Assembly: GCF_020171315.1 (NCBI RefSeq)
Contig: NZ_JAIUZP010000006.1
Coordinates: 310,001 to 374,000, forward strand
DNA: 64,000 bases
Direction of reading: 5' to 3'
From: Pseudooceanicola nanhaiensis
Lineage (GTDB): Bacteria; Pseudomonadota; Alphaproteobacteria; Rhodobacterales; Rhodobacteraceae
In this document: in pieces, positions 1 to 64,000 of the stretch
Layout: every line of letters starts with the position of its first letter
Position numbering within the stretch: position 1 is the first letter of the stretch
Program-made: the position numbers and the translations under genes
The notes under the pieces: model-generated
The model's database searches: none
The model's input: the letters and a program-made list of their open reading frames with translations, nothing else
Told to the model about the DNA's origin: nothing

Positions 1-778
1 AGGCCGCGATATAGCCGCCGAAGACGCCGAAGGCCTTGGCCAGCGTGCCGTTGATGATGTCGATCCGGTGCGCGAGGTTGTCGCGCTCCGAGACACCGCC
101 GCCCCGGGGGCCGTACATGCCGACGGCGTGAACCTCGTCGAGGTAGGTCAGCGCGCCGAATTCATCCGCCAGGTCGCAGATCGCCTCGATCGGGCCGAAG
201 TCGCCGTCCATGGAGTAGACCGACTCGAAGGCGATCAGCTTGGGCGCTGCGGGATCGTCCGCCGCCATCAGCTCGCGCAGGTGGTCCACGTCGTTGTGCT
301 TGAAGATCCGCTTGGCCCCTCCGTTGCGGCGCACGCCCTCGATCATCGAGGCGTGGTTGAGCTCGTCGGAATAGATGATCAGCCCGGGGAAGAGCTTGGG
401 CAGGGTCGAGAGCGTCGCATCATTCGCCACGTAGGCCGAGGTGAAGAGCAGCGCCGCCTCCTTGCCGTGCAGGTCGGCCAGTTCGGCCTCCAGCCGCTTG
501 TGGTAGAGCGTGGTGCCCGAGATGTTCCGGGTGCCGCCGGAGCCCGCGCCGGTGGCATCCACCGCCTCGTGCATCGCGTTCAGGACGACGGGGTGCTGCC
601 CCATCCCGAGGTAATCGTTGCCGCACCACACGGTAACCGGCTTCTCGGTCCCGTCGGGTTTACGCCACGTGGCATGGGGAAACTGGCCCTTGTGCCGCAC
701 GATATCAATGAACGTGCGGTAGCGCCCTTCCTGGTGCAGATTTTCGATGGCCCGGTCCAGCTCGGCTTCGTAGTTCAC
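1..778 (-). CDS. hemA: 5-aminolevulinate synthase, 3' end beyond window (partial)
   Basis: Condenses glycine and succinyl-CoA to 5-aminolevulinate, the first step of tetrapyrrole synthesis in alphaproteobacteria (PLP-dependent fold type I). The window holds the first 259 codons of a family of about 400 residues; the C-terminus lies left of base 1. Visible motifs are the substrate region [16 protein letters not shown], the Gly-rich [25 protein letters not shown] and the PLP-lysine motif [12 protein letters not shown] with Lys248, the number used in the Rhodobacter enzyme. The start is GTG at 778, preceded by AGGAGGGG at good spacing. A FNR-type palindrome lies 167 bases upstream, so oxygen control is likely. 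Confidence 0.96.
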
Positions 779-944
779 CGGAACCCCTCCTTCACTTAGG
801 TCGGCCCGTCGCGCAGAGGTCCATGCGCTGTGGCATACATCCTGGCGGTGGGAGGCGAGTTCATATCGCCTGTTTTGAATTAGAATGGTTATAGGCCGTG
901 GCCCATCCGTGCAACAGGCTACATTTTGCCACCCCTGCCCGGCC

Positions 945-958
945 TTGATCCACGTCAA
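945..958 (-). promoter_or_regulatory. FNR/FnrL-type box upstream of hemA
   Basis: TTGATCCACGTCAA differs at one position from the FNR consensus TTGAT-N4-ATCAA. It lies in the 477-base divergent gap between hemA and the small membrane protein gene, 167 bases upstream of the hemA GTG. hemA is a known FnrL target in Rhodobacter, which supports the reading. Binding is inferred. Confidence 0.6.
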
Positions 959-1007
959 GCGCAGTGAACCTGCATGAAAGAAATATCAACCGGCAAATTC
1001 CTGCAAA

Positions 1008-1027
1008 CATAGGACTTTCGTCCTATG
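1008..1027. promoter_or_regulatory. Perfect 8-bp inverted repeat with 4-base spacer
   Basis: CATAGGAC-TTTC-GTCCTATG. It lies in an AT-richer part of the hemA divergent spacer, about 230 bases from each start codon. It could be an operator for either gene or a hairpin in a leader. There is no U-tract, so a terminator is unlikely. Apart from this and the FNR box, nothing gene-like is seen from 779 to 1255. Confidence 0.35.
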
Positions 1028-1255
1028 GAGGCATGGTATTCCGGACTTTACCAATCCCGCTGAATGCATAGCTTAGTCTCAGTTATTTTACTGAAATCCC
1101 CTTGAACCAGCCTGAAGACGCATCCGCGGCACATCGAAACATTCCGCCGCATAACGTTTGAAACAAGAAAGATTCGTTCGCGCGCCCTGCCCGTTCGGGC
1201 CGCCGCCCTCCTTTCTGTCGGGGCGGCGCCGGGCCGCTTCCTAGGGAGCCTTCCC

Positions 1256-1588
1256 ATGCTGACCACCCTGAGTCAGGCCCAGATCCTGACGCTGATCTTC
1301 CTGACCGCCCTCGGCTATGCGCTTGCCACCGCCGGGATCAAGCTGACCTCGGACGGGGCGCCGGGCCTCTTTCCGCTGCTCGCCATCACCACCGGCTTCC
1401 TGATCGCGACCGTGTCGGAAGTGCTCCTGCTGCGCGGGACCGAACTGTCGACGGCCTATCTGCTGATCGTCGCCGCCGAGACGATCCTCGTGCTCGCCTT
1501 CGCGCTCTCGCTCGGGGACAGCCTCAGCCCCCGGCAGGTGCTGGGCGGGCTGGCGGTGATCATCGGAATGGTCCTCGTGGCCCACTGA
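1256..1588 (+). CDS. Small EmrE-like four-helix membrane protein
   Basis: A 110-residue, almost wholly hydrophobic protein with four predicted membrane segments (about residues 9-27, 34-52, 62-82 and 88-108). Its size and topology match the SMR/EamA-like small transporters. It has a charged pair near GTELSTAY, but the usual SMR Glu in helix 1 is not obvious. The ATG at 1256 follows GGAGCC. It is transcribed divergently from hemA. A multidrug or polyamine transport role is possible but not shown; 'DMT-superfamily-like membrane protein' is the safest name. Confidence 0.7.
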   Translation: MLTTLSQAQILTLIFLTALGYALATAGIKLTSDGAPGLFPLLAITTGFLIATVSEVLLLRGTELSTAYLLIVAAETILVLAFALSLGDSLSPRQVLGGLAVIIGMVLVAH

Positions 1589-1837
1589 CCCCCTTCGGCG
1601 CGGCAGCATCTCCCAACTGCGCCCGCCGGCCGGCGGCCCGCCCCAGTCCCCAGGGCGGGCTGCCTTGGCGATCCCGGCCCCGGCCGCCCCGCCCTGCGCG
1701 CTCCTGCCAGTACCCCCGCTACGCCCGCGGGCCCCTGCATCAGCCGCGCCCCGGCCATGTGCGGAAGGCAGGGCCGCTCTCTGGACATGGGCTGCGGGGC
1801 TGCTACGGTCGCGCGCGAAGCAATATCAGGAGCCCTC

Positions 1838-3223
1838 ATGTCCCTCGACGCCGTCCTCTCCCGTATCGACACCGATCTGAATGCCGCGACCGAGCGGCTG
1901 ATGGACCTGCTGCGCATCCGCTCGATCTCCACCGATCCCGACTACAAGGCCGAGTGCGACAAGGCCGCCGACTGGCTGGTGGCCGATCTCGCCTCCTTCG
2001 GCGTCAAGGCCGAGAAGCGCGCCACCCCCGGTCACCCGATGGTCTATGGCACCTTCGGCCCCGAAGGCGCGGATGTGCCCCATGTCCTCTTCTACGGCCA
2101 CTACGACGTGCAGCCGGTGGACCCGATCGAGCTCTGGACCCGCGATCCCTTCGATCCCGCCATCGAAGAGACCGACAACGGCCCCGTGATCCGCGGCCGC
2201 GGCACCTCGGACGACAAGGGCCAGCTGATGACCTTCGTCGAGGCCTGCCGGGCCTGGGCCGCCGAAACCGGCTCCGTGCCCTGCCGGGTGACCTTCTTCT
2301 TCGAGGGTGAGGAAGAGAGCGGCTCGCCCTCGCTGATCCCCTACATGAAGGCACACGCCGAGGAGCTGAAAGCCGACCTCGCGCTGATCTGCGACACCGG
2401 CCTCTTCAACCCGACCACGCCGGGCATCATCACCATGCTGCGCGGAAACGTCGGCGAGGAGCTGACCGTCACCGCCGCCTCCAAGGACCTGCATTCCGGC
2501 ATGTTCGGCGGCGTGGCGATGAACCCGATCCGCGTGCTGTCCAAGATCCTCGCCGGGCTCCATGACGAGACCGGCCGCGTCACCGTGCCCGATTTCTACG
2601 ACGGCGTGCCCGACCTGCCCGAGGAGCTGGCCAAGCAGTGGGAGGGCCTCGGCTTCTCCGCAGAGGAATTCCTCGGTGGTGTCGGCCTCTCCGATCCGGC
2701 GGGTGAACAGGCCTTCACCCCGCTCGAGATGATCTGGTCGCGGCCCACCTGCGACGTGAACGGCATCTGGGGCGGCTACACCGGCGCGGGCTTCAAGACG
2801 GTGATCCCCTCGCAGGCGCATGCCAAGCTCTCCTTCCGCCTCGTGGGCCAGCAGGATCCGATCGCGATCCGCGAGAACTTCCGCAAGTGGGTCACGGCGC
2901 AGCTGCCCGCCGACTGCACGGTGGAGTTCAAGGGTTACTCCAACTCGCCCGCCAGCCAGATGGACATCTCCGGCACCGCCTTCGAGGCCGCCCGTCAGGC
3001 ACTCTCCGACGAATGGCCCAACGAGGCCGCCTTCATCGGCTGCGGCGGCTCGATCCCGATCGCGGGCTACTTCAAGTCGATCCTCGACATGAACGCCATG
3101 CTGATCGGCTACGGCAACGACGACGACCAGATCCATTCGCCGAACGAGAAGTACAACGTCTTCTCCTTCCAGCATGGCATCCGGTCCTGGGCCCGCGTGC
3201 TCGACGCGCTCGCCAAGGCGTAA
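1838..3223 (+). CDS. M20 family dipeptidase / metallopeptidase
   Basis: A 461-residue zinc peptidase of the M20/ArgE/DapE superfamily, probably a cytoplasmic dipeptidase (CNDP-like). Metal-site motifs are clear: YGHYDVQP near residue 85, GRGTSDDKGQ with the bridging Asp, the catalytic pair FEGEEESGS, and ICDTG further on. HSGMFGG marks the dimerisation lid domain, and a late His in DDQIHSPNEKYN completes the site. The ATG at 1838 is preceded by CAGGAG; an upstream in-frame ATG at 1757 lacks this. A GNAT acetyltransferase follows after four bases, suggesting co-transcription. The substrate cannot be told from sequence. Confidence 0.9.
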   Translation: MSLDAVLSRIDTDLNAATERLMDLLRIRSISTDPDYKAECDKAADWLVADLASFGVKAEKRATPGHPMVYGTFGPEGADVPHVLFYGHYDVQPVDPIELWTRDPFDPAIEETDNGPVIRGRGTSDDKGQLMTFVEACRAWAAETGSVPCRVTFFFEGEEESGSPSLIPYMKAHAEELKADLALICDTGLFNPTTPGIITMLRGNVGEELTVTAASKDLHSGMFGGVAMNPIRVLSKILAGLHDETGRVTVPDFYDGVPDLPEELAKQWEGLGFSAEEFLGGVGLSDPAGEQAFTPLEMIWSRPTCDVNGIWGGYTGAGFKTVIPSQAHAKLSFRLVGQQDPIAIRENFRKWVTAQLPADCTVEFKGYSNSPASQMDISGTAFEAARQALSDEWPNEAAFIGCGGSIPIAGYFKSILDMNAMLIGYGNDDDQIHSPNEKYNVFSFQHGIRSWARVLDALAKA

Positions 3224-3227
3224 GCGG

Positions 3228-3656
3228 ATGGCGCTGCCCGAAGGGTACCGGTTGGTCGAACGCACGCCGACCGCCGAGGAACATACCGCCCTTCGGGCGG
3301 CAGCCGGCCTTTCGCCCCACGGGGCGGAGGCCACCCGCGCCGGCCTGCCCGGCACCATTTATGCCGTGGTGATCGAAACCGCTGGCCGCGCCATCGGCAT
3401 GGGCCGGCTCATCGGCGACGGCGGGCTGGCCTTTCAGGTGGTCGACATTGCCGTCGATCCCGCCCACCAGGGGCGCGGGCTGGGCCATGCCATCGTCGCG
3501 GCCCTCTCCGCACGGATCGCTCAGCTGCCGCCCACGGCCTACGTCAGCCTGATCGCGGATGGCCCTGCGAAACATCTCTACGCCCGCTTCGGCTTCGTCG
3601 AGACCGCCCCCGCCTCGGTCGGCATGGCGCTCAAACTGCCCGTCGGGGCCAGCTGA
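3228..3656 (+). CDS. GNAT family N-acetyltransferase
   Basis: A 142-residue single-domain acetyltransferase. The acetyl-CoA pyrophosphate loop is seen as VDPAHQGRGLGHAIV (the R/Q-x-x-G-x-G/A pattern), preceded by the beta-strand FQVVDIAV. The C-terminal HLYARFGFVETAP matches the usual 'YxxxGF' end of the fold. The start ATG lies four bases after the M20 peptidase stop, so the two are probably one transcript. The substrate is unknown. The convergent junction downstream holds an intergenic repeat. Confidence 0.88.
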   Translation: MALPEGYRLVERTPTAEEHTALRAAAGLSPHGAEATRAGLPGTIYAVVIETAGRAIGMGRLIGDGGLAFQVVDIAVDPAHQGRGLGHAIVAALSARIAQLPPTAYVSLIADGPAKHLYARFGFVETAPASVGMALKLPVGAS

Positions 3657-3667
3657 CGCCGCGCCCC

Positions 3668-3722
3668 CTCATCTTTCGCTCTGAAATATCCCTGCCGGAG
3701 GCCCCGTCCGCAGGACGGGCCC
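3668..3722. repeat. Intergenic repeat core (GCCTCCGGC...ATATTT family) with hairpin
   Basis: The reverse complement of the window's recurrent core lies at 3684-3702 with one mismatch (AAATATCCCTGCCGGAGGC), preceded by TCATCTTTC as in other copies. It is followed by the perfect stem CCCGTCC-GCA-GGACGGG (3703-3719). It fills the convergent junction between the acetyltransferase (+) and the glycosyltransferase (-), where it could end transcription from both sides. Confidence 0.75.
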
Positions 3723-3726
3723 TGCC

Positions 3727-4605
3727 TCAGATCGTGCCCGCGAACCGCTCCGGCAGGGTGAAGATACGCCCGTCCTCGGGCCGGTCGAACTGCCAGAACC
3801 CGGTGTCGCCGCGCGCCTTCCAGCTGCGGTGCATCGCCTTGCGCACGGGTCGCATGTCAAAGCCCTCCGCCTCCTCCAGCGCCTCGAAGGCCTCGAAGAC
3901 CGCCCGGTCCTCGCCGCGCGCCTCGGCAAACCAGTGGCGCCCGATGGAGGCCTCCTTGGGCGTCTCCACCCCTACCGCCTGCGTCACCGCGTTGCGCCGG
4001 TCCATGGCCGCGCAATAGGCGTCGAAATCGCAGAACTTCAGGTGGAAGAGATAGAGCTCGTCGGGGGTATACAGCGTCTTGTACTGGGTAAAATGCCCGC
4101 CGCGCGCGATCTTGGTCCCGGCCGAGATCACGCAGGGCTTGGAATAATGCGGCGCCAGCCGCACATGCCTGCGCGGCCCCAGCACGCGGTCCGTCACCGG
4201 CTCCGCCTCGCGGTCCAGCCGGTGAATCACCTCCAGCCCCAGCGGCGTCAGCACCCGGCGCGTCGGCGCTGCGCCGAGGTATCCCAGCAGGTCCTGCCCC
4301 GCCTCGGGATCGACCACCACAAGCTCATCCACGTCGCCCACGATGACATGGTCGTAATAGGCGTGCAGCCCCATGACGAGGTTGTTCAGGAGCCGCCACC
4401 GCTTCATGTCGAAGTTCTTGTGATGCGCGCCCGGGATGCCGATGATGTTGCAGCCCTCGGCGATCTCGGCCACCTGCGGGTCGCGGCCATGGGCAACGAT
4501 ATAGCAGTTCTCCCGCCCCAGTTGCGCGCCGTAATGCGCCAGCCAGAGCCGCAGGAAGAAGAAGTCGTCGCGCAGCATGGTGACGGCGGCGGCGGTGGAT
4601 TGCAT
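3727..4605 (-). CDS. Glycosyltransferase family 2-like protein
   Basis: A 292-residue protein resembling the GT2/GT92-like transferases common in Rhodobacterales surface-glycan loci. The N-terminus has the pattern VTMLRDDFFFLRLWLAHYG, equivalent to 'VKNEgpfLlEWiaYh' in related proteins of this window. The metal/nucleotide-sugar motif is VGDVDELVVVDP. Downstream, HFTQYKTLY and LFHLKFCDFDAY replace the NHYALRS block of the other members, so it is a divergent relative. It has no signal peptide or membrane helix. It is divergent from the sulfotransferase-like gene at 4691. Donor and acceptor are unknown. Confidence 0.8.
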   Translation of the reverse strand: MQSTAAAVTMLRDDFFFLRLWLAHYGAQLGRENCYIVAHGRDPQVAEIAEGCNIIGIPGAHHKNFDMKRWRLLNNLVMGLHAYYDHVIVGDVDELVVVDPEAGQDLLGYLGAAPTRRVLTPLGLEVIHRLDREAEPVTDRVLGPRRHVRLAPHYSKPCVISAGTKIARGGHFTQYKTLYTPDELYLFHLKFCDFDAYCAAMDRRNAVTQAVGVETPKEASIGRHWFAEARGEDRAVFEAFEALEEAEGFDMRPVRKAMHRSWKARGDTGFWQFDRPEDGRIFTLPERFAGTI

Positions 4606-4690
4606 CGGGAGGTCCTGTCAGGGGCCCTTGGGGGCGGTTTATTCTGCGGCGCGTGGACAAGTCTAACCCGGCCAGTGCTATAAGAGAATC

Positions 4691-5461
4691 GTGAATTTCG
4701 CCACGCCCTCCGCGGCCCCTGCGCCCCGCCTGCCCGACGGCTTTGCCGACAGCGGTCTGTTCCTGCGTGCAGGGCCCGTGCCGCCGACCCGCGTGCAGGT
4801 CATGGGCGAACGGTCTTCGGGGACGAACTTCCTCAAGCGGCTGATCGGGCGCAACACGCCGCTCACCCCGACGGAGGAACTGGGCTGGAAACACGGCGCG
4901 CCTGCGATAATCGCGATTCCCGCCGATCTGCTGGTGGTCGTCGCGGTGCGCAATGCCGCCGACTGGGCGCGCTCGATGCATGCGAAACCCTGGCACGCCA
5001 GCCCGGCGCTGCAGGCGCTCGACTTCCCGGCCTTCCTGCGCGCCGAATGGGACACGATCGCCGACCGGCCGCGCTACTTCGAGGGCCTCCCCGACAGCGC
5101 CATCGGCCAGCCGCTGCAGCCCGACCGCGATCCGCTGACCGGCGCGCGTCACGCGGACCTCTTCGCCCTGCGCCGCGCCAAGCTCACCGCCCACCTCAGC
5201 CTGCTGAACCGGGACTGCGCCCTCGCCGTCGTGCGCATGGAGACCGCCACCGCAGCGCCCGAGGCCCTGCTCGCGCAGCTCCGCGCCACCTACGCCTGGC
5301 CCGATGCCCCCTACCGCCCGGTGCACAAGCGCCTCGGCGCCAAGTTCAAGCCCGCGATCCCGGACCGCCCCGCCACGCCCGAGTGGTCGGAGGACGACCT
5401 TGCCCACCTGCGCGCCCGTGTCGACATGGCTCAGGAAGCCATGCTCGGCTACAGCTACTGA
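4691..5461 (+). CDS. Sulfotransferase-like P-loop protein
   Basis: A 256-residue protein. An N-terminal loop, VMGERSSGTNFLKRLIGRN, resembles the 5'-phosphosulfate-binding P-loop of PAPS-dependent sulfotransferases. A second strand, LLVVVAVRNAADWARSMH, fits the 3'-phosphate-binding segment (R..S pattern). The GTG start at 4691 is the first in-frame start, preceded by a weak AAGAGA. It sits head-to-head with a glycosyltransferase, suggesting both act on the same glycan. True sulfotransfer activity is inferred; a kinase-like use of the P-loop is not excluded. Confidence 0.7.
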   Translation: MNFATPSAAPAPRLPDGFADSGLFLRAGPVPPTRVQVMGERSSGTNFLKRLIGRNTPLTPTEELGWKHGAPAIIAIPADLLVVVAVRNAADWARSMHAKPWHASPALQALDFPAFLRAEWDTIADRPRYFEGLPDSAIGQPLQPDRDPLTGARHADLFALRRAKLTAHLSLLNRDCALAVVRMETATAAPEALLAQLRATYAWPDAPYRPVHKRLGAKFKPAIPDRPATPEWSEDDLAHLRARVDMAQEAMLGYSY

Positions 5462-5478
5462 GCCCGCGCAGAGGGTTT

Positions 5479-5546
5479 CATCTTTCCAGAACTACTCCGG
5501 GAACATTGGCCCCGCTACGGGGCCAAGGGGGCAGAGCCCCGCTCCG
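5479..5546. repeat. Intergenic palindromic repeat, GGGGCCAA subfamily
   Basis: CATCTTTCC and ACTACTCCGGGAA are followed by the stem TTGGCCCC-GCTAC-GGGGCCAA (5506-5526) and GGGGGCAGAGCCCC. The same order of blocks occurs, reversed, at 15062-15168 and 21809-21916. It lies in the convergent junction between the sulfotransferase gene and the tRNA-Asp pair. Confidence 0.75.
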
Positions 5547-5671
5547 TCTCGCGATCACGCACCTCGGACCTCATTGGCCCCCGCCCCGGACAGGCAGAAC
5601 GGACCGCAGATCACCCGCGATCACCGCACCACCCCCTCTGAACGGATCACTCTACTCGCCGCCAAGCGCCC

Positions 5672-5715
5672 AAAATTCTTCGAAGAATTTTGCAAAGAAT
5701 TTTCGAAAATTCTTT
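5672..5715. repeat. Double AT-rich palindrome (AAGAATTTTCGAAAATTCTT family)
   Basis: Two perfect palindromes sit two bases apart: AAAATTCTTCGAAGAATTTT (5672-5691) and a 22-base one centred on TTTTCGAAAA (5694-5715). Each would form a hairpin flanked by T/A runs on both strands. This is the shape expected of a bidirectional terminator, placed downstream of both the sulfotransferase gene (+) and the tRNA genes (-). Close copies lie at 10951, 14954 and 21701. Confidence 0.85.
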
Positions 5716-5758
5716 GTGCCGCCCCGAAGGGCTTTTCTCTGCATTTTCGAGGGGAAAG

Positions 5759-5835
5759 TGGCGCGGTTGACGGGGCTCGAACCCGCGACCCCCGGCGTGA
5801 CAGGCCGGTACTCTAACCAACTGAGCTACAACCGC
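5759..5835 (-). tRNA. tRNA-Asp (GTC), distal copy
   Basis: A 77-base cloverleaf read on the minus strand. Acceptor stem GCGGTTG pairs with CAACCGC, followed by discriminator G and an encoded CCA. The anticodon stem is CCGGC/GCCGG around loop CTGTCAC, anticodon GTC. The T-arm is GCGGG-TTCGAGC-CCCGT. It is identical to the copy at 5867-5943 and lies 31 bases downstream of it, so both probably come from one precursor. Confidence 0.98.
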
Positions 5836-5866
5836 GCATCGCGCAGGACATTCAGACAAGGTAGCG

Positions 5867-5943
5867 TGGCGCGGTTGACGGGGCTCGAACCCGCGACCCC
5901 CGGCGTGACAGGCCGGTACTCTAACCAACTGAGCTACAACCGC
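5867..5943 (-). tRNA. tRNA-Asp (GTC), proximal copy
   Basis: Identical in all 77 bases to the copy at 5759-5835, with the same acceptor, anticodon GTC and encoded CCA. It is the promoter-proximal member of the tandem pair. The spacer to the next copy is 31 bases. Confidence 0.98.
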
Positions 5944-5979
5944 TCGCTACCCGTCCGGTGTGTCCCGAACGTGAGGGGC

Positions 5980-6008
5980 GTTCTAGGGATAACCCCGGAC
6001 AGCGTCAA
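5980..6008 (-). promoter_or_regulatory. Probable promoter of the tRNA-Asp pair
   Basis: On the minus strand TTGACG (6008-6003) is followed, after 17 bases, by TAGAAC (5985-5980). These resemble housekeeping -35 and -10 elements. Transcription would begin near 5973, about 30 bases before the first tRNA. Nothing else is seen in 5944-6149. Confidence 0.5.
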
Positions 6009-6149
6009 GCGCGAAGTATCAACTTTGTGACCCCGTTTTGCACTTTCTTTGCCCCCGCCCGTCAGGCCCTTACGTCACCTTGATAATCCTCCCTCGGGGG
6101 CCGTCCCGGTGCCCCTGCGGCAGGTCGCGCGGCACCGACCGTGCCTCAC

Positions 6150-7100
6150 TCAAGCCGGGCGTTTCGGCCCCGGCAAGGGCACGAATTCGGCGTCGTCCCC
6201 GGGCGGCAGGCGGAAGCGGCCATGGGTCCAGTCCCCGGCGCGCCAGGCTTCCTTGGCGGCCTCGATCTTCTCCTTCGAGGAGGAGACGAAGTTCCACCAG
6301 ATGTACCTGTGCCCCTCCAGCACATCGCCCCCCAGCAGGAGCAGGTGCGCGCCCTCCGGACCGGCCTGCAGGGTCAACCGGTCGCCGGGACGGAAGACCA
6401 CCATCCGCCCGGCCTCGAAGCTGTCGCGCCCGATGCGCAGGCCGCCCTCCAGCACGTAGGCCGCGCCATCCTCCTGCTCCTCGGGGGAGGGAATCGCCGC
6501 GCCGGGCGCCAGCCGGGCCTCGGCGAAGAAGGCGTTCACCGGCAGTGCCACCGGCGAGGCCGCGCCCCAGGCCGCGCCGAGGACCACGCGCACCTCCTTG
6601 CCCTCACCCTCCAGCACCGGCAGGTCCGCCCGCCCGGCATGGAGGAACTGCGCCGGGTCGTCCTCCTGCGCCTCGGGCAGGCCCAGCCATGTCTGCACCC
6701 CGAAGAGCGGATTTGGCTGCTGGCGCATCGTCCCGTCCATCCGCTCGGAGTGGGTGATTCCATTGCCCGCCAGCATCCAGTTCACCGCCCCCGGTTCGAT
6801 CCACTGGTCGGTCCCGAGGGAATCACGGTGATGCAGGCGCCCCTTCAGCAGGTAGGTGATCGTGCCGAGCCCGATGTGCGGGTGCGGGCGCACGTCGATC
6901 CCCTGCCCGGTCAGGAATTCCACCGGGCCCATCTGGTCGAAAAAGATGAAGGGGCCGACCATCCGCCGATGGGCCACCGGCAGGGCGCGCCGCACCTCGA
7001 AGCCGCCGATGTCACGCGCCCGCGGCACGATGACGGTCTCGATGCTGTCGACGGCATCGCCGATCGGAATGCTCGGATCGAGGATCGGATTCCAGCTCAT
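6150..7100 (-). CDS. Pirin family protein (bicupin)
   Basis: A 316-residue bicupin of the pirin/YhhW family. The N-terminal cupin carries the metal ligands in RPHPHIGLGTITYL, and HRDSLGTDQWIEPGAVNWM and GITHSER follow, all typical of the family. Some pirins are quercetin dioxygenases and others act as redox-sensing regulators; the role here is open. ATG at 7100 is preceded by AGGAGG seven bases away, so an in-frame ATG upstream at 7172 is not used. It appears monocistronic. The second-domain sequence IWWNFVSSSKEKIEAAKEAW is typical of the longer pirins. Confidence 0.92.
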   Translation of the reverse strand: MSWNPILDPSIPIGDAVDSIETVIVPRARDIGGFEVRRALPVAHRRMVGPFIFFDQMGPVEFLTGQGIDVRPHPHIGLGTITYLLKGRLHHRDSLGTDQWIEPGAVNWMLAGNGITHSERMDGTMRQQPNPLFGVQTWLGLPEAQEDDPAQFLHAGRADLPVLEGEGKEVRVVLGAAWGAASPVALPVNAFFAEARLAPGAAIPSPEEQEDGAAYVLEGGLRIGRDSFEAGRMVVFRPGDRLTLQAGPEGAHLLLLGGDVLEGHRYIWWNFVSSSKEKIEAAKEAWRAGDWTHGRFRLPPGDDAEFVPLPGPKRPA

Positions 7101-7293
7101 GAAGGCCTCCTGTGGCGCCCGGGGATACGTCCCCTGTGCCTTCGAAGGTAACATCTCCGCCCTCCGCGCCAATTGCGCAGCCGCGCAGGGCAGTGAGGTC
7201 CGAGCCGCACGCAGGCGCTGCCCCGGTCAGGGGGTGGGCTCTGTAAAGGGATCGCGGACCGTCTCGCGCCGCAGGGAGCGGCCCCGGGGGCGG

Positions 7294-7638
7294 TCAGTGT
7301 GTCGTGGCGTTGGAGAAGAGGTTCACCACAAGAATCCCCGCCACGATCAGCATCAGGCCGATCACTGCCGGCAGGTCGAGCTTCTGACCGAAAACCACCA
7401 GCCCGATGGCCGAGACCATGAGGATGCCCAGACCACTCCAGATCGCATAGGCCACGCCCACCGGCATGGTCTTCAGCACCTGCGCGAGGAAGTAGAAGGC
7501 CGCCCCGTAGCAGACCGCCACCATCACAGTGGGCACCAGCCGGGTGAACTGTTGCGAGGCCTGAAGAAAGGTCGTGCCCACGACTTCGAAGGCCACGGCA
7601 ATGGCAAGGGTCAGATAGGTGCCGAGGGTCGCGCTCAT
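7294..7638 (-). CDS. Small multidrug resistance (SMR) efflux protein
   Basis: A 114-residue four-helix inner-membrane protein of the EmrE/QacE family, which exports lipophilic cations in exchange for protons. Helix 1 contains the essential Glu in AIAVAFEVVGTTFLQAS, and helix 3 carries the AYAIWSGLGI signature. Length matches the family (about 105-115). The start is supported by GGAGACACCC upstream on the minus strand. Unlike paired SMR systems, no second SMR subunit adjoins it, so it probably acts as a homodimer. Confidence 0.93.
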   Translation of the reverse strand: MSATLGTYLTLAIAVAFEVVGTTFLQASQQFTRLVPTVMVAVCYGAAFYFLAQVLKTMPVGVAYAIWSGLGILMVSAIGLVVFGQKLDLPAVIGLMLIVAGILVVNLFSNATTH

Positions 7639-7822
7639 GGGCGGGTGTCTCCTTCACGAGGGGGGAAGGCCGCGCCCGTCGCGCGGCCCGGAAAGGCTAG
7701 ACGGTAATTTTCACGGAGTCGATTCCCGCAGGCGCTCGCCGGGCGTGCGCAGGGGCACAGAGGCAAAACGCTCGCCGCGGTGCAAGCGCCGCCCTCTCGA
7801 CCCGTCCGCGCCGCCCTCCTTT

Positions 7823-7924
7823 GCACCGGCCGCCCCGCCTTCCGCCACACGTTCCGGCATCGGCCGGCCACGCCTTCCGCCCCCTCTCTCGCACCGGCCG
7901 ACCACGCCCTGCGCCACCCTCTCT
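7823..7924. repeat. Three imperfect 34-bp tandem repeats
   Basis: Units start at 7823, 7857 and 7891 with GCACCGGCCG, GCATCGGCCG and GCACCGGCCG, and continue with a CCACGCC..CCGCC pattern. They lie in the 352-base divergent gap (7639-7990) between the SMR gene and the small membrane protein gene. No promoter or gene could be picked out there. Their phase of 34 is not a multiple of three, so they are unlikely to be coding. Confidence 0.6.
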
Positions 7925-7990
7925 GGCCATCCGCGCCCGTGCCGGGCATGCTGCCCCCGAGAAGTGCCGTCCATACCGCCGGAGCCGCCG

Positions 7991-8344
7991 ATGCCCGCCC
8001 CCTTCCCCCTGATCCGACGCCTGTGGCGCCAGCATCCCGTCGCCCTGCTTGTCTTCGTGGCGGCCTTCGTGCTGGTGCTCTTCTTCGCGCTCCGCATGAC
8101 GGTCTTTGCCCTGCACTGGTCCGATCCGGGGCAGCGGTCGGTCCAGCCCCAGCCCTGGATGACGCCGGGCTATGTCGCGCATTCCTGGCACCTGCCGAAG
8201 GAGGAGGTGTTCCGGCTCCTCGCCCTCGACCCGCCCCCGGACCGGCGCGTCACGCTGGAGGAGATCGCCCGCGCCAAGGGCGTGCCGCTGAGCCAGCTTC
8301 TCGACGATCTGAACGACGCATTGCAGGCGCAGGCGCCGCGATGA
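7991..8344 (+). CDS. Membrane-anchored hypothetical protein coupled to DedA
   Basis: A 117-residue protein with one N-terminal membrane helix (about residues 18-38, VALLVFVAAFVLVLFFAL). Its soluble domain includes WMTPGYVAHSWHLPKEEVFRLL and ends in a helical ARAKGVPLSQLLDDLNDAL block. No characterised family is recognised. The stop overlaps the DedA start by four bases (ATGA at 8341-8344), so the two are almost certainly translated together. A helper role for the DedA transporter is an inference from that coupling. Confidence 0.75.
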   Translation: MPAPFPLIRRLWRQHPVALLVFVAAFVLVLFFALRMTVFALHWSDPGQRSVQPQPWMTPGYVAHSWHLPKEEVFRLLALDPPPDRRVTLEEIARAKGVPLSQLLDDLNDALQAQAPR

Positions 8345-9021
8345 CCGACTGGCTGCTGCAACTCCTCGTCGCCAACGGCCTGCCGCTGATCGCGCTCGTG
8401 ACCTTCTTCAGTTGCCTCGCCGTGCCCGTGCCCTCGTCGCTCGCCATGCTGACCGCCGGGGCGATCTCTGCCTCGGGCGACCTGCCGGTGGCGGGGGCGG
8501 CGCTTGCGGCGCTCGGCGGGGCCATCGCGGGGGATCAGACGGGTTACCAGATCGGGCGCGCGGGCGGGGCCTGGATCGAAAGCCGCCTGACCGGACGCCC
8601 GAAACGGGCCGCGCTCTACCAGCGGGCGCAGGAGATGACGCGGACCTCCGGCAGTGCCGGGGTGTTCTTCAGCCGCTGGCTGGTCTCACCGCTCGGGCCT
8701 TACGTGAATTTCGCCGCCGGTGCCGCGCGGCTGCGGCGCGTGCCCTTCTCGGTCTGGGCCGCCGCGGGCGAGGTCGTCTGGGTCGGGCTCTACGTCGGGC
8801 TCGGCTTCGGCTTTGCCAGCCAGATCGAGACGATCGCGCAGATCGCGCAGGACATGTCCGGGCTGCTGGCGGGCCTCGTGGTCATGGGCGTCAGCGCGCT
8901 CTGGATCCAGCGCGGCCTGCGCCGCCGGAGGCTCCGCCGCCGCGCCGACGGGTCCGCGGAGACCGGCACGGAAGCACTGCCTGACACCCTTGGCGACGCC
9001 CCCCGCCCCGAAGGCAACTGA
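8341..9021 (+). CDS. DedA family membrane protein
   Basis: A 226-residue integral membrane protein of the DedA/SNARE-associated family, which includes undecaprenyl-phosphate and other lipid flippases. Family marks are the re-entrant segment CLAVPVPSSLAMLTAGA, GDQTGYQIGRAGG, and the motif FFSRWLVSPLGPYVNFAAGAARL (F-x-R-x(n)-P). The basic C-terminal tail RRRRLRRR is cytosolic. The start overlaps the preceding stop. Its lipid substrate cannot be read from sequence. Confidence 0.9.
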   Translation: MTDWLLQLLVANGLPLIALVTFFSCLAVPVPSSLAMLTAGAISASGDLPVAGAALAALGGAIAGDQTGYQIGRAGGAWIESRLTGRPKRAALYQRAQEMTRTSGSAGVFFSRWLVSPLGPYVNFAAGAARLRRVPFSVWAAAGEVVWVGLYVGLGFGFASQIETIAQIAQDMSGLLAGLVVMGVSALWIQRGLRRRRLRRRADGSAETGTEALPDTLGDAPRPEGN

Positions 9022-9092
9022 TCGCCCCCTCTCCCCGGGGAAGCGCCGCCTGCCCCATTGTACCGCGGCCCGCGCGGGTCCATATCTTGGGC

Positions 9093-9788
9093 ATGCTGCG
9101 CGTCACCCCGATCCTGCTGGCGGTTCTCTACGCCCTTGTCATGTACCGGTTCTCGGTCTGGCGCACCAAGCGCGAGCTCGACAACCGCTCCACCCGGCTG
9201 GCCGATCCGCAGCTCCTCGCGGTGACCGACCGGCTGGCCCGGGCGCTCGACGTGCAGCAGGTGCCCGTGCATATTTACGAGATCGACCCGGTGAACGGCC
9301 TCGCCGCGCCGGACGGACGGATCTTCATCACCCGCGGCTTTTACCAAAAGTTCCGCGCGGGCGAGGTGACGGCCGAGGAGCTCGCCTCCGTCATCGCGCA
9401 CGAATTGGGCCACGTGGCCCTTGGCCATTCCCGCCGCCGGATGATCGACTTCTCGGGGCAGAACGCGCTGCGCACCACGCTCGGCATGGTGCTGTCGCGG
9501 ATCCTGCCCGGCATCGGCCCGATGATCGCGGGCGGGCTGACGACGCTGCTCGCCGCCTCGCTCTCGCGCAGCGATGAATACGAGGCCGACGCCTATGCCG
9601 CGGCCCTGCTGACCAAAGCGGGTTTTGGCACCGCGCCGCAGGTCTCGCTCTTCGAGAAACTCGACGCGCTGACCAAGGGCCGCGCCGGGGCCGCCCCCGC
9701 ATGGCTCCTCAGCCACCCCAAGACGACGGACCGCATCCGCGCGATCCGCGCCCTCGACGCCCGCTGGAGCGGGACCACCCCGCCCTGA
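9093..9788 (+). CDS. M48 family membrane metallopeptidase
   Basis: A 231-residue zinc protease related to HtpX/Oma1. A short N-terminal anchor (residues 4-17) precedes the catalytic domain. The zinc motif [14 protein letters not shown] has HExxH at residues 103-107, and the third ligand is the Glu of [13 protein letters not shown]. It is shorter than HtpX and has a single clear N-terminal helix, so it probably degrades misfolded envelope proteins as a membrane-tethered enzyme. The ATG at 9093 is chosen; a TTG two codons upstream is possible. Confidence 0.88.
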
Positions 9789-9861
9789 GCCGGCCCCCAC
9801 CGGCACCCCTCCCCGAGACGGCGGCCCTCACCCGCCCGACACGACAGCGACAGGACCCCTC

Positions 9862-10863
9862 ATGCGTTATTCCCTCCTCGATCTTGCCCCGATTCCCGAA
9901 GGCGCCGATGCCGCCCAGTCGATCCGCAACTCCGTGGCCCTCGCGCAGGCCGCCGAGGGCTGGGGCTATCACCGCTACTGGCTGGCGGAACACCACAACA
10001 TGCCCGGCATCGCCTCCTCCGCCACGGCGGTGATGATCGGCCATATCGCCGCGGCGACGACGACGATCCGCGTCGGCTCGGGCGGGATCATGCTGCCCAA
10101 CCACTCGCCCCTCGTGATCGCCGAGCAATTCGGCACGCTGGCCACGATCCACGGCGACCGGATCGACCTGGGCCTCGGGCGGGCGCCGGGCACCGACGGG
10201 GCCACGGCGCAGGCGCTGCGGCGCAACATGTCGCAACAGGACACCTTCCCGCGCGACGTGCTGGAGCTCATGGCCTACCTCGGTGATCCCGAACCGGGGC
10301 AGAGCCTGCATGCGATCCCCGGCGAGGGCACCAAGGTGCCGGTCTGGATCCTCGGCTCCTCGCTCTATGGCGCGCAGCTGGCCGCCCACCTCGGCCTGCC
10401 CTATGCCTTCGCCTCGCATTTCGCGCCCGAGGCCCTGTCGCAGGCGGTCGAGGTCTACCGCCGCGGCTTCCAGCCCTCGGAATACCTCGCGCAGCCGCAT
10501 TTCATGATGGCGATGAACATCTTCGCCGCCGATACGGAGGAGGAGGCCACCCGGCTCAAGACCTCGATGCAGCAGGCCTTCATCCGCCTGCGCAGCGGCC
10601 AGCCCAGCAAGCTGCCCCGCCCCGTGGACCGGATCGAGGACGTGGCCGATCCCGCGTGGATCCGCGCGGTGAACCAGTCGCTCTCGGTCAGCGCCACAGG
10701 CACGCGCGAGACGATCCGCCCGCAGATCACCAAGCTGATCGAGGCCTATCGCCCGGACGAAATCATGGTCGCGGGCCAGATCCACGATCCCGCCGCGCGC
10801 CAGCACTCCTTCGAGATCGCCGCAGAGGTCCTCGCCAGCTTCACCCCGGCAGAAGTGGCCTGA
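9862..10863 (+). CDS. LLM class flavin-dependent oxidoreductase
   Basis: A 333-residue TIM-barrel flavoprotein of the luciferase-like monooxygenase superfamily, close to the 'MsnO8/YhbW-like' group. It has the N-terminal [38 protein letters not shown], and [22 protein letters not shown], all diagnostic of that group, plus GLGRAPGTD. It would use FMNH2 supplied by a separate reductase. CAGGACCCCTC precedes the ATG. The physiological substrate is unknown. Confidence 0.92.
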
Positions 10864-10950
10864 CCCCGACCGAAGCCCCAAATCCTTCATCTTTCCGCAA
10901 ATACTCACCGCGCGCCCCTCACCGGGCGCGCAACGCCTCTGCATCGCCAC

Positions 10951-10995
10951 CCAAGAATTTTCGAAAATTCTTGGGAAAATTCTTCGAAGAATTTT
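10951..10995. repeat. Double AT-rich palindrome
   Basis: A perfect 24-base palindrome (10951-10974, CCAAGAATTTTC and its complement) is followed one base later by AAAATTCTTCGAAGAATTTT (10976-10995). It is in the convergent junction between the LLM (+) and PIN (-) genes. A decayed relative of the CATCTTTCC block lies just before, at 10886-10907. Confidence 0.85.
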
Positions 10996-11051
10996 CGGCG
11001 CGCGTCTGAACGCCTGCGCCCACCGGCAACCGACCCGCTTGCGGCAGGCCC

Positions 11052-11095
11052 CCGGAATTTTCGAAAATTCCGGTCCGTTTTCTTCGAAGAAAACG
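11052..11095. repeat. Second pair of palindromes in the LLM/PIN junction
   Basis: A perfect 22-base palindrome with ends CCGG and centre TTTTCGAAAA (11052-11073) is followed two bases later by CGTTTTCTTCGAAGAAAACG (11076-11095). Both keep the TTCGAA centre of the main family but with changed arms. They sit 21 bases from the end of the PIN gene. Confidence 0.85.
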
Positions 11096-11115
11096 AGGAG
11101 TGCCGCACCGCTGGC

Positions 11116-11658
11116 TCAGCGGGTCAGCACCTTGCCCAGCCTCGGCAGCCGCGCCTTCTTCATCAGCGCCCGCATGTCCCAATCCTCGCCAGAGAGGCGG
11201 CGCGCCTCGGCCAGAACGGCGGCGCCCACCTCCGCGACAGCCTCGGGCTGCGCCTCGCAGACCCCCAGCAGGAACCCGTCGGGATCGGCCCGCGACAGGC
11301 CCTCCTCCGCGAGGATGTCGCGCGGGAAATCCTTGGCGTTCATGGTCACGATCACGTCGGCCGATCCCGCCACGGCGGCGGCCAGCACATGCACATCCGC
11401 GGGATCGGGCAGCCAGAGACGCGCCTCCAGCCCCGGGGCCACGGGCACCTCGGCCCGCGGCCAGCGGGCCGAGACGAGCGCGATCTCACCCCGCGCCTGC
11501 GCCTCGCCCCCCGGGCCCAGCTTGCGCGCGGCAAGCGCCCATTCCTCGAGGATGCGGGCGGACCAGAGCGGCTCGAACGCCCCCGTGGTCGCCACGCCAA
11601 GCAGCATCTCCCGCATCACCGTGGGATAGAGCACGCAGGCGTCGAGCAGGACCTTCAT
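11116..11658 (-). CDS. PIN domain protein, putative toxin-like RNase
   Basis: A 180-residue PIN-domain protein. The acidic cluster is visible as MKVLLDACVLYP (first Asp), LPDPADVHVLAAAVAGSAD (central Asp) and VTMNAKDFP (third acidic site). PIN domains are metal-dependent RNases, often VapC toxins, but no antitoxin gene adjoins it. Its ATG overlaps the stop of the rRNA methyltransferase (ATGA, 11655-11658), so the two are co-translated. That coupling points to a housekeeping RNA role rather than a toxin-antitoxin pair. Confidence 0.82.
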   Translation of the reverse strand: MKVLLDACVLYPTVMREMLLGVATTGAFEPLWSARILEEWALAARKLGPGGEAQARGEIALVSARWPRAEVPVAPGLEARLWLPDPADVHVLAAAVAGSADVIVTMNAKDFPRDILAEEGLSRADPDGFLLGVCEAQPEAVAEVGAAVLAEARRLSGEDWDMRALMKKARLPRLGKVLTR

Positions 11659-12854
11659 AGGCGGAAGAAGAGCGCCTTGAGGTAGCCGCTCTCGGCCAGT
11701 TGCGGGTGCATCGGGTGGTCCGGCCCGGCATAGCCGGTGTGGATCAGCGCGCCCGCCCGGCCCGCCTTGCCGATGCCCCGGATCGAGGCCTGCCGGAACT
11801 TCGAGAGATCCGCGGCGTGGGAGCAGGAGCAGAGCCCGAGATAGCCGCCCTCGGCCACCAGCGGCGCGGCCAGCTTGGCGATCCGCTCATAGGCGCGCAG
11901 ACCGGCCTCCAGCGCGGGTTTCGACGGCGCAAAGGCCGGCGGGTCGCAGATCACCACGTCGAACTGCGCGCCCTCCTGCCCGAGGGCCGTCAGCACGTCG
12001 AAGGCATCGCCCTTGCGGGTCGCGAATTTCTCCGCCACGCCCATGGCCGCGGCGCCCTGCGTCGCAAGGTCGAGCGCCGGTTGCGAGCCATCTACGGCCA
12101 GTGCGCTCTCTGCCCCGCCCGCAAGCGCCGCGAGGCCAAAGCCGCCCACGTGGGAGAAGACGTCGAGCACCCGCGCACCCTTGGCCAGACGCGCGCCGAA
12201 GGCATGGTTCGGACGCTGGTCGAAGAAGAGGCCAGTCTTCTGACCGCCCGCCACGTCGGCCATGTAGATCGCGCCGTTCATCGGCACCGGGATCGGACCT
12301 GCGGGCATGTCCCCCGCCAGCACCGCATCGCGGTCGTCGAGCCCTTCCAGCAGCCGGGCCCGGCCCGAGGCGCTCTTGATCACGTTGGCGACGCCGGTCA
12401 CCTCGATCAGCGCGGCGCAGAGGTCTTCGAGGTGCACTTCCGACCAGGCGGCGTTGGGCTGCACCACGGCGGTGTCGCCGAACCGGTCGATGATCACGCC
12501 GGGCAGCCCGTCGGCCTCGGCATGGACCAGACGGTAGAAGGGCGCCTCGTACAGCCGTGCGCGCATCTCCAGCGCGCGGGTCAGCCGGGCGCGAAACCAG
12601 TCGCGTCCCAGCCCTGCGACCTCGGCCCCGTCCAGCACGCGGGCGAGGATCTTGGAGGCCGGGTTCACCGCAACGAGGGCCAGCGGCCGCCGGTCGCCAT
12701 CTTCCAGCAGCGCAAGCGCGCCGGGCTCCAGCGCCTTGGTGCGGCGGTCGGTGACCACCTCGTTGTCATAGACCCAGGGGAACCCGAACCGGATGCGGCG
12801 CGGGTCGGACTTGGGTTTCAACCGAATTACGGGGAGGGTCTGGGATGTCGTCAT
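11655..12854 (-). CDS. Class I SAM-dependent rRNA methyltransferase (RlmI-like)
   Basis: A 399-residue protein of the RlmI/YccW family (23S rRNA m5C methyltransferases). An N-terminal PUA-like part (IRLKPKSDPRRIRFGFPWVYDNEV) binds RNA. The Rossmann domain has VLDVFSHVGGFGLAALAGGA for SAM and VICDPPAFAPSK as catalytic motif IV, then LCSCSHAADL with the Cys of motif VI. Translation starts at ATG 12854; the open frame continues far upstream only as antisense of edd. The precise target base is assumed by family. Confidence 0.88.
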   Translation of the reverse strand: MTTSQTLPVIRLKPKSDPRRIRFGFPWVYDNEVVTDRRTKALEPGALALLEDGDRRPLALVAVNPASKILARVLDGAEVAGLGRDWFRARLTRALEMRARLYEAPFYRLVHAEADGLPGVIIDRFGDTAVVQPNAAWSEVHLEDLCAALIEVTGVANVIKSASGRARLLEGLDDRDAVLAGDMPAGPIPVPMNGAIYMADVAGGQKTGLFFDQRPNHAFGARLAKGARVLDVFSHVGGFGLAALAGGAESALAVDGSQPALDLATQGAAAMGVAEKFATRKGDAFDVLTALGQEGAQFDVVICDPPAFAPSKPALEAGLRAYERIAKLAAPLVAEGGYLGLCSCSHAADLSKFRQASIRGIGKAGRAGALIHTGYAGPDHPMHPQLAESGYLKALFFRL

Positions 12855-13061
12855 GATCCATGCTCTACTGCCTTCCGAGGCGTCGCGAAAGAGGCCACGA
12901 GACGCAATGACCGGCCGGCACCGACCGGCGGAATGGTCCGGCAGACGGGCCGGGAAGAGGAACACCCCAGCACTGCCACCGTTGATCCAAGAGACGCAGG
13001 CCGCCGCAGGGACATGGAGGGGCCGGAGCCCGCGCATGGGCGCAAGCCCGGCCAAGCGCTT

Positions 13062-13073
13062 GTTAGCGCTAAC
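13062..13073 (+). promoter_or_regulatory. LacI-family-type operator upstream of edd
   Basis: GTTAGCGCTAAC is a perfect 12-bp palindrome with the central CG typical of LacI-family operators. It lies 51 bases before the edd ATG. A second short palindrome, AAGCGCTT, lies immediately upstream (13054-13061). Palindromes of the TGTTAGCGCTAACA type are associated with sugar-acid and gluconate regulators in related bacteria. The regulator gene is not in the window. Confidence 0.6.
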
Positions 13074-13124
13074 CAGTCCTGATAAAATGCGGTCAGCCAC
13101 AGCCTGAGCGAAGGGAAGAGAGAG

Positions 13125-14930
13125 ATGAGCCTGAATGCCACCATCGCAGAGGTGACCGAGAGAATCGTCGAGCGCTCTGCCCCGCTGCGCCGCCCTTACC
13201 TCGATCGCATGGCCGCCGCCGCCGAAACCGGGCCCGCCCGGGCCCACCTGACCTGCGGCAACCAGGCCCATGCCTATGCTGGCGTGGTGCCCGATCAGGA
13301 GGCGCTCGCCAAGGGACGCGCCCCCAACATCGGGATCGTGACGGCCTACAACGACATGCTCTCGGCGCACCAGCCCTTCGAACGCTTCCCGCAGCTGATC
13401 CGCGACACGGCGCGGGCGCAGGGTGCAACCGCACAGGTGGCCGGTGGCGTGCCCGCCATGTGCGACGGCGTCACCCAGGGCCAGCCGGGGATGGAGCTCT
13501 CGCTCTTCTCGCGCGACGTGATCGCCCTCGCGGCCGGTGTGGCCCTGTCGCACAATTGCTTCGACGCGGCGCTCTACCTCGGGGTCTGCGACAAGATCGT
13601 GCCGGGGCTGATCATCGCGGCGGCGACCTTCGGCCATATCCCCGCGCTCTTCCTGCCCGCCGGGCCGATGCCCTCGGGCCTGCCCAACGACGAGAAGGCC
13701 AAGGTGCGCCAGCTCTTCGCCACCGGCGAGGTGGGCCGCGACAGGCTGATGGAGGCCGAGATGGCCTCCTACCATTCGCCGGGCACCTGCACCTTCTACG
13801 GCACCGCGAATTCCAACCAGATGCTGATGGAATTCATGGGGCTGCACCTGCCGGGCAGTTCCTTTGTGAACCCGAACACGCCGCTGCGCGACGCGCTGAC
13901 CGTCGCAGGCGTGGAACGGGCGCTGGAGATCACCGCACTCGGCAACGATTATCGCCCAGCCTCGCAGGTGCTGGACGAAAAGGCCTTCGTGAACGGGATC
14001 GTCGGGCTGATGGCCACCGGCGGCTCGACCAACCTCGTGCTGCACCTGCCCGCCATGGCGCGTGCGGCGGGCGTGGTGCTGGAGCTGGAGGATTTCGACG
14101 CGATCTCCTCGGTCACGCCGCTGATGGCCAAGGTCTATCCCAACGGGCTGGCGGACGTGAACCACTTCCACGCGGCAGGCGGGCTCGGTTACCTGATCGG
14201 AGAGTTGCTGGAGGGCGGGCTGCTGCACCCCGACACAACCACCGTGGCGGGCGACGGGCTGGCGGCCTATGCGCAGGAACCCAAGCTGACCGGCGACCGT
14301 GTCCACTGGGAGCCCGGCCCGCGCGAGAGCCTGAACGACAAGATCGTGCGCCCGGCCGCGGACCCGTTCCAGAAGACCGGCGGGCTGAAGCAGCTGAAGG
14401 GCAACCTCGGCCACGGGATCATGAAGGTCTCGGCCGTGGCGCCGGAGCGGCATGTGATCGAGGCGCCCGCGCGCATCTTCCATGACCAGGAGGCGGTGAA
14501 GGCAGCCTTCAAGGCGGGCGAATTCACCTCGGACACGATCGTCGTGGTGCGCTTCCAGGGGCCGCGGGCGAACGGGATGCCAGAACTGCATTCGCTGACG
14601 CCGACGCTCTCGGTGTTGCAGGACCGCGGGCTGAAGGTGGCGCTGCTGACCGACGGGCGGATGTCCGGGGCGTCGGGCAAGGTGCCCGCCGCGATCCACG
14701 TCTCGCCCGAGGCCGCCGTGGGCGGTCCGCTGGCGCGGCTGCGGGAGGGTGACATCGTGCGGGTGGACGCCATGGCCGGCACGATCGAGGCCGTGGGCGT
14801 CGATCTCTCCACGCGCGAGCCCGCGGTGGCCGACCTCTCGGGCAATGCCCATGGCATCGGGCGCGAGCTTTTCGAAGCCTTCCGGGCCCATGCGGGACCG
14901 GCGGACACGGGCGCCGCAAACGTCGTCTGA
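13125..14930 (+). CDS. edd: Phosphogluconate dehydratase
   Basis: Dehydrates 6-phosphogluconate to KDPG, the first committed step of the Entner-Doudoroff pathway. It is a 601-residue member of the IlvD/Edd family, at the usual length. Fe-S ligands are visible in [22 protein letters not shown] and [19 protein letters not shown], with [13 protein letters not shown] and the C-terminal [32 protein letters not shown] precedes the ATG. The partner aldolase gene eda is not adjacent; a palindromic repeat island follows the stop. A LacI-type operator upstream suggests sugar-responsive repression. Confidence 0.97.
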
Positions 14931-14953
14931 CGGATCAGCCGCGGCGCGTAACC

Positions 14954-14998
14954 CCAAGAATTTTCGAAAATTCTTGGTAAAATTCTTCGAAGAATTTT
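14954..14998. repeat. Double AT-rich palindrome
   Basis: The 24-base palindrome found at 10951 recurs exactly (14954-14977), followed by T and AAAATTCTTCGAAGAATTTT (14979-14998). It lies 24 bases after the edd stop, in the convergent junction with the Lrp regulator. Confidence 0.85.
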
Positions 14999-15061
14999 CT
15001 GCGCCCGTGGGAGGTGTTTGGTCCCTTGGTGGGGGCCAGGCCGCCTGCTGCGGGCGCAGAT

Positions 15062-15168
15062 CGGAAAATGCGCATTTTCCGGACCGGACTTTTCGAAAAG
15101 TCCGGGGGGCTCTGCCCCCTTGGCCCCTTTGGGGCCAATTCCCCCGGAGTATTTCGGGAACGATGAAG
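15062..15168. repeat. Train of five palindromes, GGGGCCAA subfamily
   Basis: Back-to-back units: CGGAAAATGCGCATTTTCCG (15062-15081); a 22-base palindrome CCGGACTTTTC plus complement (15084-15105); GGGGGC-TCT-GCCCCC (15105-15119); TTGGCCCC-TTT-GGGGCCAA (15120-15138); then CCCCCGGAGTATTTCGGGAA and GATGAAG. The same order recurs at 21809-21916. The unit ends 12 bases before the Lrp gene stop. Confidence 0.88.
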
Positions 15169-15179
15169 CGGTAGGTCGC

Positions 15180-15641
15180 TCAGAGCGGCAGTGCGGTCGT
15201 GGCCTTGATCTCTTCCATGGAGAGCAGCGCGGTGACGTTGTGCACCTTCACCTCGGAAATCAGTGCCTGGTAGAAGGCATCATAGGCGCGGGCGTTCTTC
15301 ACGCGGACCTTGAGGATATAGTCGATGTCCCCGGCCAGCCGGTGGGCCTCCTGCACCTCGGGGCGCTCCTTCAGCGCCTTGAGGAACTTCGCCTGCCACT
15401 CCGCCTCGTGCTCCGAGGTGCGGATCAGGACGAAGAAACAGGCCTCGAAGCCAAGCGCCTCGGCATCCAGCAGGACGGTCTGCTGGCCGATGATCCCGGC
15501 CTCGCGCATCTTCTTGATCCGGTTCCAGACCGGCGTCTTGGACGAGCCCACCTGGCGCGCTATTTCGTCCAGCGACTGACCCGCGTCGCGCTGCAGCTGC
15601 AAAAGGATTTTCCGATCCGTCTCGTCCAGCCGGAATGACAT
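15180..15641 (-). CDS. Lrp/AsnC family transcriptional regulator
   Basis: A 153-residue regulator with an N-terminal winged helix ([20 protein letters not shown], then the [26 protein letters not shown]) and a C-terminal RAM ligand-binding domain ([24 protein letters not shown]). It is transcribed divergently from the siroheme/sulfite reductase operon, with 167 bases between starts. It may respond to an amino acid, plausibly a sulfur one, and control that operon. This role is inferred from position. The shared gap holds an imperfect dyad around TTCCCAGCCCTCC/GGGAGGGAA at about 15707-15737. Confidence 0.93.
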
Positions 15642-15808
15642 TTTCCCGATCTCTCCTGTCTTGGAACGACCGCCAGCGGGGCGGCGTCGGCCGGGAGGGC
15701 GTTCTTATTTCCCAGCCCTCCTAGCGTCTGGGAGGGAATATTTCCTACATTACAGGGTAAGTCAACGCGGCCCGCTTTGGGCTGCCAGAGCCATTGGAGG
15801 GGTTCAGA

Positions 15809-16813
15809 ATGCGTCATTTCCCGATCTTCCTGAACCTTTCGGGGCAGAGACTCGCCCTGTCCGGCGGCGGCGATGCTGCGCTTGCCAAGCTGCGGCTGCT
15901 GCTGAAGACCGAAGCCCGCATCCATGTCTATGCGGATGTGCCCGACGCGCAGATCCTCGACTGGGCCGCGCAAGGCCGCCTGACCCTGCACCGCCGGGCG
16001 CTGCTGTCCTCGGACGTGGCGCAGGCGCTGCTGGTCTATGCCGCCGACGAAGAGCCCATCCGCGACGCCGAGATCGCCGCCATGGGCCGCGATGCGGGCG
16101 TGCTGGTGAACATCGTCGACAACCTCGAGGGCAGCGCCTTCATCACGCCCGCCATGGTGGACCGCGATCCCGTGACCGTCGCCATCGGCACCGAGGGCGC
16201 GGCCCCGGTGCTGGCGCGCCGGATCAAGGCCGGGCTGGAAGAGCGCCTGCCCGCCTCAACCGGCGTTCTGACCCGCGCGGCGCAGGCCTTCCGCGGGGCC
16301 GCCGAGGCCCTGCCCATGGGCCGCGCACGCCGCGACTTCTGGGGCGCGTATTTCGACACCGTGGGCCCCGCGGCCCATGACGCGGGCGGCGCAGAGGCGC
16401 TGCGCCCGGCTCTGGACAAACTACTGGCGGAACACCTTTCGGGCGACCGCATCCGGACGGGCCGCATCACGCTGGCCTGGACCGGCTGGGACGATCCCGA
16501 GATGCTGGTGATGAAGACCCGCCGCGCGCTCGATGCGGCCGACGTGGTCCTCCATGACGCCGATCTGGCGCCTGCCGTGCTGGAACTTGCCCGCCGCGAG
16601 GCCGACCTCGTCGCGCTGCAAGCCGGCGCCGAGGTGCCCCCGCTGGCCGCCCACCTGCTGCACCACGCGCAGGCCGGGCACCATGTCCTCTATCTCTCGA
16701 CGCGGCCCCTGCCCCATGACCTTGCCCTGCACTGTCGCAGCGGTGGCGTCGATCCCGTAGACATCCCCGGCCTTCCCGGCCCCGAGCAGAAAAACATGAA
16801 GGAAAGCGCCTGA
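15809..16813 (+). CDS. cysG: Siroheme synthase-like protein with degenerate methyltransferase half
   Basis: A 334-residue protein. The N-terminal half matches precorrin-2 dehydrogenase/ferrochelatase: FPIFLNLSGQRLALSGGGDAA (NAD loop), then VNIVDNLEGSAFITPAMVDRDPVTVAIGTEGAAPVLARRIK. CysG normally adds a SAM-dependent methylase of about 240 residues. Here the rest is about 110 residues; ITLAWTGWDDPEMLVMKTRRALDAADVVLHD aligns with the methylase start but has lost the GxGPGD loop and the GGDPF motif. It can probably oxidise and ferrochelate precorrin-2 but not make it. The ATG at 15809 has GGAGG eight bases upstream. First gene of the sulfite operon. Confidence 0.85.
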   Translation: MRHFPIFLNLSGQRLALSGGGDAALAKLRLLLKTEARIHVYADVPDAQILDWAAQGRLTLHRRALLSSDVAQALLVYAADEEPIRDAEIAAMGRDAGVLVNIVDNLEGSAFITPAMVDRDPVTVAIGTEGAAPVLARRIKAGLEERLPASTGVLTRAAQAFRGAAEALPMGRARRDFWGAYFDTVGPAAHDAGGAEALRPALDKLLAEHLSGDRIRTGRITLAWTGWDDPEMLVMKTRRALDAADVVLHDADLAPAVLELARREADLVALQAGAEVPPLAAHLLHHAQAGHHVLYLSTRPLPHDLALHCRSGGVDPVDIPGLPGPEQKNMKESA

Positions 16814-17112
16814 TGCCCCGTGCCTTCACCCCCAAAGTCGTCACCGCCAATGCCCTGCTGGAGGGCGATGTCGTCTATCTGACCGAAGACGGCCAGTGGA
16901 CCCGCAACCTCCGCGAGGCGGAGCTGCTGACCGACGAGGCCCATGCCCAGATCCGTCTGCTGGAGGCCGAGAGCCGCCCGGGCGAGATCGTCGGCGCCTA
17001 TCTCGCCGACATGAAGGCGGGCAACACCGGCCCGGAACCGACCCACTTTCGCGAGGATTTCCGGCGCACCGGCCCCTCGAACTACCACCACGGCAAGCAG
17101 GCAGAGGCGTAA
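16813..17112 (+). CDS. DUF2849 domain-containing protein
   Basis: A 99-residue protein of the DUF2849 family, regularly found between siroheme synthase and sulfite reductase in alphaproteobacteria. Its features are FTPKVVTANALLEGDVVYL and the C-terminal PTHFREDFRRTGPSNYHH. There is no cysteine motif, signal or membrane helix. The start overlaps the previous stop by one base (TGATG) and the sulfite reductase follows three bases after its own stop. A small accessory role in sulfite reduction is inferred from conserved position only. Confidence 0.88.
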   Translation: MPRAFTPKVVTANALLEGDVVYLTEDGQWTRNLREAELLTDEAHAQIRLLEAESRPGEIVGAYLADMKAGNTGPEPTHFREDFRRTGPSNYHHGKQAEA

Positions 17113-17115
17113 GTC

Positions 17116-18786
17116 ATGTATACCTATAACGAATTCGACACCGCCTTCCTTGCCGAGCGCAACCGCCAGTTCCGCGCCCAGGTCGAGCGCCGGATCGACG
17201 GTTCGCTGACCGAGGACGAGTTCAAGCCGCTGCGCCTGATGAACGGTCTCTACCTGCAACTGCACGCCTACATGCTGCGCGTGGCGATTCCCTATGGCAC
17301 GCTCTCGGGCGCGCAGATGCGCCAGCTGGCCCTGATCGCGGACCGCTGGGACAAGGGCTATGGCCATTTCACCACGCGCCAGAACATCCAGTACAACTGG
17401 CCCAAGCTGCCGGATGTGCCGGATATGCTGGACGCGCTGGCCGAGGTGCAGCTGCACGCCATCCAGACCTCGGGCAACACGATCCGCAACGTGACGGCCG
17501 ACCATTTCGCCGGGGCCGCCGCGGATGAGATCGCCGATCCCCGCCCCGTGGCCGAGCTGATCCGCCAGTGGTCCACCGACCACCCGGAATTCCAGTTCCT
17601 GCCGCGCAAGTTCAAGGTCGCCGTCACCGGCAGCCCGAACGACCGCGCCGTGACCCGCGCCCATGACATCGGCCTGCGCATGGTGCGGAACGACAAGGGC
17701 GAACCGGGCTACGAGGTGCTGGTGGGCGGTGGCCTTGGCCGCACGCCGATGATCGGCAAGGTGATCAAGGACTTCCTGCCGCAGGAAGACCTGCTGCCCT
17801 ATCTGGAAGCCATCGTCAGCGTCTACAACCTGCTGGGCCGTCGCGACAACAAGTACAAGGCGCGGATCAAGATCACCGTGCACGAGAACGGGCTGGAGAC
17901 GATCCGCGAGAAGGTGGACGCCCGCTTTGCCGAGCTGAAGCCGCTCTTCGGCGGCATCGACCAGCAGATGCTGGCGGATCTGGAGGAGCAGTTCGCGCCG
18001 CCCGCCTTCCGCAATGCGCCCACGGATGCCTTCGACGCCGCCTATGCCGCCGATCCCGTCTTCCGCGCGTGGAGCGACACGAACCTGACCAAGCACAAGG
18101 CCGAGGGCTATGCCATCGTCTCCGTCAGCCTGAAGAAACCGGGCGAGACGCCGGGCGATGCGACCTCGGACCAGATGCGCGTTCTGGCGGATCTTGCCGA
18201 ACGCTATGGCCATGACGAGTTGCGCATCAGCCACGAGCAGAACGTGATCCTGCCCCATGTGCACCGCTCGGACCTGCCCGCGCTGCACGCGGCGCTGAAG
18301 GCGGCCGATCTGGCCACCGCCAACATCGGTCTGGTCAGCGACATCATCGCCTGCCCCGGCATGGACTACTGCGCCCTTGCCACCGCCCGGTCGATCCCGG
18401 TCGCGCAGGAGATCGCCACCCGTTTCGAAGAGCTGAAGCTGGCCCATGAGATCGGCCCGCTGAAGATCAAGATCTCGGGCTGCATCAACGCCTGCGGCCA
18501 CCACCACGTGGGTCACATCGGGATCCTCGGGCTGGACCGCGCAGGGGTCGAGAACTACCAGATCACCCTCGGCGGTGACGGCACCGAGGACGCGGCCATC
18601 GGCCAGCGGACCGGGCCGGGCTTTGCCTATGACGAGATCACCGACGCGATCGAGCGCATCCTGCTGACCTATCTGGAGATCCGCGACGGCGAGGACGAGA
18701 CCTTCCTGCAGACCTATCGCCGCGTGGGGGCCGAGCCCTTCAAGGACGCGCTCTACCCGGCAGAGGCCAAGGCGAATGCAGCCTGA
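17116..18786 (+). CDS. cysI: Sulfite reductase hemoprotein (nitrite/sulfite reductase family)
   Basis: Reduces sulfite to sulfide with six electrons at a siroheme-[4Fe-4S] centre. 556 residues in two duplicated ferredoxin-like/siroheme halves. Cluster ligands are Cys413 and Cys419 (ACPGMDYCALATARS) and Cys456 and Cys460 (SGCINACGHHHVGHIG). GHFTTRQNIQYNWPKL and RISHEQNVILPHV carry substrate and siroheme contacts. Nitrite reductases share this fold, but the cysG/cysH neighbours favour sulfite. Electrons probably come from ferredoxin and Fpr, because no flavoprotein subunit CysJ is present. Confidence 0.94.
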   Translation: MYTYNEFDTAFLAERNRQFRAQVERRIDGSLTEDEFKPLRLMNGLYLQLHAYMLRVAIPYGTLSGAQMRQLALIADRWDKGYGHFTTRQNIQYNWPKLPDVPDMLDALAEVQLHAIQTSGNTIRNVTADHFAGAAADEIADPRPVAELIRQWSTDHPEFQFLPRKFKVAVTGSPNDRAVTRAHDIGLRMVRNDKGEPGYEVLVGGGLGRTPMIGKVIKDFLPQEDLLPYLEAIVSVYNLLGRRDNKYKARIKITVHENGLETIREKVDARFAELKPLFGGIDQQMLADLEEQFAPPAFRNAPTDAFDAAYAADPVFRAWSDTNLTKHKAEGYAIVSVSLKKPGETPGDATSDQMRVLADLAERYGHDELRISHEQNVILPHVHRSDLPALHAALKAADLATANIGLVSDIIACPGMDYCALATARSIPVAQEIATRFEELKLAHEIGPLKIKISGCINACGHHHVGHIGILGLDRAGVENYQITLGGDGTEDAAIGQRTGPGFAYDEITDAIERILLTYLEIRDGEDETFLQTYRRVGAEPFKDALYPAEAKANAA

Positions 18787-18796
18787 GGGGATCACC

Positions 18797-19579
18797 ATGC
18801 CACCACTGGACAAGCCACTGGAGGTGCCGGACGATCCGGCCCTCGGCGCCAAGTTGCGTGAGCAGCAGGCGAAGGTGGATGCGCTGAACCTGCGCTACAA
18901 GCACCACGGGGCGACGGCGGTCATCGACAAGGCGCTTCAGGATGCGGATGCGGGCAATCTCGCCCTCGTCTCCTCCTTCGGGGCCGAGTCGGTCGTGCTG
19001 CTGCACCTCGTGTCGGTGGTCGACCGGAGCACGCCGGTGATCTTCATCGACACCGAGATGCTGTTCACCGAAACGCTGGTCTACCAGACCGAGGTGGCCG
19101 AGCGTCTGGGCCTGAAGGACATGCGCATCATTCGCGCCGCCGAGGCCGAGATCGCCGCAGGCGACCCGGATGGAACGCTGCACCTGCGCGACACCGATGC
19201 CTGCTGTGCCCTGCGCAAGACGCAGCCTCTGCAACGGGCGCTGCAGGGGTTCGACGGCTGGTTCACCGGCCGCAAGCGGTTCCAGGGCGCAACCCGGGAA
19301 ACGCTGGACTTCTTCGAGGTCGACGGGCCGGACCGGATCAAGGTCAACCCGCTGGCCCACTGGGCGCCGGAGGACATCCGCGCCTACATGGACGAGAACC
19401 GCCTGCCGCGCCATCCGCTGGTCGCCAAGGGCTATCCCTCGATCGGCTGCGCGCCCTGCACCTCGCCCGTGAAGGAAGGTGAAGATCAGCGCGCAGGCCG
19501 TTGGAGAGGAACACAAAAAGAGGAATGCGGCATCCATTTCGTGAATGGCCGCATGGTACGGATCGGAGCCGGACAATGA
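18797..19579 (+). CDS. cysH: Phosphoadenylyl/adenylyl-sulfate reductase (Fe-S type)
   Basis: Makes sulfite from activated sulfate using thioredoxin. 260 residues. The PP-loop SSFGAESVVLLHLV binds the nucleotide. The Cys pairs CC (136-137) and CxxC (218, 221; IGCAPCTSPV) mark the [4Fe-4S] type that prefers APS over PAPS, and KEECGIH carries the catalytic Cys244. ATG at 18797 is preceded by GAGGGG; an in-frame ATG at 18776 would overlap cysI and has no such site. It overlaps the DUF934 gene by four bases. Confidence 0.94.
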   Translation: MPPLDKPLEVPDDPALGAKLREQQAKVDALNLRYKHHGATAVIDKALQDADAGNLALVSSFGAESVVLLHLVSVVDRSTPVIFIDTEMLFTETLVYQTEVAERLGLKDMRIIRAAEAEIAAGDPDGTLHLRDTDACCALRKTQPLQRALQGFDGWFTGRKRFQGATRETLDFFEVDGPDRIKVNPLAHWAPEDIRAYMDENRLPRHPLVAKGYPSIGCAPCTSPVKEGEDQRAGRWRGTQKEECGIHFVNGRMVRIGAGQ

Positions 19580-19962
19580 GCGTGATCGTGACCGACAAGG
19601 GCTTTGCCCCCGAAGACTGGACCGAAGGGTTCGAAGCGGAAGGCGTGCTGGACCTGCCCTCCGACACCGACCCGCAGGCGGTCGAGTTCGATGCAGCCAC
19701 CCGGCTGATCCGCGTGGCCTTCCCTTCCTCGGCCGATGGCCGGGGCTTCACCATCGCCCGCCAGCTGCGCCTGCGGGGCTACACCGGCCGCCTGCGGGCT
19801 GCCGGCCACGTCATCGCCGACCAATACGCCATGGCCCGCCGCTCGGGCTTTGACGAGGTCGAGATCGACGAAAGCCTCGCCGCACGCCAGCCCGAATCCC
19901 AGTGGGTCTTCCGCGCCGATTGGCGCGCCCATGACTATCAGTCGCGGCTGCGCGCCGGCTGA
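19576..19962 (+). CDS. DUF934 domain-containing protein
   Basis: A 128-residue DUF934 protein, a constant companion of cysH/cysI in proteobacteria. FTIARQLRLRGYTGRLRAAGHVIADQYAMARRSGFDEVEI is the family signature. It begins inside the cysH stop (ATGA). Its function is not established; a role in oxidoreduction or assembly during sulfate assimilation is suggested by gene order. It has no signal, membrane helix or cysteine. Confidence 0.9.
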   Translation: MSVIVTDKGFAPEDWTEGFEAEGVLDLPSDTDPQAVEFDAATRLIRVAFPSSADGRGFTIARQLRLRGYTGRLRAAGHVIADQYAMARRSGFDEVEIDESLAARQPESQWVFRADWRAHDYQSRLRAG

Positions 19963-20021
19963 GACGCTGGATTATTTGAACACGAACGAGTAAGGACGGG
20001 ATACTCCTCCCGCAATTTGCC

Positions 20022-20855
20022 ATGACCGAGACCGCCGTGACCGAACAGCAGACCAATGTCCCCAAGGTGCCCACCCTGCCGAACGCAGAGACGATCACCG
20101 ACGTGAAGCACTGGACCGACCGGCTCTTCTCCTTCCGGGTGACCCGCCCCGCCAGCCTGCGCTTCCGCTCGGGCGAATTCGTGATGATCGGCCTGATGGG
20201 CGACAACGGCAAACCGCTGCTGCGCGCCTATTCCATCGCCTCGCCCTCCTGGGACGAGGAGCTGGAGTTCTATTCGATCAAGGTGCCGGACGGGCCGCTG
20301 ACCTCGAAACTGCAGCACATCCAGGTGGGAGACCAGATCATCCTGCGGCCCAAGCCCGTGGGCACGCTGGTCCATGACGCGCTGCTGCCCGGCAAGCGGC
20401 TGTGGTTCTTTGCCACCGGCACCGGCTTTGCGCCCTTCGCCTCGCTGCTGCGCGAGCCGCAGACCTACGAGGATTACGACGAGGTGGTGATCACCCACAC
20501 CTGCCGCGAAGTGGGTGAGCTGGCCTATGGCGCGCAGCTGATCGAGGACATCAAGAACGACGAGCTGCTGCACGAGCTGATCGGCCCGGATTTCCACAAG
20601 AAGATCCGCTACTACCCGACCACGACCCGCGAAGAGAGCCCCAAGATGGGCCGCATCACCGACCTGATGCGCTCGGGCGAGGTCTTTGCCGATCTCGGCA
20701 TCGACCCGATCAACCCCGAGAGCGACCGCGCCATGGTCTGCGGCAACCTCGCCTTCAACCTCGAGATCAAGGAGCTTCTGGAAGGCTACGGTCTGGAGGA
20801 AGGGGCGAATTCCGCACCCAAGCAATACGTGGTCGAGAAAGCCTTCGTCGACTGA
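20022..20855 (+). CDS. fpr: Ferredoxin--NADP reductase
   Basis: A 277-residue FAD enzyme moving electrons between NADPH and ferredoxin. The FAD motif LRAYSIASPSWDEELEFYSIKV (RxYS), the phosphate segment PLTSKLQHIQVGD, the NADP loop FFATGTGFAPFASLLR, and the late MVCGNLAFNLEIKELL are as in bacterial subclass I Fpr; the C-terminus ends with a short extension. It is the last gene of the sulfite operon and the likely source of reductant for CysI. No clear ribosome site precedes ATG 20022; GTG at 20037 is an alternative. A strong terminator follows. Confidence 0.93.
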   Translation: MTETAVTEQQTNVPKVPTLPNAETITDVKHWTDRLFSFRVTRPASLRFRSGEFVMIGLMGDNGKPLLRAYSIASPSWDEELEFYSIKVPDGPLTSKLQHIQVGDQIILRPKPVGTLVHDALLPGKRLWFFATGTGFAPFASLLREPQTYEDYDEVVITHTCREVGELAYGAQLIEDIKNDELLHELIGPDFHKKIRYYPTTTREESPKMGRITDLMRSGEVFADLGIDPINPESDRAMVCGNLAFNLEIKELLEGYGLEEGANSAPKQYVVEKAFVD

Positions 20856-20907
20856 AGACAAGAGGCCCGGACCGGGTCCGGATGCCTCGACCGACACGAA
20901 AAACCAG

Positions 20908-20938
20908 AGCCGTTCCCGCCCCGGGAGCGGCTTTCTTC
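20908..20938 (+). terminator. Rho-independent terminator after fpr
   Basis: An 11-bp stem, AGCCGTTCCCG / CGGGAGCGGCT with one G-U pair and loop CCC, is followed by TTTCTTCT. It lies 53 bases after the fpr stop and ends the sulfite assimilation operon. Confidence 0.85.
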
Positions 20939-21067
20939 TGCCCGGCACCGGCCGCCGCTTGGCACAGCCCATCGAATTCCCGCGGAACCGTCTTTCCAGC
21001 TTGAAAGTTTAGCCCGTGGAGACTACCTTCTCGCCTCAATTCCAGTCACCATCGAAGGACGAATAAA

Positions 21068-21613
21068 ATAGCTCGCAGACCTCATAATGCGCCCCCGACG
21101 CGCGACAATGGCCCCCGTGTTAACGACCGTATCCGTGCGCCCGAAATTCGGCTGATTGGCGCGGAAGGCGAAAACGTCGGTGTGGTTCCCCCGGCACGTG
21201 CCCTCGCCATGGCGGAAGAAGCTGGCCTCGATCTGGTCGAAATCTCCCCCAATGCGGTCCCGCCGGTCTGCAAGATCATGGATTTCGGCAAGTTCAAATA
21301 CGAACAGCAGAAACGCGAATCCGAAGCCCGCAAGAAGCAGAAGACGATCGAGGTGAAGGAGGTGAAGTTCCGCCCCGGCACCGATGTGCACGACTATCAG
21401 GTCAAGATGCGCAACGTCCTCAAGTTCCTTGAAGGCGGCGACAAGGTGAAGATCACCCTGCGCTTCCGCGGCCGCGAGATGGCGCACCAGAACCTCGGCC
21501 GTGAGCTTCTGGAACGCGTTGCAGAGGACGTGAAGGAAGTCGGCAAGGTCGAGAACATGCCGAAGATGGAAGGCCGCCAGATGGTCATGATGATCGGGCC
21601 GAGCGCGAAGTAA
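21068..21613 (+). CDS. infC: Translation initiation factor IF-3, ATA start
   Basis: Binds the 30S subunit and rejects non-canonical start codons. The frame gives the conserved N-terminus [20 protein letters not shown] (residues 2-21), then [18 protein letters not shown], the linker [16 protein letters not shown] and the C-domain [14 protein letters not shown]. Translation must begin at or before ATA 21068 to include this block; AAGGAC lies seven bases upstream, and no ATG, GTG or TTG lies in frame between. This gives 181 residues, the normal length. Non-AUG infC starts (AUU in E. coli) allow autoregulation. Starting at GTG 21182 would delete the N-domain. Confidence 0.93.
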
Positions 21614-21635
21614 GCGCTGCCCGCCATCTCCAAGC

Positions 21636-21661
21636 AAGGCCCGGCATCGTCCGGGCCTTTT
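21636..21661 (+). terminator. Rho-independent terminator after infC
   Basis: A perfect 9-bp stem AAGGCCCGG-CATCGT-CCGGGCCTT ends in TTTT. It lies 22 bases after the infC stop and before the palindromic repeat island. Confidence 0.88.
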
Positions 21662-21700
21662 GCATGTCTGGCCCCCCGCACCATCGCCCGCGTGGGGCAC

Positions 21701-21745
21701 CCAAGAATTTTCGAAAATTCTTGGCAAAATTTTTCGAAAAATTTT
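21701..21745. repeat. Double AT-rich palindrome
   Basis: The 24-base palindrome of 10951 and 14954 recurs (21701-21724), followed by C and AAAATTTTTCGAAAAATTTT (21726-21745). The second half carries a symmetric pair of changes (C to T and G to A), so the palindrome is kept by compensation. It lies in the infC(+)/coxS(-) convergent junction. Confidence 0.86.
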
Positions 21746-21808
21746 GGCCGCGTGGGGGTGCGGGATGGGCCCGGTCAACGGGGATCACACCCTCTCCGCT
21801 GGCGCTAT

Positions 21809-21916
21809 CCGGAAAATTCGAATTTTCCGGTCCGGACTTTTCGAAAAGTCCGGGGGGCTCTGCCCCCTTGGCCCCTGCGGGGCCAATTCCCCCGGAGGAT
21901 TTCGGGAAAGATGAAG
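21809..21916. repeat. Train of palindromes, second full copy
   Basis: The same block order as 15062-15168: a 22-base palindrome around AAAATTCGAATTTT (21809-21830), CCGGACTTTTC and complement (21832-21853), GGGGGC-TCT-GCCCCC (21853-21867), TTGGCCCC-TGC-GGGGCCAA (21868-21886), then CCCCCGGAGGATTTCGGGAA and GATGAAG. Loops differ while stems are kept. Confidence 0.88.
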
Positions 21917-21968
21917 GGCGCCGAAGCGCCCCAGTCTTTTCCGTCGTAGCCTCGCGCCGAGGTGGGTC

Positions 21969-22454
21969 TCAGGCGGGCATCAGCTCTGCCACGTCCTGCC
22001 CGGAGGCGGCGTAGATCGCCTTGACGATATTGTGGTAGCCGGTGCAGCGGCAGATATTGCCGTGCAGATGGTGCCGGATCTCGGCCTCGGTGGGCTTGGG
22101 GTTGGCCTTCAGCAGCGATTCCGCCGCCATGATCATCCCCGGCGTGCAGAAGCCGCACTGCAGCCCGTGGTGTTCCTTGAAGGCGGCCTGCACCGCGCTC
22201 AGCTCGCCCTCGGGGCTGGCGATCCCCTCGATCGAGGTGACGTCCGCGCCCGCAGCCTCGACCGCGAACATGGTGCAGCTCTTCACCTGAAGCCCGTCCA
22301 CATGCACCGTGCAGGCGCCGCACTGCGAGGTGTCGCAGCCCACATGGGTGCCGGTCAGGCCGAGGCTGTCGCGCAGGAACTGCACCAGAAGGGTGCGGTT
22401 CTCGACCTCACCCGAAACCTCATTCCCGTTCACTGTCATCGAGATCGTCGGCAT
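21969..22454 (-). CDS. CoxS-like [2Fe-2S] subunit of a molybdenum hydroxylase
   Basis: A 161-residue protein of the xanthine oxidase/CO dehydrogenase small-subunit family. It carries two [2Fe-2S] sites: the plant-type [16 protein letters not shown] with a fourth Cys in VKSC, and the helical site [11 protein letters not shown] plus [16 protein letters not shown]. It would pass electrons from a Mo-cofactor large subunit to a flavin subunit. Neither CoxL nor CoxM is adjacent; the gene is followed by the infC repeat island. AGGAAGGAC precedes the ATG. The substrate (CO, an aldehyde or another compound) cannot be told. Confidence 0.93.
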
Positions 22455-22567
22455 GGCGTCCTTCCTGGTGGTCTTGCTGCGCCTCAGCGGCTCTTTCGGC
22501 GCGAGTAAATCACCCCCGCCCGGGAAGGGAAAGGGGGCCGGGTGAATTCTGTGCCCGGCGCAGGCAT

Positions 22568-23581
22568 TCAGTCGCGGCGTCGCCTCGGATGCGGGCGCGT
22601 GGGGATTTCCTTCAGGAGGCCCCCTACCCCCATGGCCGCGATCTCGGCGTCACCCGTGGGAATGCCGCAGGCCAGCCGCGACAGCACCCAGTCGGCGCCG
22701 TTCAGCGCGGGCGAGCGGGCACAGCCCGGCAGGCCGATCACGTCCCGGCCCTGCAGCCGTCCCAGCACCAGCAGGTTGCCGGGATCGACGGGCATGCCGA
22801 AGCGCTCCACCGTGCCACCTGCCGCGCGGATCGCGGCCGGCACCACGTCGCCGGAATCGGAGGTGGCAGAGGCCGTCAGCACGAGGATCAGGTCATAGCG
22901 GTCCGCATCGCGCAGGTCCCCGAGCGCCTGCGCCAGCGGATCGCGCCGGTGCGGCACGGTTTCCACATGCTCCAGCGTCATGTCGAGCGCCGCGAGACGA
23001 TCGCGGATCGCAGGCAGGCCCGCCTCGCCCGCGCCGCCGGGGATCTCGGTCACCACGAGGGCGGCGGTCTTCAGCACGGGCCGGTGAAGGTGCAGCGTGC
23101 GGTGGCCCTCCAGCAGCACCTCCGCCGCATCAAGGGAGGCCTCGGAGACGGCGTAGGGGATGATCTTGATCGTCGCCACCATGCGCCCCGCCTCCATCTG
23201 CTGGTGCCGGGGCACCGTGGCGAGGGTGATCATCGGATCGATCCGGTTCAGCGCCGTCAGACGGGGGGCGTCCAGCTCCACCACGCCCGGGCCAGCGGCC
23301 AGCAGGTTCACCCGCCCCGTGGTAGCCCGGGTCAGCGTCAGCCCTGCCGCCTGCGGATCGGGCACGAGGGCCACTGCCAGACGGGTGGCGGCTTCGTCTT
23401 CGTGGATCTCCCCCGGTTCGGGGCGCGCGACGATCACCTCGGCAAGGCCCGCCTCCCGCAACCGGTCCATCTCCTGCGCGCCGATCCACTGCCCCTTGCG
23501 CAGGCGGCCCTGCGGCGTGGCCACGGAATGGGCAAGGATCGCGCCCTCGGCCTGCGCCAGCGGGACCGGGCCGAACTTCAC
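22568..23581 (-). CDS. Molybdopterin-binding protein (MoCF domain)
   Basis: A 337-residue protein with an N-terminal segment, [18 protein letters not shown], seen in Mo-cofactor proteins near hydroxylase genes. A MoaB/Mog-like domain covers about residues 165-310 ([52 protein letters not shown]). It may bind or modify molybdopterin, for instance during cytidylylation. The GTG start overlaps the xdhC stop (GTGA, 23578-23581). The C-terminal MobA-like domain found in some relatives is absent. Operon position supports maturation of a Mo hydroxylase. Confidence 0.82.
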
Positions 23582-24546
23582 GCCTGCCCCTTGCGCAGCA
23601 CCGCGATCATCTCGGACAGGATCGACACGGCGATCTCCGACGGGCCGGCCGCCCCGATGTCGAGGCCGATGGGCCCGTGGATGCGGGCGATCTGCCCCTC
23701 GGTGAAGCCCCGCGCCGTCAGCCGCTCGACCCGCTTGGCATGGGTCCGCTTCGAGCCGAGCGCGCCGATGTAATAGACCTCTGCCGCCAATGCGGCCTCC
23801 AGCGCCGGATCGTCGATCTTGGGATCGTGGGTCAGCAGCACGAGCGCGGTGCGCGGGTCGAGGCCAAGGGCCGCGACGGCCTCGTCGGGCCAGTCCTCGC
23901 GGATCTCCTCCCCCGGGAAGCGGGCCGCGGCGGCGAAGGCCGGGCGCGGGTCGACGATGACCGGGTCAAAGCCCGCAATCCGCGCCATCGGCACCAGCGC
24001 CTGCGCGATATGCACCGCGCCCACCACGATCAGCCGCAGCGGCGGGTTGTGGATCGCGACGAAACGCCCGTCCTCCTCGAAGCCGGAGCGGTCCATCCGG
24101 AAGCGTTCGGCAAAGCCCGCGCCGGTCAGCTCTCGCGCGCCGGTGGCGGGGTCGATGACATAAGCGCGCGGCTTGCGGGCGGCGCGGGCGGCGACCAGAT
24201 CGGCCAGCATCGCCTCGGGCAAGGCCTGCCCCACAGGCTCCACGAGGATGCGGATGGTGCCGCCACAGGCCAGCCCCACGGCAAAGGCATCCCCGTCGCT
24301 CACGCCGTATTCCAGCATCCGGTGGCCGCCGTCCTCCAGCGCGTCCAGTGCCTCGGTTACCACGGCGCCCTCGACACAGCCGCCCGAGACGGAGCCCGCG
24401 ATTTCGCCCTCGCCGCTGACGGCCAGCTGGGCCCCCACCCGGCGCGGGGCCGAGCCCCAGGTTTCCACCACGGTCGCAAGCGCCGCGCCCTTGCCGGCGC
24501 GATGCCATGCCAGTGCCTGTTCGGGGATGTTGTCGAAACGGTCCAT
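23578..24546 (-). CDS. XdhC/CoxF family Mo-cofactor maturation protein
   Basis: A 322-residue XdhC-family protein, which binds and sulfurates/inserts Mo-cofactor into molybdenum hydroxylases. Seen: the N-terminal ALATVVETWGSAPRRVGAQLAV and GSVSGGCVEGAVV, then a Rossmann-like C-terminal domain with LIVVGAVHIAQALVPMARIAGFDPVIVDPRPAFA and YYIGALGSKRTHAKR. GGAGG precedes the ATG at 24546. First gene of a unit with the molybdopterin-binding protein and CoxS. The 590 bases upstream hold no gene. Confidence 0.93.
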   Translation of the reverse strand: MDRFDNIPEQALAWHRAGKGAALATVVETWGSAPRRVGAQLAVSGEGEIAGSVSGGCVEGAVVTEALDALEDGGHRMLEYGVSDGDAFAVGLACGGTIRILVEPVGQALPEAMLADLVAARAARKPRAYVIDPATGARELTGAGFAERFRMDRSGFEEDGRFVAIHNPPLRLIVVGAVHIAQALVPMARIAGFDPVIVDPRPAFAAAARFPGEEIREDWPDEAVAALGLDPRTALVLLTHDPKIDDPALEAALAAEVYYIGALGSKRTHAKRVERLTARGFTEGQIARIHGPIGLDIGAAGPSEIAVSILSEMIAVLRKGQA

Positions 24547-25137
24547 CTGCGCCTCCGGGGGACGGGAGAATATCGCGACAGGTCTAGCACATGGGCCGGG
24601 GATGTCTGCCCCCAAGGGGTGCGGGTAGGCCCTGCGCCCTGTGCGCCGGTGCGGCCCCGCGGCGTCCTGTTCCGCGTGGCGCTTCGATGCAAACGGACAG
24701 GGCCACCGACAGAGACCCGGACGCAGAGTGCCACAGAGAGAAACGGACAGAAGACTGGTGTCGGGCCCACGGGCACCGGCCCACACGCGCCGCGAGGGAC
24801 GCGGGTGTCACCGGATTGCCCCCTCTGATGAGGCGCCCCTTCCCTGGTTGCCAGGGAGGCCTTGGGGATGCGGGAAGAGGCGCTGATCCCCCCATGCGCG
24901 CGTTGCGGAACGGCATGGAAAAGATCTGGAACAGGGCGTGGAGGCCGGTTCTGCGTGTTGGGTCACAGACCGTCAAAACGCTCCATTCGGGCCCGAATAT
25001 ACACCCTGCACCCGCAATCGCGAAGTGGACACTTGTGTCAGATGCAGGAAGGGCCGCCCGGTTTCGGGCGGCCCTTTTGATGCGATTGCGCGTCAGTCAC
25101 GCGGTGTGGCCGCGCAGAAGGATAGCCGACAGGATCG
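24547..25137. other. Gene-free 591-base region between xdhC and ompA-like gene
   Basis: Several open frames cross here but none has family resemblance, a ribosome site or sensible composition. It holds the xdhC leader, GACAC-TT-GTGTC dyad (25028-25039) and a strong hairpin at 25051-25078 whose T-run faces the plus strand. An unannotated small RNA read rightward is possible. Confidence 0.5.
25051..25078. terminator. Strong terminator hairpin, T-run on plus strand
   Basis: A perfect 10-bp stem GGGCCGCCCG-GTTT-CGGGCGGCCC is followed by TTTT on the plus strand. On the minus strand it lies 60 bases beyond the ompA-like stop and is followed by TTCC. It probably ends that gene, but the better U-run serves a rightward transcript with no annotated gene. 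Confidence 0.75.
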
Positions 25138-27057
25138 TCAGCTGCCGTTGCTGCCGTCGAGCAGCGGCGTGATCCGGCGCACGGCGGCGCGGCGGTTGTC
25201 ACGCTCGGCCGAGGCGGTCAGCACCTTGAGGTCCGACTCACCGTAGCCCTGCACCACCATGTTCTCCGGCGGGACGTCGAAATACTCCGTCAGGGCAAGC
25301 GCGAGCGTCTCTGCCCGGCGGTCCGACAGGGCGAGGTTCATGCTCGCCGCGCCGACGGCGTCGGTGTGGCCCTCGATCAGGAACACCTCGGCCGGGTTGT
25401 CGTCGATCGCCTCGCGCATCGCGATACCCAGATCGGCCAGGCGGCGGGCCTGTTCCGGCGGGATCGCGGCAGAGCCGGTGTCGAAGGTGATCGTGTCCAC
25501 CTCGATCTCGGGCACGAGGGCCCGCACGGCCGAGATGTCACGCACCTGGCTGAGCGAGAAGCGGCGGTTCACGTCATTGCCAAGCTCCGCCTCCAGCGCG
25601 CGGCGCAGGCGCATCTCGTCGGCATCGGCCACGTCGATCTCCTGTGCGCGGGTCTGCGGCAGATCGCTCACGTCCACGGCGGCCACCTGCTGCGTATCGT
25701 CGAAGAGCAGCACCTCGCGCCCGTCGGGCAGGATGCGGGTCCGGCGCAGGACGCGGCCATCGGGCGCGCGCAGCGTCTCGACCTGGGTGCCGTCCTCGCG
25801 CAGGGCCACCGTGCGGGTGGACCCGTCGTCGAAGGCATAGGTGCGCACGTCGGTGCCCGGCTGGCGCAGCAGAACGTCGTCGTCCTTCAGGACGCGGTAT
25901 TCGCCGTCACGCTCAACCACCACGCGGTCGCCGGTGTTGCTGACCACCTCGTCGCCGTTGTTCAGAAGGCTGCCGACAGCCACGGCGCCAAGACCGAAGA
26001 GCGCGAGCTTCTCGAAGTTGCTCAGGCCCGAGTCGTCGTCCGCATTGGCCCGGCGCTCGCCGCGCAGGTCGGTGCGGAAGTCCTCCCGGCTGGACCGGAA
26101 GTTGTCCTCGGTGATGCGCTGCTCGACCATGCGGCCTTCGTTGCGCGGGTTCGCGGCAGCCAGCGGACGGCGGTTTTCCTCGGCGTCGCGGGCGGCCCGG
26201 CGGGCCTGTGCGGCGGCATCGGGACGGCGCGGCTCCTCGCTGTCGCGCGCGGCGGCACGGTCCCGGGTCTGGTCGCGGTTGCGCTCGTCCTCAAGCGCCT
26301 GACGCAGGTTCCGATCGTCGCTGTTGGTGCGCTCGGCCTGCTGGCGCTGTTCCTCGCGCTGCTGGTTTTCGAGGAACTGGGCACGCTGATCGGCCGAGTT
26401 GTTGCCTTCGCGGCCACCCACCTCGGCGCGCTGCTGCGCCTTGCGGAGTTCCTCGTCACGCTGCGCCTGCTGCTGGCGCTGCTGTTCAGCCTCACGCTGC
26501 GCCTGTTGCTGGCGCTGCTGCTCCGCCTCACGCTGCGCCTGTTGCTGACGCTGCTGCTCCGCCTCGCGCTGCGCCTGTTGCTGGCGCTTCTGCTCCGTCT
26601 CGCGCTCAGCCTGCTGCTGGCGCTGCTGGTCGGCGTCGCGCTGCGCCTGCTGGCGATTCTGTTCCGCCTCCCGCTCGGCCTGCTGACGACGTTGCTCGTC
26701 CTGCTGGCGCTCGCGATTCTGGGCCTGCTCCTTGGCACGCTCATTGGCGTTCTGGTTCGGGCCCGGCGGGTTCGGGTTCTGCCCAGCCTGCTGCTGGCCA
26801 CGGTTCTCCTTGGGCTTTTCGTTGCCCTGACCCTTGGCCTGCTGCTGACCTTGTTGTTTCTGGCCCTGTTGTTTCTGAGCCTGCTGTTTCTGGGCCTGCT
26901 CCTTCTGGGCCTCCTGTTCCTTCTTCTTCAGGAACTGCTCGCGCTGCGCGGCAGAGTTGTTGTCCTCGCGGCCGCCGCTTTGGGCGGCAAGCGGCCCGGG
27001 CAGGATCAGGGCACCCGACAGGATCAGGGCCGTGGTCGATTTCAGAAAGGTCTTCAT
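25138..27057 (-). CDS. OmpA family protein with Gln-rich repeat region
   Basis: A 639-residue exported protein. Signal peptide residues 1-25 end in LAA|QSGG. Residues 26-330 are Gln/Arg/Glu-rich and disordered or coiled, with a 12-residue period (AQREAEQQRQQQ in several near-identical copies). A motif, GGREDNNSAAQREQFL, recurs as GGREGNNSADQRAQFL. A short hydrophobic LALFGLGAVAVGSLL precedes a beta-rich part. The C-terminal OmpA/MotB domain (about 520-635) has ITFDTGSAAIPPEQARRL, IEGHTDAVGAASMNLALSDRRAE and VQGYGESD, which bind peptidoglycan. AGGAGG precedes ATG 27057. Role: envelope tether. Confidence 0.9.
   Translation of the reverse strand: MKTFLKSTTALILSGALILPGPLAAQSGGREDNNSAAQREQFLKKKEQEAQKEQAQKQQAQKQQGQKQQGQQQAKGQGNEKPKENRGQQQAGQNPNPPGPNQNANERAKEQAQNRERQQDEQRRQQAEREAEQNRQQAQRDADQQRQQQAERETEQKRQQQAQREAEQQRQQQAQREAEQQRQQQAQREAEQQRQQQAQRDEELRKAQQRAEVGGREGNNSADQRAQFLENQQREEQRQQAERTNSDDRNLRQALEDERNRDQTRDRAAARDSEEPRRPDAAAQARRAARDAEENRRPLAAANPRNEGRMVEQRITEDNFRSSREDFRTDLRGERRANADDDSGLSNFEKLALFGLGAVAVGSLLNNGDEVVSNTGDRVVVERDGEYRVLKDDDVLLRQPGTDVRTYAFDDGSTRTVALREDGTQVETLRAPDGRVLRRTRILPDGREVLLFDDTQQVAAVDVSDLPQTRAQEIDVADADEMRLRRALEAELGNDVNRRFSLSQVRDISAVRALVPEIEVDTITFDTGSAAIPPEQARRLADLGIAMREAIDDNPAEVFLIEGHTDAVGAASMNLALSDRRAETLALALTEYFDVPPENMVVQGYGESDLKVLTASAERDNRRAAVRRITPLLDGSNGS
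26456..26680 (-). repeat. 36-bp tandem repeats inside the OmpA-like gene
   Basis: Units based on CTGCGCCTGTTGCTGGCGCT (plus-strand reading) recur about every 36 bases, encoding the 12-residue AQREAEQQRQQQ module. About six copies are seen; the middle three are nearly identical at DNA level, so copy number could change by slippage without shifting the frame. Ends are approximate. Confidence 0.75.
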
Positions 27058-27182
27058 GTGTCTTCCTCCTTCCACACCGGCACCGCGTCAGAGCGCGCCG
27101 GCGCATGTCGTTGGAGAGAGAACCACGAAACCCGCGAAAAGTTGCATCCTACGCGACGGATGCCCCGTCATTTGAGGGGGGA

Positions 27183-28481
27183 TCAGCGGCTTTCCGCCGG
27201 TGGTAACAGCTTCAGCAGGCGGTCTTTTTCCCCGCTGTCCCCGGCCTCGGAGAGGAGGCGCGCGAAATCGTCCAGCGCCTGCACGGAATGGGACGCGCGG
27301 AAGGCATCCACCTGCGGCAGCAGCGCCGCCACGCCACGGGCCCTGGGCGCGAAACCGTCGTAGCGCAGCAGCGGGTTCAGCCAGACCAGACGGCGCGACA
27401 GGCGGCGCAGGCGGGCGGCCTCGGCGGCCAGCTCGGCCGGATCGCCGCGATCCAGCCCGTCGGTGATCAGCACCACCACGGCGCCCGGTCCCAGCACGCG
27501 CCGCGCCCAGTCCCGGTTGAAGGCATGGAGCGCTCCGCCGATCCGCGTGCCGCCCTGCCAATCGGGCGCCTCCTGCGCGGCGGCGGCCAGAGCGGCATCC
27601 ACATCGCGCTGCTTCAGCGGCCGGGTGATATTGGTCAGCTGCGTGCCAAAGGCGAAGGCATGGACCTGCCCCCAGCCCGGATCGCCCCCGCCCCGGGGAC
27701 GGCGCGGCGCGTTCATCACGGCGTGGAGGAAGTGCAGCATCATCCGGCTGTAGCGCTGCATGGAGCCCGACATGTCGCAGATCGCCACGAGGTCCGGCGC
27801 CTTGCGCCCCGGCGCGGTGCGGATCAGCGGCCCGATCTCGCCGCCCCGGCGCAGGGCGGCGCGCAGCATGGCGCGACGATCCACCCCCGCGCCACGGGCA
27901 GCGGGCGCATGACGCCGGGCGGGCAGCGCGGGCGCAGGCAGCCGCAGGCGGGCGATCATGGCCCGGGCCTGCGTCAGTTCCTCCGCGCTCATCTGTTCGA
28001 AATCCTGCTGGCGCAGGCGTTCCTCGGCGGAGAGGGTCTCGGCAGCGTCCAGCCGCGTCTCCTCCGCCGGGCGGCTCAGCGCCTCCTCGCCCCCCAGCAG
28101 CGCGGCAAGCGCCCGCCGGTCCCCGGCCTCGGGTGTCAGCGCAGGCCCGCCCTCAGCGCCGGGCAGCAGTTGCGACAGCGCCGCCTCCAGCCGCGCCGGG
28201 TCCTGCCAGAACCGGTCAAAGACGGCATCGAAGACCACGCGATCCGCGGGGCCCGAGGTCAGGCAGGCCGCAAGCGCCGCGCGCATCTCGCGCGGGTCGG
28301 CGATGTTGACGGCGCTCAGGGCCTCCAGCGCGAGGGCGCTGCGATCCGGCCCGACCCGCAAACCGGCCGCCCGCAGCGCGCGGGCGAAATGCATGACGTT
28401 GGCGGCAAGCTGGCCGGGGGCGCCAGAGGCCGCGAGCGCCGTGCCCCCCGCCTGCCCCGTACCGCTGCCTGTGCCGCTCAC
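27183..28481 (-). CDS. VWA domain protein, CoxE-like
   Basis: A 432-residue CoxE-family protein. A helical N-terminal half (FARALRAAGLRVGPDRSALALEAL) is typical of CoxE. The C-terminal von Willebrand A domain has the metal-site motif DLVAICDMSGSMQRYSRM (DxSxS), a Thr in WQGGTRIGGAL, and LITDGLDRGD. With its MoxR partner, such pairs act as chaperones that insert metal cofactors. The GTG start overlaps the MoxR stop (GTGA, 28478-28481); the frame upstream of it is only antisense. It belongs with the Mo-hydroxylase maturation genes. Confidence 0.9.
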   Translation of the reverse strand: MSGTGSGTGQAGGTALAASGAPGQLAANVMHFARALRAAGLRVGPDRSALALEALSAVNIADPREMRAALAACLTSGPADRVVFDAVFDRFWQDPARLEAALSQLLPGAEGGPALTPEAGDRRALAALLGGEEALSRPAEETRLDAAETLSAEERLRQQDFEQMSAEELTQARAMIARLRLPAPALPARRHAPAARGAGVDRRAMLRAALRRGGEIGPLIRTAPGRKAPDLVAICDMSGSMQRYSRMMLHFLHAVMNAPRRPRGGGDPGWGQVHAFAFGTQLTNITRPLKQRDVDAALAAAAQEAPDWQGGTRIGGALHAFNRDWARRVLGPGAVVVLITDGLDRGDPAELAAEAARLRRLSRRLVWLNPLLRYDGFAPRARGVAALLPQVDAFRASHSVQALDDFARLLSEAGDSGEKDRLLKLLPPAESR

Positions 28482-29371
28482 TCCGCCGCGCCCAGAAGCC
28501 GGGCGATCCGGCCGTCGTCCATGGCGGCGAGGTCTTCTTGATACTTCAGCAGCGTGCCCAGCGTCTCGCGCACCGCTTCGGGCGTCAGCTCCAGCCGGTC
28601 GAGCGCCATGAGGGCCCGCGCCCAGTCCAGCGTCTCGGCCACGCCGGGGCGCTTGAAGACGTCCTCTTCCCGCAGGCGCTGCACGAAGGCCACCAGCTGT
28701 GCGGCCAGCGCCGCCGGGGCCTCGGGCACCTTGCGGCGGAGGATGCCGGCCTCGGTCTCCGCATCGGGATACTCGACCCAATTGTAGAGGCAGCGGCGCT
28801 TCAGCGCGTCATGCACCTCCCGCGTGCGGTTCGAGGTCAGGATCACGATCGGCGGCTCCGGCGCCTCGATCCGGCCCAGCTCCGGCACGGTCAGCGCATA
28901 GTCCGAGAGCACCTCCAGCAGGAAGGCCTCGAAGGGGGCGTCGGTCCGGTCGATCTCGTCGATCAGCAGCACCGGCGGGCCCGCGGGATCGGGCGACAGC
29001 GCCTGCAGCAGCGGCCGTTCGGTCAGGTACTCACGGGTGAAAAGCTCCGCCTGCAGCGCCGCGCGGTCGCCCTCGCCCACGGCCTCGGCGGTGCGCAGGG
29101 CGATCATCTGCGCCGCGAAGTTCCATTCATAGGCCGCCTGCGCAAGGTCGAGCCCCTCGTAGCATTGCAGTCGGATCAGCCTGCGGCCCAGCGCGGAGGC
29201 CAGCGCCCGGGCGATCTCGGTCTTGCCGGTGCCGGGCTCCCCCTCGAGGAAGAGCGGCCGCTGCAGCCTGAGCGCGAGGAACATCGACACCGCCAGCGGG
29301 CGCGAGGCCACGTACCCCTGCTGGTCCAGCAGCGCGGAGAGGTCATCGGCGGAGGAAACGGGGCAGTCCAT
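28478..29371 (-). CDS. MoxR family AAA+ ATPase, CoxD-like
   Basis: A 297-residue AAA+ ATPase. Walker A is LEGEPGTGKTEIARALA (about residues 39-54), Walker B is VLLIDEIDRTDAPFEAFLLE, sensor 1 is IVILTSNRTREVHDALKRRC. The sequence IRLQCYEGLDLAQAAYEWNF is specific for the CoxD branch, which helps form the Cu/Mo or sulfurated Mo centre of CO dehydrogenase-type enzymes. First gene of a pair with the VWA protein. Divergent from the glycosyltransferase cluster. Confidence 0.92.
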   Translation of the reverse strand: MDCPVSSADDLSALLDQQGYVASRPLAVSMFLALRLQRPLFLEGEPGTGKTEIARALASALGRRLIRLQCYEGLDLAQAAYEWNFAAQMIALRTAEAVGEGDRAALQAELFTREYLTERPLLQALSPDPAGPPVLLIDEIDRTDAPFEAFLLEVLSDYALTVPELGRIEAPEPPIVILTSNRTREVHDALKRRCLYNWVEYPDAETEAGILRRKVPEAPAALAAQLVAFVQRLREEDVFKRPGVAETLDWARALMALDRLELTPEAVRETLGTLLKYQEDLAAMDDGRIARLLGAAE

Positions 29372-29483
29372 CGGCAGTCCTTTCGTGAGCCGGCCAAGAG
29401 GTGCCGCCGCGACGCCCGAAGGTCAACCCCGCGGCAGGGCCGCCGACGCCCAGCGCACCGCAGGCGCGGAGCTGAGGGAATTA

Positions 29484-29512
29484 TTGACGGTTTCCGCGCC
29501 AAATGACATTTT
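29484..29512 (+). promoter_or_regulatory. Possible promoter of the glycosyltransferase cluster
   Basis: TTGACG (29484-29489), 17 bases, then CATTTT (29507-29512), in a short AT-rich stretch of the 206-base divergent gap. If real, ATG 29503 lies inside the promoter and translation starts at ATG 29578. Confidence 0.35.
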
Positions 29513-29577
29513 CAAAGCAACCAAGAGACGCGGGGTCAAACCCGCGGGACAGAGGCGCGGGATGGCCCCCGCGGGAC

Positions 29578-30714
29578 ATGGCAGTGACACAGAGAGACGA
29601 TCCCCGGGCGGATGATCCCCGGGCAGACGATCCCGGCGCGACCCACGGCTCGCAGGGCGATACGCCTTTGCGGATCACCGCGGCGACCTGCGTGAAGAAC
29701 GAAGGCCCCTTCCTGCTGGAATGGATCGCCTACAACCGCGCCATCGGCGTGACGGATTTCCTGTTCTACTCGAACGACTGCGACGATGGCACCGACGCGC
29801 TGCTGGATGTTCTGGCGGCGGGCGGCGTGGTGCAGCACCTGCCGAACCCCGCAGAGGGGCGCAATTACCAGATGGAGGCGCTGAAGGATGCCAAGCGCCA
29901 GCCGGTCATCACGCAGGCCGATTGGGTCTGGGTCGCCGACGTGGACGAGTTCCTGAACATCCACGTGGGCGACAACACGATCCCCGCGCTGATCGCCGCC
30001 TGTGACGATCCCAAGGCGATCTCGATCCAGTTCCAGTTCTTCGGCAACGGCGGGGTGGATGAATACCGCGACCAGCCGGTGATCGGGCAGTTCCTGCAGT
30101 CCCACGATCCCGATGTCTGGTGCGGCCAGCTTGCAATCGAGTGCAAGACGCTGGTGCGCAAGGATTTCCCCCTGCAGTACTTCGGCGCGCATCGTCCCTT
30201 CTTCCGCGACAAGGGCCCGCGCAAGCGTCCGCGCTGGAGCGATGCCTCGGGCCGTCCGGTGCCGCAGGCCTTCCTGCTGGCCGAGAACGAGCGCCGCATC
30301 CGGCGGTTCCCGGCCAAGGGCGCGCGGGACTTCGCCACGCTGAACCACTACGCGCTGCGCTCTCTCGACAGCTACATCGTCAAGACCGAGCGCGGCGACG
30401 TGAACCGCGAGGGGCGCAACTTCGAGGATGCCTATTGGCGCGAACGGGCGGACGTGGCGTGGAAGGACGACAGTATCCTGCGCATGATGCCCCGTCTGAC
30501 CGAGGAATTCGGCAGGCTGGCACAGGTCCCCGGCGTGGCAGAGGCGCATCAGGCCTGCGTTCACGCGCACAGGGCCAAGGTGGCGCGGCTGATGGAGGAT
30601 CCCTTCTACCGTGACCTGCGCCGCGCGCTGCACGATGCCCCCACGATTTCCCAGCCAGAGGAGGTGCTGCTGACGCATCTGGGCCTCGACTGGCGCGAGG
30701 TAGTAAATGGCTAG
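29578..30714 (+). CDS. Glycosyltransferase family 2-like protein
   Basis: A 378-residue (from ATG 29578) transferase of the GT2/GT92-like type. Blocks: TAATCVKNEGPFLLEWIAYN, FLFYSNDCDDGTDALLD, the metal motif WVWVADVDEFLNIHVGD, KTLVRKDFPLQYFGAHRPFF, and NHYALRSLDSYIVKTERGDVNR. The N-terminal 20 residues carry an Asp-rich direct repeat (RADDPRADDPGA). An in-frame ATG at 29503 would add 25 residues but has no ribosome site. It overlaps the next gene by eight bases. Probably adds a sugar to a surface glycan; donor unknown. Confidence 0.82.
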   Translation: MAVTQRDDPRADDPRADDPGATHGSQGDTPLRITAATCVKNEGPFLLEWIAYNRAIGVTDFLFYSNDCDDGTDALLDVLAAGGVVQHLPNPAEGRNYQMEALKDAKRQPVITQADWVWVADVDEFLNIHVGDNTIPALIAACDDPKAISIQFQFFGNGGVDEYRDQPVIGQFLQSHDPDVWCGQLAIECKTLVRKDFPLQYFGAHRPFFRDKGPRKRPRWSDASGRPVPQAFLLAENERRIRRFPAKGARDFATLNHYALRSLDSYIVKTERGDVNREGRNFEDAYWRERADVAWKDDSILRMMPRLTEEFGRLAQVPGVAEAHQACVHAHRAKVARLMEDPFYRDLRRALHDAPTISQPEEVLLTHLGLDWREVVNG

Positions 30715-31588
30715 GCTGCGTGTCCTGAACCTCGGCCTGCCGAAGTCCGGCACAACGACGCTGAGCCGGGCGCTGAAGCGCGGCGGGCTGAAGGTGGCGG
30801 ATCACCGTATCCGCAAGTTCCAGACCGCGCGGGCGGAGCTGGGACAGGCCTTCGTGGCGGATGTGCTCTACCGGGGCTACTATCACACCGGCGATCCTCT
30901 GGCAGAGCTCGACGAGTTCGATGCCATTTCCGAGATGTCCTACATGCGCGAGGACCACTCCGCCTGGCCGCAGATGGACTTTGGCCTCATTGCCGCGATC
31001 GAGGCGCGCCATCCGGACGTGAAGTTCGTGGCGACCCGGCGCGATGCTCGTGACCTTTCCCGCTCCATGCTGGGCTGGACCAATATGGCCAGCCGCCTGC
31101 CCCGCGCCGAGATCCCCGGCCTGCCCAAGGGCTACGGCGAGACGGGGGCTGAGCGGATGCAGTGGATCGACGCCCATTACGCCCACCTCGCCCGTCTCTT
31201 TGCCGGACGGGACAATTACCTAGAGCTCGACGTGGCCGCTGAGGATGCGCAGCAGCAGCTTGCCCGCTTCCTCGGGCTGGAGCTGCCGTGGTGGGGCGTG
31301 GCCAATGAACGCGGCACGGCCAAGGATGCATCCGTGAAATCGGGCGGCAAGAGCAAGGGCAAGGCGAAGGCGACCGGGAAGGCCAAGGCAAAGGGCAAGC
31401 GCTCTACCGGCTCTACCGGCTCTACCGGCTCTACCGGCTCTACCGGCTCTACCGGCTCTACCGGCTCTACCGGCTCTACCGGCTCTACCGGCTCTACCGG
31501 CTCTACCGGCTCTACCGGCTCTACCGTGACACGGCAGCCCGGGGACACAGACGCGGTCAAGACCGCCCAGCGCGAGACCAGCGAATGA
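30707..31588 (+). CDS. Sulfotransferase-like protein with (Ser-Thr-Gly)n tail
   Basis: A 293-residue protein. The N-terminus has the phosphosulfate loop LNLGLPKSGTTTLSRALKR, and residues about 103-125 hold KFVATRRDARDLSRSMLGW, the 3'-phosphate motif. A sulfotransferase fold is thus likely, acting on the same glycan as the flanking transferases. After residue 205 the fold ends: a Lys/Gly/Ala-rich stretch (KSKGKAKATGKAKAKGK) is followed by thirteen STG triplets encoded by a 9-bp minisatellite. It overlaps the preceding gene by eight bases and the next by four (ATGA). Confidence 0.8.
   Translation: MARLRVLNLGLPKSGTTTLSRALKRGGLKVADHRIRKFQTARAELGQAFVADVLYRGYYHTGDPLAELDEFDAISEMSYMREDHSAWPQMDFGLIAAIEARHPDVKFVATRRDARDLSRSMLGWTNMASRLPRAEIPGLPKGYGETGAERMQWIDAHYAHLARLFAGRDNYLELDVAAEDAQQQLARFLGLELPWWGVANERGTAKDASVKSGGKSKGKAKATGKAKAKGKRSTGSTGSTGSTGSTGSTGSTGSTGSTGSTGSTGSTGSTGSTVTRQPGDTDAVKTAQRETSE
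31401..31526 (+). repeat. 9-bp minisatellite, 14 perfect copies of GCTCTACCG
   Basis: Fourteen uninterrupted identical copies encode thirteen Ser-Thr-Gly triplets plus a final Ser-Thr. The unit is a multiple of three, so gain or loss changes tail length but not frame. Perfect identity points to recent slippage. It is not a CRISPR array: there are no spacers and it lies inside a gene. Confidence 0.97.
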
Positions 31589-33951
31589 TCCTGACCCTGC
31601 ACATCGGCCCCGACATCTGGACCGCCTCGCGCCTGCAGGAGATGCTGCACCACAAGCGCGGCCAGCTGGCGCGGCACGGTATCCTCGTCCCCCGGGGTGC
31701 AGGCGGCAACAACCACTCCCGCCTCTTCATGGCGGGGACGGATCCCGATCGCCCCGATGTGCTGCGCGCCAACCGCGGCTTTGCCTCGCCCGAGGCACAG
31801 GCCCGTCTGTGGGCGGAAACCGCGCAGGCCCTGAAGGACGAGGTCGCTGCCGCCAATCCCGCGCAGATGATCCTGACCGCCCACCAGCTTGCGGGCCTCA
31901 CGCAGGTGGGCGAGCTGGAGCGGCTGCGCGACATGCTCTCCCCCCTCTCCGACGACATCCGCATCGTCGCCCATGTGGATGAGCCCGCCCGCCAACTCGC
32001 CCGCCACTACGCCGCGCAGGTGCTGGAGGGCCGGACCCGCGGACTGGAGGCAGAGCTGGAGCTGGCCGCAGGGATCATGGCCGGCCGTGACGTGGGCCTG
32101 CCGGGCAGCTGGTGGGAGGCCGCTCGCGACAGCGCTGCCCCCAGCGATCCCGACAGCGGTCTCTACAGCGCCACCCAGAGCCCGCCTGCATGGCTCGACT
32201 ACGCCGCCCTTGTCCGGCACTGGGAAGGTGTCTTCGGCGCCGGGCGCGTGGCGCTGCGCAGTCTCGCCACCGATACGCTGTGCACCCGGGCGGGGATCGG
32301 AGAGTTGCGCGCCACCTTCGCCATCGACCCGGTCATCGGCAAGGCCGAGCGCTGCGAGCCGCCAGTCTTCCCCTCCGATGCCTGGCTGGCCCGGGCGCGG
32401 CAGATGAACGCGCTGCTCTTCCGGGTGCAGGAGGTCGAGGGCCTGACGCTGCCCCGCCAGCTCTGCCGCACGATCATCGAGGATACCCGCACCGGGGGCG
32501 CACCCGTCTCTCCCGGCGCGCTCTCGCCGGTCTCGCAGCTCTTTGCGCCTGACATGCTGGCCCTGCTCGCCGCCCATCCCGGCCTCACCCAGCCCGGCAT
32601 GACGCCCGACCCGGCGCTGCCGCCCTACGTCGAGGCCCCCACCGGCCACGGCTACCGGCCCTCCGCCTACCTGCTGTCGCAATACTGGCGCATCCGCCGG
32701 CTGAAGGCAGAGGCCGCGAAGGCTGAGGCCACCGCACAGAAAGCCGCCGAGACGCCCAAGGCCGAACTGTCGCCCACCGCCTCGAAGCTGCTTTCCGACC
32801 GGGCCGCGCTGAACTTCGACAATCTGCAGACATCGCCTTTCCGCCCCCACAACCGTCTGGGCAAGCTGAAGGAGGATGACGCCCATGCGCCCTACCTTCC
32901 CGCGGAGCGCAAGGTGCCCGCTACGGGGCGCAGCGGCAATGTCATCGTCGGCTGCATGAAGAACGAGGCGCCCTATATCCTCGAATGGGTCGCCTATCAC
33001 CGCGCCGTAGGCTTCGACAGCTTCCTGATCTACACCAACGACTGCACCGACGGCACCGACGCGATCCTCAAGCGGCTCGACGCCATGGGCCTGCTCCACC
33101 ACCGCAACAACGACGGCTGGCAGGGCAATTCCCCCCAGCAATGGGCGCTGGATGCCGCACTGGAGGAAGAGGTGATCCGCACCGCAGACTGGGTCGCCCA
33201 TATCGACGTGGACGAGTTCGTGAACATCCGCTGCGGCAATGGCACGCTCTCCGATCTCTACGCCGCCATGCCCGTCGCCACGAATATCGCCATGACCTGG
33301 CGGCTCTTCGGGCACAACGGCGTCACCCGGCTGTCCGAGGATTTCGTGATCGACCAGTTCGACACCGCCGCGCCGAAATACTGCCCCAAGCCGCACACCG
33401 CCTGGGGCTTCAAGACGCTGTTCCGCAATATCGGCGCCTACAAGAAGCTCTCCTGCCACCGGCCGAACAAGCTGGTGAAGGAGCTCGCCGACGAGGTCCG
33501 CTGGTTCAACGGCTCCGGGCAGGAGATGACCCGCGAGGTGCTCAAGAACGGCTGGCGCAACTCCAAGCGCTCGATCGGCTATGACCTCGTGCAGCTGAAC
33601 CACTACGCGCTGCGTTCGGCCGAAAGCTACCTGATCAAGCGCCAGCGTGGCCGCGCCCTGCATGTGGACCGGTCCATCGGGTTGAACTACTGGATCCGCA
33701 TGGACTGGTCCGACCACCGCGACCTAACCATCAAGCGCAACCTGCCCCGCCTGCGCGAAGAGATGGACCGCCTGCTGCAGGATGCCGAACTGCGCCGCCT
33801 GCACGAGGCAGGCCTCGCCTGGCACCGCGCCAAGGCCGAAGAGCTGCACGCCGAGCCCGAGTTCGAAGATCTCTACCAGCAGGCGCTGGAGGTGAAGTTG
33901 ACCCCGACCGAACGGGTGGCCTATGCCCTTGCCCTCGATCTGGACAGCTGA
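31585..33951 (+). CDS. Two-domain protein: N-terminal unknown plus GT2-like glycosyltransferase
   Basis: A 788-residue protein. Residues 1-290 start LTLHIGPDIWTASRLQEMLH, resembling the fold of sulfotransferase-like proteins in such loci ('H-x-G-x-x-K-T-G-S' type) but without a good P-loop. After an Ala/Glu linker (about 373-400), the C-terminal half is a GT2-like transferase: GCMKNEAPYILEWVAYHRAVG, FLIYTNDCTDGTDA, WVAHIDVDEFVNIRCGNG, MTWRLFGHNG, KTLFRN and NHYALRSAESYLIKRQRG. It starts in the previous stop (ATGA). It may join two steps of one glycan modification. Confidence 0.8.
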   Translation: MILTLHIGPDIWTASRLQEMLHHKRGQLARHGILVPRGAGGNNHSRLFMAGTDPDRPDVLRANRGFASPEAQARLWAETAQALKDEVAAANPAQMILTAHQLAGLTQVGELERLRDMLSPLSDDIRIVAHVDEPARQLARHYAAQVLEGRTRGLEAELELAAGIMAGRDVGLPGSWWEAARDSAAPSDPDSGLYSATQSPPAWLDYAALVRHWEGVFGAGRVALRSLATDTLCTRAGIGELRATFAIDPVIGKAERCEPPVFPSDAWLARARQMNALLFRVQEVEGLTLPRQLCRTIIEDTRTGGAPVSPGALSPVSQLFAPDMLALLAAHPGLTQPGMTPDPALPPYVEAPTGHGYRPSAYLLSQYWRIRRLKAEAAKAEATAQKAAETPKAELSPTASKLLSDRAALNFDNLQTSPFRPHNRLGKLKEDDAHAPYLPAERKVPATGRSGNVIVGCMKNEAPYILEWVAYHRAVGFDSFLIYTNDCTDGTDAILKRLDAMGLLHHRNNDGWQGNSPQQWALDAALEEEVIRTADWVAHIDVDEFVNIRCGNGTLSDLYAAMPVATNIAMTWRLFGHNGVTRLSEDFVIDQFDTAAPKYCPKPHTAWGFKTLFRNIGAYKKLSCHRPNKLVKELADEVRWFNGSGQEMTREVLKNGWRNSKRSIGYDLVQLNHYALRSAESYLIKRQRGRALHVDRSIGLNYWIRMDWSDHRDLTIKRNLPRLREEMDRLLQDAELRRLHEAGLAWHRAKAEELHAEPEFEDLYQQALEVKLTPTERVAYALALDLDS

Positions 33952-34048
33952 TCTGGACAACTGACCCCGCCCCCTGACCGCCCGTCACCGGGCGGACGGC
34001 ACCGCCCCCCGATACCGCCGCCCCGACAGCCATCGACCGAGACGTCCC

Positions 34049-35089
34049 TTGCCCCGTATCCTCGCCATTCTCACCGTCCGCAACGAAGCCGCCTTCCTGC
34101 TGGACTGGATCGCCCATCACCAGGCCGCCGGCATCAGCGATTTCCTCGTCTACTCGAACGATTGCGAGGATGGCACCGATGCCATGCTCGACCGTCTGCA
34201 GGCGCTTGGCCTGCTTACCCATCAGCGCAATCCCGGCCCCTACGACAGCCGCGGCATCCAGTTCACCGCGCTGAAGGATGCCGAACGTCATCCGCTGGTG
34301 AAATCCGCCGACTGGCTCCTGCCGCTGGACGTGGACGAATACGTCAACGTGAAGATCGGCGACCACACCCTGCCCGCGCTGATCGACGCCCTGCCCGAGG
34401 CGACGGCGATCACCCTCACCTGGCGGCTCTTCGGCAATGCGGGCGAGGTGCGCTATCGCGACATCCCCGTGACCCGCGCCTTCACCCGGGCCGCGCCCGC
34501 GGTGCTCTACTGGCCGTGGCGGGCGGCGATGTTCAAGACGCTCTACCGCAACGATGGCAGCTACCGCCGTCTCGGCGTGCACCGGCCGCGCGGGCTGGCA
34601 CAGGCACGCGCCGACACGGTGCGCTGGTTCGATGGCCGGGGCCGCGAGCTGGACGCCCAGTTCACCAACCGCCGCATCTTCTCCAACTTCGGGCGCGACA
34701 ACTACGGGCTGGTGCAGCTCAACCACTACGCGCTCGGCGCGATGGAGAGCTACCTGCTCAAGGCCGACCGGGGCCGCGCGGTACACGACGGCGACCGGCT
34801 GGGCCTCGACTACTGGGTCGAGCGGAATTTCAACGACGAGGACGACAGCTCCATCGCCGCGCTCTCGGAGCCGACCAAGGCCCGCAAGGACGCCCTGCTT
34901 GCGGATGCGGAACTGGCGCGGCTGCACCACGCCGCCGTTTCGTGGCGCCGCCGCCGCTTCGACGAGTTGATGCAGCAGGAACCCTACCGCGCCCTCATGG
35001 GCCGCCTCATGCTCTGCCCGCCGACCAAGCCGCTCAGCCTCAAGGAGGCGCGGTTCCTCATCGCCCGCGGCAGCGCCCCGCAAGGCTAG
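34049..35089 (+). CDS. Glycosyltransferase family 2-like protein
   Basis: A 346-residue transferase built almost only of the GT2-like domain: ILAILTVRNEAAFLLDWIAHH, FLVYSNDCEDGTDAML, LLPLDVDEYVNVKIGDH (metal motif), LTWRLFGNAGEVRYRD, FKTLYRNDGSYRRLGVHRP, NHYALGAMESYLLKADRGRAVH. The start is TTG at 34049 with no strong ribosome site; no ATG lies before the conserved block. It is closest in pattern to the C-terminal half of the preceding gene, suggesting an old duplication. No membrane helix is present. Confidence 0.85.
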   Translation: MPRILAILTVRNEAAFLLDWIAHHQAAGISDFLVYSNDCEDGTDAMLDRLQALGLLTHQRNPGPYDSRGIQFTALKDAERHPLVKSADWLLPLDVDEYVNVKIGDHTLPALIDALPEATAITLTWRLFGNAGEVRYRDIPVTRAFTRAAPAVLYWPWRAAMFKTLYRNDGSYRRLGVHRPRGLAQARADTVRWFDGRGRELDAQFTNRRIFSNFGRDNYGLVQLNHYALGAMESYLLKADRGRAVHDGDRLGLDYWVERNFNDEDDSSIAALSEPTKARKDALLADAELARLHHAAVSWRRRRFDELMQQEPYRALMGRLMLCPPTKPLSLKEARFLIARGSAPQG

Positions 35090-35118
35090 ATAGAACCACG
35101 CAGGAGGCCACACAACCC

Positions 35119-35241
35119 ATGCGGGAATGTGGCTGCCCCACCGGGAAATCCCCCGATGTGATCCTAATTTTGCCTGAATCGGAAACTATCCCTACGCTCA
35201 ACGCGGGTCCGGGATATTTCCTTCGGACACCCGAGATTTGA
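35119..35241 (+). CDS. Possible 40-residue small protein
   Basis: ATG 35119 opens a 40-codon frame beginning MRECGCPTGKSPDVILILPE and ending FLRTPEI. AGGAGG lies 11 bases upstream, longer than ideal. It sits between the glycosyltransferase and the conserved unknown at 35257, and fills the gap. The Cys pair and an internal hydrophobic run are the only features. No family is recognised; it may be chance. Confidence 0.2.
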   Translation: MRECGCPTGKSPDVILILPESETIPTLNAGPGYFLRTPEI

Positions 35242-35256
35242 GCAGCGAGAGACACA

Positions 35257-36234
35257 ATGCAGGACCTTCCTGACGGCTTTGACATGCCCCTGCCCACCGA
35301 CAGCCGCGCCGCATGGCTCGACGCGCTGGAGCAGGTCGCCGATGAGGCCGGTTACTTCGAACCTCTGGGAGAGCGCCACTTCGCCGCCTTCTGCGATGCC
35401 GGCCCCAATCTGCTCGTCACCTTCGAAACCACCGGCGGGATCGCCAGCCTGCTGGAGGATGCACGCCCCCTCGGCTGGCACCTGCTGGAGCGCAACGGCT
35501 GGTCGCATCTGCTCATCGCCTGCAAGGAAGACACGTGGTTCCGGGCGGACCGCGTCTATCGCTACATCGACCGGCTGATCGACGACGGGTTCTTCGAGGA
35601 TTTCGAAGAGGTCGTCTTCTACGGCGCGGGCCCCTGCGGCTATGCCGCCGCCGCCTATTCCGTGGCCGCCCCCGGGGCGCGGGTGCTGGCGATCCAGCCC
35701 CAGGCCACGCTCGATCCCCGGATCGCCGTCTGGGACGACCGCTTCACCGACATGCGCCGCACCGATTTCACCTCCCGCTACGGCTATGCGCCGGACATGC
35801 TGGAAGCCGCGGCCAAGGCCTTCGTGGTCTACGACCAGACAGAGGAGCTCGACGCGATGCACGCGGCGCTCTTCACCCGCCCCAATGTGACCAAGCTGCG
35901 CATGCGGCTGGCCGGTGACGCGCTGCAGACCGACCTGCTGGCCATGGGCACGCTGATCCCGCTGATCGAGGCGCTGATGCACGACGAGCTGGACGAGGCC
36001 ACCTTCGCCCGGCTCTGGCGGGCGCGCCGCGACTACCCGCCCTACCTGCGCAACGTGCTGGCGGCGCTCGACGTAGACAACCGGCTGGAGTTGGTCCGCG
36101 CGCTCTGCCGCAACGTGCTGGCCCGGATGAAGGCGCCGCGCTTTGCCCGCCGCCTCGAACGGCTCGAAAAGGGCGGCACCCCGGCCCCCGACATGGCCGA
36201 GGACCGCAGGACCGAGGACCGCGAGGTCGGCTGA
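35257..36234 (+). CDS. Conserved Rhodobacterales protein, alpha/beta hydrolase-like core
   Basis: A 325-residue cytoplasmic protein. The strand-loop-helix [38 protein letters not shown] resembles the nucleophile elbow of alpha/beta hydrolases, but Cys or Gly stands where Ser would be expected. [32 protein letters not shown] precedes it. Relatives are often labelled PAPS reductase, but none of that family's motifs (PP-loop, ECGIH) is present. GAGAGA precedes the ATG. Its place after the glycosyltransferases suggests a role in the same glycan system; function unknown. Confidence 0.7.
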
Positions 36235-36358
36235 TCCGCCTGCCCGCCGGGCACCCGGTGGAGGGCGCGCCCGCATCTGCATCCTGAGCGCGCTCCCATC
36301 GCCTGCCTGCGCGGATAGATGCTGGCGTGCGCGCCGGACCTGTTGTAAGCGCGGGGCC

Positions 36359-37396
36359 ATGGACAGGATCACGCTTCGCCGCCCCGACGACTGGCACCTG
36401 CATCTGCGCGATGGCGAGATGCTCAAGGCCGTATTGCCCGAGACCGCGCGCCATTTCGCCCGCGCGATCATCATGCCGAACCTCGTGCCGCCGGTGGTCA
36501 CCGGGGCGCAGGCCGCAAGCTATCGCGACCGCATCCTGGCCGCGCTGCCCGAGGGCATGTCCTTCGAGCCGCTGATGACGCTCTACCTGACCGAGGACAC
36601 CGACCCGGCCGACGTGGCCGCGGCCCATGCCTCGGGCCTCGTGAAGGCGGTGAAGCTCTACCCCGCGGGCGCCACCACGAACTCGCACTCCGGCGTGCGC
36701 GACTTCGACAAGGTCCGTCCCGTCTTCGAGACGATGGCCGAGATCGGCCTGCCGCTGTGCACCCACGGCGAGGTGACGGCCCATGAGGTCGACATCTTCG
36801 ACCGCGAGGCCGTCTTCATCGAGACCGTGCTCGATCCGATCCGCCGCGCGACGCCCGGCCTGAAGGTCGTGATGGAACATATCACCACCTCCGACGCCGT
36901 GGACTACGTCGCCGCGAACGAGACCAACCTCGGCGCGACGATCACCACGCACCACCTGATGATCAACCGCAACCACATCCTCGTGGGCGGGATCAAACCG
37001 CATTACTACTGCCTGCCCGTCGCCAAACGCGCCTCCCACCAGCTCGCGCTGCGCAAGGCCGCGACCTCGGGCGATGCGCGCTACTTCCTCGGCACCGACA
37101 GCGCGCCGCACACCGACCCGAACAAGGAACAGGCCTGCGGCTGCGCCGGTTGCTTCACCGCCACGAACACCATGGCCCTGCTGGCCCATGTCTTCGAGGA
37201 GGAGAACGCGCTCGACCGCCTCGAAGGCTTCACCTCGCTGCACGGCCCCGCCTTCTACGGCCTGCCCGTGAACGAGGGCACGCTGACGCTGGCCAAGGGC
37301 GCTGCGCGCTCCCTCGCGGGCAAGCTTGCCACCGGCGAAGGCCCCGTGACCCAATTCGACCCCGGCCACCCCATCGAGTGGGACGTGGTCGGCTGA
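36359..37396 (+). CDS. pyrC: Dihydroorotase (class II)
   Basis: Cyclises carbamoyl-aspartate to dihydroorotate in pyrimidine synthesis. 345 residues, the length of the E. coli-type homodimer. Zinc ligands: [10 protein letters not shown] (HxH), the carboxylated Lys in [27 protein letters not shown] (His), VVMEHITT (His), and catalytic Asp in [15 protein letters not shown]. The substrate loop is [17 protein letters not shown] at 36359 is the first codon compatible with the family start [13 protein letters not shown]. pyrE follows after a MITE-like element. Confidence 0.97.
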
Positions 37397-37400
37397 TGCA

Positions 37401-37540
37401 TTTCCGTTTCGAAAATATCCCCGCCGGAGGCCTGAAATCTCTGCGCGCCCTCTCTGACCGGAGCCCCGGTCGCAGAGGCGCTCAAGAGAGCCGAAGCTGC
37501 GCTTCGGAAGCCTCCGGCGGGGATATTTGGAAAACGGAAA
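37401..37540. repeat. MITE-like inverted-repeat element between pyrC and pyrE
   Basis: A left arm (37401-37431) and right arm (37510-37540), each 31 bases, are reverse complements at 28 of 31 positions. Both end inward with the window's core repeat (GCCTCCGGCGGGGATATTT). The 78-base centre contains smaller hairpins such as GAAGCTGCGCTTC. It starts four bases after the pyrC stop. The outer TTTCCGTTTCGAAAATATCC also begins the element at 45521. The RNA could fold into a long hairpin between two co-oriented pyr genes. Confidence 0.85.
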
Positions 37541-37568
37541 TCGACGAGAGATCTCAAGGAGACATGCG

Positions 37569-38249
37569 ATGATCCCTTCCTCCTATCCGTCGCAAGAGGA
37601 AATCGCCCGGCTGACCGCGGGCATGCTGCTGGATATCCAGGCGGTGCACTTCAATTCGGACGAGCCCTATATCTATGCCTCCGGCAAGCCGGGCCCGACC
37701 TATATCGACTGCCGCAAGCTGATCTCCTTCCCGCGCATCCGCTCGACGCTGATGGACTTCCTCGCCATGACCGTCATGCGCAACGCGGGGCTTGAGGCCT
37801 TCGACAATGTCGCGGGTGGCGAGACGGCGGGCATTCCCTTCGCGGCGCTGGTGGCCGAGCGGATGTCGCTGCCGATGACCTACGTGCGCAAGAAGCCCAA
37901 GGGCTATGGCCGCAATGCCCGGATCGAGGGCGCCATGTCCGAAGGCGAGCGCGTGCTGCTGGTCGAGGATCTGACCACCGACGGCGGTTCGAAGATCTCC
38001 TTCGTGAACGCGATCCGCGACACTGGCGCCTCCTGTGCCCATACCGCGGTGATCTTCTACTACGGCATCTTCCCGCAGACCGAGAAGGTCCTGGGCGATC
38101 ACGGCGTCAGCCTGCACTACCTCTGCACCTGGTGGGACGTGCTGGCCGAGGCACGCCGCCGCAAAGCCTTCTCCGAGGACACGCTGAACGAGGTCGAGGC
38201 CTTCCTCAACGATCCGACCGGCTGGCAGGATGCGCGGATGAACGCCTGA
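37569..38249 (+). CDS. pyrE: Orotate phosphoribosyltransferase
   Basis: Joins orotate to PRPP giving OMP. 226 residues. The PRPP motif is [24 protein letters not shown], with [24 protein letters not shown] near the N-terminus and the flexible loop [25 protein letters not shown] eight bases before ATG 37569 fixes the start; the upstream in-frame ATG 37527 lies at the edge of the repeat element. The adjacent pyrC catalyses the step two before it in the pathway. Confidence 0.96.
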
Positions 38250-38344
38250 CGGAACGCCTGACACGGGCGCACGCCCGGGGCCACGATTCGGCCCCGGCAC
38301 CGGACAGACGCGGCCCGTGCGGCCCCCGCAGCGACAGTGACACC

Positions 38345-38380
38345 CCCCCTGCCCAAGCCATGGGCAGGGGGTGTTGCTTT
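38345..38380 (+). terminator. Terminator after pyrE
   Basis: An 11-bp stem CCCCCTGCCCA-AGCCA-TGGGCAGGGGG followed by TGTTGCTTT, 95 bases after the pyrE stop. The U-run is interrupted but the stem is strong. Confidence 0.75.
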
Positions 38381-38434
38381 CCGGCGACGTCTCGCCGTGG
38401 GCCCGGCGAAGAGCCGCGCAGATTTTCCGAAATC

Positions 38435-38464
38435 TTGACGGATTGCCCCGCACCGGCGCAAGAT
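38435..38464 (+). promoter_or_regulatory. Possible dnaB promoter
   Basis: TTGACG (38435-38440), 18 bases, then CAAGAT (38459-38464). Transcription would start near 38471, just before the DnaA-box-like cluster. The -10 match is only fair. Confidence 0.35.
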
Positions 38465-38478
38465 GTTGGGACGGCGAG

Positions 38479-38510
38479 TTATACACAGATGATCCACAGG
38501 GTTATCCAGA
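38479..38510 (+). promoter_or_regulatory. Three phased DnaA-box-like sites upstream of dnaB
   Basis: TTATACACA (38479-38487) matches TTATNCACA exactly. TGATCCACA (38490-38498) and TTATCCAGA (38502-38510) each differ at one position from TTATCCACA. Starts are 11 and 12 bases apart, so all face one side of the helix. They lie 174-205 bases before the dnaB ATG. DnaA control of the helicase gene is the simplest reading. Confidence 0.5.
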
Positions 38511-38683
38511 TTGCGGTGCCCCGGGCCGATGGCCTATGACGGAGACCCGCCAGAGCGCGATCCGGTATGACAGAACCGGCCTCTGGCCAGGCGGGTCCGG
38601 CAGGGGACGCCGGAAGACGATCCTTGGGGACAAGACCGCGGCACGGGCAGTGCCCGCGGCAGGCGAGCGACAGCGGAACAGGC

Positions 38684-40186
38684 ATGAACCAGAACACCTT
38701 CGATCCGACGGGCAGCGAGGCCGCTGGCAACGTGGAGGCCGCGGCCGTCGACCCGATGCCCCATTCCATCGAGGCCGAACAGCAGTTGCTGGGCGCGATC
38801 CTCACCAACAACGATGTCTACGACAAGGTGGCGCAGGTCATCGGGCCGAAGCATTTCTACGATCCGCTGCACGCGCGGATCTTCGAGATCGCCGCCGCCC
38901 GGATCGCCAAGAACAACCTCGCCTCGCCGGTCACGCTGAAGGCCTTCCTCGAGGATGACGAGGGGCTGAAGGAAGTGGGCGGCCCGGCCTACCTCGTGCG
39001 GCTCGCCGGCTCCGCCGTGGCGGCCTACGCGGTGCGCGACTACGCCCAGATGATCTATGACATGGCGATCCGTCGCCAGCTCATCGGGCTGGGCCGCGAC
39101 ATCGAGGCCAAGGCCACCAAGGTCGAGGTCCAGAACGACCCGCGCGATCAGATCGTGCAGGCTGAACAGGCGCTCTACAAGCTCTCCGAGCAGGGCTCGA
39201 CCGAGAGCGGCTTCGTCTCCTTCCTGCGCGCCGTGACCGATGCGGTGAACGTGGCCAACGCCGCCTACCAGCGCGAGGGTGGCCTCGCCGGGGTTTCGAC
39301 CGGGCTCATCGACATGGACAAGAAGCTGGGTGGCCTGCACCCCTCGGACCTTCTGATCCTCGCCGGGCGCCCCTCGATGGGGAAAACCTCGCTCGCCACC
39401 AACATCGCCTTCAACGTGGCCAAGGCCTATCGCCGGGGCACCAAGCCCGACGGGCAGGAAGGCACGATCGAGGGCGGCGTCGTGGGCTTCTACTCGCTCG
39501 AGATGTCGGCCGAACAGCTGGCCGCGCGTATCCTCTCCGAGGCGGCCGAGGTGCCCTCGGAACAGATCCGCCGCGGTGACATGACCGAGACCGAGTTCCG
39601 CCGCTTCGTGGAGGCCGCCAAGTCGCTGGAGGCCTGCCCGCTCTTCATCGACGACACGCCCGCGATCCCGATCGCACAGCTGGCCGCCCGGGCGCGGCGG
39701 CTGAAGCGGACCCACGGGCTCGACCTGCTGATCGTCGACTACCTTCAGCTGGTGCGCGGGACTGCCGACAATCGGGTGCAGGAGATCGCCGAGATCTCGA
39801 TGGGCCTCAAGGCCATCGCGAAGGAGCTGAACATCCCCGTCATCGCCCTGTCCCAGCTGTCGCGGACGGTGGAAAGCCGGGACGACAAACGCCCGCAGCT
39901 GTCGGACCTTCGGGAATCGGGCTCGATCGAACAGGATGCCGACGTGGTGATGTTCGTGTTCCGCGAGGAATACTACGTCGAGCGGGAGAAGCCCTCCGAC
40001 GACAAGCTGGAAGAGATCGCCGCCTGGCAGGAACGGATGAGCCGCCTGCACGGCAAGGCCGAGGTGATCATCGGCAAGCAGCGTCACGGTCCCATTGGCT
40101 CGGTCGAGCTGAGCTTCGAGGGCCGCTTCACCCGCTTCGGCAACCTCGCCAAGCAATGGCAGGAAGGCGGCGACGAAGGGTTCTGA
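38684..40186 (+). CDS. dnaB: Replicative DNA helicase
   Basis: Unwinds DNA at the replication fork as a hexamer. 500 residues. The N-terminal domain is MPHSIEAEQQLLGAILTNND through YAVRDYAQMIYDMAIRRQLI. The RecA-like motor has Walker A AGRPSMGKTSLATNIAFN (about 228-245), Walker B LLIVDYLQLVRG, the sensor ALSQLSRTVESR and the Arg finger region RHGPIGSVELSF. The start at ATG 38684 is chosen because the 39 upstream codons are low-complexity and lack homology. A DnaA-box cluster and a promoter-like sequence lie upstream. Confidence 0.97.
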   Translation: MNQNTFDPTGSEAAGNVEAAAVDPMPHSIEAEQQLLGAILTNNDVYDKVAQVIGPKHFYDPLHARIFEIAAARIAKNNLASPVTLKAFLEDDEGLKEVGGPAYLVRLAGSAVAAYAVRDYAQMIYDMAIRRQLIGLGRDIEAKATKVEVQNDPRDQIVQAEQALYKLSEQGSTESGFVSFLRAVTDAVNVANAAYQREGGLAGVSTGLIDMDKKLGGLHPSDLLILAGRPSMGKTSLATNIAFNVAKAYRRGTKPDGQEGTIEGGVVGFYSLEMSAEQLAARILSEAAEVPSEQIRRGDMTETEFRRFVEAAKSLEACPLFIDDTPAIPIAQLAARARRLKRTHGLDLLIVDYLQLVRGTADNRVQEIAEISMGLKAIAKELNIPVIALSQLSRTVESRDDKRPQLSDLRESGSIEQDADVVMFVFREEYYVEREKPSDDKLEEIAAWQERMSRLHGKAEVIIGKQRHGPIGSVELSFEGRFTRFGNLAKQWQEGGDEGF

Positions 40187-40394
40187 TCGAACCTCGCCCC
40201 ACAACCGACTGTACAAAAACGGAAAACCGCCCCGGGACGAAACGCCCGCGGGCGGTTAACTGTCTTTCAGGGCCCTGCTGCCAGACTGGGAGCCATCCTC
40301 TCCCTGCTCCGGAATCGCGCAAATGGTCTTCACCTTTTCGTGCAGTTGTTACTTTTCGTTTACGTTTGGTCAGCTTCGGGCGGACACTGGTCAC

Positions 40395-41327
40395 ATGCGA
40401 AAAATCGGTGTGATGCTTCTTTCTCTCCTGGGAACGTTGCCACTCATGGCGCAGGCTCAGGACGACTGGCGCAATTCGGTGGAAGTCGACGTCGAATTGC
40501 TGCTGCTGGTCGATGTGTCCCGGTCCATGTCCCCCCGGGAACTCGACATCCAGCGTCGCGGCTATGCCGCGGCCCTGACCTCCGACGCGGTGCTGGGCGT
40601 CATCGGGGACGGTTTCATCGGCAATATCGCGGTCTCCTATGTGGAATGGGCGGGCGACGGCAACCAGCGTGTCGTGGCCGACTGGCAGGTGCTGCGCACC
40701 CGCGCGGATGCCGAGGCCTTTGCCGGGATCATCCTCAGCCACACCCTGCCCGGCATGCGCCGGACCTCGATCTCCTCGGCGCTGCGCAACGGCGCGCTGA
40801 TGTTCGAGGGCAATGGCTACATGGGCCTGCGGCAGGTGATCGACATCTCGGGCGACGGGCCCAACAACGAGGGCGGCGCGGTCACCGTGGCGCGCGATGC
40901 GGCGCTGGCGCGCGGGATCGTGGTGAACGGGCTGCCGCTGATGACCCGCGAGGGGATCGGCGGGCAATGGCACCTCGACGACCTCGATGAATACTACGCC
41001 TCCTGCGTGATCGGCGGGCCCGGGGCCTTCGTGGTGCCGGTCACCGAATGGGCGAGCTTCGGCGACGCCGTGCAGCGCAAGCTGGTGATGGAGATATCGG
41101 GGCTGATGCCGGAGGGCACGCAGTTCGCCACCGCCCGTCCCGACACCTTGCCCGCCCCCGACATGCCTGCCCCCGATACAGGCCGCGCCAGCCGGGGCTG
41201 GCCCCTGCCCGAGGCGGTGACCGGCGTGCCGGTGCATCCTGCGCAATATGCCCCCAACGGGGGCGGCTATGACTGCCTCGTGGGCGAGAAGATCTGGCAA
41301 CGCTACCGGGACGGATGGGAGCCTTGA
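40395..41327 (+). CDS. DUF1194 (VWA-like) exported protein
   Basis: A 310-residue DUF1194 protein, common in Rhodobacterales. A signal peptide (residues 1-21, LLSLLGTLPLMAQA|QDD) precedes a von Willebrand A-like fold: VELLLLVDVSRSMSPRELDIQRRGYAAAL (metal site DxSxS), RRTSISSALRNGALMFE, and IDISGDGPNNEGG. A Pro-rich linker follows. ATG 40395 is selected since it begins the signal peptide. The function is unknown; the metal-site fold suggests protein binding in the periplasm. Confidence 0.9.
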   Translation: MRKIGVMLLSLLGTLPLMAQAQDDWRNSVEVDVELLLLVDVSRSMSPRELDIQRRGYAAALTSDAVLGVIGDGFIGNIAVSYVEWAGDGNQRVVADWQVLRTRADAEAFAGIILSHTLPGMRRTSISSALRNGALMFEGNGYMGLRQVIDISGDGPNNEGGAVTVARDAALARGIVVNGLPLMTREGIGGQWHLDDLDEYYASCVIGGPGAFVVPVTEWASFGDAVQRKLVMEISGLMPEGTQFATARPDTLPAPDMPAPDTGRASRGWPLPEAVTGVPVHPAQYAPNGGGYDCLVGEKIWQRYRDGWEP

Positions 41328-41558
41328 GGCACGGCCTGCGCTGCTATCAACCAGGGTGCTCGCCGCGCGCCAAAGGCTGACTGGAAGAACAGCCTCATGC
41401 CCCACGCCGGTTTGACCCACCGCCGGTCGGACCGGGCGCCCGTCAGACACCACGGCCGATCAAGATCCCGGCACCCACCCGCCTGTCGCATGGCACCCTG
41501 TCGCCCGGCGGCGGAACTTCCCCTTGCGCCGCTGCGCGCGGAGGGCCAAAAGACCTCC

Positions 41559-42602
41559 ATGAGCACTGGAACGCTGACCATCGACCTCGACGCGCTCGCT
41601 CGCAACTGGCGTGCGCTGGATGCCCTCTCTGCCGGACCTGTCGAGACCGGCGCCGTGGTGAAGGGTAACGGATATGGCATGGGGGCGGCTCAGGTCGCCA
41701 CGGCCCTCGCGCGCGCAGGCGCCCGCAAGTTCTTCATTGCCACCGTCGAGGAAGGCGCCGCCGTGCGGCAGGCGCTTGGCGACGGTCCCGAGATCTGCGT
41801 CTTCTCCGGCCATATGGCGGGCGACAGCACCATGATCTACGACCTGAAGCTGGTCCCGATGATCAACTCCATCGACCAGATGCTGCGTCACGTGGAGATG
41901 ACCCCCGGCCACCCCTTCGGCATTCAGCTCGACACCGGGATGAACCGGCTGGGCATGGAAGCCGCCGAATGGGCCGCCCTGCGCGAGATCGCCCTGCAGC
42001 AGAACCCGCGTCTCATCATGTCCCACCTCGCCTGCGCGGATGAGCCGGACCACCCGATGAACGCCCATCAGCTCAAGAATTTCAAGGAGATGACCGAAGG
42101 TCTCTCCGTCCCGCGCTCGCTCGCGGCCACGGGCGGCATCCTGCTGGGCCCGGACTACCACTTCGACGTGACCCGCGCCGGTGTCGGCATGTATGGCGGC
42201 CTGCCCTTCGCGGCGGCCGAGAATGTCATCACCCTCGACCTGCCCGTGATCCAGGTCCGCGAAGTCGAACCCGGCGAGACCGTGGGCTATGGCAACAGCT
42301 GGACTGCAGAAGCGCCTGCCAAGATCGCGACGCTCTCGGCCGGCTATGCCGACGGGCTGCACCGTGCCTTCGCCAAGGGGGCCCATGTCTTTGCAGGCGA
42401 GACCCCCTGCCCGCTGCGCGGCCGGATCTCGATGGACCTGATCACCGCCGAGGTCACCCACCTGCCCAAGGTGCCCGAGTCCCTGACCCTGATGGGCCCG
42501 CAGCAGAACACCGACGTTCTGGCCGACCTCGGCGGCACCATCGGCTACGAGCTCTTCACGTCGCTCGGTGCGCGCTACAAGCGGCAGTACCTCGGCGCAT
42601 GA
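41559..42602 (+). CDS. alr: Alanine racemase
   Basis: Interconverts L- and D-alanine for peptidoglycan. 347 residues, a PLP enzyme with an N-terminal TIM barrel: [14 protein letters not shown], the PLP-lysine in [24 protein letters not shown], and [15 protein letters not shown]. The beta domain has the catalytic Tyr in [30 protein letters not shown], then [17 protein letters not shown] precedes ATG 41559 at long spacing. It overlaps mlaE by four bases, so cell-wall and outer-membrane lipid genes are co-expressed. Confidence 0.96.
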
Positions 42603-43384
42603 GCCTGATCGCGCATCTTCTGGCGGGGATCGGTCGCCGGGTCCTCGCGGCCCTCGCCACCATCGGGCGCGTGGTGCTCTTTGCCGCGCGCGCCTTCAGC
42701 CACATGGTGCGTCCGCCCTTCTACGGGCGTGAACTGCTCAATGCGCTGCTCCACATCGGCTGGCTCTCGCTGCCCGTCGTGGGGATGACGGCGATCTTCA
42801 CCGGGGCGGCCCTCGCGCTGCAGATCTACGCCGGCGGCTCGCGCTTCGATGCGCAGGCCGTCGTGCCGCAGATCGTGGCGCTCGGCATCGTGCGCGAGTT
42901 GGGGCCAGTGCTGGTGGGGCTGATGATCGCCGCCCGGGTCACCTCCTCCATCGCGGCCGAGATCGCGACCATGAAGGTGACCGAGCAGATCGACGCGCTC
43001 ACCACCCTCTCGACTCATCCGATGAAATACCTCGTCGCGCCCCGGGTGCTGGCCGCGCTGATCTGCGTGCCGGTGCTGGTGGGCCTCGGCGACATCATCG
43101 GCATCCTTGGCGGCTATACCGTCGCGGTGAACAACCTCGACTTCAACGGCGCCGTCTACATCCGCAACACCGTCGACTTCCTCGAGCCGCTCGACGTGAT
43201 CTCCTCGCTGGTCAAGGGCGCGGTCTTCGGCGTCATCGCGGCGACCATGGGCTGCTATGCCGGCATGCAGTCGGGCCGGGGCGCGCAGGGCGTGGGCCGG
43301 GCGACGAAATCCTCGGTCGAGGCGGCCTCGGTGCTGATCCTCGCCGCCAACGTGGCGCTGACGGGGGCCTTCTTCTCGCTATGA
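42599..43384 (+). CDS. mlaE: MlaE-like ABC transporter permease
   Basis: A 261-residue inner-membrane permease of the MlaE family, which moves phospholipids between membranes. Family blocks: [63 protein letters not shown], and [26 protein letters not shown]. About five membrane segments are seen. It starts within the alr stop and overlaps the ATPase gene (ATGA). The substrate-binding MlaD and MlaC genes are not in this run. Confidence 0.93.
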
Positions 43385-44130
43385 TCCGCTTTGAAGACGT
43401 CCATAAGACCTTTGGCACCAACGCGGTGCTGCGCGGCCTGAACCTGCAGGTCGACAAGGGCACCTCCATGGTGATCATCGGCGGCTCGGGCACCGGCAAG
43501 TCAGTGGCGCTGAAATGCGTGCTGGGGCTGGTGACGCCGGACAGCGGCAAGATCTACGTCGACGGTCAGGACACCGCCACGGGCGGCGACCGGGAGGCGT
43601 TTCTGGCCCGTTTCGGGATGCTGTTCCAGGGCGCGGCCCTCTTCGACTCGCTCCCCGTCTGGCAGAACGTGGCCTTCCGCCTGCTGCGCGGCGCGCTGAA
43701 GCGGCCCAAGGCCGAGGCGCGGGAGATCGCGGTGGAAAAGCTGCGCCGCGTGGGCCTCGGCCCCGAGGTGGCGGATCGCTTCCCGGCAGAGCTGTCGGGC
43801 GGGATGCAGAAACGCGTCGGCCTCGCCCGCGCCATCGCTGCCGATCCGGAGGTGATCTTCTTCGACGAGCCCACCACCGGCCTCGACCCGATCATGTCCG
43901 GCGTGATCAACGACCTGATCCGCGAGATCGTGGTCGAGATGGGCGCGACCGCCGTCACGATCACCCACGACATGTCCTCGGTCCGGGCGATTGCCGACAA
44001 CGTGGCCATGCTGCACGCGGGCAAGATCCGCTGGACCGGCCCCGTGGCGCAGATGGATGCCTCGGGCGATCCCTACCTAGACCAGTTCATCCATGGCCGG
44101 GCCGAGGGGCCGATCGACCCTGTCCGCTGA
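43381..44130 (+). CDS. mlaF: MlaF-like ABC transporter ATP-binding protein
   Basis: A 249-residue ABC ATPase, partner of the preceding permease. Walker A IIGGSGTGKSVALK (about residues 37-50), Q-loop MLFQGAALFDSLPVWQNVAF, signature ELSGGMQKRVGLARAIA (the Gly-Met-Gln-Lys-Arg form typical of MlaF), Walker B VIFFDEPTTGLDPIMSGV, switch His in VTITHDMSSV. Its ATG overlaps the permease stop by four bases. It drives phospholipid transport. Confidence 0.94.
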   Translation: MIRFEDVHKTFGTNAVLRGLNLQVDKGTSMVIIGGSGTGKSVALKCVLGLVTPDSGKIYVDGQDTATGGDREAFLARFGMLFQGAALFDSLPVWQNVAFRLLRGALKRPKAEAREIAVEKLRRVGLGPEVADRFPAELSGGMQKRVGLARAIAADPEVIFFDEPTTGLDPIMSGVINDLIREIVVEMGATAVTITHDMSSVRAIADNVAMLHAGKIRWTGPVAQMDASGDPYLDQFIHGRAEGPIDPVR

Positions 44131-44163
44131 CCCGTCAGCCGGGCGTCCAGCCGCGCGGTCGGA

Positions 44164-44196
44164 GCCTCCGGCGGGGATATTTGGGAACAGTGGATG
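44164..44196 (+). repeat. Single arm of the core repeat, ending in a start codon
   Basis: GCCTCCGGCGGGGATATTT (44164-44182) is followed by GGGAACAGTGGATG, the same as the left arm of the element at 53802. No opposite arm is nearby. The ATG at its end (44194) is the apparent start of the PqiA-like gene. Confidence 0.8.
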
Positions 44197-44649
44197 GCAA
44201 GAATGACACGTCTTCTGACCATCGCGAATGCGGCGCTGCTGCTGCTCTATCCGATCGCCTGGATGGCACCGCTGGCCCGCGCGGGCGTGCTGCCCTTCTT
44301 CGGGCTGAGCGAGATCTCGGTCCTTTCGGGCCTGCGGGCGCTCTGGCCTTCCGATCCTCTGCTGGCCCTGCTGGTGGCGGTCTTCGCCCTCGTAGCGCCA
44401 ATGGCCAAGACACTGGCATTGCTCATGATTCACCTCGAACGCGCGCCGGTCTGGCTGCTCGGCCCGGTGAGTGTGCTAGGGCGGCTCGCCATGGCGGATG
44501 TCTTCCTCGTGGCGCTCTATATCACCCTCGCCAAGGGCATCGGCCTGGGCCACGTGGAAAGCGCCTGGGGCCTCTGGCTCTTCACCTTCTGCACCCTCGC
44601 TTCTCTGGGCATTTCAAGCCTCACCAAGAAAATCATTAATAAAAAGTGA
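44194..44649 (+). CDS. PqiA-like (paraquat-inducible A) single-domain membrane protein
   Basis: A 151-residue protein equal to about one half of PqiA. Four membrane helices are seen; FGLSEISVLSGLRALW, LALLVAVFALVAPMAKTLALLMIHL and GRLAMADVFLVALYITLAKG are the family signatures. The Cys pairs of full PqiA are absent. PqiA-type proteins pair with MCE-domain lipid carriers, which fits the neighbouring mlaE/mlaF. ATG 44194 lies in a copy of the intergenic repeat; ATG 44203 is an alternative. Confidence 0.8.
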   Translation: MARMTRLLTIANAALLLLYPIAWMAPLARAGVLPFFGLSEISVLSGLRALWPSDPLLALLVAVFALVAPMAKTLALLMIHLERAPVWLLGPVSVLGRLAMADVFLVALYITLAKGIGLGHVESAWGLWLFTFCTLASLGISSLTKKIINKK

Positions 44650-44740
44650 CGCAAGGTCCGGAACCAAAGCAGTTGTGGTACTGTTGAGGTGGAGATCGGC
44701 AGAAACTTGCCGACTTCCATCCCCAACCGGAGGAGTTGCC

Positions 44741-45511
44741 ATGTCTCGCCGAACTGCCCCCTCGTCCTTTGCCCAAACCGCCCTGCCGCTGATCCAGGCC
44801 GCGGGCCTCGCGCTGCTGATCATCCTGACGTTGGCCGCCGCCGGGGCGACCATCGGCGCTGCCGTGGGCTGGCTGCCCTGGCTGCAGATCGACGCCGCCT
44901 TTGGCGAGACGCCTCTGCCCGCCGCGGGCCAGTCGCTCCAGATCGGGCTCACCGTGGTGCTGCTGGCGCTGACCGCCTATGCCCCGCTGCACGGGCGGGT
45001 GATGCGGCTCGAAGGCTCCCACCGCCAGTTCCGCATGTCGATGGAGGATGTCGCCCGCGCCTACCACGCGGCCCATGCCGCCGATCGCAGCGGCACCTTC
45101 CGGCTGTCGTCGCAGTTCGACGAGGTCCGCGACCGGATCGCCTTCCTGCGCGCCCATCCCGATCTCGGCGGGCTGGAGCCCGGCATCCTCGAATCCGCCG
45201 CCCAGATGAGCCAGGTCAGCCACGAACTGGCCGAGACCTATTCCGACGAGAAGGTCGAACGCGCCCGCACCTTCCTGCGCCAGCGGCAGGAGGAGGTCGA
45301 ACTCTTCAACGAGCGCCTCGACCAGGCCAAGATCACCATGCAGGAGATCCGCGGCTGGCGCGACGCGGTGGAGATGGACGAGGCCGTGGCCGAAAGCCAG
45401 CTCAACCGCCTGAAGGCCGAGTTGAACGACCTCCTGCCCGAACTGAAGCTGGGCATGGCGGGCCTCGAGCGCCCCGGCAATGTCGTGGGCATGGCCAAGG
45501 CGGCGGAATAA
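44741..45511 (+). CDS. Membrane-anchored coiled-coil protein
   Basis: A 256-residue protein. Two hydrophobic segments (about residues 19-45 and 68-86, ALLIILTLAAAGATIGAAVG and LTVVLLALTAYAPL) are followed by a charged, largely helical cytosolic part with coiled-coil character: EKVERARTFLRQRQEEVELFNERLDQAKITM, EMDEAVAESQLNRLKAELNDLLPEL. AGGAG precedes ATG 44741. Its relatives beside radA are sometimes labelled 'DNA repair protein' without evidence. No catalytic motif is seen. Confidence 0.72.
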   Translation: MSRRTAPSSFAQTALPLIQAAGLALLIILTLAAAGATIGAAVGWLPWLQIDAAFGETPLPAAGQSLQIGLTVVLLALTAYAPLHGRVMRLEGSHRQFRMSMEDVARAYHAAHAADRSGTFRLSSQFDEVRDRIAFLRAHPDLGGLEPGILESAAQMSQVSHELAETYSDEKVERARTFLRQRQEEVELFNERLDQAKITMQEIRGWRDAVEMDEAVAESQLNRLKAELNDLLPELKLGMAGLERPGNVVGMAKAAE

Positions 45512-45520
45512 CCCCACCCG

Positions 45521-45587
45521 CTTTCCGTTTCGAAAATATCCTCGGGGGGAATTGGCCCGCAGGGCCAAGGGGGGCAGACAGCCCCCC
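45521..45587. repeat. Intergenic repeat, hybrid of two subfamilies
   Basis: TTTCCGTTTCGAAAATATCC (as at 37401) is joined to GGGGGGAATTGGCCC-GCA-GGGCC and AAGGGGGGCAGACAGCCCCCC (as, reversed, at 15105-15145). The hybrid shows that the two repeat subfamilies share an outer end. It lies in the tandem gap before radA. Confidence 0.75.
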
Positions 45588-45704
45588 ATCCCCGCCCTCG
45601 CGCCCCGCGCGACGCCCCTTGGGGCCTCCCCGGTACCGCCCTCGCCCCTCCCTCATCACACAATCGCATTTGACCGCCCCGCCGCGCTGCGGCAAGACAG
45701 GCCT

Positions 45705-47066
45705 ATGGCGAAAACACGCATCTTCACCTGTTCTGTCTGCGGCGCGACCCAGTCCAAGTGGTCGGGCCAGTGCGAAGCCTGTGGCGCATGGAATTCCATC
45801 GCCGAGGAGGCCCCGCTCAGCACCGGCCCGGGTACCAAGGGGCTCAAGGCCCGCGGCACCCGGCTTCAGCTGACCGACCTAGCGGCGCAGGAAACGCCCC
45901 CGCCGCGCACCTCCTCCAGGCTCGAGGAACTCGACCGCGTCCTTGGCGGCGGCCTCGTGCCGGCCTCTGCGATCCTCGTGGGCGGCGATCCGGGGATCGG
46001 GAAATCCACCCTGCTCCTGCAGGCCGCGGCGCGCTTTGCCCAGAACGGGCTCAAGACGGTCTATATCTCCGGCGAGGAAGCGGCGGCACAGGTGCGGATG
46101 CGGGCCCAGAGGCTGGGCCTCGGCCAGGCCCCTGTCGCGCTCGCCAGCGAGACCTCGCTGCGCGACATCCTCACCACGCTCGATGCCGAACGCCCCGACC
46201 TCGTGATCATCGATTCGATCCAGACCATGTGGTCCGACACCGTGGACAGCGCGCCCGGCTCCGTCAGCCAGGTCCGCGCGGCCGCCCACGAACTCACCAC
46301 CTTCGCCAAGCGGCGCGGCTGTTCCGTGATCCTCGTGGGCCATGTCACCAAGGAGGGCCAGATCGCGGGCCCCCGGGTGGTCGAGCATATGGTGGACACG
46401 GTGCTCTACTTCGAGGGCGAACGCGGCCACCAGTTCCGCATCCTGCGCGCGGTGAAGAACCGCTTCGGCCCCGCGGACGAGATCGGCGTCTTCGAGATGA
46501 CCGGCGGCGGGCTGGCGGAGGTGGCCAACCCCTCCGCGCTCTTCCTCTCCGACCGGGGCGAGCCCTCGGCAGGCTCCGTCGTCTTTGCCGGGATCGAGGG
46601 CACCCGCCCCGTGCTGGTGGAATTCCAGGCCCTCGTGGCGCCCACGCCCCACAGCCAGCCGCGGCGTTCGGTCGTGGGCTGGGACGGCGGGCGGCTTGCC
46701 ATGATCCTCGCGGTGCTGGAGGCGCGCTGTGGCATCCCCTTCGCGGGGCTCGACGTCTATCTCAACGTCGCGGGCGGCATGAAGATTTCCGAACCGGCCG
46801 CGGATCTCGCGGTGGCGGCGGCGCTGCTTTCCGCGCGCGAGGATGTGGCCTTGGACGCACATACGGTCGTTTTCGGTGAGATTTCCCTCTCCGGCGCACT
46901 ACGTCCGGTGAGCCAATGGGAAAACAGGTTGAAAGAAGCCAAGAAACTTGGTTTCACCTCAGCCATAACGCCGGCCGGCGGAACGCCGGGCAGCGACCAG
47001 GGTATGAAACAGCAGCCCATGAAGGACCTGACCCAGGTCGTGGGCGAGATTTTCGGCGCGGGCTGA
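45705..47066 (+). CDS. radA: DNA repair protein RadA
   Basis: A helicase-like RecA paralogue that aids strand exchange and branch migration. 453 residues. A four-Cys zinc finger, FTCSVCGATQSKWSGQCEAC, starts the protein. Walker A is LVGGDPGIGKSTLLLQAA, Walker B VIIDSIQTMWSD, then the RadA-specific KNRFG within AVKNRFGPADEIGVFEM. The C-terminal Lon-like domain has GGMKISEPAADLAVAAALLSAR and FGEISLSGALRPV. ATG 45705 directly precedes the zinc finger. CvpA and PurF follow. Confidence 0.97.
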   Translation: MAKTRIFTCSVCGATQSKWSGQCEACGAWNSIAEEAPLSTGPGTKGLKARGTRLQLTDLAAQETPPPRTSSRLEELDRVLGGGLVPASAILVGGDPGIGKSTLLLQAAARFAQNGLKTVYISGEEAAAQVRMRAQRLGLGQAPVALASETSLRDILTTLDAERPDLVIIDSIQTMWSDTVDSAPGSVSQVRAAAHELTTFAKRRGCSVILVGHVTKEGQIAGPRVVEHMVDTVLYFEGERGHQFRILRAVKNRFGPADEIGVFEMTGGGLAEVANPSALFLSDRGEPSAGSVVFAGIEGTRPVLVEFQALVAPTPHSQPRRSVVGWDGGRLAMILAVLEARCGIPFAGLDVYLNVAGGMKISEPAADLAVAAALLSAREDVALDAHTVVFGEISLSGALRPVSQWENRLKEAKKLGFTSAITPAGGTPGSDQGMKQQPMKDLTQVVGEIFGAG

Positions 47067-47120
47067 CGCGCGCGGTGACAGGCGCCGAGGCGCAGGGCCG
47101 ACAGCAAGGAACGGGGACAG

Positions 47121-47717
47121 ATGGAAGGTTTCACCATTATTGACGGGATCGTCGCGGCGGTCATCGTGCTCTCGGCCCTGCTGGCCTACTCGCGCGGGAT
47201 CGTGCGCGAGGCGCTCGCCATCGCGGGCTGGATCGTGGCGGCGGTGCTGGGCTTCATCTTTGCCCCGCAGGTCCAGCCGCTGGTCAAGGAAATCCCGGTC
47301 ATCGGCGAATTCATCTCGGACAGCTGTGAACTCTCCGTGATCACCGCCTTCGCCGTGGTCTTTGCCGTGGCGCTGCTGATCGCCTCGCTCTTCACGCCGC
47401 TCTTTTCCTCGCTGGTGCAGCGCTCCGCCATTGGCGCGCTCGACCAGGCGCTCGGCTTCCTCTTCGGGGTGGCGCGTGGCATCCTGCTCGTGGCGATCGC
47501 CTTCTTCGTCTACGAAACGGTGATCACCTCGCAGGACATGCCCATGGTGGACAACTCCCGTTCGGCACAGGTCTTTGCCCGCCTCACCGGCAAGATCGAG
47601 AACGAAGACCCCGAGCGCGCGCTCGGCTGGATCACCCAGCAATACGAACAACTCGTCGGCGTCTGCGAAGCGCCCGCCGGAACCCCTGCACCGGCCACCG
47701 CGCCCGCAGGGTCGTGA
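47121..47717 (+). CDS. cvpA: CvpA family membrane protein
   Basis: A 198-residue inner-membrane protein with four or five helices: GFTIIDGIVAAVIVLSALLAYSRGIVREAL (the conserved N-terminal block with the R-G-x-x-R-E signature), AIAGWIVAAVLGFIFAP, and IGALDQALGFLFGVARGILLVAI. In E. coli cvpA precedes purF and is needed for colicin V production; the order is the same here. Its general role may be envelope homeostasis. The acidic C-terminus ends in an Ala/Pro tail. Confidence 0.92.
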   Translation: MEGFTIIDGIVAAVIVLSALLAYSRGIVREALAIAGWIVAAVLGFIFAPQVQPLVKEIPVIGEFISDSCELSVITAFAVVFAVALLIASLFTPLFSSLVQRSAIGALDQALGFLFGVARGILLVAIAFFVYETVITSQDMPMVDNSRSAQVFARLTGKIENEDPERALGWITQQYEQLVGVCEAPAGTPAPATAPAGS

Positions 47718-47734
47718 TCACAGTATTGAACACC

Positions 47735-47767
47735 GTGCAATTGCACCCGGGGCCGTTGACCCCGGGT
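47735..47767 (+). promoter_or_regulatory. Two adjoining palindromes upstream of purF
   Basis: GTGCAATTGCAC (47735-47746) is a perfect 12-bp palindrome overlapping ACCCGGGG-CCGTTGA-CCCCGGGT (47745-47767), an 8-bp perfect stem. No T-run follows. They lie 90-122 bases before the purF start and could end cvpA transcription or act as an operator or leader hairpin. Confidence 0.4.
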
Positions 47768-47856
47768 CCGCGGACCCTTATGTGATCGTTTCGTGACACC
47801 TCGGTCCCTTGCCTCTACACTCAGGGCAAGGTCACGCTAGGATTCGGAGCTGCCCC

Positions 47857-49389
47857 TTGTCCCGCCAGATGCCCTCTGCCGCCAGCGAAACCACCGCTGG
47901 CAAATCTGCGTTCAATGACGACCATCTCGACGATTGCCTCCCTCGGCACCCGTTCGACGATGACAAGCTGAAGGAGGAGTGCGGCGTCTTCGGCGCGATC
48001 GGCCTCACGGATGCGTCAAACTTCGTGGCCCTCGGCCTGCACGCGCTGCAGCACCGCGGCCAGGAGGCGGGCGGCATCGTCTGCCACCACCCCGAGCACG
48101 GGTTCAACTCGGCCCGCCGCTTCGGTTACATCCGCGACAACTTCACCTCGCAATCGGTGATGGAAACCCTGCCCGGGCCGGTGGCCATCGGGCATGTGCG
48201 CTATTCCACCGCCGGCTCCAAGGGCGCCGCGCAGATCCGCGACGTGCAGCCCTTCTTCGGCGAATTTTCCATGGGCGGCGCGGCCATCGCGCACAACGGC
48301 AACATCACCAATGCCGAGGCCCTGCGCCGCGAGCTGATCGAGCGCGGTTCGATCTTCCAGTCCTCCTCGGACAGCGAATGCATCATCCACCTCATGGCGC
48401 GCTCGCTTCAGCGCGGCATCCCCGAGCGGATGGAAGACGCGCTGCGCCGGGTCGAAGGCGCCTTCTCGGTCGTGGCCATGACCGGCACGCAGCTGATCGG
48501 CGTGCGCGATCCTCTGGGCGTGCGGCCCCTCGTCCTCGGCAAGGTCGCCGATGGCTGGGTGCTCTCCTCCGAGACCTGTGCCCTCGACATCATCGGCGCG
48601 GAGCTCATCCGCGAGATCGAGCCCGGCGAGATGGTGGTGATCACCGAGAAGGGCATCGAGAGCCGCCGGCCCTTCCGCCCGCAGTCGCCGCGCTTCTGCA
48701 TCTTCGAGCATGTCTATTTCTCGCGTCCCGATTCGATCCTCGGCGGCCGCTCGGTCTATGAGACCCGTCGCCAGATCGGTGTCGAGCTGGCCCGCGAGGC
48801 CCCGGTCGAGGCCGACCTCGTCTGCCCCGTGCCCGACAGCGGCACCCCGGCGGCGATCGGTTTCGCCCATGAGAGCGGCATTCCCTACGGCATGGGGATC
48901 ATCCGGAACCAATACATGGGCCGGACCTTCATCGAGCCGACCGAGCAGATCCGGAACATGGGCGTGCGGCTGAAGCTGAACGTGAACCGCGCCCTGATCC
49001 AGGGCAAGCGGGTGATCCTCGTGGACGACTCGGTGGTGCGCGGCACGACCTCGCGCAAGATCAAGGAGATGATCCTCGACGCCGGCGCGGCCGAGGTCCA
49101 CTTCCGCATCGCCTCCCCGCCGACCGCGTGGCCCTGCTTCTACGGCGTGGACACCCCGCAGCGCGAGAAGCTGCTGGCAGCGACCATGTCCGAGGACGAG
49201 ATGCGCGATCACCTCGCGGTGGACAGCCTCAAGTTCATCTCGCTCGACGGCCTCTACCGCGCCGTTGGCGAGGCCAATGGCCGCAACAACAGCTGCCCGC
49301 AGTATTGCGACGCCTGCTTCTCGGGCGAATACCCGGTGGCGCCCTCCGACATGATCGAGAAGGGCTTCGAGCTGAAGGCCGCCGAGTAA
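47857..49389 (+). CDS. purF: Amidophosphoribosyltransferase
   Basis: First step of purine synthesis: PRPP and glutamine to phosphoribosylamine. 510 residues. The N-terminal nucleophile is Cys42 in KEECGVFGAIG after a propeptide, then HALQHRGQEAGGIV, VRYSTAG, and the PRPP motif KRVILVDDSVVRGTTSRKIKEMI. NSCPQYCDACFSGEYPV near the end resembles the [4Fe-4S] ligand region of the B. subtilis-type enzyme. TTG 47857 is chosen because GGAG lies seven bases before it; ATG 47869 has no ribosome site. A terminator follows. Confidence 0.95.
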   Translation: MSRQMPSAASETTAGKSAFNDDHLDDCLPRHPFDDDKLKEECGVFGAIGLTDASNFVALGLHALQHRGQEAGGIVCHHPEHGFNSARRFGYIRDNFTSQSVMETLPGPVAIGHVRYSTAGSKGAAQIRDVQPFFGEFSMGGAAIAHNGNITNAEALRRELIERGSIFQSSSDSECIIHLMARSLQRGIPERMEDALRRVEGAFSVVAMTGTQLIGVRDPLGVRPLVLGKVADGWVLSSETCALDIIGAELIREIEPGEMVVITEKGIESRRPFRPQSPRFCIFEHVYFSRPDSILGGRSVYETRRQIGVELAREAPVEADLVCPVPDSGTPAAIGFAHESGIPYGMGIIRNQYMGRTFIEPTEQIRNMGVRLKLNVNRALIQGKRVILVDDSVVRGTTSRKIKEMILDAGAAEVHFRIASPPTAWPCFYGVDTPQREKLLAATMSEDEMRDHLAVDSLKFISLDGLYRAVGEANGRNNSCPQYCDACFSGEYPVAPSDMIEKGFELKAAE

Positions 49390-49410
49390 GGCAGGTCGGA
49401 TATGATTGGA

Positions 49411-49436
49411 AAGGCGGCCCCCGGGGCCGCCTTTTC
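49411..49436 (+). terminator. Rho-independent terminator after purF
   Basis: Stem AAGGCGGCC / GGCCGCCTT with loop CCCCG and a TTTT run, 22 bases after the purF stop. Confidence 0.88.
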
Positions 49437-49991
49437 CGTTTTCCGGGGGCTGCTGCCGGCTGTAGAGACCGCCCGCCGCTCGGGGTGGGTTCCCCTGAGC
49501 AGGGTATCGGCCCACCCCAAAGCAGATGCACGACATTGAAGGGCACCGAACGCCCTCCTCCACGCGCGCTTTCCGCCCCAATGCGCCGCTTCGCGATCAA
49601 GATCTCCCAAGCATCTTCTCTGTCTCGCGCCAATGCCTGCCCACCGGCCTTCACATAGGGCAGCGCCGTCCCGCGGGGTGGCGCAATAGCGCCGCCCCCG
49701 GGGGGGGCGGGTCGGCGCTGCCCGGCCTCTCGGCCGGGCGGGACACACCGAGGGGACAGCGACTTGGCGCAAGACGGACGGTCGCGCACCCTCCTGTTCA
49801 TTCCATGAACTCTGCACAGCGCCTCGCGGCATTCAGCCAGCCCCCTGCGATAGCGCCACATCCCAAACCGGACAACGCCCCTTCCCCCAAACCGCGCCCC
49901 GCACACCACACCCGGCGCCCGCGTCGCCGCACCGCAGGCCGTGCCGCCTGTTTCACTTGACCCGGCGCATCAAACCGCGCAGATCCCGGCC
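49437..49991 (+). other. Gene-free 555-base gap
   Basis: Between the purF terminator and the SDR gene. It holds a G-run (GGGGGGGCGGG near 49700-49711) and low-complexity C-rich stretches. Open frames on both strands lack ribosome sites and recognisable domains. A promoter for the SDR gene must lie here but is not obvious. Confidence 0.45.
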
Positions 49992-50633
49992 ATGACTGAC
50001 CAGATCGCCCTCATCACCGGTGCCTCGCGCGGGCTCGGCGCGGCGCTTGCCGCCGCTCTCGCGCCGACCCATCACATCGTCGCCGTCGCCCGCACCGTGG
50101 GCGGTCTCGAAGCCCTCGACGACCGGATCAAATCCGCAGGCGGCAGCGCCACGCTGGCCCCCATGGACATCACCAACCGGGATGCCATGGCCCAGCTCTG
50201 CCGCTCGGTCTATGACCGCTGGGGCAAGATCGACCTCTGGTGCCACACCGCGATCTCGGCTCCGCCGCTTTCGCCCGCAGCCCATATCGACGCCAAGGAC
50301 TGGGACAAGGCGGTCGAGTGCAACGTGACCGCGCTCGGCGTGCTGGTGCCCTATGTCGCGCCCCTGCTGGGGACCGAGGGCAAGGCGATCTTCTTCGACG
50401 ATCCCGTCGTCGCGACCCGCTTCCACGGGGCCTATGGCGCCACCAAGGCCGCGCAGATCGCGCTTGCCCGCTCGTGGCAGGCCGAAACCGCCGCCACCGG
50501 TCCCGAGGTCCATGTGCTGACGCCCCTGCCGATGCCGACCGCCCTGCGGGGCCGTTTCCACCCGGGCGAGGACCGCGAGGCGCTCTCCGATCCCGACAGC
50601 GAAGCCGCCCGGCTGCTGCCCAAGTTCACCTGA
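49992..50633 (+). CDS. SDR family oxidoreductase with altered active site
   Basis: A 213-residue short-chain dehydrogenase/reductase. The cofactor loop is ALITGASRGLGAALAAAL (TGxxxGxG), the Asn is in VECNVTALGV, and Y-x-x-x-K is YGATK. The catalytic Ser expected 12-13 residues before the Tyr is replaced in IFFDDPVVATRFHGAY by Phe/Asp, so classical reduction may be impaired. NADP preference is suggested by VARTVGG after strand 2. ATG 49992 follows CCCGGCC with no good ribosome site. The substrate is unknown. Confidence 0.82.
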   Translation: MTDQIALITGASRGLGAALAAALAPTHHIVAVARTVGGLEALDDRIKSAGGSATLAPMDITNRDAMAQLCRSVYDRWGKIDLWCHTAISAPPLSPAAHIDAKDWDKAVECNVTALGVLVPYVAPLLGTEGKAIFFDDPVVATRFHGAYGATKAAQIALARSWQAETAATGPEVHVLTPLPMPTALRGRFHPGEDREALSDPDSEAARLLPKFT

Positions 50634-50873
50634 AAAGACGCTGGCGGGCGCCGGAAACGGCCCCCGCCCTCGCACCGAACCGGCCCGCGCACGACCGCCA
50701 CCGAAGGGCGTGACACGCCGCACGCGGCCCGCCGCAAACCGCCCTGCAAACCCGCGCTTACGCGCCCCCGGACCGGCTTTTATGCCACGCCCGTCGCGGC
50801 AGCGCCTGCCACGGCTTGCCCCCCTACCGGCCCTCGCTTATGCAGGGGCCACCCCACGACGGAAGGCGAATTC

Positions 50874-51656
50874 ATGCGTATTCTCATTACCAATGACGAC
50901 GGGATCAACGCACCGGGTCTGAAGACGCTGCACGCCATCGCCAAGACGCTCGCCGGCCCCGAGGGCGAGGTCTGGACCGTCGCCCCCGCCTTCGAACAAT
51001 CGGGCGTGGGCCACATGATTTCCTACACCCGCCCGATGATCGTCTCCAAGATGGGCGAGCGCCGCTTCGCCGTGGAAGGCGCCCCCGCCGATTGTGTCCT
51101 CGCCGGGCTGCACGACGTGCTCAACGGCCAGCACGTGGACCTGATCCTCTCGGGGGTGAACTACGGCAACAACTCGGCCGAGAACGCGCTCTATTCAGGC
51201 ACCCTCGGCGGTGCCATCGAAGGCGCGCTGCAGGGCATCCCCTCCATGGCGCTGTCGCAGTTCCTCGGGCCGGACAATTTCAACATCGACGATCCGTTCG
51301 AGGCCGCGGCCCAGCATGGCGCCGCCGTGGTCCGCAAGGTGCTGGACCACGGGCCCGCGGATGACGGCGATTACCGCCTGTTCTACAACATCAACTTCCC
51401 GCCGGTGCCCGGGGCCTCGGTCAAGGGCGTGCGCGCCTCGGCCCAGGGCTTCCGCCGCTACACCAAGTTCGGGATCGAGCCGCATCTGTCGCCCTCGGGC
51501 CGCCGTTTCCTCTGGGTCAAGGGCGGCCAGCAGGGCGAGAAGACCGCGCCCGGCACCGATGCCCATGACAACCTCGAAGGCTATGTCTCGGTCACGCCGA
51601 TGCGGGCAGATTTCACCGCCCATGACATGCTCGCCGCGCTGAAGGCCATCGAATGA
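50874..51656 (+). CDS. surE: 5'-nucleotidase SurE
   Basis: A metal-dependent nucleoside monophosphatase, 260 residues. The N-terminal metal motif is [18 protein letters not shown], then [58 protein letters not shown] (Asn and Ser ligands) and [21 protein letters not shown] precedes the ATG. It overlaps pcm by four bases; the surE-pcm-nlpD order is the same as in enterobacteria, where the unit helps stationary-phase survival. Confidence 0.97.
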
Positions 51657-52297
51657 CCGACGCAGCCGCCGAGCGGAAGATGCAGTTTCTCTTCGCCCTG
51701 CGCTCGCGCGGGGTCACCGACAAGCGCGTGCTCAACGCCATGGAGAAGATCGACCGCGGGGCCTTCATCCGCGGCATCTTCGCTGAACGCGCCTATGAGG
51801 ACACGCCGCTGCCGATCGCCTGCGGCCAGACCATCAGCCAGCCCTCCGTGGTGGGCCTGATGACCCAGGCGCTGGAGGTCCACCCCCGGGACAAGGTGCT
51901 GGAGGTCGGCACCGGCTCGGGCTACCAGGCGGCGATCCTCAGCCAGCTGGCGCGCCGGGTCTATACCGTGGACCGCCATCCCCGGCTCGTGCGCGAGGCG
52001 CAGGGCGTCTTCGACGCGCTCTCGATCGCCAATATCACCACGTTTACCGCCGACGGCTCGCACGGGCTGCCCGACCATGCGCCCTTCGACCGCATAATCG
52101 TGACCGCCGCGGCCGAGGATCCGCCGGGGCCGCTCTTGGCCCAGCTCAAGATCGGCGGTATCATGGTGCTGCCCGTGGGCCAGTCGGACACGGTGCAAAG
52201 CCTGATCCGCGTGCGCCGCACCGAGACCGGGCTGGAATACGACGAACTGCGCTCGGTCCGCTTCGTGCCGCTCCTGGAAGGGCTCGGCCGGGACTGA
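51653..52297 (+). CDS. pcm: Protein-L-isoaspartate O-methyltransferase
   Basis: Repairs damaged isoaspartyl residues using SAM. 214 residues. The substrate loop [21 protein letters not shown], the SAM motif [32 protein letters not shown], and [27 protein letters not shown] are as in the family. Its ATG lies in the surE stop (ATGA), so translation is coupled. The NlpD-like lipoprotein gene follows after 182 bases. Confidence 0.96.
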
Positions 52298-52479
52298 GAC
52301 CGCCGGACAGGCGGCAGGGCGCGGATTGCAGACGGCGGGTGCGCCCGTCGGCCCGACCTGGCCGCCACGGCCGTATGTCGGTGCGAGAGGCAGAGGCGCG
52401 ACGCGCCACGGACAGGAGCAGACCCGGCCCGCGCGAGGGCCGGCATCCCCCGCAAGACGGGGGTGGCGAGGGATCGAAC

Positions 52480-53733
52480 ATGACCATGATTGCAGGGCGT
52501 CCGAGCCCCAAGACCCGGCGCTACGGCGCCTTCACGCTGGCCACGGCCGCCCTGGCCCTGATGGCCGGCTGCACCGAGCCGCTGGACTTCGACATGCGCG
52601 GCCATCTGGGCGCGTTCAACACCTCCGAAGCGGCCCGGAACGCCTCGATGTCGCGGCCCCGGCCGGACAACCGCGGGATCATCTCCTACCCGAATTACCA
52701 GGTCGCCGTGGCCCGCCAGGGCGACAGCGTGGCCCAGCTTGCCGCCCGCGTCGGCACCTCGGCCGAGGACCTCGCCCGCTACAACGGGCTGCAGACCGGC
52801 GACACGCTGCGCGAGGGCGAGGTCATCGCCCTGCCGACCCGCGTCGCCGAACCCTCGCCCGCGACCGGCGCCCTCGGCACCGGCCCGATCCTGCCCGCCG
52901 TGGACGTGGCCTCCGTCGCGGGCCGTGCCCTCGACGAGGCCAGCGCGGTTCAGACCACGACCCTCGATCCCGCGCCCGTGGCCGCGGCCCCGGCACAGGC
53001 CCCCGCCACGCCCGCAGCAGGCCAGAGCGGCGATGAGCCAATCCGCCACAAGGTCCAGCGCGGCGAAACCGCCTTTACGGTCTCGCGGCTCTACAAGGTC
53101 TCCGTGCGGTCGCTGGCGGAGTGGAACGGCCTCGACGAGAATTTCACCATCCGCGAGGGGCAGTACCTGCTGATCCCGCCGGTGGGCGCGCAAGCCGCCC
53201 CCGCCGCAACGACCCGGACCGAGGCCCCGGGCGTGGGCTCGCCCACGCCGGTGCCGCCGAGCTCGGCCGAGCCCCTGCCCGCCGAGAAGACCCTGCCGCA
53301 GGCCGAGGCCCGCGCCCAGGCGAGCCAGGTGGCCGCCGCGCCCGACCTTTCGGGCGGGACGAGCGTGACCACCCCCCGTGCCGGTGCCGAAATGGTCTAT
53401 CCTGTGAAGGGCAGCATCATCCGCACCTACACCAAGGGCAAGACGGACGGGATCGACATCGCCGCCCAGCCGGGCAGCTCCGTCGTCGCCGCCAAGGCGG
53501 GTTCGGTCGCGGCCATCACCTCGGACAGCGACAACGTCCATGTGATCGTGCTGCGGCACGCCGATGGGCTGCTGACGATCTATTCCAACGTGACCGGCAT
53601 CGCCGTGAAGGAAGGCCAGCAGGTCTCCCAGGGCGCCAAGATCGCGGAAATCCGGCCCGGCGCCTCGCCCTACGTGCACTTCGAAGTGCGCCGCGGGATG
53701 AACAGCACCGACCCGATGCCCTTCCTGGACTGA
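52480..53733 (+). CDS. nlpD: NlpD-like lipoprotein: two LysM domains and degenerate M23 domain
   Basis: A 417-residue outer-membrane lipoprotein. The lipobox LALMAG-Cys31 ends the signal. Two LysM domains bind peptidoglycan (about 71-118, VARQGDSVAQLAARVGTSAEDLARYNGLQ; and about 188-231, HKVQRGETAFTVSRLYKVSVRSLAEWNGL). The M23 domain (about 305-415) keeps the fold but has lost zinc ligands: TDGIDIAAQPGSS lacks the His of HxGxD, though VHFEVRRG remains. As for E. coli NlpD, it probably activates an amidase rather than cutting itself. GAGGGA precedes the ATG. Confidence 0.93.
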   Translation: MTMIAGRPSPKTRRYGAFTLATAALALMAGCTEPLDFDMRGHLGAFNTSEAARNASMSRPRPDNRGIISYPNYQVAVARQGDSVAQLAARVGTSAEDLARYNGLQTGDTLREGEVIALPTRVAEPSPATGALGTGPILPAVDVASVAGRALDEASAVQTTTLDPAPVAAAPAQAPATPAAGQSGDEPIRHKVQRGETAFTVSRLYKVSVRSLAEWNGLDENFTIREGQYLLIPPVGAQAAPAATTRTEAPGVGSPTPVPPSSAEPLPAEKTLPQAEARAQASQVAAAPDLSGGTSVTTPRAGAEMVYPVKGSIIRTYTKGKTDGIDIAAQPGSSVVAAKAGSVAAITSDSDNVHVIVLRHADGLLTIYSNVTGIAVKEGQQVSQGAKIAEIRPGASPYVHFEVRRGMNSTDPMPFLD

Positions 53734-53801
53734 GCGCCCTGCGGGCGCACATGATGTTTGGCCGGGCCTCCGGCCCGGCGCTGCCGGCCCTGACGGGCCG
53801 G

Positions 53802-54002
53802 GCCTCCGGCGGGGATATTTGGGAACAGTGGATGAAGAGGATTTATTAACCTTCATCCCCCAAGGTCATGAGGCGGTACAGGCGGGGACGCCGATGGCCG
53901 TAACAGTGGATGCGCCCCTGTCTCATCGGCAGGGGCGTGTTTCGTTGGAGGTTCCGAGTGGAGCCCTCTCATCCACTGTTCAGAAATATCCCCGCCGGAG
54001 GC
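53802..54002. repeat. MITE-like element of about 200 bp at a convergent junction
   Basis: A left arm (53802-53840) and right arm (53964-54002) of 39 bases are reverse complements, with two mismatches and a one-base slip near the inner end. Each outer end is the core GCCTCCGGCGGGGATATTT, then GAACAGTGGATGA. The 123-base centre holds CGCCCCTG..CAGGGGCG followed by TGTTT (53919-53943), a terminator-like hairpin. It lies between nlpD (+) and the DUF815 gene (-). No open frame or transposase is inside. Confidence 0.88.
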
Positions 54003-54036
54003 TTGAAATCTATGCTCCGCCCCAACGGCGGGTGGC

Positions 54037-54885
54037 TCAGCCTACGGTCTTCAGCGCGACGCCGTGACGACCGGCGAGGTCGAGGAAGAACTGCCAGGCG
54101 ACGCGGCCCGAGCGGGCGCCACGAGTGGCTTGCCACTCGATCGCCTCGGCACGCAGTTCGGCCGGATCGACCACGAGGCCATGGGCCGCGCAATAGCCGT
54201 CAATCATGGCCAGAAAATCGTCCTGGTTGCAGGGGTGGAAGCCCAGCCAGAGGCCGAAACGATCGGAGAGCGAGACCTTCTCCTCCACCGCTTCCGCGGG
54301 GTTGATCGCCGAGGAGCGCTCGTTCTCGATCATGTCGCGCGGCATCAGGTGGCGGCGGTTCGAGGTCGCGTAGAAGAGTACGTTGTCGGGCCGGCCGGCG
54401 ATGCCGCCGTCGAGCACGGCCTTGAGCGACTTGTAGTGCTGGTCATCGTGGCTGAAGGAGAGGTCGTCGCAGAAGAGCAGGAAGCGCTCCTCTGCCGCGC
54501 CGAGGATCGACATCAGGCGGCTGACGGTGGGCAGGTCTTCACGTTGGAGTTCGACCACCTTGAGGGCCTGACCCTGGCGCAGCACCTCGGCGTGCACGGC
54601 CTTCACGAGGCTCGACTTGCCCATGCCGCGCGCGCCCCAGAGGAGCGCATTGTTCGCCGGCAGGCCGCGGGCGAATTGCAGCGTGTTGGCAAGCAGGATG
54701 TCGCGGGAGCGGTCGATGCCCACCAACAGGCCGAGATCGACCCGGCTGACCCGCCCGACGGGGGCGAGCCGTTCCGGGGCCACCTGCCAGACGAAGGCAT
54801 CGGCCGCGGCGAAATCCGGGGCCTCCAGCGGCGCGGGTGCCATACGCTCCAGCGCCGCCGCGATCCGGTCGAGCGGATCACTCAT
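54037..54885 (-). CDS. DUF815-family AAA+ ATPase
   Basis: A 282-residue protein. P-loop [20 protein letters not shown] (about residues 79-98), Walker [16 protein letters not shown], then [32 protein letters not shown] and [22 protein letters not shown], all DUF815 signatures. The role is unknown; related ATPases bind DNA or act as chaperones. Its ATG lies upstream of the tatC stop (overlap 54878-54885), so it is translated with the Tat operon. It could help export or be merely co-located. Confidence 0.9.
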
Positions 54886-55810
54886 CCTTGGGCTTCGCGG
54901 TCGTTTCCGCGTCGTCTTCGGGCGCGTCGTCCTCGGGGTCATCGAACTCGCCCATCAGCGGGTCTTCGTCCGCGTCTTCCTCGTCATCGAGGAGGCCCTC
55001 TTCGCGCAGGCGTTCGAGGCGTTTCTTCTCGACCCGGCGCACGAGAATGATGGAGATCTCGTAAAGGCCATAGACCACGGTGAAGAGGATCACCTGGGTG
55101 ATCACGTCCGGCGGGGTCACGAGGGCGGCCAGCACGAGGATCGCGACCACCGCGTATTTCCGCACAGAGCCAAGGCCCTCGGCGGAGACGAGGCCGGCCT
55201 TGCCCATCAGCGTCAGCAGAACGGGCAGCTGGAAGCAGAGGCCGAAGGCCACGATGAACTTGATCGTCAGCGAAAGGTATTCCTGGGCCGAGCCCTGGAA
55301 GGCGATGCCCGCCACGCCCCGCTCGACCTCGCCATCGCCCAGCACGGTGCCGGGCTGCTGGAAGCCGAGGAAGAAGTCGAAGGCCATCGGCGTCACGACG
55401 TAGAAGGCGAAGGCCGCGCCGAGGAAGAACATCACGGGCGAGGCCACGAGGAACGGCAGGAAGGCGTTCTTCTCGGACTTGTAGAGGCCCGGCGCCACGA
55501 AACGCCACATCTGCAGCGCGATATAAGGGAAGGACAGGCAGAGCCCGCCGAGCAGCGAGATCGAGATCGCCACGAAGAAGCCTTCCTGCAGCTTGATCAG
55601 GATCAGGCCGCAGTCCCCGGTCTGGCCGCGTTCCGCCAGAGCCGAGCAGAGCGGCTGCGTCAGGAAGTTGAAGATCGGGTTCCAGACGGTAAAGCAGAGC
55701 ACCATGGCGATGACGAAGGCCACCACCGAATGGATGAGCCGCGTGCGCAGCTCTGCCAGGTGTTCGATCAGCGGTGCGGAGCTGTCGTCGATCTCGTCGG
55801 TTTGGCTCAT
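54878..55810 (-). CDS. tatC: Sec-independent protein translocase subunit TatC
   Basis: The receptor of the twin-arginine translocase. 310 residues with six membrane helices. Early motif [20 protein letters not shown], the conserved FLTQPL in the first periplasmic loop, [22 protein letters not shown], and [21 protein letters not shown]. An acidic C-terminal tail of about 45 residues ([10 protein letters not shown]) extends beyond the usual 260. It overlaps tatB by four bases and the DUF815 gene by eight. Confidence 0.96.
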
Positions 55811-56310
55811 GCGTCACCGGTCTTGGAAGGGGTCTCGGATGTCGGCGTGGGCGCGGCCGGGTCGGGCTTGGGGCCCGTGTCGGCGGCGGGTGCCGGATCA
55901 GGCTGGGGCGTCGCCGCGGCGGCGGCTTCCTCGGCCTTGCGCTGCGTGGCGCGTTCGGCGGCGGCGTTGCGGATCTTCTCCGCGGCCTCGGCCCGCTCCT
56001 TCGAGAGTTTCTCGGTATTGCTGCCAGCAGGTTTCTTCGCGGATTTCGGCGTCAGGTCCGCCGCGTCGCGCAGCTTGTCGAGGCCGAATTGTTTCGGATT
56101 CGCAGCATCGCGGAGCGTCTTGGTGACGTCATCCACACCGGATTCCTTGGCCGCGTCCTCCATGGCGCGCGTGAACTCGCGCGCCATGCCGCGGGCCTTG
56201 CCGACGAATTGGCCGACGTTCCGGAACAGGACCGGGAGGTCCTTGGGTCCGACCACGATCAGTGCCACGATGCCGATGAGCAGCAGCTCGGACCAGCCCA
56301 TATCGAACAT
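55807..56310 (-). CDS. tatB: Sec-independent protein translocase subunit TatB
   Basis: A 167-residue single-span protein: [20 protein letters not shown] with the conserved Glu8, the hinge [22 protein letters not shown], an amphipathic helix, and an Ala/Pro/Lys-rich tail. With TatC it forms the twin-arginine signal receptor. Its stop overlaps the tatC ATG (ATGA) and tatA ends six bases before its own start. Confidence 0.95.
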
Positions 56311-56316
56311 GGCGGA

Positions 56317-56544
56317 TTACGCCTTGTCCTTGGTCTTCTCGGGGCTGTCTTCCGGCGTCACGTCGCGGGCGCCTTCGGCGCTTGCGTCTTCGATTTCCTT
56401 CGTGCCGTCGCTCACGCCCTTCTTGAAGGCGGTGATCCCCTTGCCGACCTCGCCCATCAGGCCCGAGATCTTGCCGCGACCGAAAAGCACCAGAACGACG
56501 ACGGCGATCAGCAGAAGACCGGGCAGACCGATATTGTTCAGCAT
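56317..56544 (-). CDS. tatA: Sec-independent protein translocase subunit TatA
   Basis: A 75-residue pore subunit of the Tat system: membrane helix [19 protein letters not shown], hinge and amphipathic helix [20 protein letters not shown] (the F-G-x-K/G pattern), then an acidic tail. First gene of tatABC; about 160 bases separate it from the ABC ATPase gene on the same strand, with a ribosome site (GGGAGTG) before the ATG. Confidence 0.95.
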
Positions 56545-56707
56545 GACTTTGCACTCCCATTGGGGGCCAACGGTGCGGCTGGCCCGGACTGTCCCCGGTA
56601 TCTAATGGTTCGACGGGGGGGATGAAAGGTTGAAAGCGACCGGCCCCCGGGCTTTTTTGCCGCCCCGCCCTATATCTGTCCGCTTTGCCGCATGCCCTCG
56701 GGGCAGC

Positions 56708-57793
56708 TCAGCCACGCCGGGCCGGGAAGACAAAGCAGCGATCGCGGCGGATCGTCAGCCATAGCGGCTTGCCGGGCCTTGGCAGGAAGACATTCGGCAC
56801 GGTCGCCTTGAGGATCGAGCCATCGTGATCCATGCGGAATTCCACGAGGCTCTCGTTGCCCATGAAACGGGCACGTTCCACCACGCCGCGCGCGGGCGTG
56901 CCATCCTGGGGCGTCGGCAGCGGGCCCTGACCGTTGCGGTCGAAGTCGATCTTGAGGTGCTGGGGGCGGATCACGATCTCCACCTCCTGCCCGTCGGCCA
57001 CCCCGGGGGCCAGGAACTGGCCGAAGGGCGTATCGGTCAGCGCGCCTTGAACTTTGCCGCGGATCACGTTGATATCGCTGAAGAAGGCGACGGCCTGCCG
57101 GTCCGCGGGGGCGTTGTAGATATGATAGGGAGAGCCGCGCTGCACCACCTTGCCGTTGCGCATCAGCGCGATCTCGTCAGCCATGCGCATGGCTTCTTCC
57201 GGCTCGTGGGTGACAAGGAGGACGGCGGCGTCTTCCTCCTTCAGCACGGCCAGCGTCTCGTCGCGGATGTCGTCGCGCAGGCGGTTGTCGAGGCCAGAGA
57301 AGGGTTCGTCCATCAGCATGATGCGGGGGCGCGGCGCGAGGGCGCGGGCCAGGGCCACGCGCTGCTGTTCCCCGCCCGACAGGTTGTGCGGCCAGGCGTC
57401 GAGGAAACGGTGCAGATCGACCCGTTTCAGCATCTCCTCGACCCGGGCGCGTTTCTCATCGCGGGAGCCGGAGAGGCCGAAGGCCACGTTGTCGGCCACG
57501 GACAGATGCGGGAAGAGCGCGAAATCCTGGAACATCAGCCCGATGGAGCGGCGTTCCGGCGGGATGCGGAAATGGGTGTCGCAGATCAGCTTGCCATCGA
57601 CCCAGATCGAGCCTTCGTCCTGCATCTCGACGCCCGCGATCATCCGCAGCGTGGTGGATTTGCCGCAGCCGGAGGGGCCCAGCAGGCAGGTCACCTGCCC
57701 CGGCATCACGCTGAGCGATACGTCATCCACCACCGCGCGCCCGTCGAAGCGCCGGATCAGGTTGCGAATCTCTAGTCTGGGTCGCGTCTCCAC
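56708..57793 (-). CDS. ABC transporter ATP-binding protein, FbpC/PotA type
   Basis: A 361-residue importer ATPase. Walker A LLGPSGCGKSTTLRMIAG, Q-loop LMFQDFALFPHLSVADNVAFGL, signature NLSGGEQQRVALARALAPRP, Walker B MLMDEPFSGLDNRLRD, switch LLVTHEPEEAMRMAD. A C-terminal TOBE regulatory part follows (VEIVIRPQHLKID, RARFMGNESLVEFRMD). The pattern is nearest to Fe(III) or polyamine importers, but no permease or binding protein adjoins it. GTG 57793 is the start, with AGAGGGGG before it. Confidence 0.9.
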   Translation of the reverse strand: METRPRLEIRNLIRRFDGRAVVDDVSLSVMPGQVTCLLGPSGCGKSTTLRMIAGVEMQDEGSIWVDGKLICDTHFRIPPERRSIGLMFQDFALFPHLSVADNVAFGLSGSRDEKRARVEEMLKRVDLHRFLDAWPHNLSGGEQQRVALARALAPRPRIMLMDEPFSGLDNRLRDDIRDETLAVLKEEDAAVLLVTHEPEEAMRMADEIALMRNGKVVQRGSPYHIYNAPADRQAVAFFSDINVIRGKVQGALTDTPFGQFLAPGVADGQEVEIVIRPQHLKIDFDRNGQGPLPTPQDGTPARGVVERARFMGNESLVEFRMDHDGSILKATVPNVFLPRPGKPLWLTIRRDRCFVFPARRG

Positions 57794-58020
57794 CCTGCCC
57801 CCTCTGGCGTCGGCTCGCGCAGGGTCCTGGCCCGTGCCGAGTGATTTTGTCAGGTACAGACCGCTCTAGCAGGCGGATCGGGGGGTGTCCACGCCCCGGC
57901 GCGGGCCGGGCGGACAGGCCATGCCAACCGGGCCGGACAACGCCTGTCCGATCGGCAACGGACGCGGCACGGGGCACTGCCGGTGCGCTCACGATGGGGG
58001 CCGAGCCATGCGGGAGGCGG

Positions 58021-58052
58021 GTTTGCAAACAAGGGACGGGCAGTTTGCAAAC
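58021..58052. promoter_or_regulatory. Two identical 10-bp palindromes, 22 bp apart
   Basis: GTTTGCAAAC occurs at 58021-58030 and 58043-58052, centre to centre 22 bp, about two helical turns. They lie in the 449-base gap between the ABC ATPase gene (start 57793) and the SDR gene (stop 58243), about 230-260 bases upstream of the ATPase. Paired sites of this kind suit a dimeric regulator binding cooperatively. No regulator is identified. Otherwise the gap holds only the hairpin at 58100-58130. Confidence 0.5.
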
Positions 58053-58099
58053 CAGGGGCTCCGGCCGCCCCCCGTGCGGCCCCTTGCCCGCGAAACAGC

Positions 58100-58130
58100 A
58101 AGGGCCGCGCGCGGATGCGGCGGCCCTTTT
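58100..58130. terminator. Terminator hairpin downstream of the SDR gene
   Basis: Stem AAGGGCCGC / GCGGCCCTT (58100-58108 with 58120-58128), loop of 11 bases, T-run on the plus strand. The SDR gene on the minus strand ends 113 bases away. Like the hairpin at 25051, the better T-run faces the plus strand, where no gene is seen. Confidence 0.6.
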
Positions 58131-58242
58131 GTCTGCGTGTCTCTGCCTGCGGGTGCCTTCCAGCGACGCAGGCTGCGCGTCCCGGTAGGCGGCGGGACGG
58201 CCCCGGATCGTCCGGGGCCCGCCATCGCCGCCCTTGGCCGGA

Positions 58243-59022
58243 TCACATGGTGGTGTTGCCCACGCCGCCATCCAGCAGGATGTTCTGGCCAATCATGAAG
58301 CCCACGTACTGCGAGCACATGAAGGCGCAGGTGGCGCCGAACTCTTCCGCCGTGCCGATGCGGCCGGTGGGGTTGGCCGCATTGCGCTTGGCGATGACCT
58401 CCTCGTAGGGGATGCCCTCCTTGGCCGAGGTGCCCTTGGCCAGCGAGACGGCGCGGTCGGTCTCATGCAGGCCGGGCAGCAGGTTGTTCATCACCACGCC
58501 CGAGCTGGCCACCTGACGCGAGGTGCCGGCGACATAGCCGGTCAGACCCGCGCGGGCGGAGTTCGAGAGGCCGAGGATGCCGATCGGCGATTTCACCGAC
58601 TGCGAGGTGATGTTGACCACCCGGCCCCAGCCGCGCTCCATCATGCCCGGCACCAGCGCCTTGATCAGCGCGATCGGGGTCAGCATGTTGCTGTCCAGCG
58701 CCTTGATGAAATCCTCGCGCTCCCAGTCCTGCCACATGCCCGGGGGCGGGCCGCCCGCGTTGTTGACGAGGATGTCGATCTGGCCACAGGCCTCGAGCAC
58801 CTTGGCCCGGCCTTCCTCGCTGGTGATGTCGGCGGCGACGGCCGTCACTTCGACACCGGTCGCTTCGCGGATTTCGGCCGCCGTGGCCTCCAGCGCCTCG
58901 GCGCCGCGGGCGTTGATGACGAGGTTCACACCCGCCTCGGCCAGCTTCATCGCGCAGCCCTTGCCCAGACCCTTGGACGATGCGCATACCAGCGCGCGCT
59001 TGCCTTTGATCCCGAGATCCAT
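58243..59022 (-). CDS. SDR family oxidoreductase, atypical active site
   Basis: A 259-residue FabG-like protein. The cofactor loop is ALVCASSKGLGKGCAMKLA, then INARGAEALEAT, VAADITSEEG, ILVNNAGGPPPGMW (NNAG) and VNITSQSVKSPIGILGLSNSARAGLTGY. The SNSAR at the usual Y-x-x-x-K position lacks both catalytic residues; a set of SDR proteins with LSNxxR is known and may not be ordinary reductases. The C-terminal GQNILLDGGVGN is typical. GGGAGAGG precedes the ATG at 59022. Confidence 0.9.
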   Translation of the reverse strand: MDLGIKGKRALVCASSKGLGKGCAMKLAEAGVNLVINARGAEALEATAAEIREATGVEVTAVAADITSEEGRAKVLEACGQIDILVNNAGGPPPGMWQDWEREDFIKALDSNMLTPIALIKALVPGMMERGWGRVVNITSQSVKSPIGILGLSNSARAGLTGYVAGTSRQVASSGVVMNNLLPGLHETDRAVSLAKGTSAKEGIPYEEVIAKRNAANPTGRIGTAEEFGATCAFMCSQYVGFMIGQNILLDGGVGNTTM

Positions 59023-59203
59023 TTACCTCTCCCTTTGGGTTTCCATGTATGCTCTTCGGGTCAACACTCTGGATCACGGCGACAATGACGGCAAATCATC
59101 AGGGATTTGCCCGCATGCAGCCACAATCCAGACCTAGGCTCGTGCAGCACCGCCCCGGAGTACCGGGACACCCATGCCCGAGCCAAGCGACCGGAAGTCC
59201 GAG

Positions 59204-60211
59204 ATGATTACTGCCATTGCCAAGCCCGCAACGTCCATCCCCGTTTTTCCCGACCATGCCCTGAGCGTGGTCTCGGGCGCGAACGAGGGCGACGCGCTGT
59301 CCTTCGCCGAGGAGCTGCAACCGGGCGATCTCTATGCCTATGACGGCGCGGGACCAGCGCGGCTTGCCTTTGCCACCGCCGAGGATGGCAGCCTGTCGGT
59401 GGCGCGCGACAGCGTAGTGGGCGTGCCCGGCCATGCGCTGCACCTCGACTGCTGCGCCACCTTCATGGGCGACGACGGCCTGCCGGTGGAGGTGCTGGTG
59501 CTGGTCGAGGTGGACGACGCGGGCCATGTGGAGGCGGTGCACGCCCTGCCGCTGGCCCCGCTGGAGGAAAAGCGCGAGTACCAGCTTGTCGGCGCGGACC
59601 GCGACGCGGCGGCGCGCAAGTTTGCCGAGGTCGCCTGTGTCGCCTTCACCCGGGGCACGCAGATCACGCTGGCCACCGGCGCGCAATGCGCGATCGAGGA
59701 CCTGAAGGTCGGCGACCGGGTTCTGACCCGCGACGCCGGGGCGCAGGAAGTGCGCTGGATCGGCCAGTCCACCGTGCGCGCCGTGGGCGAGTTTGCCCCG
59801 ATCCTGATCTCCGCGGGCACGCTGAACAACGAGAATGACCTGCTGGTGAGCCCGGACCACCGGCTCTTCATCTACCAGCGCTCCGATACCCTGGGCGCCG
59901 GGCGGTCGGAACTTCTGGTGAAGGCGCGGCACCTCGTGAACGGGCAATCGGTGGTCAGCCGCCCCGGAGGGTTCGTCGAATATTTCCAGCTGCTCTTCGA
60001 CCGGCACCAGATCATCTATGCGGAAGGGATCGCGGCGGAAACCCTGCTGGTGGACAGCCGCACCCGGCCCGCCCTGCCCGAGGGGCTGGACGCCGCCCTT
60101 GCCGCCCGGCTGAAACGCCATGGCGACGGGCTGCATGACCTCGAGGTTGGCGAGGCCCTGCTGGACCTGCCCGATGCGGCAGCCGTGCTGCGGGCTGCCT
60201 CGCGCGGGTGA
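59204..60211 (+). CDS. Hint domain-containing protein
   Basis: A 335-residue protein. Residues 1-140 are beta-rich with LYAYDGAGPARLAFATAEDGSL and no known domain. A Hint (hedgehog/intein) domain spans about residues 143-290: ACVAFTRGTQITLATG with the Cys nucleophile (about 144), IEDLKVGDRVLTRDAGAQEVRWIGQSTVRA, LLVSPDHRLFIY (the HR pair), LVKARHLVNGQSVV, and YFQLLFDRHQIIYAEGIAAET. Such proteins are often exported by type I systems and may self-cleave. ATG 59204 follows GGAAG; ATG 59174 is an alternative. Confidence 0.88.
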   Translation: MITAIAKPATSIPVFPDHALSVVSGANEGDALSFAEELQPGDLYAYDGAGPARLAFATAEDGSLSVARDSVVGVPGHALHLDCCATFMGDDGLPVEVLVLVEVDDAGHVEAVHALPLAPLEEKREYQLVGADRDAAARKFAEVACVAFTRGTQITLATGAQCAIEDLKVGDRVLTRDAGAQEVRWIGQSTVRAVGEFAPILISAGTLNNENDLLVSPDHRLFIYQRSDTLGAGRSELLVKARHLVNGQSVVSRPGGFVEYFQLLFDRHQIIYAEGIAAETLLVDSRTRPALPEGLDAALAARLKRHGDGLHDLEVGEALLDLPDAAAVLRAASRG

Positions 60212-60306
60212 GGCTCCGGCACGTCTGACCCGCGCGCGGTGGGAAAGATCCCGCCGCCCGGGCGCTGCCGCTTGCGCGGTTTTGCGGGCAGAGATATACG
60301 CGCGCC

Positions 60307-61914
60307 ATGCTGGATACCGCCCATAACCGCCCCGCCCTGCCGCCCGAGATTGCGCGTCGCCGCACATTCGCGATCATCTCGCACCCGGATGCGGGCAAGA
60401 CGACGCTGACCGAGAAGTTCCTGCTCTTCGGCGGGGCCATCCAGATGGCTGGCCAGGTCCGCGCCAAGGGCGAAGCGCGCCGCACGCGCTCGGACTTCAT
60501 GCAGATGGAGAAGGACCGCGGGATCTCGGTCTCGGCCTCGGCCATGTCCTTCGATTTCAAGCACTTCCGCTTCAACCTCGTGGACACCCCCGGCCACTCG
60601 GACTTCTCCGAGGACACCTATCGTACCCTGACCGCCGTGGATGCGGCAGTGATGGTGATCGACGGGGCCAAGGGCGTGGAAAGCCAGACCCAGAAGCTCT
60701 TTGAGGTCTGTCGCCTGCGCGACCTGCCGATCCTGACCTTCTGCAACAAGATGGACCGCGAAAGCCGGGACGTCTTCGAGATCATCGACGAGATCCAGGA
60801 AAACCTCGCCATCGACGTGACGCCGGCCTCCTGGCCGATCGGCGTGGGTCGCGATTTCCTGGGCTGCTACGACATGCTGAACGACCGGCTGGAACTGATG
60901 GACCGGGCCGACCGGAACAAGGTGGCCGAGAGCATCAACATCCAGGGTCTCGACGATCCGAAGATGGAAGAGCACATCCCGCCCGCCCTGCTGGCGCAGC
61001 TGCGCGAAGAAGTGGAGATGGCGCGCGAACTGCTGCCCGCGCTCAACCCGCAAGCGGTGCTCGAAGGGCATATGACGCCGATCTGGTTCGGCTCCGCGAT
61101 CAACTCCTTCGGCGTGAAGGAACTGATGGAGGGCATCGGCACCTACGGGCCCGAGCCGCAGATCCAGAGCGCCGAACCGCGCCAGATCGCGCCCGAGGAA
61201 ACCAAGGTGGCGGGCTTCGTCTTCAAGGTGCAGGCCAACATGGACCCCAAGCACCGCGACCGGGTGGCCTTTGTCCGCCTCGCCTCGGGGCATTTCCTGC
61301 GCGGCATGAAGCTGACCCATGTGCGCACCAAGAAACCCATGGCGATCTCCAACCCCGTGCTCTTCCTCGCCTCCGACCGCGAGCTGGCCGAAGAAGCCTG
61401 GGCCGGGGACATCATCGGCATTCCGAACCACGGCCAGCTGCGCATCGGCGACACGCTGACCGAGGGCGAAGCGCTGAAGGTGACCGGCATCCCGAGCTTT
61501 GCGCCGGAACTGCTGCAATCGGTGCGCCCGGGCGACCCGATGAAGGCCAAGCACCTCGAAAAGGCGCTGATGCAATTCGCCGAGGAAGGCGCGGCCAAGG
61601 TCTTCAAGCCCGCCATCGGCTCGGGCTTCATCGTGGGCGTCGTGGGCCAGCTGCAGTTCGAGGTTCTGGGCAGCCGGATCGAGCTGGAATACGGCCTGCC
61701 GGTGCGCTTCGAAAGCTCTCAGTTCACCTCGGCCCGCTGGGTCCATGGCCCCAAGGCGGAGGTGGAGAAGTTCGTGAACACGAACAAGCAGCACATCGCC
61801 CATGACCATGACGGCGACGTGGTCTACCTGACCCGCCTGCAGTGGGACATCGACCGCGTGGAACGCGACTGCCCCGAGATCACGCTGAGCGCGACGAAGG
61901 AAATGATGGTGTGA
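60307..61914 (+). CDS. prfC: Peptide chain release factor 3
   Basis: A translational GTPase that recycles RF1/RF2. 535 residues. G1 FAIISHPDAGKTTLTEKFLL, G2 GISVSASAMSF, G3 VDTPGHSDFSEDTYRT, G4 LTFCNKMDRESRD, then domain II with FKVQANMDPKHRDRVAFVRLASG and a C-terminal part, GFIVGVVGQLQFEVL. The stop overlaps the GTG of the next gene by four bases (GTGA), which couples them. Confidence 0.97.
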   Translation: MLDTAHNRPALPPEIARRRTFAIISHPDAGKTTLTEKFLLFGGAIQMAGQVRAKGEARRTRSDFMQMEKDRGISVSASAMSFDFKHFRFNLVDTPGHSDFSEDTYRTLTAVDAAVMVIDGAKGVESQTQKLFEVCRLRDLPILTFCNKMDRESRDVFEIIDEIQENLAIDVTPASWPIGVGRDFLGCYDMLNDRLELMDRADRNKVAESINIQGLDDPKMEEHIPPALLAQLREEVEMARELLPALNPQAVLEGHMTPIWFGSAINSFGVKELMEGIGTYGPEPQIQSAEPRQIAPEETKVAGFVFKVQANMDPKHRDRVAFVRLASGHFLRGMKLTHVRTKKPMAISNPVLFLASDRELAEEAWAGDIIGIPNHGQLRIGDTLTEGEALKVTGIPSFAPELLQSVRPGDPMKAKHLEKALMQFAEEGAAKVFKPAIGSGFIVGVVGQLQFEVLGSRIELEYGLPVRFESSQFTSARWVHGPKAEVEKFVNTNKQHIAHDHDGDVVYLTRLQWDIDRVERDCPEITLSATKEMMV

Positions 61915-62531
61915 CACTGCAGAACCGCGTTCAGCCCACGGGCGGGGTCCTGGCCATTCCGGCCCGGGGCACGCTCATGGGGAACCGCGGTATCCTGCAC
62001 GACGCTGACCAGAGGCTGGGGGTGGCGCGGTGGCGCCATCCGCACTGGATTTCCTGCGAACTGTCCTTCCGCGGGCGGCACCGGGCGGTGATGTCCCCGG
62101 GTGCCTATACGGAACTTTTCTTCCTCGACGAGGTGACGGCCATGGCCGCCGGGCACCGGGTCTGTGCCGAGTGCCGGCGGGCGGAGTACAATGCCTTCCG
62201 CGCGGCCTGGGGCCGGGCCTTCGGCGCGCCGGTGCGCGCAGGCGAGATGGACCGTGTGCTCCATGCCGCGCGGGTGACACGCGGGCGGCAGCAGGTCCGC
62301 CACGAGGCACAGGCGCAGAACCTGCCGGACGGGGCCTGCGTGCTCTGGGACGGGCGTGCCCACGCGGTGCGCGGTGGCGCACTTCTCGAATACACCCCAG
62401 AGGGTTACGCGGGAAAGCTCACCCTGCCCCATGGGCCGGTGACCGTGCTCACGCCCGCGCCGCTGGTCGCGATCCTCGCGGCGGGTTATCGCCCGCGGTG
62501 GCACGAGAGCGCCACCCGGCCCGCCGTCTGA
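61911..62531 (+). CDS. Conserved hypothetical protein coupled to prfC
   Basis: A 206-residue protein starting at GTG within the prfC stop. Blocks include RGTLMGNRGILH, WISCELSFRGRHRAVMSPGAYTELFFLDEVTAMAAGHRVCAECRRAEYNAFRAAW, with a C-x-x-C in the last. It ends with LTPAPLVAILAAGYRPRWH. The pattern suggests a small metal- or nucleic-acid-related alphaproteobacterial family, but no named domain is recognised. Translational coupling to RF3 hints at a link with translation; that is inference. Confidence 0.72.
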   Translation: MTLQNRVQPTGGVLAIPARGTLMGNRGILHDADQRLGVARWRHPHWISCELSFRGRHRAVMSPGAYTELFFLDEVTAMAAGHRVCAECRRAEYNAFRAAWGRAFGAPVRAGEMDRVLHAARVTRGRQQVRHEAQAQNLPDGACVLWDGRAHAVRGGALLEYTPEGYAGKLTLPHGPVTVLTPAPLVAILAAGYRPRWHESATRPAV

Positions 62532-62586
62532 GCGCCCCCTCCGGATAAATCTTGCGTCGCCCCATCCGGCAGCGCATCTTCGCCCC

Positions 62587-64000
62587 ATGACGAGCGAGCA
62601 GCGCACGACCTATGGCGGCTTCGGCCGGGTCCTGACCCGGATGGAGAGCCGCTCCGATCCCTTCCGCTATGGCGCGGACGAATCCCTGCCGCCGGCGGAC
62701 ATGGACCTGCGGCCGCTGCTGACCGAGAGGATCGGAGTGACCCCGGCGGCGCTGGAGGTCTCCAGATCAAGTTTCGCCTACAAGTGCCGGGAACTCATGG
62801 AAGAATTCCGGGGAGAGCCCGCACTTCTCTGGCTCCATGGCCTGCTGATCGCGAACCTGCGGCGGCGCGGGCAGCCGGAACAGGCCGCCCCGCTGTTCCA
62901 GCGCATTTGGGCCGAACACGGCGGCTTCCTGATCGACCGTCTGAACAGCCGCTGGCTGGTCTCGGCGGTTACGACCTTCGGCGATCATGGCGCGACAGAG
63001 GTGCAGCGCCGGGTTGGCCTCTCCATGAACGTGCTCTTCAACACGATGAAGCTCTACGAGGCGGAGCGGCTGCACGCGGGCCTCGCGCCGGAGCAGCCCT
63101 TCGACCAGCCCCACGAGCGCCACCGCCTGCCGCTGGACATGGATGATTTCTCGCTTCGTTCCGGCGGGCTGGACGTGAACATGCTGGGCCGGCTCTGGGT
63201 CGAGGCCGAGGCGGATCCGGTCATCGCGCCGCTGGCCCATCACCTGCTGGTCCTGCTGGACCGCGACGCGGGCGGGGTCTTCCGCCGCCTGCAGCTGATG
63301 CGCGAGGCGAAGGGAGAGCCGCAGCCGGGCGACGAACAGATGCCCCTGCCCGCCGATGCGCCGCGCGAGGATGCGCAGTTCACCCTCGCGAAGCCCAAGC
63401 TCGGCCACGTGGTGCCCGTTCCGCGCGCGGTCTCGGGCCGCCGCCGCTGGGGCGTGGTGGCGACCGTAAAGGCGCCCCTGTCGCGCATCGCCCGGTTTGC
63501 CGCATGGCATCTGCGCGCGGGCGCCGAACGCGTGACGCTCTACCTCGACGCGCCGGAGGCGGCACAGGTGGCCTGGCTCTCGGCCCAGCCGGGGATCGAG
63601 GTCGTGCCCTGCGACGCCGCCTATTGGGAGGGCCACGACAAGCGACCGCGGACCCACCAGCAACGGCAGATGCGCAATGCCACCCATTGCTACGAGCGCA
63701 GCGATCTGGACTGGCTGGCGCATATCGACGTGGACGAATTTCTGCTGACGCCGGAACCGCTTGGCGACATCCTCGCCCGCATCCCCTCCGACATTGCGCT
63801 CGCCCGGCTGGCCCCGGTGGAGCAGCTGGCAGACACCGGCGATGAGGCGCTTTTCAAGACCACCGCACGGCGCGCCGGGCATGCCTCCGCCGTGCTGGAG
63901 GAGGTCTATCCCACCTTCGGCATGCACCTGCGCGGCGGCTTCATCAGCCATCTGGAGGGCAAGGTCATCGCCCGCACCGGCCTGCCGCGCTGCCGCCTTG
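62587..64000 (+). CDS. Two-domain glycosyltransferase, 3' end beyond window (partial)
   Basis: ATG 62587 opens a frame that stays open through base 64000 (471 codons). The first about 250 residues are helical with no known domain (LLWLHGLLIANLRRRGQPEQ, FLIDRLNSRWLVSAVTTFGDHG). From about residue 275 a GT2-like domain begins: WGVVATVKAPLSRIARFAAWHLRAGAERVTLYLDAPEA, RQMRNATHCY, and the metal motif WLAHIDVDEFLLTPE, matching the HIDVDEF of the gene at 31585. It is the fifth such transferase in the window. The ribosome site is weak. Confidence 0.8.
   Translation, partial: MTSEQRTTYGGFGRVLTRMESRSDPFRYGADESLPPADMDLRPLLTERIGVTPAALEVSRSSFAYKCRELMEEFRGEPALLWLHGLLIANLRRRGQPEQAAPLFQRIWAEHGGFLIDRLNSRWLVSAVTTFGDHGATEVQRRVGLSMNVLFNTMKLYEAERLHAGLAPEQPFDQPHERHRLPLDMDDFSLRSGGLDVNMLGRLWVEAEADPVIAPLAHHLLVLLDRDAGGVFRRLQLMREAKGEPQPGDEQMPLPADAPREDAQFTLAKPKLGHVVPVPRAVSGRRRWGVVATVKAPLSRIARFAAWHLRAGAERVTLYLDAPEAAQVAWLSAQPGIEVVPCDAAYWEGHDKRPRTHQQRQMRNATHCYERSDLDWLAHIDVDEFLLTPEPLGDILARIPSDIALARLAPVEQLADTGDEALFKTTARRAGHASAVLEEVYPTFGMHLRGGFISHLEGKVIARTGLPRCRL

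Follow-up and report, generated by a model that had tools for sequence, protein, structure and literature searches.

The window, a stretch of 64,000 nucleotides of Pseudooceanicola nanhaiensis DNA, carries as its main repeat a twin palindrome composed of two perfect 22-bp palindromes, 0-2 nt apart and with their centres 23 bp apart. The twin is best read as REP-like, with arms that turn over: the arms vary between genera and their complementarity is kept. Our preferred reading, offered tentatively and with somewhat less than even confidence, is that the twin would form two stacked RNA hairpins that delimit or protect mRNA segments in either direction.

A preliminary description had placed palindromic repeats in all six convergent junctions of the window. 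The same six junctions were obtained when genes were called again with a purpose-written gene caller and ARAGORN, and all six contained repeats. In a census of 42 gaps of at least 50 bp, a search for three patterns (the twin, the TTGGCCCC..GGGGCCAA block and GCCTCCGGC[A/G]GGG) found repeats in 6/6 convergent, 2/29 tandem and 0/7 divergent gaps (hypergeometric p ~5e-6, computed after the fact). As described, four junctions had the TTCGAA-centred pair, three had the block, and two (14931 and 21614) had both in the same order, twin then block; at junction 5462 the order is reversed. Two tandem gaps (37397-37568 and 44131-44202) were found instead of the three announced. The repeats had also been called related; judged by their sequences they are three different families, and a relation between them was not demonstrated. 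In the window, 8 AATTTTCGAAAATT sites at up to three mismatches were found vs 0.20 in shuffles; GCCTCC.. sites numbered 6 vs 0.02. Two tRNAs were the only Rfam matches at gathering score in the window, and the 21 matches in 21600-21980 at E up to 10 were all below the gathering score; the repeats as an Rfam family were thus rejected.

Two hairpins were the predicted minimum-energy fold of all seven window twins (z -3.1 to -4.1), which are listed without strand. The twin at 5671..5715 (B then A on the plus strand, z -3.5) lies between a plus-strand gene and a minus-strand tRNA-Asp, with the 3' ends of both facing it. Those at 10952..10996 (z -4.1), 14955..14999 (z -3.2) and 21702..21746 (z -3.4) have A then B, and the B arm of the last departs from the other window copies by compensated change. 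The CCGG-clamped twins are found at 11052..11096 (z -3.1), 15061..15105 (z -3.9, one centre being TGCGCA) and 21809..21853 (z -3.7). The second family, the TTGGCCCC..GGGGCCAA palindromic block, was located by the window pattern search at 5506..5526, 15120..15138 and 21868..21886, again without strand, and in 1.03 Mb of DNA from the same genome it occupies 5 convergent, 3 tandem and 0 divergent gaps. The third family is represented by GCCTCCGGCAGGGATATTT at 3684..3702 on the minus strand, with one mismatch, and by GCCTCCGGCGGGGATATTT, for which the site search gave two inverted arms in one tandem gap (37413..37431, minus strand, left arm; 37510..37528, plus strand, right arm), a site in the other tandem gap (44164..44182, plus strand) and a site in a convergent gap (53802..53820, plus strand) with its inverted partner (53984..54002, minus strand). 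Its 30 genome copies are distributed over 17 convergent, 13 tandem and 0 divergent positions. Junction 14931, where the gene belongs to the dihydroxy-acid/6-phosphogluconate dehydratase group, is not orthologous in the genus; in 18/20 genomes the gene after this one resembles eda.

The architecture of the twin was examined at 54 loci in other genomes, picked by one 24-bp palindrome alone, at offsets from 14 to 40 bp. A second palindrome was present at exactly 23 bp in 51/54 loci, the remaining three being near-misses at 23-24 bp; among the 108 sides no other offset in that range was occupied, except for 2 at 24. Earlier pair counts were circular, the rows having been picked for palindromy. A fairer test of the second helix, taking at each locus the side with the better palindrome, gave 36 doubly changed cells vs 8.5 in shuffles, with 94.4% of cells paired. 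At the same junctions, with both flanks homologous, different genera have twins with different arms, and conservation of the sequence as such was rejected on this ground. In hairpins not used in locus finding, 460/484 positions were identical between this genome and Maritimibacter alkaliphilus, probably a sister species, vs 3163/3697 over the remainder of the gap, a comparison that retains one false pair among the twins of this genome; in 13 gaps set against those of a near relative, the twin was more conserved than the surrounding spacer. Units in 93 distinct twins inspected by eye mostly ended in CAA..TTG, GAA..TTC or CCGG.

The preliminary description had proposed counting convergent, tandem and divergent gaps genome-wide. 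Our count covered 1.03 Mb of the 4.8 Mb genome, namely the window and 58 stretches chosen around matches, with 109 twins; among gaps of at least 50 bp, twins were found in 40/126 convergent, 32/344 tandem and 2/146 divergent ones, a distribution that rules out random placement. Of 118 TTCGAA palindromes, none lay in coding DNA. By extrapolation, an estimated ~7% of convergent gaps in the whole genome have a known twin, a lower bound, so that the window is a dense spot. In 78 loci from genomes other than this one and M. alkaliphilus, the counts were 15/47 convergent, 61/249 tandem and 2/65 divergent gaps, with no convergent excess over tandem (OR 1.44, p 0.28); the 15 loci of M. alkaliphilus, counted apart, gave 5/15, 10/39 and 0/14. 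The 63 tandem twins of the 78 loci start a median of 10 nt past the stop codon, in gaps with a median of 91 bp. The convergent excess over tandem was thus seen in one genome only, and divergent gaps are avoided throughout. The repeats had been tied to convergent junctions: their position on the 3' sides of genes and near-absence from divergent gaps hold, but "convergent" proves too narrow, as tandem gaps with twins outnumber convergent ones by 61 to 15 elsewhere (with 2 divergent), and a convergent-specific function was rejected. What does stand is a palindromic family that is dispersed and reads alike on both strands.

Many twins of other genomes apparently lie inside operons, and twins were found between genes that are likely co-transcribed, as judged from gene identity and short gaps: rpoB|rpoC, nuoI|CMD-domain protein, hmgA|GST-type protein and coaBC|dUTPase, and, in an ABC-transporter cluster, solute-binding protein|permease and permease|UgpC-type ATPase. 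Gene names were supported by NCBIfam models above their cut-offs for rpoB, rpoC, nuoI, hmgA, coaBC and UgpC, and by Pfam for the solute-binding protein and the permeases. These flanks and the fold z-scores are in line with a putative mRNA-stabilizing hairpin between cistrons. If the two-hairpin reading is right, transcription from either side would produce two back-to-back stem-loops, as predicted by folding, which would act as REP or palindromic units, without halting the polymerase outright. These stem-loops would hold back 3'-to-5' exonucleases and mark off segments of the mRNA, and upstream cistrons (the binding protein before the permease, rpoB before rpoC) would be stabilized apart from downstream ones. 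Since it is palindromic, the element would serve both converging transcripts alike. It has multiplied to >100 copies in this species and a sister, partly into gaps already holding a terminator, and some copies may for that reason be passive. At infC, twins lie beyond a canonical terminator that is clear by eye in 17/20 genomes of the genus. In the window this canonical-looking intrinsic terminator (GC stem and TTTT, identified by eye) is found at 21636..21661 on the plus strand, between infC and the first twin, and forms part of the context, outside the repeat family. Little RNA is expected past it, which goes against an mRNA barrier at that site.

The palindrome could instead act at the DNA level, double-stranded or extruded as a cruciform: its two dyads would be read by a dyad- or structure-recognizing protein or by supercoil-driven extrusion, and position relative to transcription would be secondary; we consider this unlikely. 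The exact 23-bp phasing is about two helical turns, and the arms are AT-rich (stems with a median of 32% GC, in surrounding DNA of mostly 60-70% GC), which would suit a DNA site and is odd for a stability barrier in mRNA. The order of A and B relative to transcription was not significant, neither in this genome (15:12, p 0.70) nor in other genomes (16:29, p 0.07, including 15 loci of M. alkaliphilus). The symmetry is near-perfect Watson-Crick, with very little G-U. In a cleaned set of tandem twins, which includes M. alkaliphilus loci, the sense strand had 7 G-U, 5 A-C and 14 other mismatches among 1512 cells, and a clear excess of G-U over A-C was not found; a relaxed tandem set, contaminated by half-matches, gave 6 G-U and 7 A-C in this genome and 8 and 13 in others. 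The lack of a G-U excess points to symmetry on both strands or at the DNA level. However, the arms change freely with complementarity kept, a pattern not demanded by plain dimer binding, 59/324 centres have two non-palindromic central bases (M. alkaliphilus loci included), and divergent gaps, though open to DNA sites, are avoided.

The twins differ here from the hairpins of the rpoB-rpoC gap, taken as a sample chosen by position. This sample drew on 50 of 53 genomes with an rpoC match, including both with a known rpoB|rpoC twin; 11 were left out for want of a placed rpoC start or rpoB stop. Stems of at least 7 bp were found in 21/35 gaps vs 6.1 expected, and the sense-strand mismatches (7 G-U, 0 A-C and 5 others) form the pattern expected under selection on RNA. 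The other 14/35 gaps have no such stem, so that no hairpin is essential there.

An explanation that we likewise hold improbable is that of a selfish REP- or MITE-like repeat, spread by some agent and surviving at gene ends where it is least harmful, any RNA effect being incidental. This genome has at least 150 matches and one congener at least 149 among the matches listed (both strands counted); of the 17 congeners searched beside this genome, 15 had none and one had 3, and the family is amplified in only 2/18 genomes of the genus. That most congeners lack twins also goes against an mRNA barrier. The infC convergent gap is 355 bp long here vs 98, 117 and 126 bp for the same gene pair in three twin-free relatives, but it is long in two more twin-free relatives as well (496 and 307 bp). 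The presence of twins at shared junctions across genera, their conservation above the surrounding spacer and the compensated arm changes all go against a selfish repeat. So does the search for Y1_Tnp (PF01797), which gave 0 matches in this genome and matches in 5/14 control genomes; RAYT mobilization was rejected on this basis. A transposase acting in trans, to which the spread had tentatively been attributed, finds no more favor in twins that occupy the same junctions across genera with changed arms. A spreading agent of another sort may be involved, given how few genomes of the genus show amplification.

Bidirectional terminators or attenuators, as first proposed, are quite improbable: the convergent and tandem placement, the 93/112 twin-facing gene ends in DNA of this genome without a canonical terminator within 150 nt and the E. 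coli BIMEs, said in PMC2267715 to work also as transcriptional attenuators, would fit, but ends without twins lack such a terminator about equally often (431/496; both are upper figures, as the strict rule used misses the infC terminator), 102/120 tandem twins show at most one T among the 8 nt past the second hairpin (other-genome set including M. alkaliphilus), and the sites at rpoB|rpoC, after nuoI, in the ABC-transporter cluster and past the infC terminator complete a picture in which twins are not obligate terminators.

A covariance model detected twins in 34/100 genomes of the Rhodobacteraceae and, among 115 genomes drawn across the class, in this genome only; as far as sampled, no family but this one carries the twin. 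Since most of the loci under comparison were found through their twin, they give no estimate of prevalence. A broader proposal, which we put forward as doubtful, is a Rhodobacteraceae-wide cis element set by geometry, with two 22-bp mirror units phased at 23 bp, located at the same operon junctions across genera, rpoB|rpoC among them, and with nearly all arm bases free to change in pairs. Such an element would need a factor that reads paired hairpins or cruciforms whatever their sequence, on RNA or DNA, and would be missed by the sequence similarity through which repeat families are mostly found. A general hairpin pair protecting mRNA segments would, if real, provide a visible map of the division of this family's operons into separately decaying parts, useful in GC-rich genomes, whose ordinary terminators are difficult to locate. 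To learn which molecule is under selection in any palindromic repeat, the G-U test of RNA vs DNA symmetry offers an inexpensive route.

The twin element was not described in the titles and abstracts of the open-access literature searched. Twins share with intrinsic bidirectional terminators inverted repeats in convergent gaps, but they have no T-tract and sit between genes expected to be co-transcribed. The EFA-1 and Pae-1 double-hairpin families, as portrayed in PMC2267715, also have two predicted adjacent hairpins repeated in the genome; these families were delimited genome by genome with clustering and HMMs, and the likeness is by description. The GTAG- and CGTC-tagged REP superfamilies (PMC3733652) are palindromes near 3' ends, single or as dimers, and the CGTC families, like twins, have no dedicated transposase; the 22-bp units, in contrast, have no terminal GTAG or CGTC tag in the 93 distinct twins. 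Unlike REPs with a RAYT, the twins occur in a genome without a match to a REP-type transposase, and, unlike REPs and BIMEs, their arms differ among copies and genera with compensation, in perfect AT-rich dyads that have no spacer and stand at a constant 23 bp. In form the twins resemble the REPs, or palindromic units, and BIMEs of enterobacteria, which PMC3733652 and PMC12306157 present as short dispersed extragenic palindromes, often paired, placed in operons and at operon ends and for the most part absent from divergent gaps; according to PMC3733652, the main location of REPs in other genomes is between unidirectional and convergent ORFs. In the wide sense of the term the twins are REPs: high-copy extragenic palindromes of 20-40 bp near 3' ends, in unidirectional or convergent gaps and rarely in divergent ones.

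The junctions of the window (GC content 68%; the genome comprises 4.8 Mb in 30 contigs) were set with a codon-usage gene caller made for this analysis and ARAGORN, which returned exactly the six convergent junctions named in the preliminary description. Palindromic repeats occur in all six, as had been claimed there, and fall into three families; among the remaining gaps (50 bp or longer), members were found in 2/29 tandem and 0/7 divergent ones. The main family, the twin, consists of two 22-bp palindromes back to back. In 798 kb of P. nanhaiensis DNA, 70 of the 74 pairs of TTCGAA palindromes spaced 18-28 bp had their centres 23 bp apart, as had 63 of 68 such pairs at 54 loci of other genomes; first-order Markov copies (one per set) contained no pairs. 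In P. nanhaiensis the two palindromes of a twin are often built from one set of half-arms in swapped order (CCAAGAATTTTCGAAAATTCTTGG and AAAATTCTTCGAAGAATTTT), and CCGG clamps mark a second subfamily in this genome. To obtain a pair-independent sample, 54 stretches were taken solely because they match the first palindrome exactly. A second palindrome (at least 8/9 pairs) lay at 23 bp on one side in 51 of them, the remaining three having it at 24 bp (two) or with 7/9 pairs at 23 bp (one), and at the other offsets from 14 to 40 bp no side of the 54 loci reached 8/9 pairs. This second palindrome showed many different arms; 36 of its cells had changed on both sides, where shuffles gave 8.5. A GC-rich triple, three successive palindromes spaced 23 and 22 bp, was seen in Nioella ostreopsis (L136:6284-6352).

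The placement of twins was analyzed in 1.03 Mb of P. nanhaiensis DNA (the window and 58 stretches chosen around matches), where they occupied 40/126 convergent, 32/344 tandem and 2/146 divergent gaps, and at 93 loci of other genomes (20/62, 71/288 and 2/79); since loci were picked around matches, these fractions are not prevalences and only the comparison between classes counts. Without Maritimibacter alkaliphilus, the source of 15 of the 93, the 78 loci left gave 15/47, 61/249 and 2/65. Twins shun divergent gaps throughout (convergent versus divergent, p = 5e-13 in P. nanhaiensis and 3e-5 in the 78 loci). The proposed link to convergent junctions held in part: the excess over tandem gaps is significant in P. 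nanhaiensis (p = 3e-8) but not elsewhere (p = 0.28 for the 78 loci). The twin family is thus a marker of gene 3' sides, with "convergent" as a local accent. The 63 tandem twins of the 78 loci start a median of 10 nt past the stop codon, in gaps with a median of 91 bp (44/63 of at most 120 bp).

The other families are placed as follows. GCCTCCGGCGGGGATATTT has 30 copies in the genome (at most one mismatch), 17 convergent, 13 tandem (10 oriented along the genes) and none divergent. At five places, among them 37400-37541 and 53802-54002 of the window, it forms inverted pairs with starts 54-182 bp apart, which resemble MITEs or REP doublets in their arrangement. A related CTTCATCTTTCC..AAATACTCCCGCCGGAGGC was noticed between edd and eda in one congener. 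The TTGGCCCC..GGGGCCAA block lies in 5 convergent and 3 tandem gaps of the 1.03 Mb. Separately, TTCATCTTTCC (at most one mismatch) is a strand-specific 3' motif: of 995 P. nanhaiensis genes, 25 have it in sense orientation in the 120 nt that follow them, 5 have it there in antisense orientation, and 3 have it upstream.

The 54 exact matches bore names of genera that we take to belong to the Rhodobacteraceae/Rhodobacterales, save one Exiguobacterium profundum MAG and one record labelled Pseudomonadota; some genera with the repeat are now under Roseobacteraceae at NCBI. In the genome titled E. profundum isolate SSD5 (a MAG of 4.26 Mb), the twin lies between genes with homologues at Rhodobacter-type loci, and this genome is probably mislabelled. 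The exact 16-bp core was present in 24 of 295 family genomes, P. nanhaiensis included, with 51 copies in the latter and 1 to 9 in each other positive genome. When 92 twins were combined into a covariance model, it matched at least 34 of 100 family genomes (P. nanhaiensis included), no more than 61 candidates being scored in each; in a draw of 115 genomes from across the class, P. nanhaiensis was the sole match. Searched with the model, 17 congeners yielded one genome with at least 149 matches, one with 3 and 15 with none. The 13 plasmid records with matches are all from Leisingera; on two annotated ones, a convergent gap holds one match and a tandem gap of 79 bp the other.

Twins in other genomes are flanked by rpoB|rpoC (two genomes), nuoI, hmgA and coaBC, and in one cluster they lie both between solute-binding protein and permease and between permease and UgpC-type ATPase. 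Homologous flanks in different genera can enclose wholly different arms, as at rpoB|rpoC (L203 and L217) and nuoI (L085 and L112 versus L188); in some other gaps with both flanks homologous the arms are identical. In a sample chosen by position (53 genomes with an rpoC match, 50 loci read, 39 rpoB-rpoC gaps delimited, 35 of at least 30 nt), 21 of the 35 gaps had a stem of 7 bp or more, against 6.1 expected from shuffles, and 14 had none. The 12 mismatches in these stems, read on the sense strand, were 7 G-U, 0 A-C and 5 other. From the stem excess and this split, the rpoB-rpoC hairpins look to be under selection at the level of sense RNA; this gap has several unrelated solutions, of which the twin is one. 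Three such gaps (L249, L266 and L269) have by eye two adjoining hairpins, at least one with a non-palindromic loop, and four from other genera (L251, L257, L259 and L280) hold GTAGGGTGGG- or GTAGGGTGCGTG-type hairpins resembling GTAG-tagged REPs.

The twins themselves most likely work as REP-like paired RNA hairpins, and our confidence in this reading is at most moderate, mainly because of the question of RNA versus DNA. An ordinary RNA helix is expected to have more G-U than the twins show: among 84 distinct twins in tandem gaps (1512 cells, read on the sense strand) there were 7 G-U, 5 A-C and 14 other, though Watson-Crick pairing had been a criterion in choosing the twins. The low G-U suggests that either both strands matter or the DNA form does. 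Pure DNA recognition, however, fits poorly with arms that change freely, in pairs, and with centres that are non-palindromic in 59/324. In 13 gaps common to P. nanhaiensis and M. alkaliphilus, hairpins unused in locus finding were identical at 460/484 positions (one false pair included), the rest of the gap at 3163/3697 and the adjoining 150-nt gene ends at 3702/3900.

Bidirectional terminators had been proposed as one possible role, but the twins are not simple terminators. T-tracts, counted in the 8 nt after the second hairpin, are missing, and at the infC junction (21614-21968) a GC stem with T's comes first and the twins lie beyond this ordinary terminator. Among 20 genomes of the genus, P. 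nanhaiensis included, a clear terminator was recognized by eye at infC in 17 (L327, L331 and L333 being doubtful), and the twin was absent from the stretch examined in 18. In the infC gap of one congener (L319), the first twin is replaced by sequence consistent with a 23-bp unit having been deleted between the two TTCGAA centres, and a direct repeat stands there in place of a palindrome. Under a strict criterion that overlooks the one at infC, few P. nanhaiensis gene ends of any kind have a canonical terminator: 65/496 of the ends without a twin, and 10 of 112 twin-facing ends before the twin, with 9 more within 150 nt. As rpoB and rpoC are generally co-transcribed, obligatory termination at the rpoB|rpoC twin is also unlikely.

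The suggested spread by a transposase in trans finds no support, as no match to a Y1 transposase was found in the genome. In the parts of the literature consulted, REPs of several genomes lie chiefly between unidirectional and convergent ORFs, near 3' ends (PMC3733652), those of E. coli fall into 3'-terminal and operon-intergenic classes (PMC12306157), and repeat families with double hairpins are known (PMC2267715). A search of the open-access literature found no description of strict geometry combined with freely turning-over, compensated arms. The twins stand further apart from the known families in that neither REP tags nor a Y1 transposase match were found and in that they are spread family-wide.
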